A DNA stretch of 64,000 nucleotides from Pricia antarctica. GTDB lineage: Bacteria; Bacteroidota; Bacteroidia; Flavobacteriales; Flavobacteriaceae. This document shows, piece after piece, positions 1-64,000 of the stretch (position 1 is the stretch's first letter; every line of letters begins with the position of its first letter). The DNA lies in contig NZ_FNAO01000007.1 in assembly GCF_900101815.1 (NCBI RefSeq), forward strand, positions 248,001 through 312,000, read 5' to 3'. The position numbers and the translations under genes were made by a program. The notes under the pieces were generated by a model. The model was given only the letters and a program-made list of their open reading frames with translations. It did not search any database and had not been told where the DNA came from.

Positions 1-485
1 CGGTCTTTTTGGCCACACAGGCCAGGGACGATGCCCCGCATTACCAGCATTCATCGGTAGGCTATAACTACCGGATGAGCAATATTCTCGCCGGTATCGG
101 GCGTGGTCAAATGGAAGTACTTGACGATCGGGTAGCTGCCCGTAGAGCCAATTTTGAATTCTACAAAGAACACTTGGGGCATCTCGTTACTATTGCATTT
201 TTGGAGGAACCGGAAGGTTTCTTTTGTAACCGCTGGTTGACCTGTGTGCTTACACCCTCGTTCACCTACCGGGAAAAACTACGCTTGGCCTTATTGGATG
301 AAAATATTGAATCAAGGCCCTTGTGGAAACCAATGCATTTACAACCTATTTTTACGCAGTATCCAAATTACAGCGATGGAACATCTGAAAATCTATTCGA
401 ACGCGGTCTTTGTTTGCCGAGTGGCTCGAATCTTTCAAAAGATGATTTAAAGAGAACCGTTGCAATTATCCTAAAAAACCGATAA
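1..485 (+). CDS. DegT/DnrJ/EryC1/StrS-type PLP sugar aminotransferase, C-terminal part
   Basis: Partial gene: the reading frame is open from the left edge of the window (first full codon at base 3) and stops at 485, so only the last 160 or so residues are seen. The segment reading HYQHSSVGYNYRMSN, followed by RMEVLD-like and RRANFEFYKEHL stretches, is the substrate-pocket and dimer region typical of sugar-nucleotide aminotransferases such as PglE; the PLP-binding lysine would lie upstream. These enzymes aminate a 4-keto sugar nucleotide in the cytoplasm. The next gene begins one base after the stop and encodes a PglF-like 4,6-dehydratase, the enzyme that makes such keto sugars, so the pair probably builds an amino-deoxy sugar for the surface polysaccharide. 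Exact substrate unknown. Confidence 0.85.
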   Translation, partial: VFLATQARDDAPHYQHSSVGYNYRMSNILAGIGRGQMEVLDDRVAARRANFEFYKEHLGHLVTIAFLEEPEGFFCNRWLTCVLTPSFTYREKLRLALLDENIESRPLWKPMHLQPIFTQYPNYSDGTSENLFERGLCLPSGSNLSKDDLKRTVAIILKNR

Positions 486-486
486 A

Positions 487-2418
487 ATGATTAAAGAGTA
501 TTTAGTAAGCAATGCCCATAGGTACGCGTCTAAGTGGCTCGTACTTTTAATAGATATATGTGTGATTTCCGTTTCGTTCGTGTTTTCATACCTTATTCGT
601 TTCAGCCTAACCTTAGATTTCGATACCAACAAGTTGTTTATTCAACTCCCTATCGTTGGCTTGATCGCTGCGGCAGCTTTCTTGTTTACGGGTGCACATA
701 AGGGCATCGTTCGGCATACGGGGGTTAGGGACGTATACAACATATTCAATGCCATCTGTCTGTCGAGCATCTTGTTGATAAGCATCGTGCTATTAAATCG
801 GGAGTTGGGTATTCTAAACGATTTTACGGTGCCATTGGGCATCATAATCACGCACAGTCTATTGTCATTTATTGTATTGACGGCTTCGCGATATGTGTTC
901 AAGTCGCTCTACAACAATCTGATGACCCAAGGTTTTAAGACCAATAAAAACGTATTGATTTACGGGGCCGGTGAATCGGGCATCTTGACTCAAAATGCCT
1001 TGGCCAATCACAGTAAAAGTAAGGTAAGGGTGCTGGGGTACGTCGATGAAGACGATAAAAAGATGGGAAAGAGTATCAATGGGGTAAAAGTATTCCCTAA
1101 AGCAGTGCTTAATCGCGACTTTTTGTTCAAGAATAATATATCGGAGGTCATTTTTTCCATGCAAAACATTGACCCAAAACGTTTAAAGGATTTGGTCGAA
1201 GGCTTGGTCGATTTTCCGGTACAGGTCAAAATTGTACCCCCGGTCGAGCAATGGATCAACGGCGAGTTAAAAGTCTCTCAGATCAAACAGATCCAAATCG
1301 AAGATCTTTTGGATAGGGCACCCATCAGTATACGGAATTCTAAAATCTCGCAAGAGGTCAAAAACAAGGTTGTTCTGGTTACCGGGGGTGCTGGGTCTAT
1401 CGGTAGCGAAATCGTACGCCAATTATGTACGTATGATTATAAATCGCTTATCGTCATCGATCAATCCGAATCTGCATTGTATGATCTGCAACAGGAACTG
1501 AAACAGAACGGGTACCATAACTTTTTGCCCATCGTCGGTGATGTGCGCGATAAAAATCGTTTAAACCATATTTTTCAGGAACATCGACCGAACATCATAT
1601 TCCACGCCGCTGCTTACAAACACGTGCCGTTAATGGAATACAATTCGTATGAGGCCATCAAAATAAATATCGCGGGCACCAAGGTGGTCGCCGATCTCGC
1701 CATCAGTCACAATACGGATAAGTTTATATTTATTTCTACCGACAAAGCGGTCAACCCGACCAATGTCATGGGAGCGACCAAACGCATTGCCGAAATGTAC
1801 GTGAGTTGTATGCAACAATTAGGGAAGACCAAGTTTATTACCACCCGTTTCGGCAATGTTTTGGGATCGAATGGCTCGGTAATCCCGTTATTCAAAAAGC
1901 AGATCGACAAAGGGGGCCCATTGACGGTTACCCATGAAGAGGTTACCCGATATTTTATGACCATTCCCGAAGCTTCACAGTTGGTGCTGGAAGCCGGAGC
2001 CATGGGCGATGGAGGTGAAATCTTTATTTTCGACATGGGCGAATCCGTGAAGATTTACGATTTGGCCAAGAACATGATCAAACTTTCCGGATTGCGTTTT
2101 CCGGAAGATATCAATATTACAATTACCGGACTGCGCCCAGGTGAGAAATTATACGAAGAACTATTGGCCAATGGTGAAAACACCATGCCTACCTATCACA
2201 AGAAGATAATGATAGGAAAAACCCGCGCATTGGATTATATCGCGGTTCGTTCTAAAATAGATGAACTATGTGTTTCAAATATGTTTTTTAACGGAAGTAC
2301 GGTCAGTCTAATGAAAGAAATCGTACCCGAATACATTTCCAGTAATTCTGATCTTTGCTCGTTTGACAAAAAGAAGGATAAAAATAAAAGTGATCTTTCT
2401 TTAAAGAAAGTACTGTAG
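487..2418 (+). CDS. Membrane-bound nucleoside-diphosphate-sugar 4,6-dehydratase (PglF/WbpM/CapD family)
   Basis: 643 residues, full length for the large membrane-bound class. Four hydrophobic segments lie in residues 17-145. They are followed by a CoA-binding-like Rossmann domain (VLIYGAGESG, 156-165) and the catalytic extended SDR domain with TGGAGSIG at 299-306. The active-site segment STDKA (417-421) and MGATKR (428-433) has Met where ordinary SDRs have Tyr, which is the normal state in PglF/FlaA1-type dehydratases. Known family role: conversion of UDP-GlcNAc to the 4-keto-6-deoxy sugar at the inner membrane face. It follows the aminotransferase by one base and precedes the export genes, so it is very likely part of one polysaccharide operon. 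The C-terminus is unusually Lys/Asp-rich (KKKDKNKSD). Confidence 0.93.
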   Translation: MIKEYLVSNAHRYASKWLVLLIDICVISVSFVFSYLIRFSLTLDFDTNKLFIQLPIVGLIAAAAFLFTGAHKGIVRHTGVRDVYNIFNAICLSSILLISIVLLNRELGILNDFTVPLGIIITHSLLSFIVLTASRYVFKSLYNNLMTQGFKTNKNVLIYGAGESGILTQNALANHSKSKVRVLGYVDEDDKKMGKSINGVKVFPKAVLNRDFLFKNNISEVIFSMQNIDPKRLKDLVEGLVDFPVQVKIVPPVEQWINGELKVSQIKQIQIEDLLDRAPISIRNSKISQEVKNKVVLVTGGAGSIGSEIVRQLCTYDYKSLIVIDQSESALYDLQQELKQNGYHNFLPIVGDVRDKNRLNHIFQEHRPNIIFHAAAYKHVPLMEYNSYEAIKINIAGTKVVADLAISHNTDKFIFISTDKAVNPTNVMGATKRIAEMYVSCMQQLGKTKFITTRFGNVLGSNGSVIPLFKKQIDKGGPLTVTHEEVTRYFMTIPEASQLVLEAGAMGDGGEIFIFDMGESVKIYDLAKNMIKLSGLRFPEDINITITGLRPGEKLYEELLANGENTMPTYHKKIMIGKTRALDYIAVRSKIDELCVSNMFFNGSTVSLMKEIVPEYISSNSDLCSFDKKKDKNKSDLSLKKVL

Positions 2419-2449
2419 GGCACACTAGATTAATGGAGTAATTTTTTAG

Positions 2450-2457
2450 TAATATTG
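2450..2457 (+). promoter_or_regulatory. Possible -7 box (TAATATTG) upstream of the Wza-like gene
   Basis: TAATATTG matches the Bacteroidota TAnnTTTG box at all but one position and lies 16 bases before the start at 2474. No clear TTG at -33 is visible. It could allow separate expression of the export genes. Weak support. Confidence 0.25.
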
Positions 2458-2473
2458 CACTAAATTTTAAAAT

Positions 2474-3277
2474 ATGAACACTAGAAATAATCTTAATTTC
2501 AGCCGCGGTATGCGCTCCAAGGCTTGGGCGTTTCCTTTAATTGCGCTAGCCGCACTTATAATGACCTCCTGCGCGTCTCGAAAAGATGTGGTCTATTTTC
2601 AAAATACCGGTGATTTTGAGACTTTGGTCGATAAGAATAGCATTACCCCAAAATTCAAGGTCGATGACGTTTTGAGTATTTACGTCTCTACGCTGGACAA
2701 TGAGGCCAGTGCGCCCTTTAATTTATTTCGTGGTGGATCTGAAGGGGGATTACGTCCAGAACAAGTCGATTATCTTATCGATAAAGATGGGGAAATCGAT
2801 TTCCCCGTTGTCGGAAAAATCAAGGTGGCGGGGCTTTCTTCGGAAGAGTTGCGGGTGTTGCTTCGGGAGCAACTTTCGGAATACTTAAAAGATCCTATTA
2901 TAAACATCCGGTTGCGTAATTTTACGATTACCGTCTTGGGGGAAGTGAATCGTCCGGGAACCTACCCTGTTGAAGGCGAGCGTATCACGATTTTAGAAGC
3001 ATTGGGCCTGGCGAATGATTTGACCATCAAGGGCAAAAGGGAAAACGTGATGGTTATACGTGACTTTGACGGTACCAAAGTGTACCATCGTATCAATCTC
3101 AAGCGAAAAGAGGCGATGAGTTCCCCGGTGTATTATTTGACCCAAAATGATGTAGTATATGTCGAGCCGAATCAATCAGCAATTACCTCTTCTTCTCTGG
3201 ATAATCGGGCTACGATTGCTATATCGATTGCATCCATCTTAATTACTTCTACGGTTATTTTTATTACTAGAAGATAA
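2474..3277 (+). CDS. Polysaccharide export outer-membrane lipoprotein (Wza/BexD family)
   Basis: 267 residues. The N-terminus has a basic region, a hydrophobic stretch and a lipobox ending in MTSC with the lipidated Cys at residue 33; a second Met at residue 13 is an equally good start. After the Cys come the polysaccharide-export domain (VDDVLSIYVSTLD...) and an SLBB-like region (ITVLGEVNRPGTYPVEGERITILEA is split across 2930-3005). The last 25 residues are hydrophobic and end in TRR, a single C-terminal membrane segment as in other Bacteroidota Wza proteins. Role: the outer-membrane pore for capsule or exopolysaccharide, working with the Wzc-like co-polymerase encoded 30 bases downstream. 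Confidence 0.92.
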   Translation: MNTRNNLNFSRGMRSKAWAFPLIALAALIMTSCASRKDVVYFQNTGDFETLVDKNSITPKFKVDDVLSIYVSTLDNEASAPFNLFRGGSEGGLRPEQVDYLIDKDGEIDFPVVGKIKVAGLSSEELRVLLREQLSEYLKDPIINIRLRNFTITVLGEVNRPGTYPVEGERITILEALGLANDLTIKGKRENVMVIRDFDGTKVYHRINLKRKEAMSSPVYYLTQNDVVYVEPNQSAITSSSLDNRATIAISIASILITSTVIFITRR

Positions 3278-3307
3278 TGACTGGAATTTATTAAACCAAA
3301 CGAAAGG

Positions 3308-5692
3308 ATGAGTACTACTTCTCAAAATAAACCCGAACATACTTCGGTTGATTTAAAGGAAATAATTTCGAAATATACCTCTCACTGGAAGTGGTTCGTA
3401 CTCTGTGCGATACTTGCTTTGGCAATGGCCTATATTTACATCAGGTATACTATTCCGGAATATGCGGTTCAAACCCAAATTCAAATCTTGGAGGAAAAAT
3501 CTTCGGGATCTGAACTCGATGTATTTCAAGATCTCAGTTTTCTTGGCGGTGGCAAAAATAAGGTCGAAGATGAATTGCAGATTATAAATTCCCGCTCGAA
3601 TTATATTGAGGTCGTTAAGCAACAAAAACTGAATACCAAGATAATGGTACAGGGCAATATTATTGAGACCGAACTTTATAAAAATCCTCCAGTAAATGTG
3701 AATTTTATTGCGGCGGATTCAATCGTCAATAAAGCTAAATTTCAATTTTTTATTACGATATCTTCCTCCACCACTTTTGGGTATACCGAAGAGGAGGATC
3801 AACCGGTCAAAATCTTTGCTTTCGGTAAAAATATTCCCACCCCTATCGGTGATATTATTATAACCCCCAATGTTCAGGTTTTTGAGAATTATAAGGATAA
3901 AAAATTACGGATTGCGGTAAGTCCGATCGAAGATGTGGCCCAAAGTTATAGAACGAAGGTTCAGGTCACGAATCCGGGCGAATTTTCAAACATCGTAAAC
4001 CTCACGCTCGAAGACCCGATTCAGGAGAAGGCAAGAAACATTTTGAACTCTGTCATCAGTATCTATAACAAAAATGCCGTTCAGGATAAACAGGAAATTG
4101 CCGACCGTACCTCCAACTTTATCAATGAACGGATTGCCGATATTTCGACAGATCTTTCAAGTGTCGATCAATCGGCTCAAGATTTTAAGACCGAGGCGGG
4201 CGTCTCCGATATTGCAGCAGAGGCCAATGTAAACCTGAACGTCGGCGTGGCCAACCAACAGGAACTGGCCAACGCCAGAAACCAGCTCAATATGGCCTCA
4301 TCGATGCAAGATCTGGTTGCGAACCAAGATACCTACGAGGTGTTGCCCACCAACATAGGTTTGTCAGATCCTACAATCGCCGGCACGACAGATCGGTACA
4401 ACCAATTGGTGCAGGAACGACAACGGCTATTGAAAAGTTCAAACGAAAAGAACCCGGTCATCGTGAATTTGGATCAACAGATCGCGGGGCTTAAGCGAAG
4501 TATGCAACAGAGTTTGAACAATAGCGTCAATACGTTGGGAATGACGGTAAACTCCCTAAGTGGTCAACAGGCGCGTTTCAATTCAAAGATTTATTCTTCC
4601 CCAGCTAAAGAACGGGCATTGAGGGATATCACACGACAGCAACAGACCACGGAATCTTTATACCTATATCTTTTGCAAAAGCGGGAAGAGGCCCAGATAT
4701 CGGCCGCATCCAGCTCGGCAAAATCAAAAGTTATTGATCCGGCATTCAATGTAAGCAAATACCCGGTCGCCCCAAAAAAATCATTGATATATTTGGCTTC
4801 GTTAATTCTTGGTTTATTAGTGCCCTTTTCGATTATCTACGCCAATGACCTGCTAGATAATAAGATACACAACATGCATTCCTTGGAAAAACTGGTGAGC
4901 GATATACCGGTGTTGGGCGAACTGCCTAAATTGGGAAAAAAAGACAATAAATTTATTGTTAAGGAAGATCGTTCGATACTGGCAGAATCCCTCCGAATCA
5001 TACGAACCAACCTCGACTATATCATTAAGACCAAACAGCTGCAAAAAGGCAAGAGCAATATTGTTTACGTGACCTCCAGCGTTCCAGGGGAAGGTAAAAC
5101 ATTTTTGTCGACCAACCTGTCAATGATATTGGCGAGTACGAATAAAAAAGTGTTATTGATAGGCGCCGATATTCGAAACCCGAAGTTATATACTTTTTTT
5201 ACGGCAAGCGATGTCGATAGGTTGGCCAAACCCAGCCGGAACAAAGATGCCGGCCTTACCGAATATTTATACGATAATACCCTAGAGGTTCGCGATATTG
5301 TAAACCCCATGCTGATTCATCACAATACGATCGATGTCATCTACTCGGGTCGAATACCCCCGAACCCCGCCGAACTTCTAATGAGCGGGCGTATGAAGGA
5401 TCTCTTTGAAAATGTGACCCAAATCTATGACTATGTGATTGTTGACACCGCACCCTTGATGGTGGTAACCGATACCCTGCTTATCAGCGATTATGCGGAT
5501 CAATTGATCTATGTCACCCGGGCAGGTGTCACCGAGGCCAGAGCGGTAAATTTTCCCATTAAATTACAGGAAGAGGGCAAAATCAAAGGCCTTTCTTTTG
5601 TAGTCAACGATGTAGAAGCTTCGAATCTGGGCTACGGGGGAAAATATGGCTATGGATATGGCAAGACCCAGAAAAAATGGTGGAAGTTTTAG
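3308..5692 (+). CDS. Wzc-like polysaccharide co-polymerase / bacterial tyrosine autokinase
   Basis: 794 residues. Order: first membrane segment (about 30-50), periplasmic Wzz-type domain with coiled coil (to about 490), second membrane segment (about 495-513), then a cytoplasmic BY-kinase. Walker A reads VPGEGKT (near 594-600), Walker A' reads LLIGADIRNP (near 615-624) and Walker B reads YVIVDTAPL (near 709-717). The A' motif has Gly for the first Asp, which I believe is common in Bacteroidota. The tail holds four Tyr (GYGGKYGYGYGK), the expected autophosphorylation cluster. It controls polymer length and export with the Wza-like protein. The CpsB-type phosphatase encoded on the opposite strand just downstream would reverse its phosphorylation. 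A terminator follows. Confidence 0.93.
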   Translation: MSTTSQNKPEHTSVDLKEIISKYTSHWKWFVLCAILALAMAYIYIRYTIPEYAVQTQIQILEEKSSGSELDVFQDLSFLGGGKNKVEDELQIINSRSNYIEVVKQQKLNTKIMVQGNIIETELYKNPPVNVNFIAADSIVNKAKFQFFITISSSTTFGYTEEEDQPVKIFAFGKNIPTPIGDIIITPNVQVFENYKDKKLRIAVSPIEDVAQSYRTKVQVTNPGEFSNIVNLTLEDPIQEKARNILNSVISIYNKNAVQDKQEIADRTSNFINERIADISTDLSSVDQSAQDFKTEAGVSDIAAEANVNLNVGVANQQELANARNQLNMASSMQDLVANQDTYEVLPTNIGLSDPTIAGTTDRYNQLVQERQRLLKSSNEKNPVIVNLDQQIAGLKRSMQQSLNNSVNTLGMTVNSLSGQQARFNSKIYSSPAKERALRDITRQQQTTESLYLYLLQKREEAQISAASSSAKSKVIDPAFNVSKYPVAPKKSLIYLASLILGLLVPFSIIYANDLLDNKIHNMHSLEKLVSDIPVLGELPKLGKKDNKFIVKEDRSILAESLRIIRTNLDYIIKTKQLQKGKSNIVYVTSSVPGEGKTFLSTNLSMILASTNKKVLLIGADIRNPKLYTFFTASDVDRLAKPSRNKDAGLTEYLYDNTLEVRDIVNPMLIHHNTIDVIYSGRIPPNPAELLMSGRMKDLFENVTQIYDYVIVDTAPLMVVTDTLLISDYADQLIYVTRAGVTEARAVNFPIKLQEEGKIKGLSFVVNDVEASNLGYGGKYGYGYGKTQKKWWKF

Positions 5693-5729
5693 CGCGGTCA
5701 TCTATCGGCCAAGACAATGAATGATATTA

Positions 5730-5758
5730 AAAACCTTGGGTTACCTCAAGGTTTTTTT
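5730..5758. terminator. Rho-independent terminator between the kinase and phosphatase genes
   Basis: AAAACCTTG and CAAGGTTTTTTT pair across a short loop, with an A run on one side and a T run on the other. It can therefore stop transcription from both converging genes. Confidence 0.75.
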
Positions 5759-5778
5759 GTGATAGGTCCGTTTCATTT

Positions 5779-6519
5779 CTAATAAAAAGTAGCGATCGTA
5801 TTATTGATCAAGGGCAGCAGCTGTTCCAGCGTTTTTTTGGATAAGGTCACTTTTTTAAGGGAATCCAGTTGATTGAGGTTATGTACGTCGGAGGCCAAAA
5901 AGTCTATAAGGCCTTCCTGTAGCAGTTCGTTGGCCACTTTCGGCACTTCCTTCCCGTAATAGTCACTAAGTGACAATAGGTTCATTTGAAATAGGATGCC
6001 ATGTGCCTTGTACTCGGAATACTTTTTCATGCGGTGGTGCAAAAATCCGTAGCGTTCGGGATGGGCGAGAATAGGATAAAATCCTTTGGAGGCGGTTTTG
6101 ATAATGGCTTCCTCAAAATTGATCGGAGGTTGTAGGTATGACATTTCGACCAAAAGATAGGCTTTGCGCATCGCCATTGCAGTTCCCGTTTCCAGAAGAT
6201 GCTCAAAATTGTCATCGATCATGTGTTCGGCGGCGGCTTCAACGGAGATATGCTTCAAATCATGGCTAATCAAGGCTTGTTGTACCTGTGAAAGCGCTTT
6301 AGATATGGTTTCTTTATCATTGGGATAGTAATTGTGCATAATATGCGGCGTAGCAATAAAATGGGTCACCCCAAATTCTTCAAAAGCCTTTATCAGTGCA
6401 ATGGATTCCTCCGCGGTCTTCGCACCGTCATCGATTCCGGGCAATATATGGTTGTGGATATCAATAAAACCATCGAGGTAATCGATCAAGAATTTTTTTC
6501 TACTGAAAAATTGCATCAT
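5779..6519 (-). CDS. CpsB/CapC/YwqE-type protein tyrosine phosphatase (PHP fold)
   Basis: 246 residues, the usual length. The metal-binding PHP motif DIHNHILPGIDDGAK lies near residues 20-34, followed by ATPHIMHNYYPN, AAAEHMID and ILAHPERYGF, and ending with FLASDVHNLN, all conserved manganese-ligand segments of the family. The known role is dephosphorylation of the tyrosine-rich tail of Wzc/CpsD kinases, which matches its place facing the kinase gene. The start could be either of two adjacent ATG codons (6519 or 6516). Confidence 0.93.
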   Translation of the reverse strand: MMQFFSRKKFLIDYLDGFIDIHNHILPGIDDGAKTAEESIALIKAFEEFGVTHFIATPHIMHNYYPNDKETISKALSQVQQALISHDLKHISVEAAAEHMIDDNFEHLLETGTAMAMRKAYLLVEMSYLQPPINFEEAIIKTASKGFYPILAHPERYGFLHHRMKKYSEYKAHGILFQMNLLSLSDYYGKEVPKVANELLQEGLIDFLASDVHNLNQLDSLKKVTLSKKTLEQLLPLINNTIATFY

Positions 6520-6730
6520 CTGTTTTGGTTCTGGTCAAGGGTATAACGGACAATTCAGATTTTTATGATTTAAAAACGCGGTAGACTTAGGGCAAAGATA
6601 CTGCAGAAGCAATAGATTTCAATACGAAGCGAACCTCCGAAGCCTAAACTTGTCGAACAGTGTCTCTGGGTTTTAAAACAACGACAAACAGGTCGGACGT
6701 AAAGATCACTTATTGTTATATTTTTATTGA

Positions 6731-6758
6731 AATTTGGAATTTGGAATTTGGAATTTGG
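6731..6758. repeat. Heptamer tandem repeat, AATTTGG x4
   Basis: Four perfect copies of AATTTGG, followed by a degenerate GATTT, ten bases beyond the 3' end of the FAD-protein gene. A related degenerate run occurs near 33215-33250. The rest of the 6520-6768 gap shows no convincing gene. Confidence 0.85.
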
Positions 6759-6768
6759 GATTTCACTT

Positions 6769-8319
6769 TCAAAAGCCCTTGGCTGCTGCTTCCGCGCACC
6801 TTTCCCCATCCATGGCCGCCGAAACGATACCCCCGGCATAGCCACCACCCTCCCCACAAGGAAAAAGGCCTTTGATTTCAGGATGCTCCAAATTTTTGTT
6901 CCTGGGGATGTTCACCGGGGAGGAGGTGCGGGATTCTACCCCGACGATATTCGCCTCGGCCGTATAATAGCCTTTCATCTTCTTTCCGAATTCCTCAAAC
7001 CCCTTTCGCAAACGGCTGCCGATCAATCTAGGTAAAAGGGAATGTAACGGGGCACTTTGAAGTCCCGGTTGGTAGGAGGTGGGGTTCAAATCCGTAGAAA
7101 TCCGTCCTTCGACAAAATCCGTCACCCGTTGTGAGGGGGCTACTTGGGTGCGCCCACCAGAGGTAAAGGCCAAGCGTTCCAGATCTTTCTGATATTCAAG
7201 TCCCTTTAAAGCCCCAAAACGTTCGTAGTTGCGGATATCCTCATCCACATTGATTTCCACTACGATTCCCGAATTGGCAAATGGATTATTACGCCGCGAG
7301 GGAGACATCCCGTTGACCACCACTTCACCGGGAGCCGTGGCAGCGGGAACGATAAACCCACCGGGACACATACAGAACGAATATACGCCCCTGCCTTTTA
7401 CCTGTTCTACCAGGCTGTAGGCCGCCGCCGGAAGTAGTTCATGGCGTTGCCCCCCACAATTGTATTGAATGGAATCGATAATGTGCTGCGGATGTTCGAT
7501 ACGGACCCCCATAGCAAAGGACTTCGCGGTTAGGGCAATTTTCTTCCGGTCAAGCAAATAAAAAATATCCCGCGCGGAATGGCCGGTCGCCAATATCACC
7601 CTTTCGACCTCCATTTCGTTTTTGTTATTTAATACGATGGATTTTAGTTGATTGTCCCTCACTACAAAATCCGTTATTTTGGTATTGAAATGCACCTCGC
7701 CACCGTGCGCTATAATCGTTTCGCGTATATTTTGGACGATTTTTGGCAGTTTGTTGGTGCCAATATGCGGGTGGGCGTCAACCAAGATCTGTTCCGTGGC
7801 GCCGTGGTGTACCAAACTCTCGAAGATACGCCGTACATCTCCGCGCTTTAGGCTTCGGGTATACAATTTTCCGTCGGAGTAGGTGCCTGCGCCCCCTTCG
7901 CCGAAACAGTAGTTGCTATCTTCGTTGACGCAGTGGTCTTGGTTGATGGCCTTAAGGTCACGGCGGCGGTCTTGAACGTTCTTGCCGCGTTCGAGCACGA
8001 TGGGTTTGAAGCCGAGTTCGAGACACCGGAGTGCGGCCCACATACCTGCGGGCCCGAAACCGATGATATGAACGGGCCGGGACTTCGAAACATTTTTATA
8101 GTCAAAAATGTGGGTATTTGAAGGTACATCTTCACCGATAAAGACTGCCAGTTTGTAATTGAAGATGACGTCCGGTTTTCGCGCGTCGATGGATTTTCGG
8201 AGGATTTTCAGCACAAACTCCGCCTCGGAAAGTCCCAAATATTTGGCGGCTCTTTGTTTCAAGCTTCCTTTTTGGGCCTCTTCGACAAGGCTTAGGCGAA
8301 TTTGTAGGTTTTTGACCAT
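6769..8319 (-). CDS. NAD(P)/FAD-dependent dehydrogenase (COG2509-like)
   Basis: 516 residues. An N-terminal region of about 80 residues precedes the dinucleotide-binding motif HIIGFGPAGMWAALRC (about 85-100). Then come LERG, the family signature FGEGGAGTYSDGKLYTR, ATGHSARDIFYLL, and the C-terminal FAD segment PCGEGGGYAGGIVSAAMDG. This is the arrangement of the widespread but poorly characterised FAD-dependent dehydrogenases of bacteria. The physiological substrate is unknown. It is a single gene, divergent from pxpABC. Confidence 0.88.
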   Translation of the reverse strand: MVKNLQIRLSLVEEAQKGSLKQRAAKYLGLSEAEFVLKILRKSIDARKPDVIFNYKLAVFIGEDVPSNTHIFDYKNVSKSRPVHIIGFGPAGMWAALRCLELGFKPIVLERGKNVQDRRRDLKAINQDHCVNEDSNYCFGEGGAGTYSDGKLYTRSLKRGDVRRIFESLVHHGATEQILVDAHPHIGTNKLPKIVQNIRETIIAHGGEVHFNTKITDFVVRDNQLKSIVLNNKNEMEVERVILATGHSARDIFYLLDRKKIALTAKSFAMGVRIEHPQHIIDSIQYNCGGQRHELLPAAAYSLVEQVKGRGVYSFCMCPGGFIVPAATAPGEVVVNGMSPSRRNNPFANSGIVVEINVDEDIRNYERFGALKGLEYQKDLERLAFTSGGRTQVAPSQRVTDFVEGRISTDLNPTSYQPGLQSAPLHSLLPRLIGSRLRKGFEEFGKKMKGYYTAEANIVGVESRTSSPVNIPRNKNLEHPEIKGLFPCGEGGGYAGGIVSAAMDGERCAEAAAKGF

Positions 8320-8410
8320 ACCGCGAAATTAAGGGAAATTGCACAATCAAATCCACAAAGCGTACAGTTCATATTTTTTAGGTTAATTTTAAATGTCAAA
8401 ATCAACCCTT

Positions 8411-8446
8411 AAACTAATAAACTAATAAACACATAAACCTATAAAC
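8411..8446. repeat. Octamer tandem repeat AAACNNAT x4.5, abutting pxpA
   Basis: AAACTAAT, AAACTAAT, AAACACAT, AAACCTAT, AAAC. On the other strand the unit is GTTTATNN, the same unit as at 26784-26812. The array runs into the beginning of the pxpA reading frame. Confidence 0.8.
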
Positions 8447-9181
8447 TTCAAAATTGACATCAACTGCGACGTAGGCGAGGGCGCGGGAAACGAGGCGGAA
8501 TTATTTCCCTTGATTTCCTCGTGCAATATTGCCTGTGGCGGCCACGCGGGAGACGCTGCTTCAATGCAAAGGATCATCCGTTTGGCGAAGAAATTTAAGG
8601 TCAAGGTCGGGGCACATCCATCCTATCCCGATAAAGAAAATTTTGGAAGGTCGCCTATGGATATTCCTTCCGAAGTACTTGTCCAAAGCATTCAAGGACA
8701 GATAGCTGACCTTGTTTCCATCCTCCAAAAAGAAAACATCCGATTGCATCATATTAAGGCCCATGGCGCATTGTACAATACAATCGCCAAGGACGCCGAA
8801 TTGGCCGAACTTTTTTTACGCGCCGTTGCCGAGTATAAAAAGGATAGCCTTATCTATGTTCCCTATGCTTCCGAAATAGCAAAAAAAGCGGTGGAACACG
8901 ATTTTTTGATAGCCTATGAAGCCTTTGCCGACCGCAATTACCATACGGACCTCAGTCTAGTTTCCCGAAGCCATCCGCAGGCATTGATCACGTCTCCAGA
9001 AGCGGTTTTGAAGCATATCGTCCAGATCGTAACCCATCAAAAAGTACGGACCCTTAGTGACTGTACCGTAAAGATTTTGGCCGAAACCTTCTGCATTCAT
9101 AGCGATACCCCTTCATCATTTGAAATAGTATTGTATCTTTCGGCAGCATTACCGAAACATTCTATACGGATTAAAAAGTGA
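8441..9181 (+). CDS. pxpA: 5-oxoprolinase subunit A (LamB/YcsF family); start codon uncertain
   Basis: About 246 residues. The conserved N-terminus KIDINCDVGEG begins at 8450, then SSCNIACGGHAGD, GAHPSYPDKENFGR and HIKAHGALYN, all typical of YcsF/PxpA. With PxpB and PxpC it hydrolyses 5-oxoproline (pyroglutamate) to glutamate using ATP. The frame opens after a stop at 8426-8428 and has no ATG, GTG or TTG before the conserved motif. The first usual codon is TTG at 8510, which would remove the NCDVGEG motif. I place the start at ATA 8441 (giving INFKIDINCD); ATT 8453 is the alternative. The stop TGA overlaps the GTG start of pxpB. Confidence 0.85.
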   Translation: MNFKIDINCDVGEGAGNEAELFPLISSCNIACGGHAGDAASMQRIIRLAKKFKVKVGAHPSYPDKENFGRSPMDIPSEVLVQSIQGQIADLVSILQKENIRLHHIKAHGALYNTIAKDAELAELFLRAVAEYKKDSLIYVPYASEIAKKAVEHDFLIAYEAFADRNYHTDLSLVSRSHPQALITSPEAVLKHIVQIVTHQKVRTLSDCTVKILAETFCIHSDTPSSFEIVLYLSAALPKHSIRIKK

Positions 9182-9915
9182 CTACCTACGATATTTCCAT
9201 ACGGCCCTTCGGTATCCATTCTATTTTGGTGGAATGGCCCAACCGCGTCGAAGAGGCCATTCTGGAAAATATACTGCAGTTTATACAGCACCTAAAAAAC
9301 CATTGTTTTGAGGATGAAAAGTGGGAATTGGTGCCCGCGTACAATTCCCTAACACTTATTCATCGCGAAAAACCGATCGATTTTGAAAATTTCAAGGGAC
9401 AGCTTTTGGAGTGGTATGCAGCCGATAAAAAGGAGGTTTACCGTGAAAAATTGTTGTGGCGGCTTCCCGTATGTTATGATCTCGAATTCGGGATAGATCT
9501 CAAGGAAATTTCAGGGCTTTTGGGACTATCGATGGAAGAAATTATCAAATTGCACACCGAGCATCGCTATACGGTCTACGGTATCGGCTTCTTGCCCGGT
9601 TTTATGTATCTCGGGGGTATACCGGAGGTATTGGAGGTGCCGCGAAAACCGACGCCCAGACCCAAAGTGCGCAAAGGGGCCGTGGGCCTGGCCGGCAAGC
9701 AAACGGGGATTTATCCGCAAGATTCCCCGGGCGGATGGAACATTATTGGCAACTGCTCGGTACCGATGTTCGATCCCAAAAAGTCAGTTCCCTGTTTTGT
9801 AAATGTTGGGGACAAGGTGCAGTTCTATCCCATCGAAAGGGCGGAATACGACCTGCACAAGATCGAGGGCGAAGTGGGTATCTATACCGTTGAAAAAATT
9901 ATATTGGATGCTTAA
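9178..9915 (+). CDS. pxpB: 5-oxoprolinase subunit B (KipI / allophanate hydrolase subunit 1 family)
   Basis: 245 residues from a GTG start that overlaps the end of pxpA by four bases (GTGA). Diagnostic segments are LPVCYDLEFGIDL, HTEHRYTVYGIGFLPGFMYLGG, PRKPTPRPKVRKGAVGLAG and QTGIYPQDSPGGWNIIG, which form the cyclophilin-like carboxyltransferase-type fold shared by KipI and allophanate hydrolase. It works as a complex with PxpC. The tight overlaps indicate translational coupling of all three subunits. Confidence 0.93.
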   Translation: MTTYDISIRPFGIHSILVEWPNRVEEAILENILQFIQHLKNHCFEDEKWELVPAYNSLTLIHREKPIDFENFKGQLLEWYAADKKEVYREKLLWRLPVCYDLEFGIDLKEISGLLGLSMEEIIKLHTEHRYTVYGIGFLPGFMYLGGIPEVLEVPRKPTPRPKVRKGAVGLAGKQTGIYPQDSPGGWNIIGNCSVPMFDPKKSVPCFVNVGDKVQFYPIERAEYDLHKIEGEVGIYTVEKIILDA

Positions 9916-10747
9916 GGTATTAAAATCGGGATTGTTCACGACCGTGCAGGATGCCGGTAGGTATGGCTATTTGAACATGGGAGTTCCCGTAGCCGGATAT
10001 ATGGATTCGTTTTCGGCGCAAAAGGTCAACATGCTCTTGGAAAACGATGACGATGCCGCGGTCATCGAAATCACGATGACAGGCCCAACCTTAGAATTTG
10101 GGGAAGCGAGTTATATCTGCTTGGGAGGTGCCTTAATATCGGCAACGCTCAACAACGAGCCTATCCAGCCATTTCACGTAATAAAGGTAGAAAAAGGGGA
10201 TATTCTGTCGTACGGCAAGCTGAAAAAAGGCTTTCGAAGCTATTTGGCGATCAAGGGCGGGTTTAATGTGCCGCTGATTTTGGGAAGCCGTTCTTTTTTC
10301 TCTTCCATAACCGATAAAGATCATGTGGTCGACAGGGCCGAAATACCCTATAAAGTTCTAAAGCATTTCACTCCGAAAATATCGGAGATCAAGGTGGACT
10401 CCTTTTTGGATGAAAAGGTCTTGGAGGTTTCTAAAGGTCCTGAATATGAAATGCTTACGGATAAACAACTAGAGTCCCTTTTTTATAGGGAATTCCATAT
10501 TTCCAACGAAAACAACCGGATGGCCTATCAATTGGAAGAGCAGATTACGGGTCATGAGGTGTCGATGCTCACTTCGGCCACCCTGCCCGGCACGGTACAG
10601 TTTACCCCTTCGGGAAAATTGATCATTCTCATGAAGGACGGCCAGACTACCGGCGGATATCCCCGCATTCTCCAATTATCCGACAAGGCCATATCGATTT
10701 TGGCCCAAAAGAAGTTCCACGATTTGGTTTCCTTTAAATTGGTTTGA
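9908..10747 (+). CDS. pxpC: 5-oxoprolinase subunit C (KipA / allophanate hydrolase subunit 2 family)
   Basis: 279 residues when started at ATG 9908, which overlaps the end of pxpB by eight bases; upstream extensions of the frame do not resemble the family. The N-terminus MLKVLKSGLFTTVQDAGRYG, then the stretches around YICLGGALISATLNN, KGGFNVPLILGSRSFF and DGQTTGGYPRILQL, are typical. It forms the 5-oxoprolinase complex with PxpA and PxpB. No transporter of the kind often linked to pxp genes is present next to it. Confidence 0.93.
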   Translation: MLKVLKSGLFTTVQDAGRYGYLNMGVPVAGYMDSFSAQKVNMLLENDDDAAVIEITMTGPTLEFGEASYICLGGALISATLNNEPIQPFHVIKVEKGDILSYGKLKKGFRSYLAIKGGFNVPLILGSRSFFSSITDKDHVVDRAEIPYKVLKHFTPKISEIKVDSFLDEKVLEVSKGPEYEMLTDKQLESLFYREFHISNENNRMAYQLEEQITGHEVSMLTSATLPGTVQFTPSGKLIILMKDGQTTGGYPRILQLSDKAISILAQKKFHDLVSFKLV

Positions 10748-11066
10748 ATTTTGGAAAAACTTCTCCTATTAGGAAAACTCGTCCTTTTCAATTGAACAAG
10801 CTCTTTTCGTATAATCTTGAATAAACGACGTATTTTTTAATTTTCATCCAAAGACATCAATATTTCTTCGTTCCATCTGTTTTCCATTGGTCAGATCATA
10901 GAATTGAATATGATAAAAAAAACAATCTATACTATTGGTTATCAATATCTTATAATAATTAAATGAATATTGGCATTCGATAGGTGCCAGCGGTTAAGCG
11001 CTAACGAATTCAGAAACCTTTATCTTTGATTTAATACTTAGAAAAGCTACCAAAAGAACGAATTGA
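10748..11066. other. Intergenic region between pxpC and ilvD
   Basis: AT-rich spacer of 319 bases. It holds the ilvD promoter box (listed separately). I see no gene and no strong terminator. A six-codon ORF near 10962 has no branched-chain residue run and lies upstream of the promoter box, so it is not an attenuator peptide. Confidence 0.6.
11021..11028 (+). promoter_or_regulatory. Flavobacterial -7 promoter box (TATCTTTG) for the ilv operon
   Basis: TATCTTTG is a perfect match to TAnnTTTG and lies 38 bases before the ilvD ATG. No clear TTG at the -33 position was seen. Confidence 0.5.
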
Positions 11067-12743
11067 ATGGAATTGAACAAATACAGTAAAAACGTTACCC
11101 AAGACCCAACGCAACCTGCTGCCCAAGCCATGCTACACGCTATCGGGCTTACCGACGACGACCTGAAAAAACCGCTGATCGGTATCGGAAGCACGGGCTA
11201 TGAGGGCAATCCCTGTAATATGCACCTGAACGATCTCGCGCAAGAGGTCAAGAAAGGCATTAATGAAAGCGGCTCGATAGGCCTTGTTTTCAATACCATC
11301 GGGGTCAGTGACGGTATTTCGATGGGCACCTACGGCATGCGGTATTCGTTGCCTTCCCGCGATTTGATTGCCGATTCTATGGAGACTGTGGTACAGGCCA
11401 TGAATTATGACGGTCTGGTAACGGTGGTAGGCTGCGATAAAAACATGCCCGGCGCGCTGATGGCCATGATTCGACTGGATCGGCCTTCGGTTCTCGTTTA
11501 TGGCGGAACAATCGCTTCCGGCTGTTTCAAGGATAAAAAATTGGATATCGTTTCTGCATTCGAAGCCTGGGGCGAAAAAGTCGCCGGCACCATGAGCGAA
11601 GAGGATTATAAAGGGGTGATACACAATGCCTGTCCCGGTGCCGGTGCCTGCGGTGGTATGTATACCGCCAACACCATGGCCTCGGCCATTGAGGCCTTGG
11701 GAATGGCCTTGCCGTACAATTCCTCCAATCCCGCCATCGGAAAGGAAAAGCAGCACGATGCGATAAACTCGGGCAAGGCCCTACGCCATTTGCTCGAAAA
11801 GGATATCAAGCCAAGCGATATCATTACCCGAAAATCCTTTGAAAATGCCGTTCGTCTGTTGACGCTTTTAGGCGGTTCTACCAATGCGGTACTCCATTTT
11901 ATGGCCATCGCAAAGGCTGCGGATGTGGATTTTACTTTGGACGATTTTCAAAAAATAAGCGATACTACGCCCTTTTTGGCGGATTTAAAACCCAGTGGAA
12001 AATATTTGATGGAAGATCTTCACCGTGTCGGCGGAACGCCCGCGGTCATGAAGTTCATGCTCGAAAACGGGATGCTACACGGCGATTGCCTTACCATCAC
12101 CGGCAAGACCATTGCCGAAAATTTGGCGGAACTCCCCGGTTTACACGAAGGTCAGGAAGTTATTAAACCCTTGAACGCCCCGATCAAGCCAACGGGACAT
12201 TTACGTATTCTCTATGGCAACCTGGCCGAAGCCGGTTCCGTAGCCAAGATAACAGGAAAAGAAGGGCTCCATTTTTCAGGTCCCGCTAAAGTATACGACG
12301 ACGAATTCAAGGCCAATGCCGGTATCGGTAGGGGCGAGGTCAAAAAAGGCAATGTAGTGGTCATCCGTTACGAAGGACCTAAAGGCGGCCCGGGAATGCC
12401 AGAAATGCTAAAGCCTACCGCTGCCATTATGGGCGCGGGACTCGGCAAAGAGGTTGCACTCATCACCGATGGCCGTTTTTCGGGCGGTACGCACGGTTTT
12501 GTAGTCGGTCATGTATGCCCCGAAGCCCAAGAAGGCGGCGCAATTGCCCTGCTGAAGGATGGTGATATCATCACCATCGACGCCGAAAAGAACAGCATCT
12601 CCGTAGACTTGTCAAACGAAGAGCTGGCCGAACGTCGGAAAAATTGGATACAACCCGCATTAAAAGTAAAACGCGGCAGCCTGTACAAATATGCAAAAAC
12701 GGTTTCATCAGCCTCACAGGGTTGTGTCACCGATGAATTTTGA
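11067..12743 (+). CDS. ilvD: Dihydroxy-acid dehydratase
   Basis: 558 residues, full length. Iron-sulfur cysteine segments are [14 protein letters not shown] and [19 protein letters not shown], and the substrate and metal region includes [12 protein letters not shown] and [14 protein letters not shown]. It catalyses the dehydration of dihydroxy-isovalerate and dihydroxy-methylvalerate to the keto acids in valine and isoleucine synthesis. It is the first gene of ilvD-ilvB-ilvN-ilvC, with a 15-base gap to ilvB. Confidence 0.97.
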
Positions 12744-12758
12744 TTAGATACTTTCAAC

Positions 12759-14495
12759 ATGGAAACATTAAAAATAAAAACGGAAGCTCCCAAAAAAAAG
12801 CAGTCCAAAATTAGGATCAGCGGTGCCGAAGCCATTATCCACTGTCTTTTGGCAGAGGGGGTCGATTTGCTTTATGGCTATCCCGGCGGTGCGATAATGC
12901 CCGTTTACGACGAGCTTTATAAATTTCAGGATAAACTGACCCATATCCTTACCCGTCATGAGCAAGGGGCGACCCATGCCGCACAAGGTTACGCCCGGGT
13001 TACGGGAAAAGTAGGGGTTGCCATGGCCACCTCAGGTCCAGGCGCCACCAATTTGGTCACCGGACTAGCGGACGCCCAGATCGACTCGACGCCCTTGGTA
13101 TGTATCACAGGGCAGGTGCCCCGACATTTACTGGGTTCGGATGCCTTTCAGGAAACCGATATCATCGGTATTTCGACTCCCGTTACCAAATGGAACGTTC
13201 AAATCACCAAGGCTTCCGAGATTCCCGAGGCCATCGCCAAGGCGTTTTATATCGCCAGGTCCGGTCGACCCGGTCCCGTTCTAGTGGATATTACCAAGAA
13301 CGCCCAGTTCGACGAGTTCGACTTCAGTTATGAAAAATGTACGGGGGTCCGGAGCTATAATCCCTATCCCAAGCCGGATATTGGGGCTATAGAAGCGGCC
13401 GCTGACCTTATCAACCATGCGAAAAAACCATATATCGTTTGGGGTCAAGGTGTTATATTAGGGCAAGCGGAAGAGCAGTTGAAGGCTTTGGTCGAGAAAG
13501 CGGGGATTCCCGCGGCATGGACAATCATGGGAGCTTCCGCCTTAGCTACGAGTCATCCGCTAAATGTCGGCATGGTCGGTATGCACGGTAATTACGGTCC
13601 GAATCTATTGACCAACGAATGCGATCTGCTGATTGCCATCGGTATGCGATTCGATGATCGGGTAACCGGAAGCTTGGACACCTATGCCAAGCAGGCCAAG
13701 GTCATCCATTTTGAGATCGATCCCGCCGAAATCCATAAAAACGTGCATGCTGATGTCGCCGTTTTGGGAAATTCCAAAGATACCCTTGATCTGCTTCTCC
13801 CGCTGATCAATGAGAACCAGCACAAGGCTTGGCACCAAGTTTTTCAGGAAAAATACCAAATCGAATTCGACACGGTTATCAAAAATGATATCCATCCCAC
13901 CAAAGACGGCTTGACCATGGGCGAAGTCATCGAAGAAATCAATTTGGCTTCCGAAAACAAAGCGGTCATCGTTTCAGATGTGGGGCAACATCAAATGATT
14001 GCCTGTCGTTATGCCAAGTTCAACCAGTCGAAAAGTAATATTACCTCTGGCGGCCTCGGCACAATGGGCTTCGCCTTACCTGCGGCCATTGGGGCGAAAA
14101 TGGGGGCGATGGACCGTGAAGTGGTCGCTATCATCGGCGATGGGGGCTATCAGATGACCATTCAGGAACTGGGCATTATTTTCCAACATCAAGTGCCCGT
14201 TAAAATCGTGGTTCTGAACAACGACCATTTGGGCATGGTACGCCAATGGCAAGAGCTGTTTTTCGAAAAGCGGTACGCGTCAACGGTCATGGTCAATCCC
14301 GATTTCGTAAAGATTGCGGAAGGCTACCATATTCAGGCCAAAAGAGTAAGCGAACGCAAAGACCTGAAAGCGACAATACAAGAGATGATGGCGTCCGATA
14401 AACCGTATTTCTTGGAGGTCAAGGTCGAAAAAGAGGATAACGTATTCCCGATGATTCCCTCGGGGGCTTCGGTTTCCGATATTCGGTTGAAGTAA
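12759..14495 (+). CDS. ilvB: Acetolactate synthase large (catalytic) subunit
   Basis: 578 residues. GYPGGAIMPVYDELY with the downstream RHEQGATHAAQGYAR carries the catalytic Glu; FAD- and TPP-binding parts include MVGMHGNYGPN, SGGLGTMGFALPAAIGA and the TPP motif GDGGYQMTIQELG ... VVLNN. It makes acetolactate and acetohydroxybutyrate from pyruvate and is feedback-regulated through the small subunit. The start at 12759 is preceded by a 15-base gap after ilvD, so the two are cotranscribed. Confidence 0.97.
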   Translation: METLKIKTEAPKKKQSKIRISGAEAIIHCLLAEGVDLLYGYPGGAIMPVYDELYKFQDKLTHILTRHEQGATHAAQGYARVTGKVGVAMATSGPGATNLVTGLADAQIDSTPLVCITGQVPRHLLGSDAFQETDIIGISTPVTKWNVQITKASEIPEAIAKAFYIARSGRPGPVLVDITKNAQFDEFDFSYEKCTGVRSYNPYPKPDIGAIEAAADLINHAKKPYIVWGQGVILGQAEEQLKALVEKAGIPAAWTIMGASALATSHPLNVGMVGMHGNYGPNLLTNECDLLIAIGMRFDDRVTGSLDTYAKQAKVIHFEIDPAEIHKNVHADVAVLGNSKDTLDLLLPLINENQHKAWHQVFQEKYQIEFDTVIKNDIHPTKDGLTMGEVIEEINLASENKAVIVSDVGQHQMIACRYAKFNQSKSNITSGGLGTMGFALPAAIGAKMGAMDREVVAIIGDGGYQMTIQELGIIFQHQVPVKIVVLNNDHLGMVRQWQELFFEKRYASTVMVNPDFVKIAEGYHIQAKRVSERKDLKATIQEMMASDKPYFLEVKVEKEDNVFPMIPSGASVSDIRLK

Positions 14496-14808
14496 GTTAA
14501 TAAGCATCAGACCTTTCCCGTATGGCAGTCGGACTTAAATTTATGGTTTTTTCCTTCCATCGGCGAATACACAAGTGCTTTGGAATCCCAAGGTTTTACA
14601 GTTATATTCGCACAAAGGTATGCGGATTATAAAGGACGGATCGTTGTAATTAAGTTTGAGGTGAAACCTAACAGGTTTTCAAAACCCGTGAGGTCTAGCA
14701 GGCTTTAACTAATATGAAACTTATAGGAATCCATCCTTCGGCTATAGTTTACGCTCAACGCAGTCAAAGAAGTACTCGTAACAAGTAATTAATAATCAAT
14801 AGATACCA
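14496..14808. other. Unusually long ilvB-ilvN spacer without a gene
   Basis: 313 bases between two genes that are usually adjacent. Apart from the inverted repeat at 14666-14694 I see no coding potential and no clear promoter box. The spacer looks as if it had been filled with repeat remnants. Confidence 0.5.
14666..14694. repeat. Imperfect inverted repeat (ACCTAACAGGTTTT / AAAACCCGTGAGGT)
   Basis: Two arms of about 14 bases pair with two mismatches around a single central base, giving a hairpin within the ilvB-ilvN spacer. It resembles dispersed palindromes of Bacteroidota intergenic regions; there is no T run, so it is not an obvious terminator. Confidence 0.6.
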
Positions 14809-15339
14809 ATGAAAAAAGCTTGGTTCACCATTTCGGTCTATTCCGAAAACAACGTCGGATTGCTGAATAGAATATCAGGGATATTCTTAAAGCGGCACAT
14901 AAATATAGAGAGCTTAAACGTATCAAAGTCAGAAATCGATGGGGTTTCCAAGTTTACTATCGTGACTTATACTACGGAAGATTGGTCCCGAAAAATCGTT
15001 CGCCAGATCGAAAAACAGATCGAGGTGATCAAGGCCTTCTACCATACCGACGAGGAGACCATATTTCAAGAATCGGCGCTGTTCAAGATTGCCTCCAACT
15101 TGTTGTTCGACGAACGGCAGATACAGAATATCATCAAAGAAAACCATTCGGAAATCGTTACGGTAGCGCGGGACTTTTTCGTGATTTCAAAAACCGGTAG
15201 ACGAAGTGAGGTCGATAAAATGTACGATGAGCTAAAACCCTTTGGTATCATGCAGTTCGTACGTTCGGGAAGAATATCGGTCACAAAAGATGTTATGGAG
15301 ATTACCGCGCTGCTCAATGGGTTTCATGAAGAGGCTTAA
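14809..15339 (+). CDS. ilvN: Acetolactate synthase small (regulatory) subunit
   Basis: 176 residues. The N-terminal ACT domain reads WFTISVYSENNVGLLNRISG and continues with the usual RHINIESLNVSKSE; the C-terminal ALS_ss domain follows (VARDFFVISKTGRRSEVDKMYDEL split over 15165-15235). It binds valine and controls the catalytic subunit encoded upstream. It lies in the ilv operon, separated from ilvB by a 313-base spacer and from ilvC by a repeat-containing spacer. Confidence 0.95.
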   Translation: MKKAWFTISVYSENNVGLLNRISGIFLKRHINIESLNVSKSEIDGVSKFTIVTYTTEDWSRKIVRQIEKQIEVIKAFYHTDEETIFQESALFKIASNLLFDERQIQNIIKENHSEIVTVARDFFVISKTGRRSEVDKMYDELKPFGIMQFVRSGRISVTKDVMEITALLNGFHEEA

Positions 15340-15417
15340 TCGGTTGCGGTAGGCAGTCAAAGTGGGCAGATGAATACGAGACTAAATAATCACTATTTTA
15401 TAATCAAAACTATTTTT

Positions 15418-15476
15418 GCCGGAGGTATGCTGAGCATTTCGATTACGCTCAATATAATCTTCGCCGAAGTGTAGGA
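15418..15476 (+). repeat. Dispersed intergenic repeat, copy 1 (ilvN-ilvC spacer)
   Basis: The segment with ATGCTGAGCAT, then TACGCTCA, then CTTCGCCGAAG recurs in inverted orientation at 18910-18974 with the same order and spacing. It contains two near-palindromic sub-motifs that can form small hairpins. Confidence 0.75.
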
Positions 15477-15498
15477 ATAACAAAAAAAGAGAACATTC

Positions 15499-16974
15499 AT
15501 GGTAAATTATTTTAATACATTATCGTTACGAGATCAATTGACCCAACTGGGAAAATGCCGGTTTATGGAAGCCAGCGAATTCGCCGATGGTGTATCCGCT
15601 TTAAAAGGAAAGAAAATCGTTATCGTAGGCTGTGGCGCCCAAGGTTTGAACCAAGGCCTAAATATGAGGGATTCGGGATTAGATATCTCCTATACCCTGA
15701 GGGAAGGCGCAATTAAGGAAAAAAGACAATCCTATCAAAACGCTACCGAAAACGGATTTAAGGTCGGTACCTATGAAGAATTGGTGCCCTCGGCCGATTT
15801 GGTCATCAACCTGACCCCTGATAAACAACACACCAACGTAGTGAGCACCATAATGCCGCTAATGAAAAAGGGAGCGACATTATCCTATTCCCATGGATTC
15901 AACATTGTTGAAGAAGGCATGCAGATCCGCGAAGATTTGACCGTTATCATGGTGGCGCCCAAATGTCCCGGTTCGGAAGTACGGGAAGAGTACAAACGTG
16001 GATTTGGAGTGCCTACATTGATTGCCGTACATCCGCAGAACGACCCGGAAGGTAAAGGCTTGGAACAGGCAAAAGCCTATGCTGTGGGAACGGGCGGACA
16101 TAGAGCAGGTGTGTTGGAATCGTCTTTTGTAGCGGAAGTGAAATCCGACCTTATGGGCGAACAGACTATTCTTTGTGGCCTTTTGCAGACGGGAAGTATC
16201 TTATGTTTTGACAAAATGATCGAAAAGGGCATCGACGCCGGTTACGCCTCCAAACTCATCCAATACGGATGGGAAACCGTAACCGAAGGCATGAAATATG
16301 GCGGCATCACCCATATGATGGACCGGTTGTCTAATCCTGCTAAAATAAAAGCCTTTGAGCTATCCGAAGAAATGAAGGATATAATGCGTCCGCTTTTCCA
16401 TAAGCACATGGACGATATTATGACCGGCCATTTTTCCAAGACCATGATGGAAGATTGGGCCAATGACGATAAAAATCTATTGAAATGGCGTGCCGAGACC
16501 GGGGAGACCGCTTTCGAGAAGACTCCGGCCGGAAACGACAGCATTTCCGAACAGGAATTTTACGACAACGGCGTGTTGATGGTCGCCATGGTCAGGGCAG
16601 GCGTGGAGCTGGCCTATGAATCCATGACCCAATCGGGAATCATCGGTGAATCGGCCTATTATGAATCTTTGCACGAAACACCTTTAATCGCCAATACCAT
16701 CGCAAGGAAGAAACTTTTTGAAATGAACCGGGTGATTTCCGATACTGCCGAATACGGTTGCTACTTGTTCGATCATGCCTGTAAGCCCCTGTTGGCTGAT
16801 TTCATGAAAAAAATAGATACCGATGTCATCGGTAAGCATTACGGAGAAGGAAAAAGCGCCCAAATTGATAATGCCAAGCTGATCGCCGTGAACAAAGCGT
16901 TACGCGAGCATCCCGTCGAAAAAGTGGGCGCAAGGTTGCGGGCGTCGATGACGGCTATGAAGCCCATTGTATAA
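15499..16974 (+). CDS. ilvC: Ketol-acid reductoisomerase, class II (long form)
   Basis: 491 residues, the length of the long E. coli-type enzyme with a duplicated C-terminal domain. The NADPH-binding motif [13 protein letters not shown] lies near residues 39-51, followed by [13 protein letters not shown], the phosphate-recognition loop. It also has [19 protein letters not shown], and [18 protein letters not shown] carries the Asp and Glu metal ligands. It isomerises and reduces acetolactate to the dihydroxy acids in the valine/isoleucine pathway. The 3' end abuts a large palindromic repeat. Confidence 0.97.
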
Positions 16975-16977
16975 GGT

Positions 16978-17116
16978 AATTGCGAGGCGATCAACGACAG
17001 TTGAAGTAAGCATAAAGGGGAAAGCGACGTGGCAATTTGTAAATATACTATACAGTAGGTTCAACAGATTGCCGCGTCGCCATTCTTAACTGCACTACGA
17101 ATGGCTCCTCGCAATT
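16978..17116. repeat. Large palindromic repeat, copy 1 (AATTGCGAGG ... CCTCGCAATT)
   Basis: Outer arms AATTGCGAGG and CCTCGCAATT are perfectly complementary. Inner arms GCGACGTGGCAATTTGT (17024-17040) and ACAGATTGCCGCGTCGC (17064-17080) pair with few mismatches. A related element lies at 20088-20223. Similar GCGAGG...CCTCGC palindromes are common between genes in Bacteroidota (from memory). Confidence 0.8.
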
Positions 17117-17148
17117 TCTCTATTAATTAACATTTTAAACCAATTTTC

Positions 17149-18735
17149 ATGTCCAAAACAACGATACCCGAAGAATTCCAGATCAAAAAACCCCTCCACC
17201 AAAAAAAATACTTGGTCAACGGCGAATTAAAAACCTGGGACGGGAACACCGCCAAGGTTTTTTCTACTATTTCATCGACCGACGAGTACAAACAAACCCT
17301 TTTGGGCAGTATTCCCGATATGGGCGAAACGGAGGCTATGGATGCTTTGAACGCCGCCGTAACGGCTTTTGACCGGGGAAAGGGTATTTGGCCGACTATG
17401 CACGTGAAGGATCGGATCGAATGTATGGAGAAATTCGTGGGCCAAATGGAAACCAAGCGCGACGAAATCGTAAAATTGCTCATGTGGGAAATCGGTAAAT
17501 CGCTGCCCGATTCCCAAAAGGAATTTGACCGCACGGTGGAGTATGTTCATAATACTATTGAAGAATATAAGGACTTGGACCGAAATTCTGCCAAGTTTCA
17601 AAAACACGATGGTGTTTATGCCCATATAAAAAGAGGACCTTTAGGTGTCGTTCTTTGTTTGGGACCTTATAACTATCCGTTGAACGAAACCTTTGCTTTG
17701 TTGATTCCCGCCATCATTATGGGCAACACCACTGTTTTTAAACCGGCGAAACACGGTGTTTTATTGATTACTCCTTTATTGGAGGCTTTTCAGAATAGTT
17801 TTCCCAAGGGTGTAGTGAATGTCATCTTCGGCCGGGGTAGGGTCTTGGCGACCCCGATTATGCAGAGTGGTAAAGTAGATGTATTGGCTTTGATCGGCAA
17901 CAGTAAATCCGCAAATGCCATTCAAGAGCAGCATCCAAAGAGCAGCCGATTGCGATTGGTTTTAGGCTTGGAAGCCAAAAACCCCGCTATTATCCTGCCG
18001 GATGCCGACCTTGATCTGACCATTGATGAATGTATTTCGGGTACCTTGTCCTTCAACGGGCAACGCTGTACCGCTTTGAAGGTGATCTATGTGCATGAGG
18101 ATATCAAGGAAAAATTCCTAAAACGATTTGCCAAACGTGTCGACGGATTGAAATTCGGAAATCCATGGGAAGAGGGTGTCAACCTGACGCCACTGCCCGA
18201 GCCCGAAAAACCGGCCTATATCCAAGAATTGATCGATGATGCCGTTGAAAAAGGTGCAGAAATACTTAACGAAAAAGGAGGACAACATTCTGACAACTAT
18301 ATCTGGCCTGCCGTTCTGTATCCGGTGACCAAAGATATGCGGGTGTACCAAGAAGAGCAGTTCGGCCCGGTGATTCCCGTACTTTCATTTTCCGATATCG
18401 AAGAACCCTTAGACGATATGGCCGAAAGTAACTACGGCCAACAGGTAAGCCTATTTGGGAAGGACGTTTACGCACTTTCACCGCTGATCGATACGCTGGT
18501 CAATCTCGTATGTCGTGTCAACCTAAACAGTTCATGCCAACGAGGTCCCGATGTGTATCCGTTTACGGGAAGAAAAGATTCCGCACAGGCAACGCTAAGT
18601 GTTCACGATGCCTTGCGTTCATTCTCCATACGAACCTTTGTGGCCTTTAAGGACAACGACCTGAACAACGAAACGATTCAGCGGTTGTTGGAAGCGAAAC
18701 TATCCAACTTTGTAAGTACGGATTATATCTTATGA
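17149..18735 (+). CDS. NADP-dependent aldehyde dehydrogenase, GapN-like
   Basis: 528 residues. Aldehyde dehydrogenase hallmarks: [27 protein letters not shown], the catalytic Glu in [12 protein letters not shown] and catalytic Cys in [11 protein letters not shown]. The sequence around these sites, and the RCTALK motif, resemble non-phosphorylating glyceraldehyde-3-phosphate dehydrogenase (GapN), which oxidises glyceraldehyde-3-phosphate to 3-phosphoglycerate and makes NADPH. That could feed the NADPH-dependent ilvC step, but the link is only inferred from position. It is separated from ilvC by a 174-base palindromic spacer, so it may have its own promoter. Confidence 0.85.
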
Positions 18736-18743
18736 TCCTTTTA

Positions 18744-18903
18744 GGGCCTGTTAACACTAAGCCTGAAACCGGCTTTTTCGGCCTATTTTCGTATTTCTTC
18801 GTTGTTTTTTGCCAACGTAGCTCGCTATGTTCGGCAGAAACCGTCTAAAAATCCGAAAAGATCATCAAAAAATCCGTGATTTCCGTTTAGTGTTAACAGG
18901 CCC
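18744..18903. mobile_element. MITE-like 160-bp palindrome, element 1
   Basis: Terminal inverted repeats GGGCCTGTTAACACTAA are perfect (18744-18760 and 18887-18903) and flanked on both sides by TA, as expected for TA target duplication. The interior arms also pair over most of their length around a centre near 18823 (ACGTAGCTCGCTATGT). There is no coding capacity. It lies nine bases after the GapN-like gene. The family of the parent transposase is unknown; TA targeting suggests an IS630/Tc1-like one, by inference only. Confidence 0.75.
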
Positions 18904-18909
18904 TAGTTC

Positions 18910-18974
18910 TTGCCGAGCTTCGGCGAAGTTTATAATGAGCGTATTCGAGATGCTCAGCATAAACTCCGTCGGTA
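18910..18974 (-). repeat. Dispersed intergenic repeat, copy 2 (inverted)
   Basis: Reverse complement of the element at 15418-15476, with the blocks CTTCGGCGAAG, TGAGCGTA and ATGCTCAGCAT in mirrored order. It follows the palindrome at 18744-18903 directly and ends 38 bases before the leuB stop. Confidence 0.72.
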
Positions 18975-19011
18975 GCGGCTACTCTTTTGTCAAAGTAAAT
19001 GTTGATCCTGA

Positions 19012-20067
19012 TTAGATATTTTTCGCCAGCCAGTCCCCAACTTCGCTGGTTCTGTACGATTTTCCGTCTTCGGCCAGGTCTTCGGTGACGATACCTTCCG
19101 CAAGCGATTTGTTCACCACACGGCGAATATCCTCGGCTTCCAGTTTCAGGTCGAAATCCTCAAAAAGCATCGCGGCGGATAGTACGGTGGCCAACGGATT
19201 TGCGATATCTTTCCCGGCAGCTTGCGGATAGGAACCATGGATCGGCTCGTAAAGAGACACTTTGCTTCCTACCGAAGCAGAGGGCATCAAACCCATAGAT
19301 CCCGAAATTACGGAGGCTTCATCTGTCAAAATATCCCCAAAAAGGTTTTCGGTAATAATGACATCATAGCCTTTGGGCCATTGCACCAAGCGCATGGCCG
19401 TGGCATCGACAAATTCATAGGACACTTCGACTTCGGGATACTCCTTCTCCATCGCCTGCACGGTTTCACGCCAAAGTCGGGAAGACTCCAAAACATTGGC
19501 CTTATCGACACAACACAATCTCTTGGACCGTGTCATCGCCATTTCAAATCCCTTTTTCGCCAAACGCTGGATTTCGCCTCGCGTATAGGTCATGGTGTCA
19601 AAGGCCGTATTACCATCGTCTTTGCGACCGCGCTCGCCAAAATATATCCCTCCCGTCAATTCGCGTAGGATAATCAAGTCGGTACCTTCGATACGCTCCC
19701 GCTTTAAAGGGGATTTGTCGATTAGGGATGGAAATGTAAAAGTCGGACGCACATTGGCGAACAATCCCAATTTCTGGCGCATCTTTAGCAAGCCCTGTTC
19801 CGGCCGTACTTTGGCGGAAGGGTCATTGTCGAACCTTGGATGTCCGATAGCTCCGAAAAGCACCGCATCTGCATTTGCACAAATTTCATGGGTTTCATCG
19901 GGGTAGGGTTCACCCACCGCATCGATGGCAGCGGCACCGGTCAAGGCGGGCTTCCATGTAATTTCGTGTTTGTATTTATTGGCGATGGCATCACAAACTT
20001 TTACAGCTTGATCGATTACTTCCGGGCCGATACCGTCTCCGGCGAGTAGGGCAATGTTTAGTTTCAT
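19012..20067 (-). CDS. leuB: 3-isopropylmalate dehydrogenase
   Basis: 351 residues from ATG 20067 (MKLNIALLAGDGIGPEV); a TTG start at 20088 would lie in the upstream palindrome and is unlikely. Motifs: FGAIGHPRFD, RELTGGIYFGERG, VDKANVLESSRLWR, and ITENLFGDILTDEASVISGS with the metal-binding Asp residues, then EPIHGSYPQAAGKDIANP. It oxidises and decarboxylates 3-isopropylmalate with NAD in leucine synthesis. It is the last gene of leuC-D-A-B, separated from leuA by a palindromic repeat. Confidence 0.96.
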   Translation of the reverse strand: MKLNIALLAGDGIGPEVIDQAVKVCDAIANKYKHEITWKPALTGAAAIDAVGEPYPDETHEICANADAVLFGAIGHPRFDNDPSAKVRPEQGLLKMRQKLGLFANVRPTFTFPSLIDKSPLKRERIEGTDLIILRELTGGIYFGERGRKDDGNTAFDTMTYTRGEIQRLAKKGFEMAMTRSKRLCCVDKANVLESSRLWRETVQAMEKEYPEVEVSYEFVDATAMRLVQWPKGYDVIITENLFGDILTDEASVISGSMGLMPSASVGSKVSLYEPIHGSYPQAAGKDIANPLATVLSAAMLFEDFDLKLEAEDIRRVVNKSLAEGIVTEDLAEDGKSYRTSEVGDWLAKNI

Positions 20068-20087
20068 AAGGGTTTTATTAATGTACA

Positions 20088-20223
20088 ATTGCGAGCGTAG
20101 CGCGGCAATCTTTATAACTTTTTCTGTGTTTTATTACGGGCACATCATTTGATTAGTGTTCTCAGCAAATTTCAACGGATTGCCGCGTCGATGATTTTCA
20201 CGGAAAATCATCTCCTCGCAATT
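20088..20223. repeat. Large palindromic repeat, copy 2, in the leuA-leuB spacer
   Basis: ATTGCGAG and CTCGCAAT form the outer arms, CGCGGCAATC (20101-20110) pairs perfectly with GATTGCCGCG (20178-20187), and GATGATTTTC / GAAAATCATC (20190-20212) is a perfect 10-bp stem with a 3-base loop. Same family as 16978-17116. It fills almost the whole spacer, so the leuA-leuB mRNA should carry a strong structure there. Confidence 0.8.
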
Positions 20224-20230
20224 CTTGTTC

Positions 20231-21742
20231 CTAAATAATATTCAACATTTTCTCCGTCGCTTTGATCGCCGAAACGGTCTGGTCAGAATCTAGTCCTCTG
20301 GAAGTAAATTCTCTGCCATCGGTTTCCCAAGTGATGATGGTTTCGCAAAGGGCATCGGAATTACTGCCGGGGGGAATGCGCACGGCATAATCGACAAGAT
20401 TGGGCAGCTTCTTTTTTCTGGACTGATATATTTTCCGCAAGGCATTCATAACAGCGTCGTACTGGCCGTCGCCGGAGGCAATCTCTTCAAAGATTTTTCC
20501 GTCGATTTCCAATGAAAGGGTAGCGGAAGGGCGCAGTCCTTTGGAATGGGTAAGTACATACGATTTCACGAAAACCTTTTGTAGATAATCGGTATTGAGA
20601 ACGTCAGAGATGATATAGGGTAGGTCATCTTTGGTGACCCGCTCTTTTTTATCGCCGAGTTCGATGATACGTGCGGTTACTTTTTTAAGTTCCTCGTCGT
20701 TCAGCGTCAGGCCAAGTTCTTGAAGATTTTTTTGGATGTTGGCTTTTCCCGACATTTTACCTAGCGCATATTTGCGTTTCCGGCCAAAACGTTCGGGCAT
20801 TAAATCGCTAAAATAAAGATTGTTTTTGTTATCCCCATCCGCATGTATTCCAGCGGTTTGGGTGAATACGCTATCACCAACAATAGGTTTGTTGGATGGG
20901 ATGCCGATACCAGAAAACGCGGAGACCAATTTGCTCACTTTGAATAAAGCGGATTCGTTGACGCCAATCTCGACCTCGGGCAGAAAATCGTTGATGACCG
21001 CAATCGCACTGGCCATGGGCGCGTTCCCCGCCCGTTCGCCCATACCGTTAACGGTCAAATGCAGACCGTGGCAACCAGCCTTCACGGCTTCCATAACATT
21101 GGCTACGCCCAGATCATAATCGTTATGCCCATGAAAATCGAAATGGATATCGGGATAACGTTCAATGATTTCAGCAAGAAAGTCATAGGTTTCCGTATGC
21201 GTGAGTATGCCCAGGGTATCGGGAAGTAAAATACGCTTTACGGGCTGGGTGGACAGGAAATCTAAAAATTGAAAAACATAGTCCTTGGAGTTTCGCATGC
21301 CGTTGCTCCAATCCTCTAAATAAATATTATTGTTGAACCCCTTTTTTTCTGCGGATGCGAAAACTTCGGCAATTTCACTGAAATGCTGCTCCGGGCTCTT
21401 TTTGAGCTGGTATTTTAAATGGTTGAGAGAGCCTTTTGTTAAGAGGTTTTGGGTCTTTGCACCCGCTTGCTCCATCCATTTTAAGGACACACCGCCATCG
21501 ACGAAGGTCAAGACTTCGACCTTATCCAAATAGTTTTTGGATGCCGCCCATTGCGTAATCTGTTTTACCGATTCCAGTTCTCCGTCGGAAACCCGCGCGG
21601 AGGCTACTTCGATACGATCTACCTTCAGTTCGTCAAGCAAAAGCTTGGCCAAGGTCAATTTCTCCGAAACGGAAAAGGATACTCCCGAGGTCTGTTCGCC
21701 GTCGCGGAGCGTGGTATCCATGATTTCTATCCTTCTCTTCAT
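20231..21742 (-). CDS. leuA: 2-isopropylmalate synthase family protein (LeuA-like)
   Basis: 503 residues from ATG 21742, one base after the leuD stop codon. The HMGL-like domain starts with IMDTTLRDGEQTSGVSFS; FDFHGHNDYDLGVANVMEA carries the HxH-type metal ligands, and TVNGMGERAGNAP follows. A C-terminal LeuA dimer/allosteric domain (about 360-503) is present. Position in a leuCDAB operon argues for isopropylmalate synthase; citramalate synthase is a close relative that cannot be ruled out by motif reading alone. Confidence 0.9.
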   Translation of the reverse strand: MKRRIEIMDTTLRDGEQTSGVSFSVSEKLTLAKLLLDELKVDRIEVASARVSDGELESVKQITQWAASKNYLDKVEVLTFVDGGVSLKWMEQAGAKTQNLLTKGSLNHLKYQLKKSPEQHFSEIAEVFASAEKKGFNNNIYLEDWSNGMRNSKDYVFQFLDFLSTQPVKRILLPDTLGILTHTETYDFLAEIIERYPDIHFDFHGHNDYDLGVANVMEAVKAGCHGLHLTVNGMGERAGNAPMASAIAVINDFLPEVEIGVNESALFKVSKLVSAFSGIGIPSNKPIVGDSVFTQTAGIHADGDNKNNLYFSDLMPERFGRKRKYALGKMSGKANIQKNLQELGLTLNDEELKKVTARIIELGDKKERVTKDDLPYIISDVLNTDYLQKVFVKSYVLTHSKGLRPSATLSLEIDGKIFEEIASGDGQYDAVMNALRKIYQSRKKKLPNLVDYAVRIPPGSNSDALCETIITWETDGREFTSRGLDSDQTVSAIKATEKMLNII

Positions 21743-21743
21743 C

Positions 21744-22340
21744 TTACAATGGCCTATCTCCAGCAAATTCCCGGATCTGTTCTTTGATATTCAACAGATA
21801 GTCGATATCGTCAAACCCATTGAGCATATTCGCTTTTTTGTAGGCGTTGATGTCAAAACTTTCTTGGTCTTGGGTAGCCTTGATGGAAATGGTCTGCTCA
21901 GGAAGGTTGACCTCTAAAAGCGTATTCGGATCCGCTTCGATGGCCCTGAAAATCTTGTCAAGAAATTCGGGACTCACCTGTACCGGCAGCACGCCGATAT
22001 TCAGGCAATTGTTGCGAAAGATATCCGCAAAAAAGCTGGATACCACACATCGGAATCCGTAGTCATAGACCGCCCAAGCCGCATGTTCGCGAGAAGATCC
22101 GGAACCAAAATTCTTACCGCCGACCAAAATCCGGCCGCTATACATGGGATTGTTCAGTACAAAATCTTTTTTCTCGGAGTGATCGTTATTGTACCGCCAA
22201 TCGCGAAAAAGATTATCGCCGAAGCCCTTCCGCTCCGTTGCCTTCAAAAAGCGTGCGGGTATGATTTGATCCGTGTCCACATTCTCTATCGGAAGCGGTA
22301 CTGCGGATGATGTTAGTATGTTGAATTTATCGTATGCCAT
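21744..22340 (-). CDS. leuD: 3-isopropylmalate dehydratase small subunit
   Basis: 198 residues, usual length. VDTDQIIPARFLK near the start and GKNFGSGSSREHAAWA in the middle are the swivelling-domain signatures. With LeuC it isomerises 2- to 3-isopropylmalate. It is coupled to leuA (one-base gap). Upstream it is separated from leuC by a broken four-helix-bundle gene and GCG-rich short repeats. Confidence 0.96.
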   Translation of the reverse strand: MAYDKFNILTSSAVPLPIENVDTDQIIPARFLKATERKGFGDNLFRDWRYNNDHSEKKDFVLNNPMYSGRILVGGKNFGSGSSREHAAWAVYDYGFRCVVSSFFADIFRNNCLNIGVLPVQVSPEFLDKIFRAIEADPNTLLEVNLPEQTISIKATQDQESFDINAYKKANMLNGFDDIDYLLNIKEQIREFAGDRPL

Positions 22341-22392
22341 TTTTTTGAGCTTTGCGCATCGCGCTTATCGCAATACGCTGATTACTTATTAT

Positions 22393-22740
22393 TTATAATT
22401 TTCGAATTAGGTTATTCAAGCTGCGTTTGACCCTATTGACATCATTTTTTAGCAAAATGAAATCTGGCTCTGCCAAGTATCTCAAATCTTTGGCAAGAAT
22501 AGTAAAATATTCAAGTTCGCTTGCTGACCCCTGTGAAATGATTAAGAAACGCTTGAATTCTGCATCCGAATCTCTTCCGCAACCTTCTGCAATGTTGGAA
22601 GGTATGGAGTACGCCGCCCGACGCATTTGACTTGTAATACCGTATAACTCTTATTTAGGAAATTTCTTAGATAATTTATACATATCAAGGGAAACTTGAT
22701 GATCAAGTTCCCAAACTTTGTATTTTTTGAAATCTCGCAT
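22393..22740 (-). pseudogene. Four-helix-bundle protein (23S rRNA IVP-like) with one in-frame stop
   Basis: From ATG 22740 the frame reads MRDFKKYKVWELDHQVSLDM, then YKLSKKFPK, a TAA at 22651-22653, and continues in the same frame as ELYGITSQMRRAAYSIPSNI with AEGCGRDSDAEFKRFL and ends at 22393. Joined, this is a full 115-residue member of the small four-helix-bundle family first named from 23S rRNA intervening sequences, with the usual order (VWxxxH..., FPKEELYGLTSQMRRA). The stop replaces what is normally Glu, so a single GAA to TAA change would explain it. It sits between leuC and leuD on the operon strand. A 77-residue product could still start at ATG 22626. Confidence 0.8.
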
Positions 22741-22763
22741 GACTTTAATTTTAAGCTTTTTAG

Positions 22764-22797
22764 AGCGTATGGCGTAAAGCGTTTAGCGCTAAGCGGT
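22764..22797. repeat. Degenerate GCG-type short repeats at the leuC stop
   Basis: GAGCGTATGGCGTAAAGCG and following GCGCTAAGCG form a run of near 7-8-base GCG-starting units that overlaps the leuC stop codon (22789-22791). Similar GCG runs occur near 22352-22378 and 43457-43540. Function unknown. Confidence 0.4.
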
Positions 22798-24204
22798 TTC
22801 CGCCTCCATCAGCTCCCGAGGATCTGTCACCTTACCGGTAACCGCAGCCGCAGCCGCAACCAGCGGACTCGCCAAAAGCGTCCGTGACCCAGGTCCTTGT
22901 CTTCCCTCAAAGTTTCGGTTCGAGGTACTGACCGCATATTTGCCGGCGGGCACTTTGTCATCGTTCATGGCCAAGCAGGCGGAGCATCCAGGTTCTCGGA
23001 GTTCAAAACCGGCTTCCTCGAGAATAGCCAACAAACCTTCCTCTTTTATGGCTTTTTCGACTTTATGGGAACCGGGTACCAGCCATGCGGTCACGTTGTC
23101 CGCTTTTTTTCTTCCTTTTACCAACGAGGTAAACAGTCTAAAATCTTCGATACGCCCATTGGTACAGCTTCCGAGGAAAACAAAATCGATAGGTTTTCCC
23201 ATCATGGGATCGCCCTCGCTGAAATTCATATATTTCAAGGACTTGTGATACGTGGCCGCCCCACTATCCTTGGCATCCGCTAGGGGAATACCATGGGAAA
23301 TTCCGATGCCCATCCCCGGGTTGGTACCGTAAGTAATCATCGGTTCGATATTCGCGGCGTCGAAAGTGATTTCTTTGTCAAATTGCGCATCGGCATCCGT
23401 GGAGAGCGTTTTCCAATAGTCCATCGCAGTATCCCAAGCGGCTCCGGTAGGCGTGAATTCCCTTCCTTTTACATATTCGAAGGTTTTTTCATCGGGCGCG
23501 ATCATGCCGCCACGGGCACCCATTTCAATACTGAGGTTACAGACGGTCATACGCCCTTCCATTGTCATATCGCGGAAAACTTGTCCCGCATATTCCACAA
23601 AATAACCGGTGGCTCCGGAAGTGGACAATTGTGAAATGATATACAGGGCGACATCCTTGGAGGTCACCCCGAAATTTAGTTTGCCTTCAACGTTGATACG
23701 CATGCTCTTGGGCTTGGTCTGCATAATACATTGCGTGGCCAGCACCATTTCGACTTCTGAAGTGCCGATGCCAAAGGCAATCGCACCGAAAGCCCCATGG
23801 GTAGAGGTGTGGGAATCACCGCAAACAATGGTGGCCCCAGGTTGCGTAATACCGTATTCCGGCCCTACCACGTGAACGATACCGTTCTTTTCATGGCCAA
23901 GACCCCAATAGGATATTCCAAATTCATTGGAGTTTTCCTCCAACATCCGCAACTGATTGGCCGAAAGCGGATCTTCGACCGGTAGATGTTGATTGATCGT
24001 CGGGGTATTGTGATCGGCGGTGGCAAATGTTTTTTCAGGGTACATGACCTCGATATCCCGGTTCTTAATGCCCAAAAAGGCAACGGGACTGGTCACTTCA
24101 TGCACCATATGGCGGTCGATAAAAAGTACGTCGGGACCGTTTTCGATGTGTTGCACCACATGCGAATCCCATACTTTATCGAACAATGTTTTTTTGTCGT
24201 TCAT
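22789..24204 (-). CDS. leuC: 3-isopropylmalate dehydratase large subunit
   Basis: 471 residues. Aconitase-type signatures: [21 protein letters not shown] and the 4Fe-4S cysteines in [13 protein letters not shown] and [11 protein letters not shown]. First gene of the leucine operon leuC-D-A-B, preceded by a matching -7 promoter box. The last codons (AETA) and stop lie in a GCG-rich short repeat, so the C-terminal residues may vary between strains. Confidence 0.96.
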
Positions 24205-24225
24205 AGTATTTGCTTTCTAAGCATG

Positions 24226-24233
24226 CAAATTTA
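24226..24233 (-). promoter_or_regulatory. -7 promoter box (TAAATTTG) for the leu operon
   Basis: Read on the minus strand, TAAATTTG matches TAnnTTTG perfectly and ends 21 bases before the leuC ATG. No convincing -33 TTG. Confidence 0.5.
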
Positions 24234-24371
24234 ACGAAAGTAAGTCTTTCAGGAAATTATTGGGGATGGAAATTACGACGTTCAAGATACCTGGGTGCTA
24301 CCCAAAACTCCTAAAGCCAAATGTATTTGCTTCCTTTGCCACTAGTGTAAACCGTATGGGTATTGGCCTTT

Positions 24372-26255
24372 TTAAGATATAGATGGCTCAAGGCAGCGAT
24401 AGAACACCCGAAACGGCAATACATTGGCCGACCGCACCCGCAGACTGATCAACAGTTCTTTTTTGAGATGCTCCCAATCCGCTTCCATATAATCGATTTC
24501 GGCATTTTTGGTGATATGGATGTCCGTAGTGGGGGTGTAGCCAACGCCTTGTTCCTGAGAAACCATCACCCCTTTTTCGATGCTTACTTTGGTGATGCTG
24601 CTTTTGTAAATGCTGAAGCAGAGTTGTATGATGTCCTGACGGGTAACGACCCTGCCTTTGGTTAATACATGCTCACGGTAGGCGTAAATTTTATCACTGG
24701 GGGAAGGCTCGTCCCGACCGCCCAAGGTGCCGGTGACCAAGGTGAGCGAATCCGGCTGAAAGGCAGTTCCTGTTTTTGCGTTCAATTTTACATACGGATT
24801 GATTTTATTGGCCTTTTCACCTGCAGTCGTCCAATATTCCGTATAAATATTCTGGTCCCTGTTCTTTTGAATACTGTTCCGTTTAATGATCAAATAGGGA
24901 ATTTTATATTTGTTATAATTACGCTGCTCGATTTTTTGTTCGATACGCGATACTATTTTTTTAAGACTTCTCAGATGGTCATCGATATATTGATCGCCCA
25001 TGGTCGTAAAGGCCACACTATCTTCTTTTAAAAGGTCTAGCGTGTAGTTCAAAAGTTCAGAAGCATCGCGCTCGTCGAATCGAGAAACGCCCCCAAACCG
25101 CAGATACGCATTGGGGTGTTCATGATCTTTAGGTCCCCGGTTCTGCATAAAATAGGTGTTGCCGGTATCGCCGCTAATTTCTTGGATGTCAAAAAAGAAA
25201 TCCCCGTTCACTGCCAAGGGTAGAATATTAAAAAAGGGTTGTAAGCGTTTGTTCACCGATTGTGACTTTTTATTAAGTACCGGAAAACAGTTGATATGAC
25301 ACCGCAGATTTTCGAGCATGGATGTGGAAACCACAGTAGAAAATTCAATTTTTATCCATAAAAGGGGCTCGTCGAATTCCTGCAAATGTGGGTTAGAAAT
25401 AAATTCTGAAAATGCATCCGGATAATTTCTCAGGTTTTTCTTGATTTCCAAAGAATCATCCACGGTATAAAAATGATCTTCGTAAAATTCCTTTACATAA
25501 GTTTCGTAAAATCGGATTTTGCTTTGGATGGATTCGTTGATATAGCCGCTAAAGTCGTCCTTGACCTCCATCTGTTCGTTATAGCCTTTTACCATATCCA
25601 AGGCTTCGCCGTTCAGCGACCAATGGGCCATACCGATATGGTGTGCCAACAGTTCTTTTTGGGAAAAATTAAGGAGGTCGAAATAGCAAAGCAGTTGTTC
25701 GATGCTGTTAACGTCCTCGCCCGGGCGAATGCCCAAATACATACAGTTGGCCTCCGGGTTGGCCTTAAAATCTCCTTTGGCTAAAAAAGGAAGGTTTCTT
25801 TGGTGCTGATGTCTCAATAATTTATCCGGATACGCGATATACCGAAGTTCACAATTATTCAGGGTGAACTCGCCAGCGGGACAGAAAGCGTAATCCTCAA
25901 AAGCATCCTTTCCGTCGTCGGTAAAAATAGGCTTGCGTTTTCGGTGGTAGAACTGACTACGGGCGCTAATTTTTATATGCGATTCCATGGGAAGCGCATG
26001 CATCACCGCATGGGCCGGTTTTGCCGTTACCGAAATTTCCGGAGTCAACAGATCGACCAAGCGTTCCGTTATCTTCGTACGGCTGGTTTTGACCGTATCC
26101 GAAATGCGTTCGAACTCGTGCGCACAGGCATCAAAAAGGATGCCTACGATGGGGTCGAACGAAAACTCGATTTCCATCTCGTCAACGCCCCACACCTCCG
26201 CTGCCCGGCGTATCAATCTGTCTTTTATTTCGTCTTTGGTGAGGCTATCGTTCAT
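24372..26255 (-). CDS. tssF: Type VI secretion baseplate subunit TssF
   Basis: 627 residues. The N-terminal FDPIVGILFDACAHEFERIS and the conserved ERLVDLLTPE with PAHAVMHA are the start of the TssF/VasA (gp6-like) family, and the C-terminus has the VTRQDIIQLC-like segment and IHITKNAEID. With TssE, TssG and TssK it forms the baseplate wedge on which the contractile sheath assembles. It is the last gene of a minus-strand run, 61 bases after tssE. No sheath genes follow; the next gene downstream is leuC. Confidence 0.88.
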   Translation of the reverse strand: MNDSLTKDEIKDRLIRRAAEVWGVDEMEIEFSFDPIVGILFDACAHEFERISDTVKTSRTKITERLVDLLTPEISVTAKPAHAVMHALPMESHIKISARSQFYHRKRKPIFTDDGKDAFEDYAFCPAGEFTLNNCELRYIAYPDKLLRHQHQRNLPFLAKGDFKANPEANCMYLGIRPGEDVNSIEQLLCYFDLLNFSQKELLAHHIGMAHWSLNGEALDMVKGYNEQMEVKDDFSGYINESIQSKIRFYETYVKEFYEDHFYTVDDSLEIKKNLRNYPDAFSEFISNPHLQEFDEPLLWIKIEFSTVVSTSMLENLRCHINCFPVLNKKSQSVNKRLQPFFNILPLAVNGDFFFDIQEISGDTGNTYFMQNRGPKDHEHPNAYLRFGGVSRFDERDASELLNYTLDLLKEDSVAFTTMGDQYIDDHLRSLKKIVSRIEQKIEQRNYNKYKIPYLIIKRNSIQKNRDQNIYTEYWTTAGEKANKINPYVKLNAKTGTAFQPDSLTLVTGTLGGRDEPSPSDKIYAYREHVLTKGRVVTRQDIIQLCFSIYKSSITKVSIEKGVMVSQEQGVGYTPTTDIHITKNAEIDYMEADWEHLKKELLISLRVRSANVLPFRVFYRCLEPSIS

Positions 26256-26316
26256 GGTCGGGGATGTTATGTTTGAGGCAATTCGTTCAGTAGATCGGTA
26301 TAGGTGTGGTCTAGTA

Positions 26317-26748
26317 TTATTTATAGGATAAGGGTGCCAAATAGTAATCCCCTGTAAATCGGAAACTTTCGTCAGTTTTGATGATGATACCGGTTACGCT
26401 AATAAGCAGGTATTTTTTCAACCGTACTTTGTTGGAATTTTCTATTAGACTTTCCTTGAGTTCTATATTTAGCTCAATGTTCGTTAACCGTTTTTCATAG
26501 CGCTCAATTTGATCGGTAAGCGAATATTTGATGTGCTCTTTAAGTACGTTGGCATTTACGAGCAGGTCGAAATCGGTTTCCCAGATGGCACTGCCGAATT
26601 CGTCATCGAACGTATATTCCTCGAAATAGGTGGTGATGATAATGCTGATGAACTGGAATATGGAATCGCGCAAAGACATCTTCACCAGCGGTTTTTTTTC
26701 AAAGAAACGCTTAAAATTGAACGGGGCTTCGTAGTAGGGTTTTGCCAT
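26317..26748 (-). CDS. tssE: Type VI secretion baseplate subunit TssE (gp25-like)
   Basis: 143 residues, the normal size for gp25-family proteins. Recognisable parts are SLRDSIFQFISIIITTYFEE, then FDDEFGSAIWE, which holds the conserved EFG tripeptide of gp25/TssE, and a C-terminal beta-rich part (LLISVTGIIIKTD...FTGDYYLAP). It initiates sheath polymerisation in the baseplate. Preceded on the operon strand by a spacer full of short repeats. Confidence 0.88.
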   Translation of the reverse strand: MAKPYYEAPFNFKRFFEKKPLVKMSLRDSIFQFISIIITTYFEEYTFDDEFGSAIWETDFDLLVNANVLKEHIKYSLTDQIERYEKRLTNIELNIELKESLIENSNKVRLKKYLLISVTGIIIKTDESFRFTGDYYLAPLSYK

Positions 26749-26783
26749 GGGGGTTAAAATTTAAGCGCAAGTTCAAAAAGGGA

Positions 26784-26846
26784 GTTTATGAGTTTATTGG
26801 TTTATGAGTTTAGAAAAGGATTGTTCGGTCATCGGTCATCGGTCAT
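26784..26846. repeat. Octamer GTTTATNN array followed by heptamer CGGTCAT x3
   Basis: GTTTATGA, GTTTATTG, GTTTATGA, GTTTA at 26784-26812, then three perfect CGGTCAT copies at 26826-26846. They lie in the tssH-tssE spacer. The octamer unit is the same as at 8411-8446. Confidence 0.8.
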
Positions 26847-26891
26847 CGCCCATGGTCCAGCATCTAAAATGTAACGTCATATATCTAAAAT

Positions 26892-29357
26892 TTATTTCAT
26901 CACTGTAAAAACGATTTCTTTATCCCTCAACGCAATTTTTACTTTCTGCGGCGCTTTTATTTGTCCGGATATGATCATTTTCGATAAGGGTCTTTTCAGC
27001 TTATTACGGATAACCGCTTTTAACGGGCGTACGCCATAGGTGGATGAAAACCCGTCTAGCGATAAATGATTCTTTGTCTTTGTATCGATTTCCAAAGTGA
27101 TACCCAATTTTTCTGTCAGCGCCAACAATTCTTTTTTAAGATGCAGGTCGAAGATGTACGGGACGTCGTTTTTCGAGATAGGGGCGAAGGGTACGATTTC
27201 GGTGATACGGCCCAAAAATTCCGGACGGAAATAGGGAGCCATGATGTCCATTAGCTCTTCCGAAGTGGGCGTGGTTCCACCCTCAATGGATTTCGTAATA
27301 AATTCCGACCCGATATTCGACGTAAACAGGATGACGGCATTCGAAAAATCACCTTCCTTGCCCAAACGGTCGCTGAGCTTGCCTTCGTCCAATATTTGCA
27401 AAAAGACATCGAAAACGGATTGGTGTGCTTTTTCGATTTCGTCAAAAAGGACGATGGAATACGGTTTTTGGCGGATTTTGTTCACTAGAACGCCACCTTC
27501 TTCGTAGCCGACATATCCGGGAGGTGCCCCGTATAAAAGGGCGGCGGAGTGCTCTTCCTTAAACTCCGACATATCAAAACGGATGATGGCGGATTCGTCG
27601 TTAAAAAGAAACTCGGCCAGCGATTTGGCCAACTCGGTCTTTCCCGTTCCGGTAGGGCCGGAAAAAAAGAACGATCCGATGGGCTGTCCCGCTTTTGAGA
27701 GTCCCGAGCGCGATTCGATAATGGCTTCGGCTACGGTCTGCACGGCATTGTCCTGGCCGATGACGCGTTTCTTGAGGGTGTCTTCCATATCCATCAGTCG
27801 CTCACGCTCTTGGGTCTGTACCTTGCCAGCGGGGATGCCGGTGATGTTGGAAACCATGGCCGCCAAGTCCGCCCCGTCGATATCGGTACGCTCTTTTTTG
27901 GCGTGGTCTTCAACGGACTTCAACAGACCTTTGATGTATTTTATTTTTTCGGTATATCCGGGAAAGCGGAAGGCATTTTCGGTATCGAATTTTCCTAGGA
28001 CAAGGGGACTTAACAGGTTCTTTAGCATCATATAGATCCAATCGATTTCCTTGTTTTTTTCTTCCTCCGAAAGCTTTTTCGCTTTTTTTTCAATAGCATC
28101 GATTTCAGATTTTAAGGTTTTTAGATCGCCAGGAAGGGATTGTTTGGAAACATTGGCAGCGGCCATGGTTCGATCCACCAAGTCCAATGCCGAATCCGGA
28201 AGGCTTTTTTCCTTAAGGTAGCGTTGGGCAAGGCGTATGGATTCCCGCAAGGTTTCCGCTTCGATCTCAAGACCGTGATGTTCCATGTAGGTCTGGCCGA
28301 CACTTTTCAGAATCCTGAAAGCGGTCTCATTATCCGGCTCCTGCAAGGTGACGGACTCGAAACGACGGCCGAGCGTATTGTCGGCAGCAATATGTTTGCG
28401 ATAGCTATCTGGAGTGGTCGCCCCAATAAGAATGACCTCGCCTTTGTTCAGTTCCGATTTGATGACGTTCAAGATGCCTTGGCTTGCAGAGGAATCCTGT
28501 AAAAGCGAATGGAAATCATCAATAAAGAGGATAGGCTTTGGAAGTGCCTTGGCCTCATTGAAAATATGTTGTAAGCGATCTTCGACCTCCCCTTTGTAGG
28601 AAGCTCCGGAGAGGAGGGCAGCCGTGTCGACTTCCAAAAGACTAGCATCCTTTAGGATAGCTACAATTTTTCTATGGTAAATTTCAGAGGCCAAATTATG
28701 GATCAAGACCGTCTTGCCCACGCCAGTTTCCCCCTGAACGATAACGTTGGGTTTGGACTTTCGGCTGAGGATTTCAGCAATCATTTTCAATTCCTTGTCC
28801 CGATTGATAATAGGGGCGTAATACCCTTTCTCGGCTTCCGATAATAGGTCTTTCGTATATTTTTTAAGGATGTCGCTCGATCCCGTATTTACTGCCAATG
28901 CGTTATCTCCCGTGCTTACCTCGGTTTTTGATGTACCTTTTAGATGGTTCATCAGACCATCCAGCAATTCGGTGCTGCTGATCGGTAAGGATTTCAACTG
29001 GTCGAAACTGAAACCGACACCGGGAGTTATGGCGGAAACGAAAAGGCAAATAAGATCTGCGTCCTCTTTATTGAGTTTAACTTGGATATCCTCTGCCTCG
29101 ATAAAGACCATTTTAGCCGCTGAGCTTGCCCTGACCTCCAGGGAACGTCTGGATTTTTTGGGATAGCTTTCCAAATTTACGTCTGCCCACTCCTCAATGA
29201 AATACACATCTACTCCCAAAACATGTAAGCTGCGCAAAAGGGACAGATCACGGTTTAAGACGGCCTTTACCAAATGGGGTGGACCGAAACTTTCGTGCTG
29301 GTGTTCTTCGGCAATCTGCGTCGCGATGTGTATGGCTTTTTCTAACTCTGGGTGCAT
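26892..29357 (-). CDS. tssH: Type VI secretion ATPase TssH (ClpV)
   Basis: 821 residues, ClpB-like layout: Clp N-domain (1-140), first AAA+ module with Walker A GETGVGKT (209-216), arginine-finger segment GRRFESV (about 330), a middle coiled region (about 410-440), and second AAA+ module with Walker A GPTGTGKT (567-574) and Walker B VLFDE (636-640). Walker B of the first module reads LFIDD (277-281), with Asp in place of the usual catalytic Glu. ClpV disassembles the contracted sheath for reuse. Its location among tss genes rules out plain ClpB/ClpC. Confidence 0.93.
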   Translation of the reverse strand: MHPELEKAIHIATQIAEEHQHESFGPPHLVKAVLNRDLSLLRSLHVLGVDVYFIEEWADVNLESYPKKSRRSLEVRASSAAKMVFIEAEDIQVKLNKEDADLICLFVSAITPGVGFSFDQLKSLPISSTELLDGLMNHLKGTSKTEVSTGDNALAVNTGSSDILKKYTKDLLSEAEKGYYAPIINRDKELKMIAEILSRKSKPNVIVQGETGVGKTVLIHNLASEIYHRKIVAILKDASLLEVDTAALLSGASYKGEVEDRLQHIFNEAKALPKPILFIDDFHSLLQDSSASQGILNVIKSELNKGEVILIGATTPDSYRKHIAADNTLGRRFESVTLQEPDNETAFRILKSVGQTYMEHHGLEIEAETLRESIRLAQRYLKEKSLPDSALDLVDRTMAAANVSKQSLPGDLKTLKSEIDAIEKKAKKLSEEEKNKEIDWIYMMLKNLLSPLVLGKFDTENAFRFPGYTEKIKYIKGLLKSVEDHAKKERTDIDGADLAAMVSNITGIPAGKVQTQERERLMDMEDTLKKRVIGQDNAVQTVAEAIIESRSGLSKAGQPIGSFFFSGPTGTGKTELAKSLAEFLFNDESAIIRFDMSEFKEEHSAALLYGAPPGYVGYEEGGVLVNKIRQKPYSIVLFDEIEKAHQSVFDVFLQILDEGKLSDRLGKEGDFSNAVILFTSNIGSEFITKSIEGGTTPTSEELMDIMAPYFRPEFLGRITEIVPFAPISKNDVPYIFDLHLKKELLALTEKLGITLEIDTKTKNHLSLDGFSSTYGVRPLKAVIRNKLKRPLSKMIISGQIKAPQKVKIALRDKEIVFTVMK

Positions 29358-29367
29358 GGCTGGGGGC

Positions 29368-29401
29368 GCGGGTTAAAAGCTGAAAGGTTGCGGGTTAAAA
29401 G
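29368..29401. repeat. Direct repeat GCGGGTTAAAAG x2 in the tssO-tssH spacer
   Basis: Two perfect 12-base copies, 22 bases apart (29368-29379 and 29390-29401), in a 95-base spacer. Confidence 0.6.
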
Positions 29402-29452
29402 TCTGACGTCTAGTATCTATGCTCTAATAGCGAAGCAGTCTTATGTCTGTTT

Positions 29453-29959
29453 CTAATTTCTCAGACGTTGGGAAAGCTCCAACGCCTTTTCAAGCTGACC
29501 GATTTCTTTCTCCGATGCGCTGAGCTGCTCATTCAGATCCGCAATCTCGTTTTTGGCGTTTTCGACCTGTTTGAGATCGCGTTTGGCGTCCATCAGTTTT
29601 TTATAGGTCAAAATCAGATTTTCGTACATGCTCTTATCGTCCAGCGAATCTTTGGGTATCTCGCTTTTGATATCGATAAGGTCGGCGTTGATGCTCTGTT
29701 CGAGAAAGAAATAGCCTTCCCGGGTATTTTCTAGGGAATCGATAAGCGTATCGATGTTTTCGAGATCCTTGATGAATTTCTTCTGGTAGAGAAACTCGTA
29801 CCTGATTTTTTGATTCTCGGTACGCAGCACCCTATTCTCTTTCCAAGGCAATTTATAGCTGAAGAAAAATGCTGAAAAAAGAATGCCGACGGTAACGACG
29901 AACATCAGTAAAAAGAGGAGGAACGAATTTCTTCTTTCCTTTTTGTTCAATATTTCCAT
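29453..29959 (-). CDS. tssO: Type VI secretion subunit TssO (Bacteroidota-specific membrane protein)
   Basis: 168 residues. A basic N-terminus (KKERRNS) is followed by one strong membrane segment (about 13-34, LLFLLMFVVTVGILFSAFFF) and a long predicted coiled coil to the C-terminus (heptad-like ENAKNEIADLNEQLSASEKE). This matches the size and layout of TssO of the subtype iii system, which lacks TssJLM. It lies 11 bases after tssK. The name rests on layout and context, not on a unique motif. Confidence 0.72.
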   Translation of the reverse strand: MEILNKKERRNSFLLFLLMFVVTVGILFSAFFFSYKLPWKENRVLRTENQKIRYEFLYQKKFIKDLENIDTLIDSLENTREGYFFLEQSINADLIDIKSEIPKDSLDDKSMYENLILTYKKLMDAKRDLKQVENAKNEIADLNEQLSASEKEIGQLEKALELSQRLRN

Positions 29960-29970
29960 AATCTTAGTAT

Positions 29971-31113
29971 TTATTCGGCCAAGAATGACGGTCCGCCGGA
30001 TTTACTTGATTTTTCATTAACTATATTTTCATGTACAAAAATGCCCATATCACGTCGTTTTCCGATATAATCTACCTGGGTGAGTACGGTAAGTAACCTA
30101 TCCATGATTTTCATAAAAGCGGATACCGTTTTTATATTTTCATTGACATCGAGGTGGTTGTAGTTCAGGTTGATGATATCGGTGAAAGTTTTTTCATAAG
30201 CACCGCCTTTGAGGTCCGTCCATTCCCCAAAATAATTGAACAACTGTTCTTTGTTTTCGGGGGATGATACATCGACCGAACCTTTGAAAATACGCGCAAA
30301 ACTCACCAAAATCTTCAACAGGTCTTTCGGATGCATATCGTATTGCTCCCATTTTACCGTGGTCATCTGTTGGGCGAGGTATGCATAAATTTTATCGACC
30401 GCAATGAACATCGCATCAGAAATGGTATTTTCGTTCTGCTTCGACTTGATTTTTTGAACTATGGTGATGGCATTGCGTTCCGACATCTTCAAGAAACTGG
30501 CTGCCTGGTCGTAGAAATCCATCAATTGGTCATGAGCGCCCAAACTGGTGCAGGGCGGAATATAATCGGTAGTCGCGGATAGGCCTTTACCGTCTTTTAC
30601 GATTTTGGCGACGGGCAGCTGATTGCCCGATAATCCGGTTTTTTTAAGTTCCTCGGCATCGATAAAGGTGAAAAAATGGCCGTTGGTGAGAAACGGGTAC
30701 CGTGGCGGCACCTCTTTGGGATCCTGCTCACCGAAGGCAACGGAATTTTGGGTGTCTAGGTTGATGATCAAGAAACCTTCCTCGCTTTTTGTATCCAGAA
30801 AATCAGAGACTATAATGTCGTCTTCAACACTGGGCGTCTCTTTGGTGATTTCTATACGGTTGCCATTCGGTGTTATCGCCCGTAACTCTTTGATGGAAAT
30901 TTTTAAACTTTTATGGATATCAAGATGGATGGCAGAGTGATTTTTACTACCCGTATGAGAGGCTAAATAGCCATAAGTATGGCGTCCCTTTCGGGTTACA
31001 AAAGCATCCTTCACACTATTTTCGGCGAAATTCTGAAGACTCTGAAAATGGGTTTTAGAGATTTTCATCCCATCGATCCAATTGATTTTAAAATTTCTGA
31101 TATCCTCGGTCAT
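29971..31113 (-). CDS. tssK: Type VI secretion baseplate subunit TssK
   Basis: 380 residues. The N-terminal INWIDGMKISKTHFQSLQNF is the TssK signature (W..GM......HFQ), followed by a shell domain resembling phage receptor-binding proteins. TssK links the baseplate to the membrane complex. The start ATG lies 45 bases downstream of a heptamer array that fills the tssN-tssK spacer, and tssO follows after 11 bases. Confidence 0.88.
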   Translation of the reverse strand: MTEDIRNFKINWIDGMKISKTHFQSLQNFAENSVKDAFVTRKGRHTYGYLASHTGSKNHSAIHLDIHKSLKISIKELRAITPNGNRIEITKETPSVEDDIIVSDFLDTKSEEGFLIINLDTQNSVAFGEQDPKEVPPRYPFLTNGHFFTFIDAEELKKTGLSGNQLPVAKIVKDGKGLSATTDYIPPCTSLGAHDQLMDFYDQAASFLKMSERNAITIVQKIKSKQNENTISDAMFIAVDKIYAYLAQQMTTVKWEQYDMHPKDLLKILVSFARIFKGSVDVSSPENKEQLFNYFGEWTDLKGGAYEKTFTDIINLNYNHLDVNENIKTVSAFMKIMDRLLTVLTQVDYIGKRRDMGIFVHENIVNEKSSKSGGPSFLAE

Positions 31114-31158
31114 GCTATTGTATTTTATTACTGGTTGATTTTATTTTGTCTAGTTTTA

Positions 31159-31323
31159 ACCTGCGACCTGCGACCTGCGACCTGCGACCTGCGACCTGCG
31201 ACCTGCGACCTGCGACCTGCGACCTGCGACCTGCGACCTGCGACCTGCTGCGACCTGCTGCAACCTGGGACCTGCTGCGACCTGCTGCGACCTGCTGGGA
31301 CCTGCTGCAACCTGGGACCTGCA
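31159..31323. repeat. Heptamer array ACCTGCG x12 plus degenerate 10/7-mer units
   Basis: Twelve perfect ACCTGCG units cover 31159-31242. They are followed by ACCTGCTGCG-type decamers and ACCTGGG/ACCTGCA heptamers to 31323. The array ends four bases from the tssN stop and 45 bases before the tssK start. The unit reads CGCAGGT on the transcribed strand. Confidence 0.95.
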
Positions 31324-31327
31324 ATCA

Positions 31328-32194
31328 TCATATCCTCTGGCAAACCACCACATCCCCATCTTCAAGATTGTTTTTTTCAACGCTCAGCCCGGAATCTATA
31401 TGTTTCGACGAACCGTACCATTTGGGTTTGAGATAAAAATACCATCCATGAGGATTGCCTGAATCTTCGGTCAACTCAATTTTTGAGGTCGCTTTTTTTC
31501 CGTTGTAATCATTGATAAATAAAAAGAAAAGACGTCCGAAATCCATATCCTTGGGCGCTTTCGCCTTAAAACGGGTCATGTGTTCTTCCCTTGCATTCTT
31601 ATGGAACATAAAGTTGAGAACGATCATATTGTTGAGTTCGTAATGTTTCGGGGAGTCATATTTTTTTTCCAATGGATAATACCATTTTGAATAGAGCTTT
31701 ACGGGAATGGAAACCGAATAATTGAATAAAACGTAAAAACAGGTGGGAATCACGAAAGCAGCGGCCATTACAAAATAGTAGGGCAAAAACTCCAAATCAT
31801 CATAATAGGAACCGATCATGATGATTGGAATAAACAACGCTAATGACGTTATAAAAGCGAATTGCAATTCCTGAAAGCTATTGTTGGTATCGAACTTCGT
31901 AAATGCGATACGATAAAAATAGACGTGAATTGCCCCCAAGATAAAAGCGCAGCCCAACAGTGTTAGATAGCGAAGCATTACCGTAGATTGGCGTAGGTTA
32001 TAAACTATAGCGGCAATAACGACCATTACCACAAGATGGATGAGCAGATAATAGTAGAACTTCTTCTGTTGCTTTCTGAACCCTGGCGTTTTCGATTTTA
32101 TAAGATGTAGCCCGATGAACGCCAATAAAAGTATGACCATAAAGGGAATCAGGGCATCAAGGCTGATGAATCTTGAAAAATAACTTGTAACCAT
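31328..32194 (-). CDS. tssN: Type VI secretion subunit TssN (polytopic membrane protein)
   Basis: 288 residues. Five or six hydrophobic segments occupy residues 13-160 (for example ALIPFMVILLLAFIGLHLI and LIHLVVMVVIAAIVY). A soluble C-terminal half follows with FMFHKNAREEHMTRFKAKAP, MDFGRLFFLFINDYN and GWYFYLKPKW. This layout is that of TssN, thought to replace part of the missing TssJLM membrane complex in Bacteroidota. It starts six bases after tssG. Confidence 0.82.
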   Translation of the reverse strand: MVTSYFSRFISLDALIPFMVILLLAFIGLHLIKSKTPGFRKQQKKFYYYLLIHLVVMVVIAAIVYNLRQSTVMLRYLTLLGCAFILGAIHVYFYRIAFTKFDTNNSFQELQFAFITSLALFIPIIMIGSYYDDLEFLPYYFVMAAAFVIPTCFYVLFNYSVSIPVKLYSKWYYPLEKKYDSPKHYELNNMIVLNFMFHKNAREEHMTRFKAKAPKDMDFGRLFFLFINDYNGKKATSKIELTEDSGNPHGWYFYLKPKWYGSSKHIDSGLSVEKNNLEDGDVVVCQRI

Positions 32195-32200
32195 AGTGCT

Positions 32201-33112
32201 CTAAATTGTTGTCGATATACCGAGCCTACCTGCGTAGACCGTCTCGCTAAGTACAAATTTTGTTTTTGGTCCCGCGATGGTAAAATTGATTTCAAAATCA
32301 CTTTCAAAGGGCAATGTATGTTCTAGAAAAAATGTTACTACCGAGATTATTTTTCCGTTCGGCAGATAGTCTTCGATAGCTTCAGGCCGTTCAATATCCT
32401 TTATTGTAAACGTATATTTCGGAAGAAAGGTCTTGGACTGCCCAGAGGTGGCCATGTTTACGCCCAATTGCCAAGACGTATCCTCAGATTGATACTCGAG
32501 GGGTACAAAACCTTGTTCAATGGTCACCCTTTCTTCGATGATTTTTTCCAATATCCTTTGTAACAACGGTAAATTTCCGGCAATCTTGTACATTAAGGGT
32601 ATCGACTTTAAGATTTTGGCTGCCATTTTTTCGGGAATGCCGGCATCGATGTGCCATAAATCCGTGAGAAAGTCTACCAAATTAGCACTTCCGAGGGATT
32701 GAAATATCTTGTCCTCGTCTTTTTCGATGGCTACCCGCTGCATAAAAAATTCGGTTTCCAAGGGCTTGAAAAATTTACGCACCTGTTCTTCCTCTAATTT
32801 TCGATTTTTGTAATCGGCCACCATGATGGATACAAAAGGGGTGCTGCTGTAAGCCGTATGAAAAAATCGTTCGGGAAATATGTTGTAGAAACTACGCCGA
32901 CTTAAGTGCACCTCAAGTTTCCCCCCGTTTGTGTCATTTTCTACGATTCGGGTGATGTCCTTACTAAAACGTCGTTTAAAATAATCGGATAGGTTCATGT
33001 CCAAAGCTACGTCGCCTTCCAAAAGATGGGCAGCAAAGGTTTCAGCCTTTAGGTCAAAATCAAGGTCGAAAACCTGTTGTTGAATAGACTGATTTGGATT
33101 CGTTTCTTTCAT
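32201..33112 (-). CDS. tssG: Type VI secretion baseplate subunit TssG
   Basis: 303 residues. A segment of the form FF.TAYSSTPFVSIMVADYK, the central HIDAGIPEKMAAKILKSIPL, and TSWQLGVNMATSG followed by a KYTFTIKDI beta stretch fit TssG (gp53-like). It forms the wedge with TssF. It is the first tss gene on the minus strand, preceded at 161 bases by the NlpC/P60 lipoprotein gene. Confidence 0.78.
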   Translation of the reverse strand: MKETNPNQSIQQQVFDLDFDLKAETFAAHLLEGDVALDMNLSDYFKRRFSKDITRIVENDTNGGKLEVHLSRRSFYNIFPERFFHTAYSSTPFVSIMVADYKNRKLEEEQVRKFFKPLETEFFMQRVAIEKDEDKIFQSLGSANLVDFLTDLWHIDAGIPEKMAAKILKSIPLMYKIAGNLPLLQRILEKIIEERVTIEQGFVPLEYQSEDTSWQLGVNMATSGQSKTFLPKYTFTIKDIERPEAIEDYLPNGKIISVVTFFLEHTLPFESDFEINFTIAGPKTKFVLSETVYAGRLGISTTI

Positions 33113-33273
33113 CCCTAATTCATTTTAATAATGGAATAACCTGAGATTCTGTCTCGTATTGTGTTTTTAACCGCCAAGGGTTTAATTTCCCGTTACTTTC
33201 CACCTTTTTCCTATTTTGGAATTTGGGATTTGATTTTTGGAATTTGATATCGGTATGTTTCCATCGAGGTAGT
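33113..33273. other. Spacer with degenerate AATTTGG repeats
   Basis: The run TTTTGGAATTTGGGATTTG and a second TTTTTGGAATTTGAT near 33215-33250 repeat the unit seen at 6731-6758. No gene. Confidence 0.55.
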
Positions 33274-33912
33274 TCATTGGGTCAGCAAACGGGCACTGGC
33301 CACATATTTATCCTGCCAATAGTGGGTGTCTAAATCGGTAATTTCCACACCTCGCGGAGCGTTAGACCCCAAAAACTTTCCGTTTTGAAGGTAAATGCCC
33401 ACGTGTGATACGATTTCGTCTTGGTAGCGTAATCTGAAAAATACCAGATCCCCTTCCTTTAAATACTTTTGGCTTTTAAATTGGGCGCGGGTGTCAAAAT
33501 AGAATTGTTGCACAGCGGTTCGTGGAATCTCTTTACCATAAACCTCGGCGTATATCTGTTGTGTTAAAGAAGAACAATCTATACCCTCATAGGAACTACC
33601 GCCCCATTGATAGGGAGTATCCATCCATTTCGTGATTGCCGCATATAATTTTTCGTTACCTAGGGAATCGGTAGAAACATTCAGCAATGCGGCGTACCGC
33701 TCTTTCTCTTTAGGGGTTAGATACTTGGATGTTTTAGAGGTAGTGGTGATCGGTTTAGATTGTATTTCTTCTTTTTCGGCTCCATTTTCTTTGGATTTGT
33801 TAAGCTTGGTGATTTCTCGCTTGTAGTACGAATAATCCGTCGTTTCATACGTTTTTTTTCCACATGAACCTGATAGCACAATAACTAGGAGAAACATCAG
33901 TTTTAATTTCAT
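33274..33912 (-). CDS. NlpC/P60 lipoprotein peptidase at the type VI locus
   Basis: 212 residues from ATG 33912 (MKLKLMFLLVIVLSGSCGKK), with a lipobox ending in GSC. A charged linker is followed by an NlpC/P60 domain: catalytic Cys in YEGIDCSSLTQQIYAEVYG and catalytic His in EIVSHVGIYLQNGKFL. Such enzymes cut the D-Glu-diaminopimelate bond in peptidoglycan. As an exported lipoprotein next to baseplate genes it may open the cell wall for the secretion machine, or be a cell-wall enzyme unrelated to it. No immunity-like gene is next to it, which argues against a secreted toxin. Confidence 0.85.
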   Translation of the reverse strand: MKLKLMFLLVIVLSGSCGKKTYETTDYSYYKREITKLNKSKENGAEKEEIQSKPITTTSKTSKYLTPKEKERYAALLNVSTDSLGNEKLYAAITKWMDTPYQWGGSSYEGIDCSSLTQQIYAEVYGKEIPRTAVQQFYFDTRAQFKSQKYLKEGDLVFFRLRYQDEIVSHVGIYLQNGKFLGSNAPRGVEITDLDTHYWQDKYVASARLLTQ

Positions 33913-33971
33913 GGCAAAATTGATTTTCGTATTGATTTTTTTATGCGTAGCCAATAAATAGGAATTTTCTC

Positions 33972-35003
33972 ATGAGGAATAAAGGAATAAAAACCCACTT
34001 TGACCGAAACGTATTTATTACCTTTTTAGTATTCTTTTTGGTCGGTTTTGCGCTATTATCCTTCAAGATGAACTCGACCGTCGATTGTGCCGATGTAGGT
34101 TTTGAAATCATTTCAAATTCCTATACTACCGAAGATCTTATTGAGTTCAAGAGCACCGATACCTCGGGTGTGGAATGGATTTGGGAATTTGACGACGAAA
34201 GTTCACCGGTATACCGCTCTGACGTAGTGCATCAATTTACAGCACCCGGAAAATATACCGTATCCCTTCGAATGAACGGCCAATGTATGGCAACCCAGGA
34301 TATTACCATTATAAAGCGTAAAAACTTAATCGATCCCGATTTAATACCCAATATTATTTTGCCCAAGTACGTAAGGGTAGGTGAGGAGGTGGAATTTGTT
34401 AACGATTCGAAATTTGCAAAAAGCTGGCAATGGAGCTTTGGGGAAACTACGGGCGTTGATGGTAGAGGTAAAAGAGAGAAATACACCTATAAGCAACCGG
34501 GCGAGAAAACGATTTTATTGGTGGTCAATGAAGATCGCAGACACGAGGCCAAGCAGCGTATTACGGTGCTACCCGTTCTAAGGCAGCGTAAAAAAAGAAA
34601 TACCTCACAAAGAACAGATCCGATAGAAAACGTCTTGCGCCAGCAAATTATCGACAAGCCGATTGCGGAAACTAAAAGTGAGGAAGAGGAGGAAAGGAAG
34701 AAGGAGGAGGAAAACATAAACCGTATTGAGGTTTCGGAAAACGAGTTGCAACAACTATTTGTAAGCTATTCAAACCGGAAGATAGACGATACCGCCATTC
34801 GAAATTACTTTTGCTACAGCAATATCCCTGTTTTTAATAAGACTGGCGATAGATTTACGGTAAGTCAGTTCTTTAACGAGATCAGGGACGTCAAACTAGA
34901 GCTGAACGGTATCAAAATGGTGCGTGATAAAAAGACGGGTTGTGTCAAGAGTATGACCGTCGATATGCGTACCAAAAAAGGTTTGTTTTGGAAGAAGTTT
35001 TAG
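33972..35003 (+). CDS. Single-pass membrane protein with PKD-like domains (possible TssP)
   Basis: 343 residues. A membrane segment (about 13-30) anchors a periplasmic part with two PKD-like domains (about 40-105 with the WIWEFDDES motif, and about 120-205 with WQWSFGE). Next come a strongly charged EEEEERKKEEE linker (about 225-250) and a folded C-terminal domain. It is divergent from the NlpC/P60 gene (59 bases) and upstream of hcp. Subtype iii systems contain an accessory protein called TssP; I am not certain this is it, so no symbol is given. An envelope-spanning role is inferred. Confidence 0.6.
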   Translation: MRNKGIKTHFDRNVFITFLVFFLVGFALLSFKMNSTVDCADVGFEIISNSYTTEDLIEFKSTDTSGVEWIWEFDDESSPVYRSDVVHQFTAPGKYTVSLRMNGQCMATQDITIIKRKNLIDPDLIPNIILPKYVRVGEEVEFVNDSKFAKSWQWSFGETTGVDGRGKREKYTYKQPGEKTILLVVNEDRRHEAKQRITVLPVLRQRKKRNTSQRTDPIENVLRQQIIDKPIAETKSEEEEERKKEEENINRIEVSENELQQLFVSYSNRKIDDTAIRNYFCYSNIPVFNKTGDRFTVSQFFNEIRDVKLELNGIKMVRDKKTGCVKSMTVDMRTKKGLFWKKF

Positions 35004-35452
35004 ATCCAGTATTGGGTCCATTGGTTGAACTCATTTCGAGGTATTGACTGGAGCGGGGAATATGGACCTTTGAGATTAGACGAAACCATTCTGTAACAGT
35101 ATAGCGGTGGCTACGATTTTGAAAAATGATGAAATAGGGCCTCCAATTGTGATATTCGGAGGTAAAAGTGAAAGTCAAAATGTGTTCATTTAGGGTGATA
35201 TCTCTGAAATGGTATTACAGTTTTTCTGTAGTAAAAAGTAGGTGAAATGTAAATTTTGTTTTTTAAAAGGGAACACCCTATTAAAATATCGGGGAACGGC
35301 AGCGGGCTATGTCATTCATCGAAAAAAGGGTTCCTATAAAGTAGCTCATCGAAAAAAACCTATTTGTCTTATACCTTTTTATAATTTAACTCTGTCTTTT
35401 ATGACGTTATATAATTCTTAATTAGGCAATTATTGCCACAAAAACCATTTTT
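35004..35452. other. 449-base leader region upstream of hcp
   Basis: No gene. It holds a small hairpin (TACAG/CTGTA, 35216-35230), a 12-base direct repeat TCATCGAAAAAA at about 35316-35327 and 35346-35357, and the palindrome GGCAATTATTGCC at 35425-35437. Its length suits a regulated promoter for the highly expressed tube protein. No perfect TAnnTTTG box was found. Confidence 0.45.
35425..35437. promoter_or_regulatory. Palindrome GGCAATTATTGCC upstream of hcp
   Basis: A perfect 6+1+6 palindrome 15 bases before the hcp start. It could be an operator or an mRNA hairpin masking the ribosome site. Function inferred. Confidence 0.3.
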
Positions 35453-35842
35453 ATGTCTTTTAAAGCCAAATTGAATTTAGGAGGAAAAGAGTACAAAGTG
35501 CTGCATTGCTCCTACGATCTGAACCAAGAAGTAGATCCTACAGGAAGACCATCTTCTGTAACTAGAGGCGGTAGGGTAGCCCTTACTGTGGAGTCTACCG
35601 GTGACACCGCTCTCTTTGAATTGATGACCGATAATTTCGGTAAAAAAGACGGTAGCATTATATTTACTAAAAGAGATACTGACGCAACCTTGAAAGAACT
35701 TAAGTTGACCGAGGCCTATATGGTCAAATATAAAGAGCATTTTGACTCGACAGGTCAAAATCCTTTAACGGAGTCCTTTACACTTTCTGCCAAAGAAATC
35801 TCTTGTGGTGGAGGTCAGCACAAAAACGATTGGGTAATCTGA
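35453..35842 (+). CDS. tssD: Type VI secretion tube protein TssD (Hcp), Bacteroidota form
   Basis: 129 residues, the standard size. MSFKAKLNLGGKEYKVLHCS, then the following QEVDPTGRPSSVTRGGRVAL, and SFTLSAKEISCGG near the end are characteristic of the Bacteroidota Hcp family. It forms the hexameric rings of the inner tube and is the usual secretion hallmark. It lies opposite in orientation to the baseplate genes, with its own long leader and a strong terminator, consistent with separate high expression. Confidence 0.93.
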   Translation: MSFKAKLNLGGKEYKVLHCSYDLNQEVDPTGRPSSVTRGGRVALTVESTGDTALFELMTDNFGKKDGSIIFTKRDTDATLKELKLTEAYMVKYKEHFDSTGQNPLTESFTLSAKEISCGGGQHKNDWVI

Positions 35843-35863
35843 TTTATTCGTTACTATAATTTG

Positions 35864-35902
35864 AAAAGGACCGATTTGAAAAAGTCCGTCCTTTTTAATT
35901 TT
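35864..35902 (+). terminator. Terminator after hcp
   Basis: AAAAGGAC pairs with GTCCTTTT and is followed by a T-rich tail (TTTTTAATTTTTT). Confidence 0.65.
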
Positions 35903-35922
35903 TTATTCAGAAATTTTCATTA

Positions 35923-36080
35923 AAGTCTTTAGACTTTTTCTTTTAACTGCCATATTCCCATTTTTCAACCTAATTTCGTCTTTTTTCAGTTCCGTAGCTA
36001 AGGCTATGCAACTGAAAAATGACATCATTAGGGCAAAAAAGCCGAATATCTCGGTTCCAAACATAAAGTCTAATGGACTT
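35923..36080. repeat. MITE-like 158-bp palindrome, element 2, ending at the fumC stop
   Basis: The two halves pair imperfectly over nearly the full length. Ends are AAGTCTTTAGACTTT and the complement of AAGTCCATTAGACTTT, and near the centre TTTTTCAGTT (35982-35991) pairs perfectly with AACTGAAAAA (36010-36019). The core is CCGTAGCTAAGGCTATGC. The right end meets the first base of the fumC stop codon (36080-36082). No coding capacity. Confidence 0.7.
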
Positions 36081-37477
36081 CATTTTAGACTTCCTACCAT
36101 TTCCTCTGGCTTCACCCATTCATCATATTCTTCGGCGGTAACATAGCCAAGGTTGATGGCTTCCTCCTTTAATGTCGTACCATTCTTATGTGCTGTATTG
36201 GCTATTTCCGCAGCTTTGTAATACCCGATTTTGGTATTCAGCGCGGTAACGAGCATCAGGGAATTGTTCAGCATTTGTTCGATAACCTTATAATTAGGTT
36301 CGATTCCTTCAGCACAATTTTCCTCAAAACTGACACAGGCATCACCTATCAACTGGGCGGATTGCAGCATATTGGCCGCCATCAAGGGCTTAAATACATT
36401 AAGCTCGTACTGCCCTTGGGTACCGCCTACAGATATGGCAACATCATTGCCCATCACCTGTGCACAGACCATGGTTAAGGCTTCGCATTGGGTAGGGTTC
36501 ACTTTACCGGGCATGATGGAACTGCCCGGTTCATTGGCGGGTATGTTTATCTCCCCGATTCCCGATCGCGGTCCGGATGCCAACATTCGTATATCGTTGG
36601 CAATTTTGTTCAACGAAACTGCCAGTTGTTTCAAGGCTCCGTGACTTTCGACAATAGCGTCATGGGCTGCCAAGGCCTCGAATTTATTATCGGCAGTTCG
36701 AAAGGGGAGTTCTGTAAAATCTGAAATGTACTTCGCTACGAGCACGTCGTAACCGGCAGGTGTATTAAGTCCCGTTCCGACGGCCGTTCCGCCCAACGCC
36801 AATTCACTTAGATGGTCTAATGTGTTTTTCAAGGCTTTTAGGCCGTGATCGAGCTGGGAGACGTAGCCTGAAAATTCCTGTCCCAATGTCAAGGGCGTAG
36901 CATCCATCAAATGGGTACGCCCGATTTTCACCACCTTGGCAAAGTCTTTTGATTTTTTACGGAGTGTATCCCGTAACTGTTCCACACCGGGGATGGTGGT
37001 TTCTACGATTTTTTTATAGGCCGCGATGTGCATTCCCGTTGGAAAGGTGTCGTTGGAGGATTGGGATTTATTCACATCGTCGTTGGGCTGAATGGTCTTT
37101 TCACCTGCCCCGATTATTTTTCCTGCCATCTCGTGTGCGCGGTTGGCAATGACCTCATTGACGTTCATATTGCTTTGCGTACCCGAACCCGTCTGCCAGA
37201 TGACCAAAGGAAATTGGTCGTCGTGTTTGCCCTGGACTATTTCGTCACAGACCTGGGCGATCATATCTCTTTTTTCTTCGGATAATACCTCCAATTCGCA
37301 GTTGGCATAGGCGGCGGCCTTTTTGAGATAGGCGAAGCCGTAGACAATATCCAACGGCATGGAAGCCGCAGGGCCTATCTTGAAATTGTTTCGGGAGCGT
37401 TCGGTCTGTGCGCCCCAATATTTATCGGCGGGTACCTGTACCTCGCCCATGGTGTCTTTTTCAATTCTATATTCCAT
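36080..37477 (-). CDS. fumC: Class II fumarate hydratase
   Basis: 465 residues from ATG 37477 ([20 protein letters not shown]); the frame extends 31 codons further up but that part does not match the family, and a purine-rich GGGGAG precedes the chosen ATG. Motifs: [35 protein letters not shown] and the signature [13 protein letters not shown] with the catalytic Ser. It interconverts fumarate and malate in the TCA cycle. It marks the core-genome flank of the type VI locus. Confidence 0.97.
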
Positions 37478-37651
37478 CTCCCCTGTATTTTGGTTTCTAA
37501 CAAAGATAGGGGTTGGCCCGTTTATTTTCAATAGGTCGTTCACTGAATTCAACATATTTTGGATTTCCAACCCCTAACTTCATAATTTTTTAATTTCCAT
37601 TTGCAATTCTACCCGTTTTACAAGTATCTTTGTGGAAGCAAATAGAAATGT

Positions 37652-37828
37652 ATGTTCGAATTCGACCAATATTTAGGGTTTTTAGCTTTTTTGACTATTT
37701 TGACCATCGGCTTTTGGCTTATGATTTTTTTACTGATGTTCGTCGTACCGTATTGGTTGGGCGGAAATCTTTTGGAACGTTATAAAGAATGGAAAGCGGA
37801 GAAAAGGGCCAAACGCGAGGCATTGTAA
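37652..37828 (+). CDS. Small single-pass membrane protein, 58 residues
   Basis: Reads MFEFDQYLGFLAFLTILTIG, then a second hydrophobic stretch containing FWLMIFLLMFVVPYW, and a charged tail ERYKEWKAEKRAKREAL. One long or two short membrane segments with a positive cytoplasmic tail. A strong terminator 16 bases after the stop supports it as a real transcription unit. Function unknown; such short proteins often associate with larger membrane complexes. Confidence 0.7.
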   Translation: MFEFDQYLGFLAFLTILTIGFWLMIFLLMFVVPYWLGGNLLERYKEWKAEKRAKREAL

Positions 37829-37844
37829 TTCGAAATGAACTGTT

Positions 37845-37886
37845 AAAAAAGCCGGGGAAGTCAATTTTGACTTCCCCGGCTTTTTT
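37845..37886. terminator. Strong bidirectional terminator
   Basis: AAAAAAGCCGGGGAAGTCAA pairs perfectly with TTGACTTCCCCGGCTTTTTT, flanked by A and T runs. It serves the 58-residue gene on plus and the outer-membrane receptor on minus. Confidence 0.93.
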
Positions 37887-37954
37887 AATGATATTAGTTA
37901 TCGTAGGGTTGCAATATATTGCAATTCCTACTGTGTGGGTTTCCTCCATCGCAA

Positions 37955-40516
37955 TTATCCCTCAAATTCCCCATCGCCCTCACCGCCACCGTCTCCACCA
38001 CCACGGCCGTTTTCACGTTTCTTGGCCTGGTTGAAACGATAGGTGAACGTGAAGGTAAATGATCGTTGCCGCCATTGGAACTCGCTGCGGGAGGTAAAGA
38101 AATCCGTTTGGGTCACCGACCTGCGTTTGAAGGAGTTCAAAAGGTCGTTCACGTTCATCGACATTGTGCCATTGTCGTTCAAGATATCTTTGCTAAAGGC
38201 GAGATTGATGCCGAAAAGTCCTTCGGTCTCAGTTTGGGCGGTCGATCGAGGGCCCCTGTAAAAGGCATTGGTCTGCCATTCCACTTTCGCCGGTAAGGAA
38301 ACTTTAGAGCTAAAGCGGGCGAACCAGCTTGAATTGTCGGTTCCGTAGTCTACGCCATTAAAGACACCTTCTGAAGCGAACTTAAAAATATTGAAACTGC
38401 CGTTCAGCCGCAACCATTTGGTAGGGTTGTACATCAGGCCGGCTTCGGCGCCATAGCGGTTTTCGGTGGCCAGGTTTATCGGTATGGACCGAATTATTTG
38501 TATACTGTCAGTTGTAACTTGCCCCGTCGGTTCCTGAACCCTTTCAAAGGCGTTCGTTTCCCTTTGGTAATAGATGGATGAGGTCAAGGTCAGTTTGTCC
38601 CATCTTTTTAGATATCCGAGATCAAAAGCGTTGGAAAACGCGGGGTCTAAATCGGGATTTCCTTGAAAAATATTCGTTCGGCTCGATCGGGAAGGGAAGG
38701 GGTTGATGTACCAACCTCCAGGCCGGTTGATACGGCGGTTGTAGCCCAACGAAATATTTTCCCTGCCTTCTTCGTCGAACTCGTAAATTAAGTTGAGCGT
38801 TGGAAAAAGGCCCAAATATTTTTTATCGAAATTCGCTTGGATATCCACGCCCAGACTTTCTTCGAAATCATTATTGTCGAATGCCGAATTCAATTGGCCT
38901 TTCAATTGGGTATGTTCCAGACGCAATCCGAGAAGAAAGGAAAACGGTCCGAATTTGTTTCCGTATTGGGTATAGAGGGCGTTTACATTTTCGTCGTAGG
39001 TAAATTTGTTGGTCAAATTTTGGTTCTGTACGAATTGCCCGCTGGCTTGATCCAACGAATCCAAACGGTAATCGGTAATGTCTTGCTCAAAATTGCCGCG
39101 ATAGCCTGCTTCAAACTGGGCATCTCCCATCGGTAGCACATAATCGGCCTGGATCAGATATTCGTTCTGCTTTTCGTTTTCGAACACATCTTCAAGCACT
39201 ATGAGGTTATCGTCGGGCAAGGTTGTGCGTTCCTCAATGGTTGAGTTTTTGATTTCGTCGTCTTTGGAGTATTGAAAATCCGCTGTTAGCTTCTGCCCAT
39301 CTTCATCGAGCTTGTTGACGTAGTTCAGTGAAATCTGATAGCTATCTTGGTCTTGGTTTTCCCCTTCTTCGCGAAAGGTTCTGCTATTCAATTGATCTGC
39401 AATAAACCGTCGGTTGGTGTTTTCGGTCAGATCTTCGTCTTTTGAGGTCCGATAAAAAATACTACCGGTAAGCGAGGAGTTGTCGGTAAGGAAATATTCG
39501 GCGCCTAGGTTGGTGTTAAAGCCTTTATCACGCCTGTTGTAGATTCTGTCTTCAATAACCCGATCGAATCTCCCGGAACTATATGTATTGTCAAAAAACG
39601 CATTGCCCGGTGCGTCGCGGTACCGATAGCTGGTCGTATTAAAAATATTGAACTTATCGGTTCGCAGGTTCACATTGGCGGTAATACCGCTGCTGGACGG
39701 GTACCCAATATTGGCACTGACCGAACCGTTGAAGCCCAATGTTTTTTCTTTTTTTAGGATGATGTTCAAGATACCAGCGGTTCCCTCGGCATCGTATCGG
39801 GCCGAAGGACTGGTAATGACTTCTACCTTTTCGATGGCATCGGCGGGCAGCTGTTTCAAAGCTTCGGTTGAGCCAAAACCGGCCATGGCGGATGGTTTTC
39901 CATTAATCAAGATGCGTACGTTTTCATTGCCTCGAAGGCTAATGGCACCTTCTACATCGACGTTCACGGAGGGAACATTGTTAAGTGCATCGCTAATGGT
40001 AGCCCCGCTTGTCGTCAAATCTTTACCGATATTATAGATTTTTTTATCGAGCCGTACTTCGACCGTCGTCTTTTCACCGACGACCTCGACCCCTGCAAGT
40101 TCAGAAGCAGCTATACTTAAAGAAATCGTGCCTAAATCGATAGACTCCTTAAAGCTTTTTTGGGGTACCTTGTAGGTCTTATAGCCGATATATTCAATGC
40201 TGGCGTTGTATTCACCAGGTGCAGTTTCCACTTCGAACCTCCCATTGCCATCGGTTATACCGCCGTTGACCTTACCAGGGTTCGCAATACTCTGCAAAAC
40301 CAAGGTGGCATACTCTAAAATTTGTCCGGTTTCTTTGTCAATGACCGTTCCGCTGATTTTAATCGATTTCTCTTCAATGTCCGGTGTACTTTGGGCAGTA
40401 TTGGTTTGAGTGTCCGATGGTTTTTGAGGAGTATTTGTTCTATCGTCCGGCGGACTTTGGGCAAAAACTGTAAATGAAATAAATAGTGATAGGAATAGTG
40501 GGAAACATTTTTTCAT
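37955..40516 (-). CDS. TonB-dependent-receptor-like outer-membrane beta-barrel protein
   Basis: 853 residues. Signal peptide (MKKCFPLFLSLFISFTVFAQ), a low-complexity DDRTNTPQKPSDTQTNT linker, a carboxypeptidase-regulatory-like domain (about 50-135, ISGTVIDKETGQILEYATL), a plug domain (about 165-255, ISDALNNVPSVNVDVEGAIS, INGKPSAM) and a beta-barrel of the Outer membrane protein beta-barrel 3 type. The C-terminus is a Gly-rich, acidic tail (GGGDGGGEGDGEFEG) after the usual barrel end, which is unusual. Substrate unknown. It follows the gene for a small exported protein by eight bases, so the two are cotranscribed. Confidence 0.88.
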   Translation of the reverse strand: MKKCFPLFLSLFISFTVFAQSPPDDRTNTPQKPSDTQTNTAQSTPDIEEKSIKISGTVIDKETGQILEYATLVLQSIANPGKVNGGITDGNGRFEVETAPGEYNASIEYIGYKTYKVPQKSFKESIDLGTISLSIAASELAGVEVVGEKTTVEVRLDKKIYNIGKDLTTSGATISDALNNVPSVNVDVEGAISLRGNENVRILINGKPSAMAGFGSTEALKQLPADAIEKVEVITSPSARYDAEGTAGILNIILKKEKTLGFNGSVSANIGYPSSSGITANVNLRTDKFNIFNTTSYRYRDAPGNAFFDNTYSSGRFDRVIEDRIYNRRDKGFNTNLGAEYFLTDNSSLTGSIFYRTSKDEDLTENTNRRFIADQLNSRTFREEGENQDQDSYQISLNYVNKLDEDGQKLTADFQYSKDDEIKNSTIEERTTLPDDNLIVLEDVFENEKQNEYLIQADYVLPMGDAQFEAGYRGNFEQDITDYRLDSLDQASGQFVQNQNLTNKFTYDENVNALYTQYGNKFGPFSFLLGLRLEHTQLKGQLNSAFDNNDFEESLGVDIQANFDKKYLGLFPTLNLIYEFDEEGRENISLGYNRRINRPGGWYINPFPSRSSRTNIFQGNPDLDPAFSNAFDLGYLKRWDKLTLTSSIYYQRETNAFERVQEPTGQVTTDSIQIIRSIPINLATENRYGAEAGLMYNPTKWLRLNGSFNIFKFASEGVFNGVDYGTDNSSWFARFSSKVSLPAKVEWQTNAFYRGPRSTAQTETEGLFGINLAFSKDILNDNGTMSMNVNDLLNSFKRRSVTQTDFFTSRSEFQWRQRSFTFTFTYRFNQAKKRENGRGGGDGGGEGDGEFEG

Positions 40517-40524
40517 AGCAATGA

Positions 40525-41049
40525 TTACGATTTATCTTTCTTTTTCTTTTTACGCTTTTTTTCCTTTTTCTTTTCTTTTTTGGTCTTTTGAATGCCTTTT
40601 TCCTGCATCTCTACAAAGGCATCGTACTTTTCAATAGGCAGGCCGGCCTTTAATTCCTCATCTTGAGCCTTGGTGATTTTCTCCATACCCTCCCGCATTT
40701 GCTCGGGCGAAAGTTCAAGAATCTGCATTTCGATACGTTTCTGTAAATACTTTTTTAGCGTGGAGCTCAATACCGCTTCTTCGAATGGATTCAGTTCCAG
40801 GGCTTCGGAGATGCCCGGCATTTCACCATCTACGATTTGCTCTGCCGTTTTAGGCTCTGGCTCTTTTGGGGTTTCTTGAACTTGGGGGATAGCACTACGC
40901 TGTCTGCCATACCCATAGCCGCTGCCATAGCCTCCGCCGCCATATCCATAACCGCCGCCACCGTATCCGCGGCCGTATTGGGCCTGTAGTTCTCCGCCAG
41001 TGAACAATAAAATAAAAAGAATAATAAGGTGTGTGACTTTGATTTTCAT
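40525..41049 (-). CDS. Small exported Gly/Tyr-rich protein with Lys-rich tail
   Basis: 174 residues. Signal peptide (MKIKVTHLIILFILLFTGGE...LQAQ), a Gly/Tyr repeat region (about 24-50, YGGGGYGYGGGG), a central helical domain (about 72-150) and a C-terminal tail almost entirely of Lys and Glu (KKEKKKEKKRKKKKKDKS). It is the first gene of a pair with the beta-barrel protein. Not recognised as any named family; the extreme tail and the partner suggest an envelope location and perhaps binding to an acidic surface, which is inference. Confidence 0.75.
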   Translation of the reverse strand: MKIKVTHLIILFILLFTGGELQAQYGRGYGGGGYGYGGGGYGSGYGYGRQRSAIPQVQETPKEPEPKTAEQIVDGEMPGISEALELNPFEEAVLSSTLKKYLQKRIEMQILELSPEQMREGMEKITKAQDEELKAGLPIEKYDAFVEMQEKGIQKTKKEKKKEKKRKKKKKDKS

Positions 41050-41128
41050 GAGTAACGTTTTAGTGTGATAGTGAATTTAGAGGAAGGTTTAATGGATGTT
41101 GGTTAAAGGTTTGTTAAAAGGATGGGGC

Positions 41129-42227
41129 CTATTCCTCCTCCTGGCCCATCATCATCAAAAAGGCTTTTAGGAAGGCATCGATATCCCCGTCCATTACCGC
41201 ATCTACGTTTCCGGTTTCGTGGGAAGTGCGTACATCCTTTACCAATTTATAGGGATGCATCACGTAGTTCCGGATCTGGGAACCCCATTCGATTTTCATT
41301 TTTGAGGATTCGATTTCCTCACGTGCCTCCATCTTTTTTCGTAGCTCGATCTCGTACAATTGCGATTTCAGCATCTTCATAGCTGTCGCGCGGTTATCGT
41401 GCTGGCTTCGGGAGTCGGAACAGGAAATCTGGATGCCGGTCGGATGGTGCGTTAATTGCACCTTGGTTTCCACTTTGTTTACGTTCTGCCCCCCTGCACC
41501 GCTCGACCTTGCCGTGGTAATCGTATAATCCGCGGGATTGATATCGATTTCAATGCTATCATCCACTAACGGATAGACATACACGGAAACAAAGGAAGTA
41601 TGCCGTTTGGCATTGCTGTCGAAAGGGGAGATACGCACTAAACGATGCACCCCGTTTTCCCCTTTTAACCAGCCGAAGCCATAATCGCCATCGATTTCCA
41701 GGGTTACGGTCTTGATACCCGCCACGTCTCCTTCCTGATAGTTGAGTTCTTTGACTTTATAGCCGTTCTTTTCCGCCCACATCATATACATACGCATGAG
41801 CATCGACGCCCAATCACAGCTTTCCGTGCCTCCGGCACCCGCTGTAATCTGCAAAACGGCAGACAATTCGTCACCTTCTTCTGAAAGCATGTTCTTGAAT
41901 TCCAGCTTTTCGATTTGTTTCAGGGCCTTTTCATACTGGCCTTCGACTTCCTCTTCCTTGATTTCGCCTTCCTCCTGAAATTCGAGCAGTACTTCGAGAT
42001 CGCCCACAGCGGCGTCGGCTCTATTATAATCATCGACCCATTGTTTCTTGGACTGAATGAATTTCATGTGTGCCTGCGCTTCTTGGGGATTGTCCCAAAA
42101 ATCGGGAGCGAGCGTTTTCTCTTGCTCGTTCTCTATTTCGATACGTTTCGCATCGACGTCAAAGATACCGTCTTAGCGAACCAAGGCGGTCCTGTAGACC
42201 TTTGAACAGGTCTGTTGTGATTGTCAT
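41129..42227 (-). CDS. prfB: Peptide chain release factor 2, with programmed +1 frameshift
   Basis: 365 residues after frameshift. Translation starts at ATG 42227 ([20 protein letters not shown], then YL), meets an in-frame TGA at 42161-42159 as codon 23 within the slippery CTTTGAC, and continues in the +1 frame as [20 protein letters not shown]. The main part has the hydrolysis motif [12 protein letters not shown] (GGQ) and the RF2 anticodon-like SPF motif in [13 protein letters not shown]2 ends translation at UGA/UAA and regulates its own level through this shift. A -7 promoter box lies just upstream. Confidence 0.97.
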
Positions 42228-42244
42228 ATTCTTCTAATTTTGGG

Positions 42245-42252
42245 CAAAAGTA
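42245..42252 (-). promoter_or_regulatory. -7 promoter box (TACTTTTG) for prfB
   Basis: On the minus strand TACTTTTG fits TAnnTTTG exactly and ends 17 bases before the prfB ATG. Confidence 0.5.
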
Positions 42253-42321
42253 CGCTTTAGACTTGAGATTTTAGCACCTCGACTGCGCTCGTTGCGTCAA
42301 ATTTTGGATCGGAATTTTTCT

Positions 42322-43176
42322 TTACTGTTGCTGACTGGAAACTTGCACGGTATGGCTAGTCTCATTACGTCCGGTAGTGTAGACGACGCCTTTGAGCGGA
42401 GAACAATCGGTGTAGTCCTTGCCGTGGGCAATCTTGATGTGGTTAGTATTGGCCAGCAGGTTATTGGTGGGGTCGAAGCCGATCCATCCTATTTTTGGAA
42501 TATAAGCTTCCGCCCAGGCGTGCATTTGTGAATCACCGAACAAACTGTTGCCTTGGTGTAGGTATCCGGATACATATCTAGTAGGAATTCCGTTTTGACG
42601 GGCCAAAGCGCAGAACAGATGGGTAAAATCTTGGCAGACCCCGTGCCGATTTTCGATAACTTCGTCTAGAACGGTATTGACATCGGTTACATCGGTCTTA
42701 AAATAAATATGGGTATACGTCCATTCATTCAGGGCCTGTAGGTTTTCAAATAGAGATATGTTTTTGTCTAAGAGGAAAGCATCCCTGTTTTTTTCCGGAA
42801 GGGTAGTAAAACGGGTATTTCTCAAAAAAGCCTCAAAATCTACCTTAAAATTCAGTTCTTCAATGTGGGCATAGGCTTGGGATATATCTTCCTCCTCTAT
42901 AAAATCAAACGGATTCACCTCCCTTTTGATCAGCTTAAAATGGGCTTCGAACGAAATCTGTTTGAACTTTTTCTTGGGATGCACCCGGATGGTTCGAAAC
43001 CCATATCCGTTGACGGAAAATTGATTGATGGTATTGAGCGAGTTGTTGAACTGAACATCAATAAATTCCTGATTGTCATTTTTTTGAGGAATGATCAAAA
43101 ACTGCCAATGGGCGTCGTTTACCCAGTTTTCATAGGTGTTTTCTGCGGTATAGGTAATGGAATATTCTAGGGACAT
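42322..43176 (-). CDS. Transglutaminase-like protease family protein (bacterial TGL with alpha-E / ATP-grasp partners)
   Basis: 284 residues. An N-terminal beta domain (1-130) precedes a transglutaminase core with the triad Cys in NRHGVCQDFTHLFCALA, His in MHAWAEAYIPKIGW and Asp in GFDPTNN. This is the arrangement of the transglutaminase-like proteins that co-occur with alpha-E and circularly permuted ATP-grasp proteins; both follow upstream on the same strand here. It was proposed (Iyer and co-workers) that such sets make and cut a peptide-like tag or metabolite. The activity of this protein is unproven. It is separated from the alpha-E gene by a 374-base repeat-rich spacer. Confidence 0.88.
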   Translation of the reverse strand: MSLEYSITYTAENTYENWVNDAHWQFLIIPQKNDNQEFIDVQFNNSLNTINQFSVNGYGFRTIRVHPKKKFKQISFEAHFKLIKREVNPFDFIEEEDISQAYAHIEELNFKVDFEAFLRNTRFTTLPEKNRDAFLLDKNISLFENLQALNEWTYTHIYFKTDVTDVNTVLDEVIENRHGVCQDFTHLFCALARQNGIPTRYVSGYLHQGNSLFGDSQMHAWAEAYIPKIGWIGFDPTNNLLANTNHIKIAHGKDYTDCSPLKGVVYTTGRNETSHTVQVSSQQQ

Positions 43177-43192
43177 GTTTATCTGATAGCTA

Positions 43193-43354
43193 AGAGACTG
43201 TTATGAATTATATCGATTATTTTTTTTATGTCCCTTTTTGCGACCTTTGTCGTTAAATTTTATACCGTAGCTACGGTTATGTTAGATAATCTTGCCTAAA
43301 ACGCCACAAAAATAACCTGTAAAAATTCTAATCACATAATTCAAAACAGTCTCT
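43193..43354. mobile_element. MITE-like 162-bp palindrome, element 3
   Basis: Ends AGAGACTGTTATGAATTA (left) and the complement of AGAGACTGTTTTGAATTA (right) pair with one mismatch over about 18 bases and continue less perfectly inward. The centre has a perfect 14-base palindrome ACCGTAGCTACGGT (43264-43277). No coding capacity. A target duplication is not clear (TAA left, TGA right of the GAGAC core). Confidence 0.72.
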
Positions 43355-43456
43355 GAGGCAAACATACCATTTCTGGAGCAAAGAATTCGATTTATACTGC
43401 TAAACGTCTACGGATTACCGCTTACCGATTTTCGTTCTAACCATATTATTGAGGAT

Positions 43457-43540
43457 GCAATACGCGTATTGCGTTTCGCGAACCGCGTTTGGCGAACCGC
43501 GCTCGGGAGACTGTGTTTGGCGCACTGCTTTTTGGCGCGA
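43457..43540. repeat. GCG-type degenerate short repeats
   Basis: Repeated GCGAACCGCG and GTTTGGCG units, related to the runs near 22352 and 22764. Confidence 0.5.
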
Positions 43541-43550
43541 AGTGGACGGC

Positions 43551-44498
43551 TCAATAGTTGAAAAATTCCTTCTCCATTTTCTGGCCTATTTCCGAAAGGC
43601 TTTCCAAAATATTTTCGATAAATGATTGGATATCCTCCTCGATTTCCTCGATGTACTTGTACGCGAATTCAGACCGTACCCTGCCCACCAAAAAGGCCGT
43701 AGATGTTTTATTGTAGTTCTTGCTGGGATCCAGGACTTTAATATGATCGTAAACCTGATTAAGGCTGTTCATGACCGAGCGGGGACAATTGGGGTTGAGA
43801 ATCAAAAACTCTAATGTAGTAATGCTGGTCGGGGTCTTCTTATAAAAACGCCGCATCATATCGTATGATTCCGCACACTTTAACAAGGTGGTCCATTCAA
43901 AACTATTGCCGAAAGTATCCCCGTAACTCCCTCTCGATTTCTCGGCGTCGTGGTATTTGGCATTGATCATGCGAATGATCTGTGTTGACCTTTCAATGTT
44001 CACGCCCATCATTATGATGGAGTAAATATCATCGTGCAATAAAGTACCCCGCATCTTGCCGCGTAAAATTGCGGTCATTTCGGCCACGTTCACGGTAAAA
44101 TCGTGCAGTCCGTTTTTAACAAAACTATCCGCATCGTAGTTCAACACGAAATGGTAGAACTTATTGATGGCTTCGTAGAGTTCGGTAGAGATAAGGTCAC
44201 GGGCACTGTTGGCGTTTTCCCGGGCATATTTTACATTGTTGATAATGGAAAAGGGGAAGTCCGGATCCAAGCCGATTTTATACAGCACTTTTTCTTCGTC
44301 CAACTCAACGGACTCGTCTTCTTCGGGATCTCCGACCATAAAAAGCATCGAACGCAATACGAATTGCCGGGACTGTGATAATTGGTTGGGCGCATCTAGC
44401 GACGAAAAATAGTTCACGTTTAAATAGCGTGCTATATGTTCGGATCGTTCGATGTAACGACCCATCCAGAAAAGGTTATTGGCAACTCTTGATAGCAT
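43551..44498 (-). CDS. Alpha-E domain protein (DUF403)
   Basis: 315 residues, all-helical. The N-terminal MLSRVANNLFWMGRYIERSE, followed by HIARYLNVN, is the family signature, and the middle has ENANSARDLISTELYEAINKFY. Alpha-E proteins always accompany circularly permuted ATP-grasp enzymes and transglutaminase-like proteases in a widespread, poorly understood set. It lies between those two partners here. A 12-copy heptamer array lies upstream of its start. Confidence 0.92.
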   Translation of the reverse strand: MLSRVANNLFWMGRYIERSEHIARYLNVNYFSSLDAPNQLSQSRQFVLRSMLFMVGDPEEDESVELDEEKVLYKIGLDPDFPFSIINNVKYARENANSARDLISTELYEAINKFYHFVLNYDADSFVKNGLHDFTVNVAEMTAILRGKMRGTLLHDDIYSIIMMGVNIERSTQIIRMINAKYHDAEKSRGSYGDTFGNSFEWTTLLKCAESYDMMRRFYKKTPTSITTLEFLILNPNCPRSVMNSLNQVYDHIKVLDPSKNYNKTSTAFLVGRVRSEFAYKYIEEIEEDIQSFIENILESLSEIGQKMEKEFFNY

Positions 44499-44590
44499 AG
44501 GGTTATTTTAGGTTCAAGTTAAAGTTCAAAAAAAGTTTAGGAGCCCGCCTGCCTTACGGGCAATTCGATCAATTTAAAAAAAAATGATTT

Positions 44591-44681
44591 TGACTACTGA
44601 CTACTGACTACTGACTACTGACTACTGACTACTGACTACTGACTACTGACTACTGACTACTGACTACTGACTACTGACTGC
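44591..44681. repeat. Heptamer array TGACTAC x12 (plus one imperfect copy)
   Basis: Twelve perfect TGACTAC units at 44591-44674 and a thirteenth, TGACTGC, at 44675-44681; degenerate ACTA-rich sequence follows to about 44720. It fills the ATP-grasp / alpha-E spacer, about 92 bases before the alpha-E start. Confidence 0.95.
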
Positions 44682-44732
44682 CGTTTGCCGACTAATAGCT
44701 ATTGACTACTAGCTGACTACTGCTAATAATCC

Positions 44733-46196
44733 TCACTCCTTCAGCACCCAAGTATCCTTAGATCCGCCACCTTGCGATGAATTCACGATGAGGTTTCCTT
44801 TTTTCAGGGCGACGCGAGTCAATCCGCCTTTGAGTACGAATTCCCGATCCTTGCCCAACACGGTGAATGTTCTTAAATCGACGTGTCGTTGCTCGAACGA
44901 TTCGGTTTCGTCGATATAGGTCGGATGTACGGAAAGGGATAATATGGGCTGGGCCACATATTTTCTGGGACTTTCCTTTACCTGTTTTTTGACCGTTTCG
45001 ATTTCTTCCTTGGTCAGCTTATTTCCTATCGATATACCGTATCCCCCGGCCTCGTCTACCGGTTTGATGACCAGTTCGTGTACATGCTCCAAAACATACT
45101 TTAGTTCATCGGGGCGGCTACAATGATAGGTGTGTACATTATTGAGGATGGGTTCCTCATCCAAATAATACTTAATGATTTCCGGCATATAGGTATACAC
45201 GGCCTTATCATCTGCAACTCCGGTTCCCGGGGCATTGGCTAAGGTGACGTTTCCTTTTTTGTAGGCGGCGAAGAGTCCCGGTACCCCGATTGCGGAATCC
45301 GGTTTGAATTCCAGCGGGTCGATAAAGGCATCGTCTATCCTACGATAGATAACATCGACTTTCTCCGGTCCGCGGATAGTTTTCATATACACAAAATCAT
45401 TTTCTACGAACAGGTCGCGGCCTTCCACCAGCTCCACACCCATGGTCTTGGCGAGATAGGAGTGTTCATAAAAGGCAGAATTGAACATACCGGGCGTAAT
45501 GACCACAACGTTCGGTATGTCGACACCTTTGGGTTTCACGGTTTCCAGCAAATCAAGAAGATTCTCGGCATAATTGGTAACGGAGTAGGTCTTATAACGA
45601 TTAAAGACACCAAATAACGCCCGTTTTAAGGCCGTACGGTTACAGATGACATAGCTGACCCCGGAAGGGCAGCGAATATTATCCTCCAGAACATAATATT
45701 GTCCGTCGTTATGCTTTATGACATCGGTGCCCGAAATATGATTGTAGATTCCTCCCGGAGGGTCGATACCCACCATTTGATCCAAATAATTCGCGGAAGA
45801 ACCGATCAGATCCATCGGCACAATCCCTTGTTTGATTATTTTTTTATCATGATAAACATCCCACAGAAATAAATTGAGGGCTTTGCTGCGCTGTATGGCG
45901 CCTCGCTCGATAATATCCCATTCTTTGGGATCGATGATACGTGGAAATAGATCGAAAGGAAATATTTTTTCCTTGGTCTCATTTTTGTCATATACCTGAA
46001 ACGTAATACCCTGATTGAAGAACGAAGCCTTGGCCTTGTCATTCAGTTTAACGTAGTCTTTGATGGAATGTTCCCCGTAGAGATCGAAGAGTTCCGAGTA
46101 AATGGACATGATCGTACCATCCTTATCGTATATTTCATCAAATAATAAGGGATTTCTTTGATAGGAAGAGAACAATTGGTTTTCAGCTGTGGTCAT
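44733..46196 (-). CDS. Circularly permuted ATP-grasp type 2 protein (DUF404/DUF407)
   Basis: 487 residues, full length. Key segments: GSSANYLDQMVGIDPPGGIY, QYYVLEDNIRCPSGVSYVI, VITPGMFNSAFYEHSYLA and the nucleotide-binding VIKPVDEAGGYGISIG. ATP-grasp enzymes of this class are predicted amide or peptide ligases. First gene of the minus-strand triad with alpha-E and transglutaminase. The proteasome-related Anbu gene found with this set in some bacteria is not next to it. Confidence 0.93.
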   Translation of the reverse strand: MTTAENQLFSSYQRNPLLFDEIYDKDGTIMSIYSELFDLYGEHSIKDYVKLNDKAKASFFNQGITFQVYDKNETKEKIFPFDLFPRIIDPKEWDIIERGAIQRSKALNLFLWDVYHDKKIIKQGIVPMDLIGSSANYLDQMVGIDPPGGIYNHISGTDVIKHNDGQYYVLEDNIRCPSGVSYVICNRTALKRALFGVFNRYKTYSVTNYAENLLDLLETVKPKGVDIPNVVVITPGMFNSAFYEHSYLAKTMGVELVEGRDLFVENDFVYMKTIRGPEKVDVIYRRIDDAFIDPLEFKPDSAIGVPGLFAAYKKGNVTLANAPGTGVADDKAVYTYMPEIIKYYLDEEPILNNVHTYHCSRPDELKYVLEHVHELVIKPVDEAGGYGISIGNKLTKEEIETVKKQVKESPRKYVAQPILSLSVHPTYIDETESFEQRHVDLRTFTVLGKDREFVLKGGLTRVALKKGNLIVNSSQGGGSKDTWVLKE

Positions 46197-46267
46197 AGGC
46201 GAATAAATTTGTTATAAGATACTAGTTTACAATGAATTTCTAAAGGGGAATACCATAATATTTAGAG

Positions 46268-46295
46268 GTGATTTTTGGGGATTCGCAAAAATCAC
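46268..46295. repeat. Hairpin GTGATTTTT / AAAAATCAC
   Basis: Perfect 9-bp arms with a 10-base loop in the divergent spacer between the ATP-grasp gene and the aldolase gene. Role unknown; a regulatory site or bidirectional structure is possible. Confidence 0.35.
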
Positions 46296-46369
46296 AGGCT
46301 ATTTTTTAGGGAATAGAACTTTTTCCTGCGGATGGAATGAATTAAATTTAGAGTTAACTTTAACTTGAC

Positions 46370-47431
46370 ATGAGAATAAACCTAATAAGCGATACCGTAA
46401 CCAAGCCCACTCAGGCCATGCTCGACGCCATGATGTCCGCCGAGGTGGGCGATGATGTCTTTAAGGCCGACCCGACGGTAAATGCCCTGGAACAAAAGGT
46501 GGCGGAAATGTTCGGAAAGGAAGCTGCACTTTTTTTTCCCAGTGGAACGATGACCAATCAAACGGCCATCAAGTTGCACACCAATCCCGGAGATCAATTG
46601 ATCTGCGATAAATACGCGCACGTCTACAACTACGAGGGTGGGGGAGTGAGCTTTAATAGTGGCGTATCCTGTAGACTAGTTGACGGCCATCGGGGGATGA
46701 TGACCGCAGAACAGGTCGAAGCGGCGATAAATCCCCCGGACTTTTATCACAGTCCCCTGACATCTTTGGTCTGTATCGAAAATACAACGAACAAAGGTGG
46801 CGGTGCCTGTTGGGATTTCGGAGAGCTCGAACGCATCAGGGCCGTTTGCAAAAAGCATGGACTCGCCTATCACCTCGACGGCGCCCGCTTGTGGAATGCC
46901 ATGGTCGCAAAAGGTGAAAGTCCGAAAAAATACGGCGAACTGTTCGATACCATAAGTATCTGTTTGAGCAAGGGGCTCGGCTGTCCGGTAGGCTCAGTGC
47001 TGGTCGGAAGTAACGAACTAGTCCATAAAGCACTGCGCATACGAAAAGTTTTAGGCGGCGGCATGCGGCAAGCTGGCTATTTAGCAGCGGCAGGCATTTA
47101 TGCGTTGGACAACCATCTCGAAAGGCTGGCCCAAGACCATAAAAAAGCCCAAGAAATCGGAGATGTGCTTCAAAAGGTAACCTACATCAAAAAAGTGGAG
47201 CCGATCGAAACCAACATCATCATTTTCGAAATTGACGAGAACTATATGGGCGGAGATGATTTTGTAGAGAAGCTTAAGGCAAATGACATCCATATAATAG
47301 GCATGGGGCAGGGCAAACAACGAATCGTAACGCACTTGGATTATACGGAGGACATGCACGAGGTATTTTTATCGGTACTGGAAAAATTACAGGGATGCCA
47401 AAACTTGGGTTATGTTAAAGCTAGACTTTAG
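46370..47431 (+). CDS. Low-specificity L-threonine aldolase (GntG-family PLP aldolase)
   Basis: 353 residues. INLISDTVTKPTQAMLDAM at the start, VGDDVFKADPTVNALE, FFPSGTMTNQTAIK, HLDGARLWNA and the PLP-lysine segment ISICLSKGLGCPVGS are the family hallmarks. Known reaction: cleavage of threonine or allo-threonine to glycine and acetaldehyde. It is a single gene, divergent from the ATP-grasp triad. Confidence 0.93.
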   Translation: MRINLISDTVTKPTQAMLDAMMSAEVGDDVFKADPTVNALEQKVAEMFGKEAALFFPSGTMTNQTAIKLHTNPGDQLICDKYAHVYNYEGGGVSFNSGVSCRLVDGHRGMMTAEQVEAAINPPDFYHSPLTSLVCIENTTNKGGGACWDFGELERIRAVCKKHGLAYHLDGARLWNAMVAKGESPKKYGELFDTISICLSKGLGCPVGSVLVGSNELVHKALRIRKVLGGGMRQAGYLAAAGIYALDNHLERLAQDHKKAQEIGDVLQKVTYIKKVEPIETNIIIFEIDENYMGGDDFVEKLKANDIHIIGMGQGKQRIVTHLDYTEDMHEVFLSVLEKLQGCQNLGYVKARL

Positions 47432-47494
47432 TTTATTTTGAACCTAGTCGAAATGCTCGAACCAACATCCATAGCTAATTTTCAGAAATACCGA

Positions 47495-47803
47495 CTACCC
47501 TAGAAATTGGATCTGTTCTCTCAAATTTTTTATTCCGTTCTCCATACCTGCCTCCGAATCATAAGGTTCGCTATGGCCTATTGTACCGCCGGTATCATCC
47601 TTTAAACTGAACAGAAATTTTCCTTCGGTATTTGTATTTCGTTCGAAATGATTGCGGTTCATGGTTGCTGCTCCCAGGCTTTTAATGGTCTCATCCATTT
47701 CGGTTTTATCGGGGAACGCTACACTGGTCAATAGGGTGTTGCCATTTTCGGTTTTCACACTGAAGCGGTGAGTATTGTCAGAATCGGTATGTATGTTTAT
47801 CAC
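47495..47803 (-). CDS. YegP-family DUF1508 protein (two tandem repeats)
   Basis: 102 residues from a GTG start. Two similar halves: RFSVKTENGNTLLTSVAF and then KFLFSLKDDTGGTIGHSEPY, each followed by a helix (MDETIKSL, MENGIKNL). This is the duplicated DUF1508 fold of YegP-like proteins, role unknown. Single gene. Confidence 0.82.
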   Translation of the reverse strand: MINIHTDSDNTHRFSVKTENGNTLLTSVAFPDKTEMDETIKSLGAATMNRNHFERNTNTEGKFLFSLKDDTGGTIGHSEPYDSEAGMENGIKNLREQIQFLG

Positions 47804-47888
47804 GTGCGATTTTTTTCAGAAGGTACGAAATTTAAGGCTTACATGATTTATCCAACGTAAAACGAAAAGATTTGATTTTGCCGTAATT

Positions 47889-48854
47889 CTATTCCAAAAA
47901 CTTCCGGTCAAACGAAAATGGATTCCTTAGATCGGGGTCCACCGTAACCTGCACGGCGTTTGCACCGCCTTCGATTTGAACTCGTAAAATGTTCTCCTCG
48001 GGCCAAGGTCTGTTTTCGAACCAAACATGTCCGTCACCCTGTATATAGAGAACAGGTTTGTCGAAGGCTTTTGCCGATGCCCTAAATCGGTCGGTAAACG
48101 TCTCGAACTTTTCGGGACCGACCTCCGTCATATTGGCATGCCCGAACAAAACGGCGGCTTCGATGTCATCCTTTTGAAGTTCAAATTGTTGCTCCACCCA
48201 GTCCGCATCATCGGCCAACCGCTTGTCCCATTCCGCCTGGTCGTGAACGGAGCTTCCCACTAGGTTCAAGCCTAAAAAAAGTACGCCATTCTCGACCCAG
48301 GCAAAGTTTTCGGGCCGCACCTCTTGATACTCGACGGTATGCGAAAATTCCCAGTTATCATTGAAATGTAAGAAGTATTCGATCCAAAGTGCCAGTGCGT
48401 CTTGAGGGTTGTCGCAATCATTGTATTCATTGTCTCCTAGAACCATAAAAGTTGGAGTCTTGAATTTTTTCAGCAGTCCGCTGATATCATCGTAGACAAG
48501 TTCATCGCAAGGGTCGGCTCCCGGTTTGATATCGCCGATGTGTACCACGAATTCTGAAGCCGCCTTCGTGTTATGGGCATCGATCATGGCAATTAATCCG
48601 CTCCTTTGATCGTCATTGTAGGGTACGTCGCCGATTACGGTAAAAAGGGTTGTGGGGAATGTCTGCGCTGGATTTACTTCTCCAACGGGGTTATCGTCTT
48701 CCCCAACGGGATTATCGTCGTCGGACTGCGCTTTTTTATCATCCGAGGAACTGGAGCAGCAGATAGCCAGGCCGGCACATAAAAATAGACACATTAACTT
48801 TACGGTAAGGGATTTCCAGGGTATTCCCAATCCAATTTTGGCTTGTATTTTCAT
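47889..48854 (-). CDS. Exported metallophosphoesterase lipoprotein
   Basis: 321 residues from ATG 48854; a longer frame to 48929 exists but gives a poor signal sequence. Signal with lipobox AGLAICC, then a Ser/Asp-rich linker with the tandem DDNPVGE-DDNPVGE, then a calcineurin-like domain: FTVIGDVPYND, HIGDIKPG, MVLGDNEYND, VLFGHANM and YIQGDGHVWFE supply the metal ligands. Probably an outer-membrane-anchored phosphatase, substrate unknown. Confidence 0.85.
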   Translation of the reverse strand: MKIQAKIGLGIPWKSLTVKLMCLFLCAGLAICCSSSSDDKKAQSDDDNPVGEDDNPVGEVNPAQTFPTTLFTVIGDVPYNDDQRSGLIAMIDAHNTKAASEFVVHIGDIKPGADPCDELVYDDISGLLKKFKTPTFMVLGDNEYNDCDNPQDALALWIEYFLHFNDNWEFSHTVEYQEVRPENFAWVENGVLFLGLNLVGSSVHDQAEWDKRLADDADWVEQQFELQKDDIEAAVLFGHANMTEVGPEKFETFTDRFRASAKAFDKPVLYIQGDGHVWFENRPWPEENILRVQIEGGANAVQVTVDPDLRNPFSFDRKFLE

Positions 48855-48943
48855 ATTTGGAAGTATCTCTACATTACTAATTACCTTCTTGGGAGGCCTT
48901 TGGTTGTTATCTTGAGTTGATCGATTCACGCATAAGCTTACCT

Positions 48944-49552
48944 TTACCGTCTTTCTTTCATCATTTTCGCAATACCGGAACTACCGGCATCCTTCCTTTT
49001 TTCCAGTTCCCGAATAATCTCCGGATGATCATGCTCCCTGTTCTGCGAAAGTTTGTATTTAGCCTGAATATTGGTAATCTCGATTTGAAATCCAACAATA
49101 CCTTTTACCTGTTTTAAAGTCTGTTGTGACATATTATTCAAGGAAATCGGATGTTCGGAATCTTGCTCGTACCGATCCACTAAACGATGTAAAGATGCCA
49201 TAACGGCTTCCTCATCCAAAATCGTCAATTTGCCATAGACATGAACGGCTACATAGTTCCACGTCGGCACTTCCTCTTCTTGGTACCACGATGAAGATAC
49301 ATAGGCATGCGGACCGTTGAAAATACAGAGCACCGCTTCGTTCCGCTCAAAAGCCTTCCATTGCGGATTGGCCTTCGCGATATGGCCCGTGAGTACATCA
49401 TTTCCGCTCTCATCCGATTCCAGCTCCAAGGGAATATGGGTTGCCCATGGTTTTGCGTTCAATTGACTGACCAAAATTCCAAAACTATACTTGCGAATGA
49501 ACGCCATTATTTCAGAAGTATCCTCGTTTATTTGATGATGTGGGATGTACAT
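48944..49552 (-). CDS. PaiB-family FMN-binding protein
   Basis: 202 residues. MYIPHHQINEDTSEIMAFIR at the start, GPHAYVSSSWYQEEEVPTWN and YVAVHVYGKL in the centre are the PaiB signature (split-barrel FMN-binding fold). PaiB of Bacillus is listed as a negative regulator of sporulation and protease genes, but DNA binding has not been shown for most members; an oxidoreductase-like role is equally likely. Divergent from the hydrolase gene, with a hairpin in between. Confidence 0.9.
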   Translation of the reverse strand: MYIPHHQINEDTSEIMAFIRKYSFGILVSQLNAKPWATHIPLELESDESGNDVLTGHIAKANPQWKAFERNEAVLCIFNGPHAYVSSSWYQEEEVPTWNYVAVHVYGKLTILDEEAVMASLHRLVDRYEQDSEHPISLNNMSQQTLKQVKGIVGFQIEITNIQAKYKLSQNREHDHPEIIRELEKRKDAGSSGIAKMMKERR

Positions 49553-49585
49553 AAAATCATACTATATGTGGAACAAAGAACGGGT

Positions 49586-49625
49586 AATTGCCCTAATGTA
49601 GCATAAATCTTCATTACGGGCAATT
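49586..49625. repeat. Hairpin in the paiB / hydrolase divergent spacer
   Basis: AATTGCCCTAATG and CATTACGGGCAATT pair over 13 bp with one bulge. Position in a divergent promoter region suggests a regulatory site, unproven. Confidence 0.4.
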
Positions 49626-49771
49626 TTATATCTGTTTGTGTTAAGGTGAAAACAGCCAGCCGTTTATCTTTCAATTTATAGAAAGAACAAGACCCTTTCA
49701 TTTCACATTCTATTCACGAACAGGTGCCGAGCGTATTAAAATTCTCGGTATACCATCTAAAATTTACAAAT

Positions 49772-50602
49772 ATGCCTTTTATAACAAACAAAAATTCAAA
49801 GCAACCTGTAGACCTATTTTATGAAGATTATGGAACAGGGCAACCGGTCATTTTAATTCACGGCTGGCCGCTGAGCCGTAAATCGTGGGAGCAACAAGTT
49901 TGGAAAATAGTGGATGAAGGTTTCCGATGTATCTCCTATGATCGAAGAGGGTTCGGAATTTCTTCACAACCTTGGGGCGAATACGACTATTCCGCTTTAG
50001 CCAGTGATTTGAATACCATAATCGATGGCCTTGATTTGAGGGATGCCGTTATTGTCGGATTCTCAATGGGCGGGGGCGAGGTAGTCCGTTATTTCACGGA
50101 CTATGGTGCGGATAAAATTGCCAAAGCTGCTTTGATCAGTTCCATTATTCCGTTGGTTAAAAAGAAAGACGACAATCCCGATGGCGTTCCTGAGGAAGCA
50201 TTGAACGGAATCAAGAATGCCCTTCAAAAAGATCGGGTCGGATTTCTAAAGGAGTTCGGAAAAGGTTTCTATAATTATAAGGATAATAAAGAAAAAGTCA
50301 GCGAGGCCCAACTGGATTATGATTTCATCATTGCTTCCCAAGCTTCGCCAAGGGCTACCATACAGACCGCACTGGCCTGGATGAACACGGATTTCCGGTC
50401 CGAACTTAAGAATGTGAGCGTTCCTACCTTGATCGTGCACGGCGATGCCGATGAAACTGTACCAAAGGCTACTTCGGCAGATCAAGCGGCCAAGGGAATC
50501 GCCAACAACACTTATGAAGTAATCAAAGGCGCACCGCATGGTCTCAATATTACCCATGCCGAAGAGCTAAACGAAATTTTGATTTCTTTTTTAAAAAAGT
50601 AA
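49772..50602 (+). CDS. Alpha/beta hydrolase (non-haem chloroperoxidase-like)
   Basis: 276 residues from ATG 49772 (MPFITNKNSKQPVDLFYEDY); an upstream GTG at 49724 would add an unlikely extension. Oxyanion HGWPLSRKSW, nucleophile elbow GFSMGGGEVVRYF, acid in VHGDADETVP and His in GAPHGLNITH complete the triad. Family members are esterases or cofactor-free haloperoxidases. Substrate unknown. A strong terminator follows, shared with the converging phosphatase-like gene. Confidence 0.9.
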   Translation: MPFITNKNSKQPVDLFYEDYGTGQPVILIHGWPLSRKSWEQQVWKIVDEGFRCISYDRRGFGISSQPWGEYDYSALASDLNTIIDGLDLRDAVIVGFSMGGGEVVRYFTDYGADKIAKAALISSIIPLVKKKDDNPDGVPEEALNGIKNALQKDRVGFLKEFGKGFYNYKDNKEKVSEAQLDYDFIIASQASPRATIQTALAWMNTDFRSELKNVSVPTLIVHGDADETVPKATSADQAAKGIANNTYEVIKGAPHGLNITHAEELNEILISFLKK

Positions 50603-50626
50603 AAGTGTCAGAAATATTTTGATGGT

Positions 50627-50662
50627 AAAAAACCGGACTCTCTTGGAATCCGGTTTTTTTTT
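50627..50662. terminator. Terminator between hydrolase and endonuclease-family genes
   Basis: AAAAAACCGGA pairs with TCCGGTTTTTTTT around an 11-base loop; usable in both directions. Confidence 0.85.
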
Positions 50663-51494
50663 ACTTTATCACCGTGGCTAAAACCGGAAAATGGTCGGAG
50701 ATATATTTCAAATTCTCCAAACGGTCGTCAATATGGGTGTAGTTTTCGACCTTGAGGTTTTTTACGAAAATATAGTCGATGCGATGGTCCAAAATCCTAT
50801 CCGGTTCAAAACCGTTGAAAGTGCCTGAAGTTCCGTAAAAGGGAGAGCTGGTGATTTCTTGGCCATCTTGCATGTACTTTTTAATGAGGTGGATGGGCTT
50901 TTCGTCGGGGGTCAGGTTGAAATCTCCCGTCAAGACGACGGGCAGATTGTCCGTATTGATTTCCTTGATTTTATTTACGATCAGTTCAGCGGATTTTTCC
51001 CGTGCCGTTTCCCCCTTATGGTCAAAATGGGTGTTGAAGACCCATAGCTTTTCGCCGGACTGGCGGTTTTCAAAGAGGCCATACGTACAGATACGCTCCA
51101 AAGCGGCATCCCAACCGACCGATACTTTATCCGGAGTATCGGATAACCAAAATGTATGATGTTCCAAAACTTTATATCGGGTAGAATCATAGTGGATTGG
51201 AGAATATTCCCCCTTTTGTTTGCCATCCTCTCTACCTACGCCGATATAGGCAAAGTCGGTTAGGCTACTGTCGATGTAAGTGACTTGTCGGTGAAGTGCT
51301 TCTTGCATGCCGATAAACGATGGCGCGTAATGTTTGATGAGATCGACCAGTTTTTCTTTCCTGTCGTTCCAATTATTGATCGTATCGTTTACATTGTCGT
51401 ATTTGATATTGTAGGTCATCACCTTGATTTCTTGGCCATATACTGCGGATGAACCAATGAACATCAGCAAAACAAAAAGTCGTTTTAATAGCAT
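50661..51494 (-). CDS. Exported endonuclease/exonuclease/phosphatase-family protein
   Basis: 277 residues. Signal peptide (MLLKRLFVLLMFIGSSAVYG), then IKVMTYNIKYDN, GMQEALHRQV, WVFNTHFDHKGE, LTGDFNLTPDE and ISDHFPV, the ordered motifs of the EEP superfamily. Exported Bacteroidota members often act on phosphoester bonds of nucleotides, lipids or sugars; which one is unknown here. Confidence 0.9.
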   Translation of the reverse strand: MLLKRLFVLLMFIGSSAVYGQEIKVMTYNIKYDNVNDTINNWNDRKEKLVDLIKHYAPSFIGMQEALHRQVTYIDSSLTDFAYIGVGREDGKQKGEYSPIHYDSTRYKVLEHHTFWLSDTPDKVSVGWDAALERICTYGLFENRQSGEKLWVFNTHFDHKGETAREKSAELIVNKIKEINTDNLPVVLTGDFNLTPDEKPIHLIKKYMQDGQEITSSPFYGTSGTFNGFEPDRILDHRIDYIFVKNLKVENYTHIDDRLENLKYISDHFPVLATVIK

Positions 51495-51679
51495 TTTTAC
51501 GTGTTTTAAAATGGATTTAAATGTAAGGATTTACGATTCATTAGTCGAAATCAAGATTGTTTTTTTTAATATCAATTTATCCTTAAAAAGAAACGATATA
51601 AATCTTGCACAACAATCGAATTGGATATACTTTTCCTATATCTATTTAAACCCTTTATTTCAAAGTCAACACCTTGTTT

Positions 51680-52711
51680 ATGAGATCAATAGATCAAAAT
51701 ATTATCCGTCAGATATTTGTCCTGCTCCTTATTTTATTGATCGGGGGATTAATTTTTTGGGAAATGGTGCCTTATCTCTCGGGGGTGTTGGGCGCCATTA
51801 CCATTTATGTGCTATTTAGAAATTGGATGGCAAAATTGATTACAAAAGGATGGAATCCCAATTTGGCGGCTTCCCTTATTATGTTCATTTCGTTTGTGCT
51901 GATATTGGTGCCCGTAGGTGGGCTGGTGCTTATGCTGGGCAACAAGGTTAGCAGTGCGGTAGACAAATCGGAAAGCGTTATCGAAGCAATTAAGAATCAA
52001 ATGTACAATCTTGAGAAAACGTTGGATTATGACCTGACCTCTCAAATGGATTTTTCGGGCGCTTCGAGCTGGCTGTCCAATAGTCTTCAAGGTTTGGCCG
52101 GGGGTACCTTCAATATCTTTATTTCCATCGCTATTATGTACTTTTTGCTGTTCTATATGCTTACCAACCGCAAAGAACTGCGCGATTCGTTGTTCGAATA
52201 CCTTCCCATTAGCAAGAAAAATATAAAGCTTATAGGCGACGAGGTGCAGAGTATGGTTAGATCAAACGCCTTAGGAATTCCTATGGTGGCCGTAGCACAA
52301 GGCATCGTGGCCTTGATCGGATTTTTTATTTTTGGTGTACCCAATCCCTTTTTCTGGTTCGTGATTGTGGCGGTGGGCTCCATGATTCCCTTTATTGGTA
52401 CCCTGATTGGGATAATCCCCGTTTTTATACTGGCCATGTCCAACGGAAACGAATTTCAAGCCTGGGGCATTCTGATCTACGGATTTGTTGTTGTCGGATC
52501 AACGGACAATCTGATACGCCTCTACGTGTTGCGAAAATTGGATAATGTACACCCATTGATTACCTTGATCGGGGTCATTATCGGTGTTCCGCTGTTCGGG
52601 TTTATCGGGCTGATTTTTGGGCCGTTGCTAATTAGCCTATTTTTGATCGTCGTACGAATCTATAAAAAGGAGTATGGGGGGAAAGGGAATGTAGGGGCTG
52701 AACAGCTGTAG
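51680..52711 (+). CDS. AI-2E family transporter (PerM-like membrane protein)
   Basis: 343 residues from ATG 51680. About eight hydrophobic segments: two near the N-terminus (about 10-60), one near 68-90, then a soluble part (about 90-145), and a C-terminal block of four or five with VAQGIVALIGFFIFGVPNPF and GVIIGVPLFGFIGLIFGPLL, the latter being the family signature. The name comes from TqsA-type autoinducer-2 exporters; most relatives have unproven substrates and some are sodium-proton antiporters. Confidence 0.92.
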   Translation: MRSIDQNIIRQIFVLLLILLIGGLIFWEMVPYLSGVLGAITIYVLFRNWMAKLITKGWNPNLAASLIMFISFVLILVPVGGLVLMLGNKVSSAVDKSESVIEAIKNQMYNLEKTLDYDLTSQMDFSGASSWLSNSLQGLAGGTFNIFISIAIMYFLLFYMLTNRKELRDSLFEYLPISKKNIKLIGDEVQSMVRSNALGIPMVAVAQGIVALIGFFIFGVPNPFFWFVIVAVGSMIPFIGTLIGIIPVFILAMSNGNEFQAWGILIYGFVVVGSTDNLIRLYVLRKLDNVHPLITLIGVIIGVPLFGFIGLIFGPLLISLFLIVVRIYKKEYGGKGNVGAEQL

Positions 52712-52819
52712 GTGGATAGGGCTTTTTGTTTACTAGGGTTCGTACAGTACAATCAGTGTTACCATGATTTTTGTTTTAATTGAACCAAGCACTTACATAT
52801 TAGTGTTGTTAGCCTTTCG

Positions 52820-54028
52820 TTATTTTTTATTATATAATTCCCCATTCTTGATTATCAAAAAGGTATCATCTATATGATCAATGTTTTCTATGGGATTGGC
52901 AGTTAAAAGGAGCAAATTCGCTTTTTTACCTACTTCTATTGTGCCTTCCCTTTCAAGGATGCCAGTAGCCATTGCAGAATATTTAGTTGCCGCTTTTATT
53001 GCATCTATTGGAGTAAAACCGCATTCATTAACCAATAACTTCATTTCGTGCTGAACAAACGTGCTTTGGTCAGAATCACTACCAGCATCAATGAGAACTC
53101 CTGTTTTATGTGCTTGTTGAATTATTCTTTTCCCAATTTCGTATCGCCAAATCATTTTTGGATGGTTTTTGAATATTAATAGTACTGACATTGTTGCATC
53201 TAAAACGACGTTGTTTTTAATCATTAATTTATATAATTCGGAAAAGTCTAATTTTTCAAATTCTTTATCCCAAAACTCTTTTTCCTCTTCACTAGATTCA
53301 TGACTAATCCAAGTATTTATTAAGGATTCATTATCCTCATTTTCATAAACCAACATATTAGCCTGAGAAATTGATATGACACCACTTGCTATTATTTCAG
53401 AAGGTTTAGCGATTTGCAATGCTGCGTGTGACCAAACAGGAATATTTTGCCTTTTGGCTTCTTTAACAATTTTCACAACCTCATTATTTGTTAAATCTGC
53501 ATACATTTTAATACCGGAAGCGCCTGTGCCTTTAGCTTGAGCGACCTCTAATACTACATTAGAAGTATCATCAATTGCTTTCATATAGGGCATTTGTCCG
53601 CTAATTCCGCCTTGAGCGGATGCAATGGTTCTTGGGTCAGCAAAAAACGTTGTACCCGCCATTAATGAGGAATAGTAAATGTTTGGCGCTACGATATCGC
53701 CCACTAATGCATCTCTTGATAGACTGGATAAGGCTCTTGCATCTCCAGCCATATCTCTAACCGAAGTGATACCTGTTAAAAGCATTTCTTTAAGTACTTT
53801 TTCTGCATTATTCCTTCTTTCTTCGGTTGGGTCTGTCGCAAAATGTACGTGAGCATCAATTAGACCGGGAACTACGAATTTCCCCTTCAAAATAATGGCT
53901 TGAACGGTATCGTTGGATATATAATTTTTGGACGGTAAGATGTCCGAAATTTTATCATTATGGATTACAATGGTATAATCATAAAGTTTATCATTGGAAT
54001 CATTTTTTTCCTGCACCAGATGCTGCAA
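52820..54028 (-). CDS. Amidohydrolase-family protein, 5' end truncated or unusual
   Basis: 402 residues if started at TTG 54028. Metal ligands: HxH in GLIDAHVHFATD, Lys in SGIKMYADL, His in VWSHAALQIA and Asp in LIDAGSDSD; ending with GTIEVGKKANLLLLTANP, the usual re-entrant strand. The N-terminus starts within the small beta domain (DYTIVIHNDKI), lacking the first strand and, in an exported member, the signal peptide. The frame is closed by a stop at 54050-54052, no ATG occurs before the HxH motif, and the 5' end overlaps the esterase gene by 29 bases. Probably truncated by fusion to the esterase, or translated by coupling. Base use looks more AT-rich than the surroundings. Confidence 0.75.
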   Translation of the reverse strand: MQHLVQEKNDSNDKLYDYTIVIHNDKISDILPSKNYISNDTVQAIILKGKFVVPGLIDAHVHFATDPTEERRNNAEKVLKEMLLTGITSVRDMAGDARALSSLSRDALVGDIVAPNIYYSSLMAGTTFFADPRTIASAQGGISGQMPYMKAIDDTSNVVLEVAQAKGTGASGIKMYADLTNNEVVKIVKEAKRQNIPVWSHAALQIAKPSEIIASGVISISQANMLVYENEDNESLINTWISHESSEEEKEFWDKEFEKLDFSELYKLMIKNNVVLDATMSVLLIFKNHPKMIWRYEIGKRIIQQAHKTGVLIDAGSDSDQSTFVQHEMKLLVNECGFTPIDAIKAATKYSAMATGILEREGTIEVGKKANLLLLTANPIENIDHIDDTFLIIKNGELYNKK

Positions 54029-55478
54029 GCCATTCCAAGTATTTTTGTTTTAGAAATTGGGTGCCGTCTTTTTCATAATCAGGTGTCCAAACCGTAAAGT
54101 GATCGCCTGGATAATAGCCAAATTTGAAGGTTGAGTTTACGGCCTTCATCTGTTTTTCTAAGGACATTACGGCGTAGTTTAAAAGAAAATTATCCTGATT
54201 ACCAATAGAGATACGGACTTTGCCACTCAATTCAGACTTTAAAATATTCCAATTATTTTTAAGATTTAGGGCGATGTCATATTTTTTCCAATGCGATACA
54301 ACGGCAGCATCTATTTTTCCAGTTTCTGCATTACAAATACGTTTGGGCACACCATCAACTCCTTTTTGGCTAAACACGGCATCAAAAGAATTCATTTGTT
54401 CTCCTCGATAAACAGCATTTTCCATTTGATAAGCCATCTTCGCAGAGGCCCAAGGAATACGCCCGGCTATTGTGGCGACCAAGAATTGTTGACCATCTTC
54501 ATCGTAATACGCGTTTTTATCTTCGTAAATATTTATTTGCTGAAAAGCTCTAAAATCAACTGGATCGGGCGCACTGGACCAACAGGCATCAAATACTTTT
54601 GGGTATTGGGTTTGAAGCCACAACACCGTCCATCCACCGCTGCTATGCCCTGTTATCAGGCGAGCACCATTGGCTCTATAGTTTTTTTCGAGTAAGGGAA
54701 TAAACTCTTTAGTCAAAGCATCGCCCCAAGGTCCATTATTATCGCTATTTGCGTAAACGGAATGTCCTAAAGAACAATTGCCATCAAGAAATACTTGAAT
54801 AACCGCTACGCTATCCATTTCTATACTTGGCTTTTCACTACCCGAATAGCCATGATAATCGCCACCATAACCTGACACGGTAAACAGTACAGGAAATTTT
54901 CGCTTGGGTTCTGTGTAATATTTCTTCGGAAGAATAACTGCCGCATCAACTGTCATTGGGATACCATGAAATTTGCTAAGTAATTCAGAAGGTGCTTTTA
55001 ATTCTTTTACAAATTCAGTTTCCTTGAAATGGGGAAGCTCTGGAATAATCTGCGTCGCATTGATATTAAAAACTTTTTTGGTGTCTTTTGTAATTGTAAT
55101 CTTTTCAGAAGGATTGAATAAGTTTCCGGAACTTTCAGCAATGGAACGACCGCCAAGTTTTCTGTCCCATACAATTTGAACATAATACTCCCCTCGTTCA
55201 ATGTCAGACAATACCGTAGGGTAAGAATTCGCTTTGTCATCGATAGTTATAGCTTCACCAGCTTTTATATTTTCTACAGCTACCGAAAAAACTGGAAAGC
55301 TCTCTAGGCCAACCATACCGTTTTTCGGTTCTTTATTTTCTTTAGACATATAGACCACAACATGTCCCGTAAATGGTTTATTAAAAACGGATGACGCATA
55401 ACTTGCTTTAAATTGTTGGCCGTAGCTAGTTAAGGCGAACAGAAAAATAAGTAACAGGCTAAAACATATCTTTTTCAT
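54000..55478 (-). CDS. Exported esterase with alpha/beta-hydrolase fold
   Basis: 492 residues. Signal peptide (MKKICFSLLLIFLFALTSYGQ), an N-terminal beta-rich domain (about 25-185), then an esterase-D-like catalytic domain with PVLFTVSGYGGDYHGY, nucleophile elbow TGHSSGGWTVLW (Ser), WSSAPDPVDF and His in YPGDHFTVW. Enzymes of this type hydrolyse esters outside the cell; substrate unknown. It overlaps the amidohydrolase gene by 29 bases, so the two probably act together. AT-rich compared with neighbours, which suggests acquisition. Confidence 0.85.
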   Translation of the reverse strand: MKKICFSLLLIFLFALTSYGQQFKASYASSVFNKPFTGHVVVYMSKENKEPKNGMVGLESFPVFSVAVENIKAGEAITIDDKANSYPTVLSDIERGEYYVQIVWDRKLGGRSIAESSGNLFNPSEKITITKDTKKVFNINATQIIPELPHFKETEFVKELKAPSELLSKFHGIPMTVDAAVILPKKYYTEPKRKFPVLFTVSGYGGDYHGYSGSEKPSIEMDSVAVIQVFLDGNCSLGHSVYANSDNNGPWGDALTKEFIPLLEKNYRANGARLITGHSSGGWTVLWLQTQYPKVFDACWSSAPDPVDFRAFQQINIYEDKNAYYDEDGQQFLVATIAGRIPWASAKMAYQMENAVYRGEQMNSFDAVFSQKGVDGVPKRICNAETGKIDAAVVSHWKKYDIALNLKNNWNILKSELSGKVRISIGNQDNFLLNYAVMSLEKQMKAVNSTFKFGYYPGDHFTVWTPDYEKDGTQFLKQKYLEWLAASGAGKK

Positions 55479-55519
55479 TTTTTTAATTTATTAGTATTCG
55501 ATTTATAGTTTCTATAACA

Positions 55520-55692
55520 GCTCCATTTGAAGCACAGCCAGAAGGTACAACGTTTTTTCTCAATCAAAATTCAGACTTATTCTTCCCTCGGCAAAAGCGA
55601 ATCCAGTTCGGCAATTTGATACACAAGAGCTGCAAATTTCCCTGGTTGCCAAACTGAAAAACGCGGGTCATTCGATCCACCACTACAAATAA
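55520..55692 (+). pseudogene. Possible remnant of an unknown gene
   Basis: Without a start codon, a plus-strand frame reads SAKANPVRQFDTQELQISLV and AKLKNAGHSIHHYK to a stop at 55690-55692, a protein-like C-terminus. Another frame just upstream reads PFEAQPEGTTFFLNQNSDLF. Together they look like two pieces of a decayed gene. Family not recognised. Confidence 0.3.
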
Positions 55693-55704
55693 AGGCTGCA
55701 TGCG

Positions 55705-56564
55705 TTACTTATACCCCGCGGCAACCGCTACCATTATTGCCATTGCCCCGACCAATAGCATCAAAAGGGTCGGCCTCCAAGCAAACTTGAACCATTTGTT
55801 GTACGGGATGCCGCTAACTGCCATGATGGCCATCAACGCGCCATTGGTAGGTACGATCAGATCCCCCATTATGGCGCCGTACTGGTAGGCCATAACACAG
55901 GTTTGTCTAGAAAGCCCGATCAAATCCGACAGCGGTACCAAAACCGGCATGGTCATTATCGCCTGCCCGGAATAACTTGGAATAGGGAAATGCAGAACAG
56001 TATGGAAAAACATCATAAGTACCCCTGAAATGGACGGCGGAAGCTCTTTTAAAGGACCAAAAAGCGCTCCCCACGACCGTGGATCCGTAAGTCATGCAAA
56101 GTATTGTGAATACGTCAAAACCCAGACTCCGCCCGAACAGTAACAATACAGGTGTCAGGGCGATTACCTCTTCTTGCATTCCGATGGTAACCCCAGCCAT
56201 GGTAAAAATCGCTGAAATACTAATCAATGCTAATTTTTTTGCCTTTTAAAAGGGTAACAAGCTTTTGTAAACCTTGCGTTAAAGCCCGTGTTTTTTCTAT
56301 GACGTAAAAACATCCGCCAAGTAAAAGAATCAATACGATAATATTCGCTTTGCCGACAATTTTCTTAGGGATTGCCAAAAGTAGGTCGAAGGCCGAGTGG
56401 TGTTCAGCACTAATTTGCCCATAGGAATCGTTTATGACCTCAGTTATGTCAGATTCAGGATCCGTGATTCCTTGATATGCTCCCTGCGGAATCAAATAGG
56501 TAAGAATCCAAGACAGTATAATCACCGAGATAATGATCACAAAAGCATTCGGAAATTTTTTCAT
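55705..56564 (-). pseudogene. YfcC-family transporter, broken by frameshift and internal deletion
   Basis: Three minus-strand frames give successive parts of one membrane protein. 56564-56220 is the N-terminus (FPNAFVIIISVIILSWILTY, NIIVLILLLGGCFYVIEKT). After a frameshift near 56225, ISISAIFTMAGVTIGMQEEV and the following region to VVGSAF (about 56070) match the early middle. Then the frame changes again and GPLKELPPSISGVLMMFFH to GQAIMTMPVLVPLSDLIGLS and the end (55705) match the C-terminus. Intact YfcC-type proteins have about 460-500 residues; some 170 central residues are missing. Family: C4-dicarboxylate, arginine/ornithine or short-chain-acid carriers. Confidence 0.82.
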
Positions 56565-56570
56565 TCGGGA

Positions 56571-56906
56571 TTAATAAATGATATTATCCAATATCCGGCT
56601 GAGGTTGCGCTCTCTAATATGGAATTTCCCGTCCGCGGAAAATACTTCCCTAGTTTCCTTTTTAAGTTCGGCAAGCTCCATCTGTGAATATTCCAGTCTT
56701 GAAATCGTATTTTGGATTTTTGTGAAGCTTTTGTCTTCATCATCAAGGCTAATTTCGTTGTAAAGACGATCAAAGTTTTCCGGTGCAGTTCTGGATCGGA
56801 TAAGATTCAGCTCTTCTGGGTCTTCTATGGAATCGGCTTTCGCACAAAGCAATAGGATATATACTTTTAATTCAGCTTTTGACCAATGTGTTGCGATTTC
56901 TTTCAT
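56571..56906 (-). CDS. Conserved-looking helical protein of unknown function, 111 residues
   Basis: Reads MKEIATHWSKAELKVYILLL, then CAKADSIEDPEELNLI, and is helical and acidic throughout, without signal peptide. The layout (a first helix, then CAKADSIED-like acidic segment) recalls TerB-like helical proteins but no decisive motif is seen. It stops six bases upstream of the broken transporter's start. Probably a real small gene; function not assigned. Confidence 0.6.
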   Translation of the reverse strand: MKEIATHWSKAELKVYILLLCAKADSIEDPEELNLIRSRTAPENFDRLYNEISLDDEDKSFTKIQNTISRLEYSQMELAELKKETREVFSADGKFHIRERNLSRILDNIIY

Positions 56907-56922
56907 TTTTTGGATGTATTTA

Positions 56923-57081
56923 TCAGGTTGCTACAAGTAAGGTATAATAGGCCGCGATGGCCAATAAAAGGAAAAGCTCAAAGGCCAAAAACCGAATGGA
57001 CCGGTTTACGTTTCGGAATTTGTAATCGGCAGTTTTTGAAATAATAAAAATCTGTTGGCCCAATTGAAGATACAGTTTTTC
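56923..57081 (-). pseudogene. Gene fragment with one membrane segment
   Basis: Frame open from a stop at 57082-57084: it reads EKLYLQLGQQIFIISKTADY, then KFRNVNRSIRFLAFELFLLL and AIAAYYTLLVAT to the stop at 56923. It has a clear C-terminal membrane helix but no proper start codon. It lies 16 bases upstream of the 111-residue gene, on the same strand. Likely the 3' end of a lost gene. Confidence 0.4.
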
Positions 57082-57164
57082 TTAGTTCGGACTGATGGAT
57101 TGACGGGTATATCGGAACGGACTGTAGATTTGTGTTCATCGTGTTTCGTAGATTCGTTAAGGAA

Positions 57165-58046
57165 TTAATTTGAGGTATTTGTACCCAAGGCTGTTCTAGC
57201 ATTAAGACCAAAGGCGCTTTCAACGGACTCGTACCAATCATCATCGCTGGCCGCGTTCCAGTCCACATATTCCTCATCGGTCAGTGATGCCCTCCACTGT
57301 AAAAAAGGTTCGGCATCCGGCCCAACGGGATGGCGCAGTTTCCAAGTATCGCTTTCGGCGATTTCAAAAATTTTGCTGGCTACCAAAGATGGAGGTGTAG
57401 GAATTTCAAGGGAAGCGGCAAACAGACCTCCAAAACGCTTCGAATTTGGATATATCGAACTGCCGTCTAAGCTGATATCATTGGCCATTTGGGTACTAAT
57501 AATACCGGGCTCTACTATAGCGACCCTAACGTTAAAAGGTTTTACTTCTTGTGCCAAAGCCTCACTAACAGCTTCAAGAGCATGTTTGCTTGCGGAATAA
57601 GCACCCAACGGACTATTGGAAATATGGCCTGATACCGAAGCGACATTAATTATGCGCCCTTTTTTGTTTTTGCGCATGTGTGGTAGCAATGCTTTTGTGC
57701 AGCGAAGTACTCCAAAATAATTCGTGTTCATAACGGATTGGAAATCGTTCATTGACATTTCTTCAATGGAGCCATGACGTTCGATCCCGGCATTATTGAC
57801 GAGAATATCTATGGATCCATTTTTTTTAATGATATCATCCATACAATGCTTTACGGAGGCATCTATATCAACGTCCATTTTAGATATCGTGATGTCGAGT
57901 GCTTCGGAAGTGATCTGTTGTTTAAAAAAGGACGCTTTTTCAGGATTGCGCATGGTGGCAAACACTTTATAACCTGCACGACCAAAAGCTAGCGCTGTTT
58001 CAAGACCGATGCCTTTGCTTGTTCCTGTAATGAGAACTGTTTTCAT
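57165..58046 (-). CDS. Short-chain dehydrogenase/reductase
   Basis: 293 residues. Cofactor motif ITGTSKGIGLETA at the start, NNAGIE, and the catalytic Tyr/Lys in YSASKHALEAVSEAL with Ser in NVASVSGHISN. A classical SDR with an extended C-terminal part. It lies 127 bases after the O-methyltransferase gene, on the same strand, and may act on the same substrate. Substrate unknown. Confidence 0.92.
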   Translation of the reverse strand: MKTVLITGTSKGIGLETALAFGRAGYKVFATMRNPEKASFFKQQITSEALDITISKMDVDIDASVKHCMDDIIKKNGSIDILVNNAGIERHGSIEEMSMNDFQSVMNTNYFGVLRCTKALLPHMRKNKKGRIINVASVSGHISNSPLGAYSASKHALEAVSEALAQEVKPFNVRVAIVEPGIISTQMANDISLDGSSIYPNSKRFGGLFAASLEIPTPPSLVASKIFEIAESDTWKLRHPVGPDAEPFLQWRASLTDEEYVDWNAASDDDWYESVESAFGLNARTALGTNTSN

Positions 58047-58173
58047 TTTAGTTGGTTTTTTAACCTCTTTGGGTTTAATTCAATATTTTTTTCCAACGGA
58101 GGCCTGCCCCGTTGTTTTTTTGAAATTTTAATGTCTTAGCCAGAGGCAATGCAAAAATCGCATTGTTGCTTGT

Positions 58174-59214
58174 TCATTTTATGGCGATTGCGGCACTCGA
58201 AGGCCCGGCCAAGGGCATAATGCTAGTCTTGACGAACCCGGCTTCTTTGGTCAGCTCCTCAAAATCCGATGTTGAAAAATCGTAACCTGCTGGCGTTTCT
58301 ATCAGCATGTTAAGAGACATCAGCAGACCAAAGACATTTTTGCTTCGATCTGCGTCAATGACATTTTCAATGACAACGAACGCACCTCCTTTGGGCAAGG
58401 CATCATAAGCTTTTGCAATTAGCATTTTTTTATCCGCAGCGCCCCAATCGTGTAATATCTGCCCCATTGAGATTACATCGGCTTTGGGAAAATTATCAGT
58501 AAAAAAGTCTCCGGTAACCACATGTATCTTATCGCCCAGCCCCATGGCGTCTATATTTTCTTGGGCAATGGGAGATACAGGGGGTAGGTCGAAGCTGGTG
58601 CATTCCATATTTCTATTGTTAAGGACCACTTGCGCCGAAAGGGCACCGCCCGAGCCACCAATATCACAAAGTGTTTTATAGGTTGAAAAATCGAATTGGT
58701 TGGCAAAAGCAATAAAATTGCCCATTTGTACGCCCGTCATGGCTCTAATAAATTCACGCAGCCGGTCGGGATCAGCATATATGGCTTCAAATGGAGAGGC
58801 ACCATTATTTTTGGCCTCATTTTGTGGCAGGCCTGTTTTTAGGCCTGTTTCCAAATCGTTCCAAAAAGGATACAGGCGGTTGTTCGCCATTTCTAAGATT
58901 CCGCCCATATAGCTGGGTTTGTTTTTGTCTAGGAATAGGTCCGTGTCCGCCGCATTGCTATAGACCGAGGTTTCCTTGATCCCCGTTCGGTTTAAAAAAC
59001 CCAGTGCTACCAAGGCGTCCAAAAAGTCGTAAAGACTTCTAGAATGGAGTCCTAGTTCTTTTTTGATTTCTTCTCCGGATCTCGGGCTTTTTCCTAAAAG
59101 TGTGAACAGGCCCATATTAGTGGCCGTTAATAATGTTTTTGAGGCAAAGAACCCCGTACCGACTTGCATTATTTTTGAAGGGTCTACTTGTATTTGAAGT
59201 GTTTTTGTTTCCAT
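58174..59214 (-). CDS. SAM-dependent O-methyltransferase (family 2, acetylserotonin O-methyltransferase type)
   Basis: 346 residues. N-terminal dimerisation winged helix (about 15-95, KTLLTATNMGLFTLLGKSPR), then a Rossmann methyltransferase fold with CDIGGSGGALSAQVV (SAM binding) and the catalytic His in SMGQILHDWGAADKK. Enzymes of this kind methylate hydroxyl groups of aromatic or polyketide compounds. It sits in the minus-strand accessory cluster with EthD-like and dioxygenase genes, consistent with a phenolic substrate. Confidence 0.92.
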   Translation of the reverse strand: METKTLQIQVDPSKIMQVGTGFFASKTLLTATNMGLFTLLGKSPRSGEEIKKELGLHSRSLYDFLDALVALGFLNRTGIKETSVYSNAADTDLFLDKNKPSYMGGILEMANNRLYPFWNDLETGLKTGLPQNEAKNNGASPFEAIYADPDRLREFIRAMTGVQMGNFIAFANQFDFSTYKTLCDIGGSGGALSAQVVLNNRNMECTSFDLPPVSPIAQENIDAMGLGDKIHVVTGDFFTDNFPKADVISMGQILHDWGAADKKMLIAKAYDALPKGGAFVVIENVIDADRSKNVFGLLMSLNMLIETPAGYDFSTSDFEELTKEAGFVKTSIMPLAGPSSAAIAIK

Positions 59215-59260
59215 TATTGGTTTGATTTAAAGAAGTGAATTCATTTACTTCAGGTTTCCA

Positions 59261-59566
59261 TTATTCCTCGACCTCACCAACCAAAAAGGTTGCACTGCCC
59301 GTTGCATAATTGGCCAGATCAGCCGCCACAGCCTGACCTTCGGGCGAACCCATGGTTGTCTGCATGGCCTCCGGACTGGAAAACCATAATTCCGCCATAC
59401 GGTAATAGACGGGTTTGCCTCCATTGGTATCACCGGTGAATTTGGTAGTTTCAAATCTTGCATAGCCTTTTATTTTTGCCGCTATGGGCATATGGGTTTT
59501 GGTATAGTACTCTTCAAATGCAACTGAATCCGTTGGATGTCCGTACAATATTGTCATTTTAATCAT
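59261..59566 (-). CDS. EthD-family small protein (dimeric alpha/beta barrel)
   Basis: 101 residues. MIKMTILYGHPTDSVAFEEY, then YTKTHMPIAAKIKGYARFET and FSSPEAMQTTMGSPEGQA match EthD proteins, in which the Y..TH.P motif is conserved. First seen in ether degradation and later in polyketide cyclisation; the exact role is unproven. A second Met (residue 4) is a possible start. It lies between the O-methyltransferase and the dioxygenase gene. Confidence 0.9.
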   Translation of the reverse strand: MIKMTILYGHPTDSVAFEEYYTKTHMPIAAKIKGYARFETTKFTGDTNGGKPVYYRMAELWFSSPEAMQTTMGSPEGQAVAADLANYATGSATFLVGEVEE

Positions 59567-59617
59567 GATTTTTGTTTAATGTTAGCAGCAGAACTAGTCA
59601 CTGTTCAGTGTTCGTAT

Positions 59618-60514
59618 TTATGATTCCTTGATAAATATTTCGGTGGGACTGACATATGTACCATAAGCCTCTGCCATTGTTAATTGCACCGCTCCTGTGG
59701 CCAATATTTCGAACTGAAGGGAGGAATAGCTGCCAGGAGGCATTCCAGGATATTCAAATTTATTATGGCCAACATATTCGTACATTTCCCCGAACACTTC
59801 GTTTTTAAGCCATAAATGATTGTCCTTTATAAAAAATTCTTTCTTGTCTTTTGGCTCTTTTGTGCTGGTGTAACTACCTGTCAACTTTTTTAATGCCACA
59901 GCCTCCACCGCCAAACTCAAGGCCATACTAACATCGTAGTTCACTTTTTTGGAGCCATTGTTTAAATTTTCAACATTTAAAATCCTTCTTTCCGCTGTAG
60001 GCGAAGCGGCGGCCGGGTCATTTGCAATATTTTTGTCTCCGGTAAAGTACAATTGGGTTACAAAAGGCTGATAGCCTTCGGCGGTGATTATCAAATGAAA
60101 ATGGGCAGGCCGTATCATTCCTCCACCTGCATCATAGGGAACCGGAAGAATGCTATTAAACGAATAACTGCCCTTGTCGTCCGTATGAGTAGTACCTCTA
60201 TAACGGAACTGATTTGAAGTATTGTCATAAACGCCATCCTTGTCACAATGCCATAATTCTACTTTGGCATTTTTATAGGGAGAACTACAATCATTGTGTC
60301 TGATGGTGCCATACAGTTCAATGGGTACTCCTTCTTCCCCTTTTACCAAAAGGGTATTTCGTACCGGGCTTCCCGGTCTATAAAATGGGCCGAGAATATC
60401 GGTAGTGGTTTCACAATCCCCCGCGAAATTTTGGCCATTGAAACGGATAAAGCCCGAAGTACTTACGGCAACGGCGGCCAAAGCCGTACTGTTTAGAAAA
60501 TCCCTACGTTTCAT
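59618..60514 (-). CDS. Exported intradiol ring-cleavage dioxygenase-like protein
   Basis: 298 residues. Twin-arginine-like start (MKRRDFLNSTALAAVAVSTS), then the intradiol dioxygenase fold: ILGPFYRPGSP, ELYGTIRHNDC, KVELWHCDKDGVYDN, FRYRGTTHTDDKGSYSF and PAHFHLIITAEGYQ with the His ligands of Fe(III). Standard catechol dioxygenases are cytoplasmic, so the export signal is notable. A C-terminal extension (about 205-298) follows the catalytic core. Predicted to cut aromatic diols outside the cytoplasm. Confidence 0.85.
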   Translation of the reverse strand: MKRRDFLNSTALAAVAVSTSGFIRFNGQNFAGDCETTTDILGPFYRPGSPVRNTLLVKGEEGVPIELYGTIRHNDCSSPYKNAKVELWHCDKDGVYDNTSNQFRYRGTTHTDDKGSYSFNSILPVPYDAGGGMIRPAHFHLIITAEGYQPFVTQLYFTGDKNIANDPAAASPTAERRILNVENLNNGSKKVNYDVSMALSLAVEAVALKKLTGSYTSTKEPKDKKEFFIKDNHLWLKNEVFGEMYEYVGHNKFEYPGMPPGSYSSLQFEILATGAVQLTMAEAYGTYVSPTEIFIKES

Positions 60515-60640
60515 AATGGTTGTTTTAATTTCTTAAAATGATTCTAAGATATGTCGAATCAACCCGTCATAATGACCCCCGTTAACCATCCTTAATTTTT
60601 GGAGTCCTTTCCTATAATTTAAGATCTATGATTTTTTTAT

Positions 60641-60674
60641 AAAAAAAACCCAACAGGAACCCATCTTGTTTTTC
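60641..60674 (-). terminator. Possible terminator after the NTF2-like lipoprotein gene
   Basis: On the minus strand AACAAGATGGGTTCCTGTT forms an imperfect stem and is followed by GGGTTTTTTTT. Moderate support. Confidence 0.4.
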
Positions 60675-60720
60675 CCCCGAAACGTTAGATGGATTGGCCT
60701 GTCAGGTTTGGTTTGAAACC

Positions 60721-61644
60721 TTATTCTTTTGGCGTAGGCATTGAATACCCCAACTGTTGATACACTACAAGATTGTCATAAAAGGCATCTTCCCGACTGG
60801 CCTTACCTTCGGGACCAAATTTCCAAATGCTAAAACCATGGGTCTCTATTTTTTTATCGGTCGGCGCATTTCCCATGAATTCCCCTTTATTTGTACCGGT
60901 GCAAGTCCAGTTTAGGTATGCCGTATTACCATCTATTTTCATATTATCCAAGGTTACTTTAAAATCTGGGAAGGCACCATGGTAGATATCCATAAAATCA
61001 CCATATTCAGATTGTTTCTTGGCAATGACAGCGCCATTTGCAGTTCTGATGATATTGCCAATCATATTCGCATACATCAAATCTTTATCATTCGTGTTCC
61101 AAGCATTCGTAACATTATCAATAGTGGTTTGAATTGCTTTTTCATCTGCGGACCTATTATTCTTGGCCTCTATTTCCTGAAGGGCCAATACTACCTCGGT
61201 GGGATCCCATAAACCAACCTCCCTAACTATTTTGCCATCGACAAACTGGTAGGTCAGGTGAACGGGGAAGGTTATTTCCTTGTTGTTCGTGGCCAGGGTT
61301 CCTTTCCAGTCCAACCAACAATTTACCCAGGTTTCCCCGTCATCGGTGACCACCATCTCGTATTCTTGGTCCTCTGGTAAAAATCCCCTACTGGCATAAT
61401 TGGCGTCATTCGCTTTATGGTAGTCAACGGCCTTGCTGGAAAGTATAGGATTGTCTTTAGTGTTAAAATAGGTTTTTGAAGTATCGGCAAATACCGAAGT
61501 CTCATATACCTTGTTGTTATAGTTTTTGATTAAATTCTTTACCGTTTCAATTTCCGGGGATTGCTGCGTGTAGCGCGTTGCTGCCTTTTCTTGGCAAGCC
61601 GTAAAAAGAACTGTTGCCAGTGCCAATAGAATACCTTTTTTCAT
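60721..61644 (-). CDS. Lipoprotein with two NTF2/SnoaL-like domains
   Basis: 307 residues from ATG 61644 (MKKGILLALATVLFTACQEK), lipobox FTAC. Two NTF2-like halves: about 40-165 with GETWVNCWLDWKG and VDGKIVREVGLWDPTE, and about 175-300 with AYLNWTCTGTNKGEFMG and SIWKFGPEGK. The second resembles SnoaL-type ester cyclases. The first domain is clearly related to the partial gene at 63447-64000. Likely attached to the outer membrane or exposed there. Function unknown. Confidence 0.8.
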   Translation of the reverse strand: MKKGILLALATVLFTACQEKAATRYTQQSPEIETVKNLIKNYNNKVYETSVFADTSKTYFNTKDNPILSSKAVDYHKANDANYASRGFLPEDQEYEMVVTDDGETWVNCWLDWKGTLATNNKEITFPVHLTYQFVDGKIVREVGLWDPTEVVLALQEIEAKNNRSADEKAIQTTIDNVTNAWNTNDKDLMYANMIGNIIRTANGAVIAKKQSEYGDFMDIYHGAFPDFKVTLDNMKIDGNTAYLNWTCTGTNKGEFMGNAPTDKKIETHGFSIWKFGPEGKASREDAFYDNLVVYQQLGYSMPTPKE

Positions 61645-61673
61645 GATTTCTGTGTTCATGTTATGAATCAATG

Positions 61674-62447
61674 TTACTGCTCCCGTGGGCTTACCACTTT
61701 TATGCGTCTATAGACAAAGCTGGTCCGCTGGTCCGTTTCCAGTGCCCCAATTTCGGTTAGGCCGTCTTGAGGAAATACCGTACTCTGGTCCCATGTGGGA
61801 TCTAATGCTTCTTTTAAGCTAGCATAGACATCCAAAGAAATCGTGTTGGCGTTCATTTCAGGCCCGGAAGGGGACAGTATGATCGCATTTCCCCAGGCCT
61901 TCTGTTTGGTTTTACCACTATCCATTGCCGATTGGATAAAGGGGGTCCAGTATTGGTCTTCGAGCGCGATCAAATTATTTGGATTAGAGGTGATATGGTA
62001 AATAATTTTAATAAATTTAAAATCGTTTTCCGGTACCGCATTCTTTGCTTCTACCCAGACTGCCGGTTTTACGAAGAGGGTATGCATTACCTCACCCATC
62101 GAAAAGGTATCCATTTTATCCATAGACACATCAGGCCAAACTTCGGAGGGATCCCAGATGCTCTCGCCTGCGTCGATGTCATTATAGGTATTGATGAACA
62201 AGATATTGGGAGAGTTAGGCTCGTCAAACCCACCCACTTTCTGGAACAATCCCCAAAATGTCAGGTTGCCTTTGGTTATCGCATTTTCTGCAACTTTGCT
62301 CCAATACTTGGTTTCCCTAGAAATGAATTCCTCCATCTGATCGGACGGTACATGTCTGTACTGATACATACTTATGCCCTTGTTTTCTTCATCTTGGGCA
62401 TTTAATTTGAAACTAAGAATAAAAACAAAAAGCAGCATTGTTTTCAT
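61674..62447 (-). CDS. Exported protein of unknown function
   Basis: 257 residues from ATG 62447, signal peptide MKTMLLFVFILSFKLNAQ. The mature part has two similar-sized halves with alternating strands and helices (SMYQYRHVPSDQMEEFISRE ... FKFIKIIYHITSNPNNLIAL), compatible with a tandem ferredoxin-like (ABM) fold. Its length and layout parallel the gene at 62621-63391. Not a recognised family. It precedes the NTF2-like lipoprotein gene by 29 bases and is probably cotranscribed. Confidence 0.72.
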   Translation of the reverse strand: MKTMLLFVFILSFKLNAQDEENKGISMYQYRHVPSDQMEEFISRETKYWSKVAENAITKGNLTFWGLFQKVGGFDEPNSPNILFINTYNDIDAGESIWDPSEVWPDVSMDKMDTFSMGEVMHTLFVKPAVWVEAKNAVPENDFKFIKIIYHITSNPNNLIALEDQYWTPFIQSAMDSGKTKQKAWGNAIILSPSGPEMNANTISLDVYASLKEALDPTWDQSTVFPQDGLTEIGALETDQRTSFVYRRIKVVSPREQ

Positions 62448-62620
62448 AAATTGCCCCCGCAATCAATTGTTGTTTTCATAATAATAGGATTAGGTTATAC
62501 ACGATTTAAAAATTTTCGGCCTATATAATTTGATAATACAATTGTTGATACCGCTTTCAAAATTCCGTTCTGTTGTTCGCCCAATAGATTATCATAATAT
62601 CCCTATATCAAATTGAACTT

Positions 62621-63391
62621 TTATTGCCGGTCGGCAACTTTTACATCTCCGCTAATGCCGCTCAAATCGGCACGGTACATCCATAGTTCGGATTCACCAC
62701 CTTCGGTAACGGCATACCAGTCTTTGAGAAATTGTTCAAAACCTCCCGTTCCGTGAACCTCATCGTATTTCGCCGGAAATCCGTTGTCCTGACCGATCCA
62801 GGCCAATTTGTCAAAAAAGGAGATGACTGCAAGGTCTCGTCCTTCTTTGGTGCTGCCCAACTCATTCGAATAGACACCAAACGTTTCATCGGGCATTTTT
62901 TCGGCGTATACCTTTTTTACTTTCTCCACCAAAGCCATTGCTTCTTTGCCTTTGCCCCTTGTAATGTCATAATAGTCGACCAGCATTTTATTGATAGTGA
63001 AATCCTTGGAAAAGCGGCTTAGGTCCGTTTCATTTTTCCAATAGCTTGTAGCACCGCTTTCAGGAGTAACGTATGCCAGTACATTGGTGTCCCAATCGGC
63101 GTCATGGCCATTTTCTTTTCCGGGGCGGCCATCTAGGGCACTCCACGGAAGTGGTCCCATGCTCCAATGATAACTACCGGTGTTTGGTCCGCTGCTTATC
63201 CAATAAATCCTAGCGCCGTAAGGCCCGTCCCCATGGAATTTTTTGTTGTGCTCCATCAAACCTTTCTCAAACTGGGCTATTTGGGTCGGGTTGGGTGTTA
63301 GCCTTGCGGTTTCAAAAATCATGTACTCGTTATCGCTTTGTGATACTGCCATTAATGGCAGTAAAAGCAGTAAAAAAATTACTTTTTTCAT
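62621..63391 (-). CDS. Exported protein of unknown function, possible paralogue of the 61674 gene
   Basis: 256 residues, signal peptide MKKVIFLLLLLPLMAVSQ. The first half reads YMIFETARLTPNPTQIAQFE (strand-helix) and then WISSGPNTGSYHWSMGPLP; the second half has VDYYDITRGKGKEAMALVEK. Two ferredoxin-like repeats are likely. Sequence similarity to the neighbour is weak, so paralogy rests on layout. Probable partner of the flanking NTF2-like proteins. Confidence 0.72.
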   Translation of the reverse strand: MKKVIFLLLLLPLMAVSQSDNEYMIFETARLTPNPTQIAQFEKGLMEHNKKFHGDGPYGARIYWISSGPNTGSYHWSMGPLPWSALDGRPGKENGHDADWDTNVLAYVTPESGATSYWKNETDLSRFSKDFTINKMLVDYYDITRGKGKEAMALVEKVKKVYAEKMPDETFGVYSNELGSTKEGRDLAVISFFDKLAWIGQDNGFPAKYDEVHGTGGFEQFLKDWYAVTEGGESELWMYRADLSGISGDVKVADRQ

Positions 63392-63446
63392 TATGATTTA
63401 AATTGTATCTCCCGCCCAAGGCGGTTGATTGGTTAGTATTTAATAC

Positions 63447-64000
63447 TTACTTGCTGGCTACTGTTGCTGGCTGCTCTAACAGTTTCTCGTTATAATAAGC
63501 GGCCTCACGGACAATCTTTCCTTCTTCATTAAAATCATTGATATAAAAAACGGGGAGTTCGATGGCCATTTTATCCGATTTGCGGATCAAGTGCAAATTC
63601 CACCACGATTGTACAACACGTCCGTTATCCATCTCATATTCCAGATAATCGGGATAGCCCGACATCTCGATATTTTCGATTTCAAATTGTTCGAACATTT
63701 TTTTGTCGAGCTCTTTTTGGTCGGTCAAAGAAATTCCTCGAGTCTTAAACGAGTTCAGGTCGCCAAAACGGGCTTTATCATCATAAAAGCTGTAGGCTTT
63801 CTCCAAATCGCCGTTTTCAAAGGCATAGATCATTTTTCTAACGGTGTTGATGTTCTCGTGGTGGTTGTAGATGCTGCCATTGGTGCGGTCCGAAAAGCTG
63901 TTACCGATTTCATCCAGAACACGGCCATTGCTGTAGCTAATAATCCTAAAGATTTTATTGTCCTTGTTCAATTCATATTGACGGTGCGCCGCTGCATCAA
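63447..64000 (-). CDS. NTF2/SnoaL-like protein, partial (5' end beyond the window)
   Basis: The minus-strand frame is open to the right edge; the visible part (about 184 residues) ends at 63447. It reads HENINTVRKMIYAFENGDLE, then DNGRVVQSWWNLHLIRKSD and FNEEGKIVREAAYYNEKLLE. It is clearly related to the first domain of the 60721-61644 lipoprotein (shared ..GKIVREA/V and W.....K pattern). The true start, and any signal peptide, lie outside the window. Confidence 0.8.
   Translation of the reverse strand, partial: DAAAHRQYELNKDNKIFRIISYSNGRVLDEIGNSFSDRTNGSIYNHHENINTVRKMIYAFENGDLEKAYSFYDDKARFGDLNSFKTRGISLTDQKELDKKMFEQFEIENIEMSGYPDYLEYEMDNGRVVQSWWNLHLIRKSDKMAIELPVFYINDFNEEGKIVREAAYYNEKLLEQPATVASK

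Follow-up and report, generated by a model that had tools for sequence, protein, structure and literature searches.

Palindromic MITE-like elements of about 160 bp with a shared hairpin core and differing ends in Pricia antarctica and other Bacteroidota

The stretch of Pricia antarctica DNA analysed here (the window, 64,000 nucleotides) contains four copies of a palindromic, non-autonomous, MITE-like element. They probably belong to a Bacteroidota superfamily of palindromic MITEs of about 160 bp that different transposases move in trans and whose hairpin, as a folded single strand, is under selection during spread. A first-pass annotation had described three of these palindromes and offered two explanations, that they are old members of a single MITE family or that a hairpin is under selection; our analysis supports both at once. 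The three exist, with flank-bounded lengths of 158, 160 and 160 bp, and they share their centre. Each element was assigned to the strand that reads CATAGC..GCTACG.

18745..18902, minus strand: E1, 158 bp, CTAG class, ends GGCCTGTTAACACTAA, flanks TTAG/CTAG, core at 18816-18829
35922..36081, minus strand: E2, 160 bp, GAA class, group A-like, core at 35993-36008
35919-35921 and 36082-36084: target duplication of E2, ATT/ATT
43194..43353, minus strand: E3, 160 bp, GAGACTG ends, group B, flanks TAA/TGA, core at 43266-43281
35027..35187, plus strand: E4, a decayed fourth copy, 161 bp, GAA class, group A, flanks GTT/ATT
35100-35115: core of E4, with one mismatch

When the window was scanned de novo, E1, E2 and E3 reached gapped arm scores of 65, 62 and 55, and the 18 other centres listed scored 30 or less each; E4 (locus L064) was not among them and shows 80% identity to the query copy in BLAST. 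Against R1, a hairpin model of 13 pairs made from 40 of 59 representatives picked by hand, E2 scored 82.6 bits on the minus strand (26.7 on the plus strand) and E3 57.3 bits on the minus strand. The match of E1 was weak (18768-18878 on the minus strand, 22.7 bits, E 0.26), and E4 reached 22.1 bits on the plus strand (E 0.33). Predicted RNA energies were equal on both strands of E2 (-53.8 and -53.6), better on the minus strand of E3 (-47.1, plus strand -34.8) and better on the plus strand of E4 (-34.6, minus strand -26.7). In E1 the plus strand was slightly better (-59.2 vs -54.3), opposite to the general trend described below. Shuffled sequences matched the stability of the trimmed plus-strand RNA in 3 of 200 cases for E1, 0 of 200 for E2 and 124 of 200 for E3. 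An Rfam cmscan of the window at E<=5 returned three matches and left E1-E4 unmatched.

The core, CGTAGC-(2-4 nt)-GCTATG, is the centre of palindromes of about 160 bp in many Bacteroidota. An arm score of at least 40 was reached by 82 of 99 distinct core-centred stretches and by 20 of 4193 random centres; the latter is the control to use, an earlier null that paired arms of related elements being inflated. Hence the core is enriched in long palindromes, as the first-pass annotation had implied. Among the 17 core-centred stretches below 40, five are chance matches (L111, L120, L130, L143 and L151) and L185 is perhaps a sixth, while the rest were judged by eye to be decayed or asymmetric copies. 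In its loose form the pattern is not enriched in the P. antarctica genome (26 places, 25 for the reversed control), and 20 of these 26 places are palindrome centres by eye. A stricter pattern exceeded its control in this genome (17 vs 4), in G003 (27 vs 1), G025 (18 vs 0), G009 (6 vs 0) and G002 (9 vs 3); it was absent from 28 of 40 genomes, and several of the 12 with matches stood at control level. Under strict filters, with 19 candidates scored per genome and counts that are hence lower bounds, a scan of the phylum found elements patchily, in P. antarctica itself and in 4 of the 197 other genomes. The first-pass annotation had proposed a search in Flavobacteriaceae; elements also occur far outside that family. 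Unbiased sampling of palindromes in three genomes (G000, G040 and G009, 400 kb from each) yielded no core element, against about four expected in G000, and hence no estimate. Two plasmid queries gave no match. In IMG/VR, two stretches matched the core, none the TAC and GAACTC ends and 27 the GAASTTG ends, which is at or below chance on the assumed collection size.

Most loci were found by searching for the core, so that its invariance is in part built in. A search by terminal inverted repeats alone gave 12 elements; the core was perfect in nine and missing from three, all of one genome. Of 109 palindromes called de novo in core-chosen loci, 28 lacked it, including some unrelated hairpins. Palindromes with the same ends but without the core exist, so it is not obligatory. 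In resident group A copies core conservation was 0.90, compared with 0.89 for the remainder. Since the core is not more conserved there, conservation acts between families. A coding reading of the core was rejected: ORFs cross it in differing frames, and a TTAG loop (11 of 130) puts a stop into the frame that had looked coding.

The elements have the hallmarks of MITEs. They are short (<300 bp), multi-copy and without a transposase gene, and they carry terminal inverted repeats. Of 87 elements measured, 82 were 157-164 bp long, with a mode of 160 (GAA and TAC classes) or 158 (CTAG class); the remaining five measured 144-148 bp, their ends seemingly mis-set. The ends, already reported to differ among the first three palindromes, form at least three unrelated classes when assigned by regular expression (GAA, TAC and CTAG), with target duplications that differ by class. 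Identical 3-mer flanks were found in 25 of 44 GAA elements (shuffled mean 3.8, maximum 11) and in 24 of 35 TAC elements (mean 12.3, maximum 20); the CTAG class had 3 of 8, against 3.0 by shuffling, which is uninformative here as the target is constant. Group A occupies 40 places in the own genome. In the single-contig complete genome G158, two copies at different sites are identical over 163 of 163 bases and a third matches at 161 of 163. Because identical copies lie at different sites of one genome, we infer mobility of the MITE type.

The search for full-length transposons with the same ends succeeded for one class. G003, of the same genus, contains an IS5-family IS of 927 bp with an intact 277-aa ORF and flanks ACT/ACT, which scored 127.6 bits against NF033580 (cut-off 110). 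Its ends match those of the GAA class at 16/16 and 15/16 positions, whereas 3000 control 16-mers reached 11 at the 99% level and 14 at most. This supports mobilisation of the GAA class in trans by an IS5-family transposase that would recognise the same ends. The partner was reached through PF13586, which matched in two of eight genomes; a six-copy IS of G002 from the same search was discarded, its ends being unrelated. For the CTAG class there is a weak IS4-like candidate with a split reading frame and end matches of 10 and 9 of 16 (control 10 at 99%, maximum 11). For the TAC class no partner IS was found among the few transposase families tried; PF13359 matched in one of 14 genomes, and the surroundings of that gene (L295) held no fitting ends. 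By eye, IS-length pairs of GAACTC-type ends were absent among the matches listed for 31 genomes, as were pairs of GAASTTG ends in four genomes. Across 110 loci there was no recurrent neighbour gene, the biggest cluster covering 8. The other end classes would use other transposases. An identity as REP/BIME-type repeats, mobilised by a Y1 (RAYT) transposase, is very improbable. The elements are palindromic and intergenic, have the string GTAG within the core and share the own genome with one Y1 gene; however, G002 (9 core matches) and G025 (18) lack a Y1 match, G010 and G013 have Y1 matches and no core matches, and terminal repeats accompanied by target duplications are at odds with repeats of that type. 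Y1 genes were unlinked to element number across 40 genomes.

The internal part of the element, about 110 nt, forms a conserved imperfect hairpin whose helices covary. Its apex, UAGC-CNNA-GCUA, contains two mismatches, A.C and G.G, and its internal loop is rich in purines on the favoured strand. Changes on both sides were seen in 9 of the 13 consensus pairs, in line with the suggestion of a selected hairpin; columns 41-72, for example, are AU in 22, UA in 17 and broken in 1 of 40. Copying from arm to arm could likewise yield paired changes. For strand comparisons, an arm-score threshold of 30 left 130 of 157 core stretches, which were grouped into 59 clusters not fully independent of one another; 27 stretches are thus omitted from the strand counts. 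Arm mismatches on the core strand were A-C in 305 and G-T in 115 cases (59 cluster representatives, p 6e-21). A-C prevailed in 52 elements and G-T in 4, and at 54 of 71 unequal offsets. The excess was present in each class (TAC 102:27, GAA 70:27, other 133:61) and stood at 60 vs 4 at offsets 56-66; it was absent at offsets 1-15 (35 A-C, 33 G-T) and reversed at offsets 67-80 (25 A-C, 37 G-T).

Given the A-C excess on the core strand, its complement folds better: RNA energy favoured it in 56 of 59 clusters, averaging -60.8 against -47.6 for the core strand, and in 29 of 30 group A copies. DNA parameters preferred the same strand in 57 of 59, so RNA and single-stranded DNA are indistinguishable by folding energy. 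The core itself carries A.C on the favoured strand and G.U on the opposite one. Among elements of G158, G217, G108 and G197 the favoured strand was better in 20 of the 21 listed, three of them nearly identical; they were found through R1, and their strand preference is not independent (L445, whose core shows no orientation, is omitted). A loose promoter-like pattern occurred on the favoured strand in 8 of 59 and on the other in 0 of 59, and strict patterns in 0-1 and 1-2 of 59. At 17 loci of G158, GC skew showed by eye no pattern with strand.

Within group A the strand bias is weak (shared changes 14 G-T vs 17 A-C, consensus 0 vs 2), and private mutations are unbiased (18 G-T vs 17 A-C). These apparently neutral mutations, the lack of extra constraint on the core of resident copies and the MITE hallmarks would also fit ordinary MITEs of several IS families derived from one ancestral palindrome, in which core, length and strand asymmetry are relics without present function. 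We regard this as rather unlikely. Core and length persist across classes whose ends could not be aligned, two-sided pair changes are common, and the A-C/G-T bias appears in every class, even in outer stretches judged non-homologous between classes (offsets 56-66).

A role in the host was also considered. As first described, the elements are intergenic, 109 of 118 overlapping a predicted ORF by no more than 60 bp; E1 lies directly 3' of a stop codon and E2 overlaps one. Stable intergenic hairpins so placed could act as regulatory or terminator structures on neighbouring mRNAs, similar to ERIC or Correia elements, and the parts of the sources available describe MITEs that act on mRNA (PMC10969869, PMC2649163). 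Such an explanation is quite improbable, since orientation relative to genes is unbiased (61 vs 49, p 0.29), residents show no preferential core conservation and occurrence is patchy.

The favoured reading remains a hairpin selected during spread. The better folding of one strand suggests that the element is helped to spread by a folded single strand, and absence of the bias from private mutations of resident copies would place selection at mobilisation rather than in residents. The ends of each class would be recognised by their own transposase acting in trans, while the hairpin of about 110 nt would be selected as the folded complement of CGTAGC..GCTATG, with RNA a likelier form than single-stranded DNA. 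It is possible, though doubtful, that this hairpin, as RNA or single-stranded DNA, is a portable cis component that lets one 160-nt element ride unrelated transposases, exchanging ends while keeping hairpin, strand and length. Hairpin-templated repair could copy one-sided end changes to the opposite arm, and this would account for the closer match between the two arms of an element.

The usual view treats MITEs as passive remnants of IS. The present non-coding mobile element changes its end class across Bacteroidota, yet retains a structured core, a near-constant length and one strand preferred for folding. Dependence of bacterial DNA transposons on folded RNA or single-stranded DNA thereby becomes testable, and core, length and covariance model provide a handle for annotating a repeat for which we found no name. 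No description of this element was found in the literature covered, from which subscription papers were largely absent.

ERIC, a 127-bp repeat, likewise has a conserved centre. As far as partial accounts go, it resembles the present elements in being an intergenic imperfect palindrome over its whole length, and size and host set it apart: the elements here are 160 bp, from Bacteroidota, with several end classes and an IS5 partner for one. Correia elements, in the portions of the source available (PMC2649163), are mobile, with inverted repeats, a conserved core and an RNA hairpin; compared by architecture only, ours differ in their several end classes and near-constant length. MITECca01 of Cardinium, in the accessible text of its report (PMC9769881), is also a MITE with a parental IS in a Bacteroidota genome, but it is about 240 bp, derived from a single IS (IS982) and reported from one strain. 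REP/RAYT elements, the subject of PMC2817692 and PMC3733652, are extragenic palindromes too, whereas the elements here have no link to a Y1 transposase. Prokaryotic MITEs in general are described in the accessible part of one review (PMC10969869) as short, non-coding, multi-copy and intergenic, with terminal repeats, target duplications and IS-derived ends, and stable stem-loop transcripts of MITEs are reported there. Unlike MITEs as described there, the present elements have a single internal hairpin and a length common to classes with differing ends, favour one folding strand and are spread across much of a phylum.

The three palindromes claimed by the first-pass annotation were found at the places it had given, and a fourth, decayed copy was detected. 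The limits of E1, E2 and E3 were set by their flanks.

Palindromic elements of the window
18745-18902, 158 bp, E1
35922-36081, 160 bp, E2
43194-43353, 160 bp, E3
35027-35187, opposite orientation, E4, the decayed copy

A palindrome scan of the whole window gave arm scores of 65, 62 and 55 for E1, E2 and E3; no other centre listed scored above 30, and E4 was absent from this listing. The stop codon (36080-36082) of a lyase/fumarase-like ORF (36080-37570, minus strand) lies across the end of E2 and the adjoining target duplication, indicating that E2 was inserted at the very end of that gene. A TssD/Hcp-like gene (35453-35842, PF17642) lies between two oppositely oriented GAA-class elements, and the region 35027-36081 is a possible composite arrangement. 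A perfect 22-bp inverted repeat at 37843-37888 looks like a terminator; an Rfam hit below threshold, sau-5971 (40.6 bits against a cut-off of 90), overlaps it.

In the P. antarctica genome, the loose core pattern CGTAGC-N(1-8)-GYTATG occurs at 26 places versus 25 for the reversed control and is thus by itself not enriched. Twenty of the 26 places, judged by eye, are centres of ~160-bp palindromes, and a more stringent core pattern outnumbers its control (17 versus 4). BLAST with one GAACTC-ended copy (group A) matched 40 places; with E3, whose group B has GAGACTG ends, it yielded four full-length places, one partial place and some matches to ends only. Other copies carry TGTTRNGTTAA-like ends following CTAG or TTAG.

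Across the three measured end classes, 82 of 87 elements were 157-164 bp long; further end types are also present. Identical 3-bp flanks were observed in 25 of 44 GAA-class elements (shuffled mean 3.8), and identical flanks in 24 of 35 TAC-class elements (TTA 15, TAA 8, TGA 1; shuffled mean 12.3). In the CTAG class (n = 8) the target is near-constant, which makes shuffling uninformative. One single-contig genome (G158), in which GAA, CTAG and GAG types co-occur, contains two copies that lie in different surroundings and are identical across 163 bases; a third copy differs from them at 2 positions. A 211-bp version (L276) has ~50 additional bases within one arm.

A genome of the same genus harbours an intact 927-bp IS5-family IS (flanks ACT/ACT), whose ends, GAAGTGATTTAAACTT and GAAGTGATTTAAAATT, match GAA-class palindrome ends at 16/16 and 15/16 positions (maximum for random 16-mers, 14). 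For the CTAG class, a weak partner candidate is an IS4-like DUF4372 transposase that has CTAG flanks and a split reading frame; its ends match at 10/16 and 9/16 positions, inside the control range. A search among a few transposase families for a TAC-class partner gave none.

A GTDB scan with CCGTAGCTNNGGCTATGCA returned at least 115 stretches. Among the matches listed, 75 of 80 rows had Bacteroidota in the title (Flavobacteriia, Saprospiraceae, Bacteroidales, Cyclobacteriaceae, Sphingobacteriaceae and others); the remaining five were one Chlorobiota MAG and four chance matches in other phyla. Core-centred stretches were palindromic in 82 of 99 cases, versus 20 of 4193 random centres. A covariance model, with 19 candidates scored per genome, matched the P. 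antarctica genome and, among 197 other Bacteroidota genomes, four; three of these five had at least 16-19 matches each. Such patchy, multi-copy occurrence is typical of mobile elements.

The consensus hairpin, read on the complement of CGTAGC..GCTATG, comprises, from the inside, a CNNA loop on a UAGC/GCUA stem, an A.C mismatch, a C-G pair and a G.G mismatch. Three base pairs come next, then an A/U helix, an internal loop and the outer helix. Among 59 cluster representatives, weakly paired positions have constant offsets from the core: 1, 5, 16-18, 26-27 and 33-38. When 40 representatives were aligned by the tool, two-sided changes were seen at 9 of the 13 pairs; copying of one arm onto the other could also have produced them. 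These patterns call for care, as the core itself was the search key for most loci, and one key contained C at -1 and +1 and A at +2.

Arm-arm mismatches on the core strand, core left out, were A-C in 305 cases versus G-T in 115, and hence mostly G-U on the complementary strand; the bias is present at offsets 16-66, whereas offsets 1-15 show none and offsets 67-80 the reverse. The complementary strand folded better in 56 of 59 representatives, averaging -60.8 versus -47.6 kcal/mol; the same held for 29 of 30 group A copies. DNA parameters gave the same preference (57 of 59), so the folded strand may be RNA or ssDNA. Group A private mutations were unbiased (18 versus 17), making a mutational strand bias unlikely; shared changes were unbiased too (14 versus 17), so the strand bias is a property between families. 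In the window, E3 and E4 conform to the trend, E2 is neutral and E1 opposite. A loose promoter-like pattern occurred in 8 of 59 representatives on the favoured strand and 0 of 59 on the other; strict promoter patterns were rare on either.

The core is common among the elements, not obligatory. Of 12 elements located via their ends only (30 fetched loci), nine had a perfect core and three, all from one genome, had the same ends and length and lacked it. L269, L285 and L289 (G043) are 163-164 bp long; their ends are of the GAAGTTGTCTAAAG type, and no core could be recognised in them. Among 109 palindromes found de novo in loci chosen by core, 28 were coreless; some have end types of this superfamily and some are plainly different hairpins. 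L126, L167, L149 (near 2483) and L167 (near 3598) contain palindromes that combine AACCCAAAATGATC-type ends with a CATAGCGGTGCTATG or CATAGCGGTACTATG core, and TAC-like palindromes whose cores are altered. L390, L391 and L392 (G040) and L176 carry a separate repeated imperfect palindrome (..GGCTAGCTGAGAGCTTTGCTCTTAGATCCGCCAGCC..) without a core of the E1-E4 type.

We infer that the hairpin functions as a folded strand. In resident group A copies the core was no better conserved than the remaining sequence of the element (0.90 versus 0.89; rank 41 of 146 windows), and no bias was found in the orientation of elements relative to genes (61 versus 49); together these suggest that selection on the folded strand would act at the mobilisation step, not in the host. 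The elements are a MITE superfamily and as such of a known kind; new are the changing end classes, the near-constant length and the conserved, strand-preferred hairpin.
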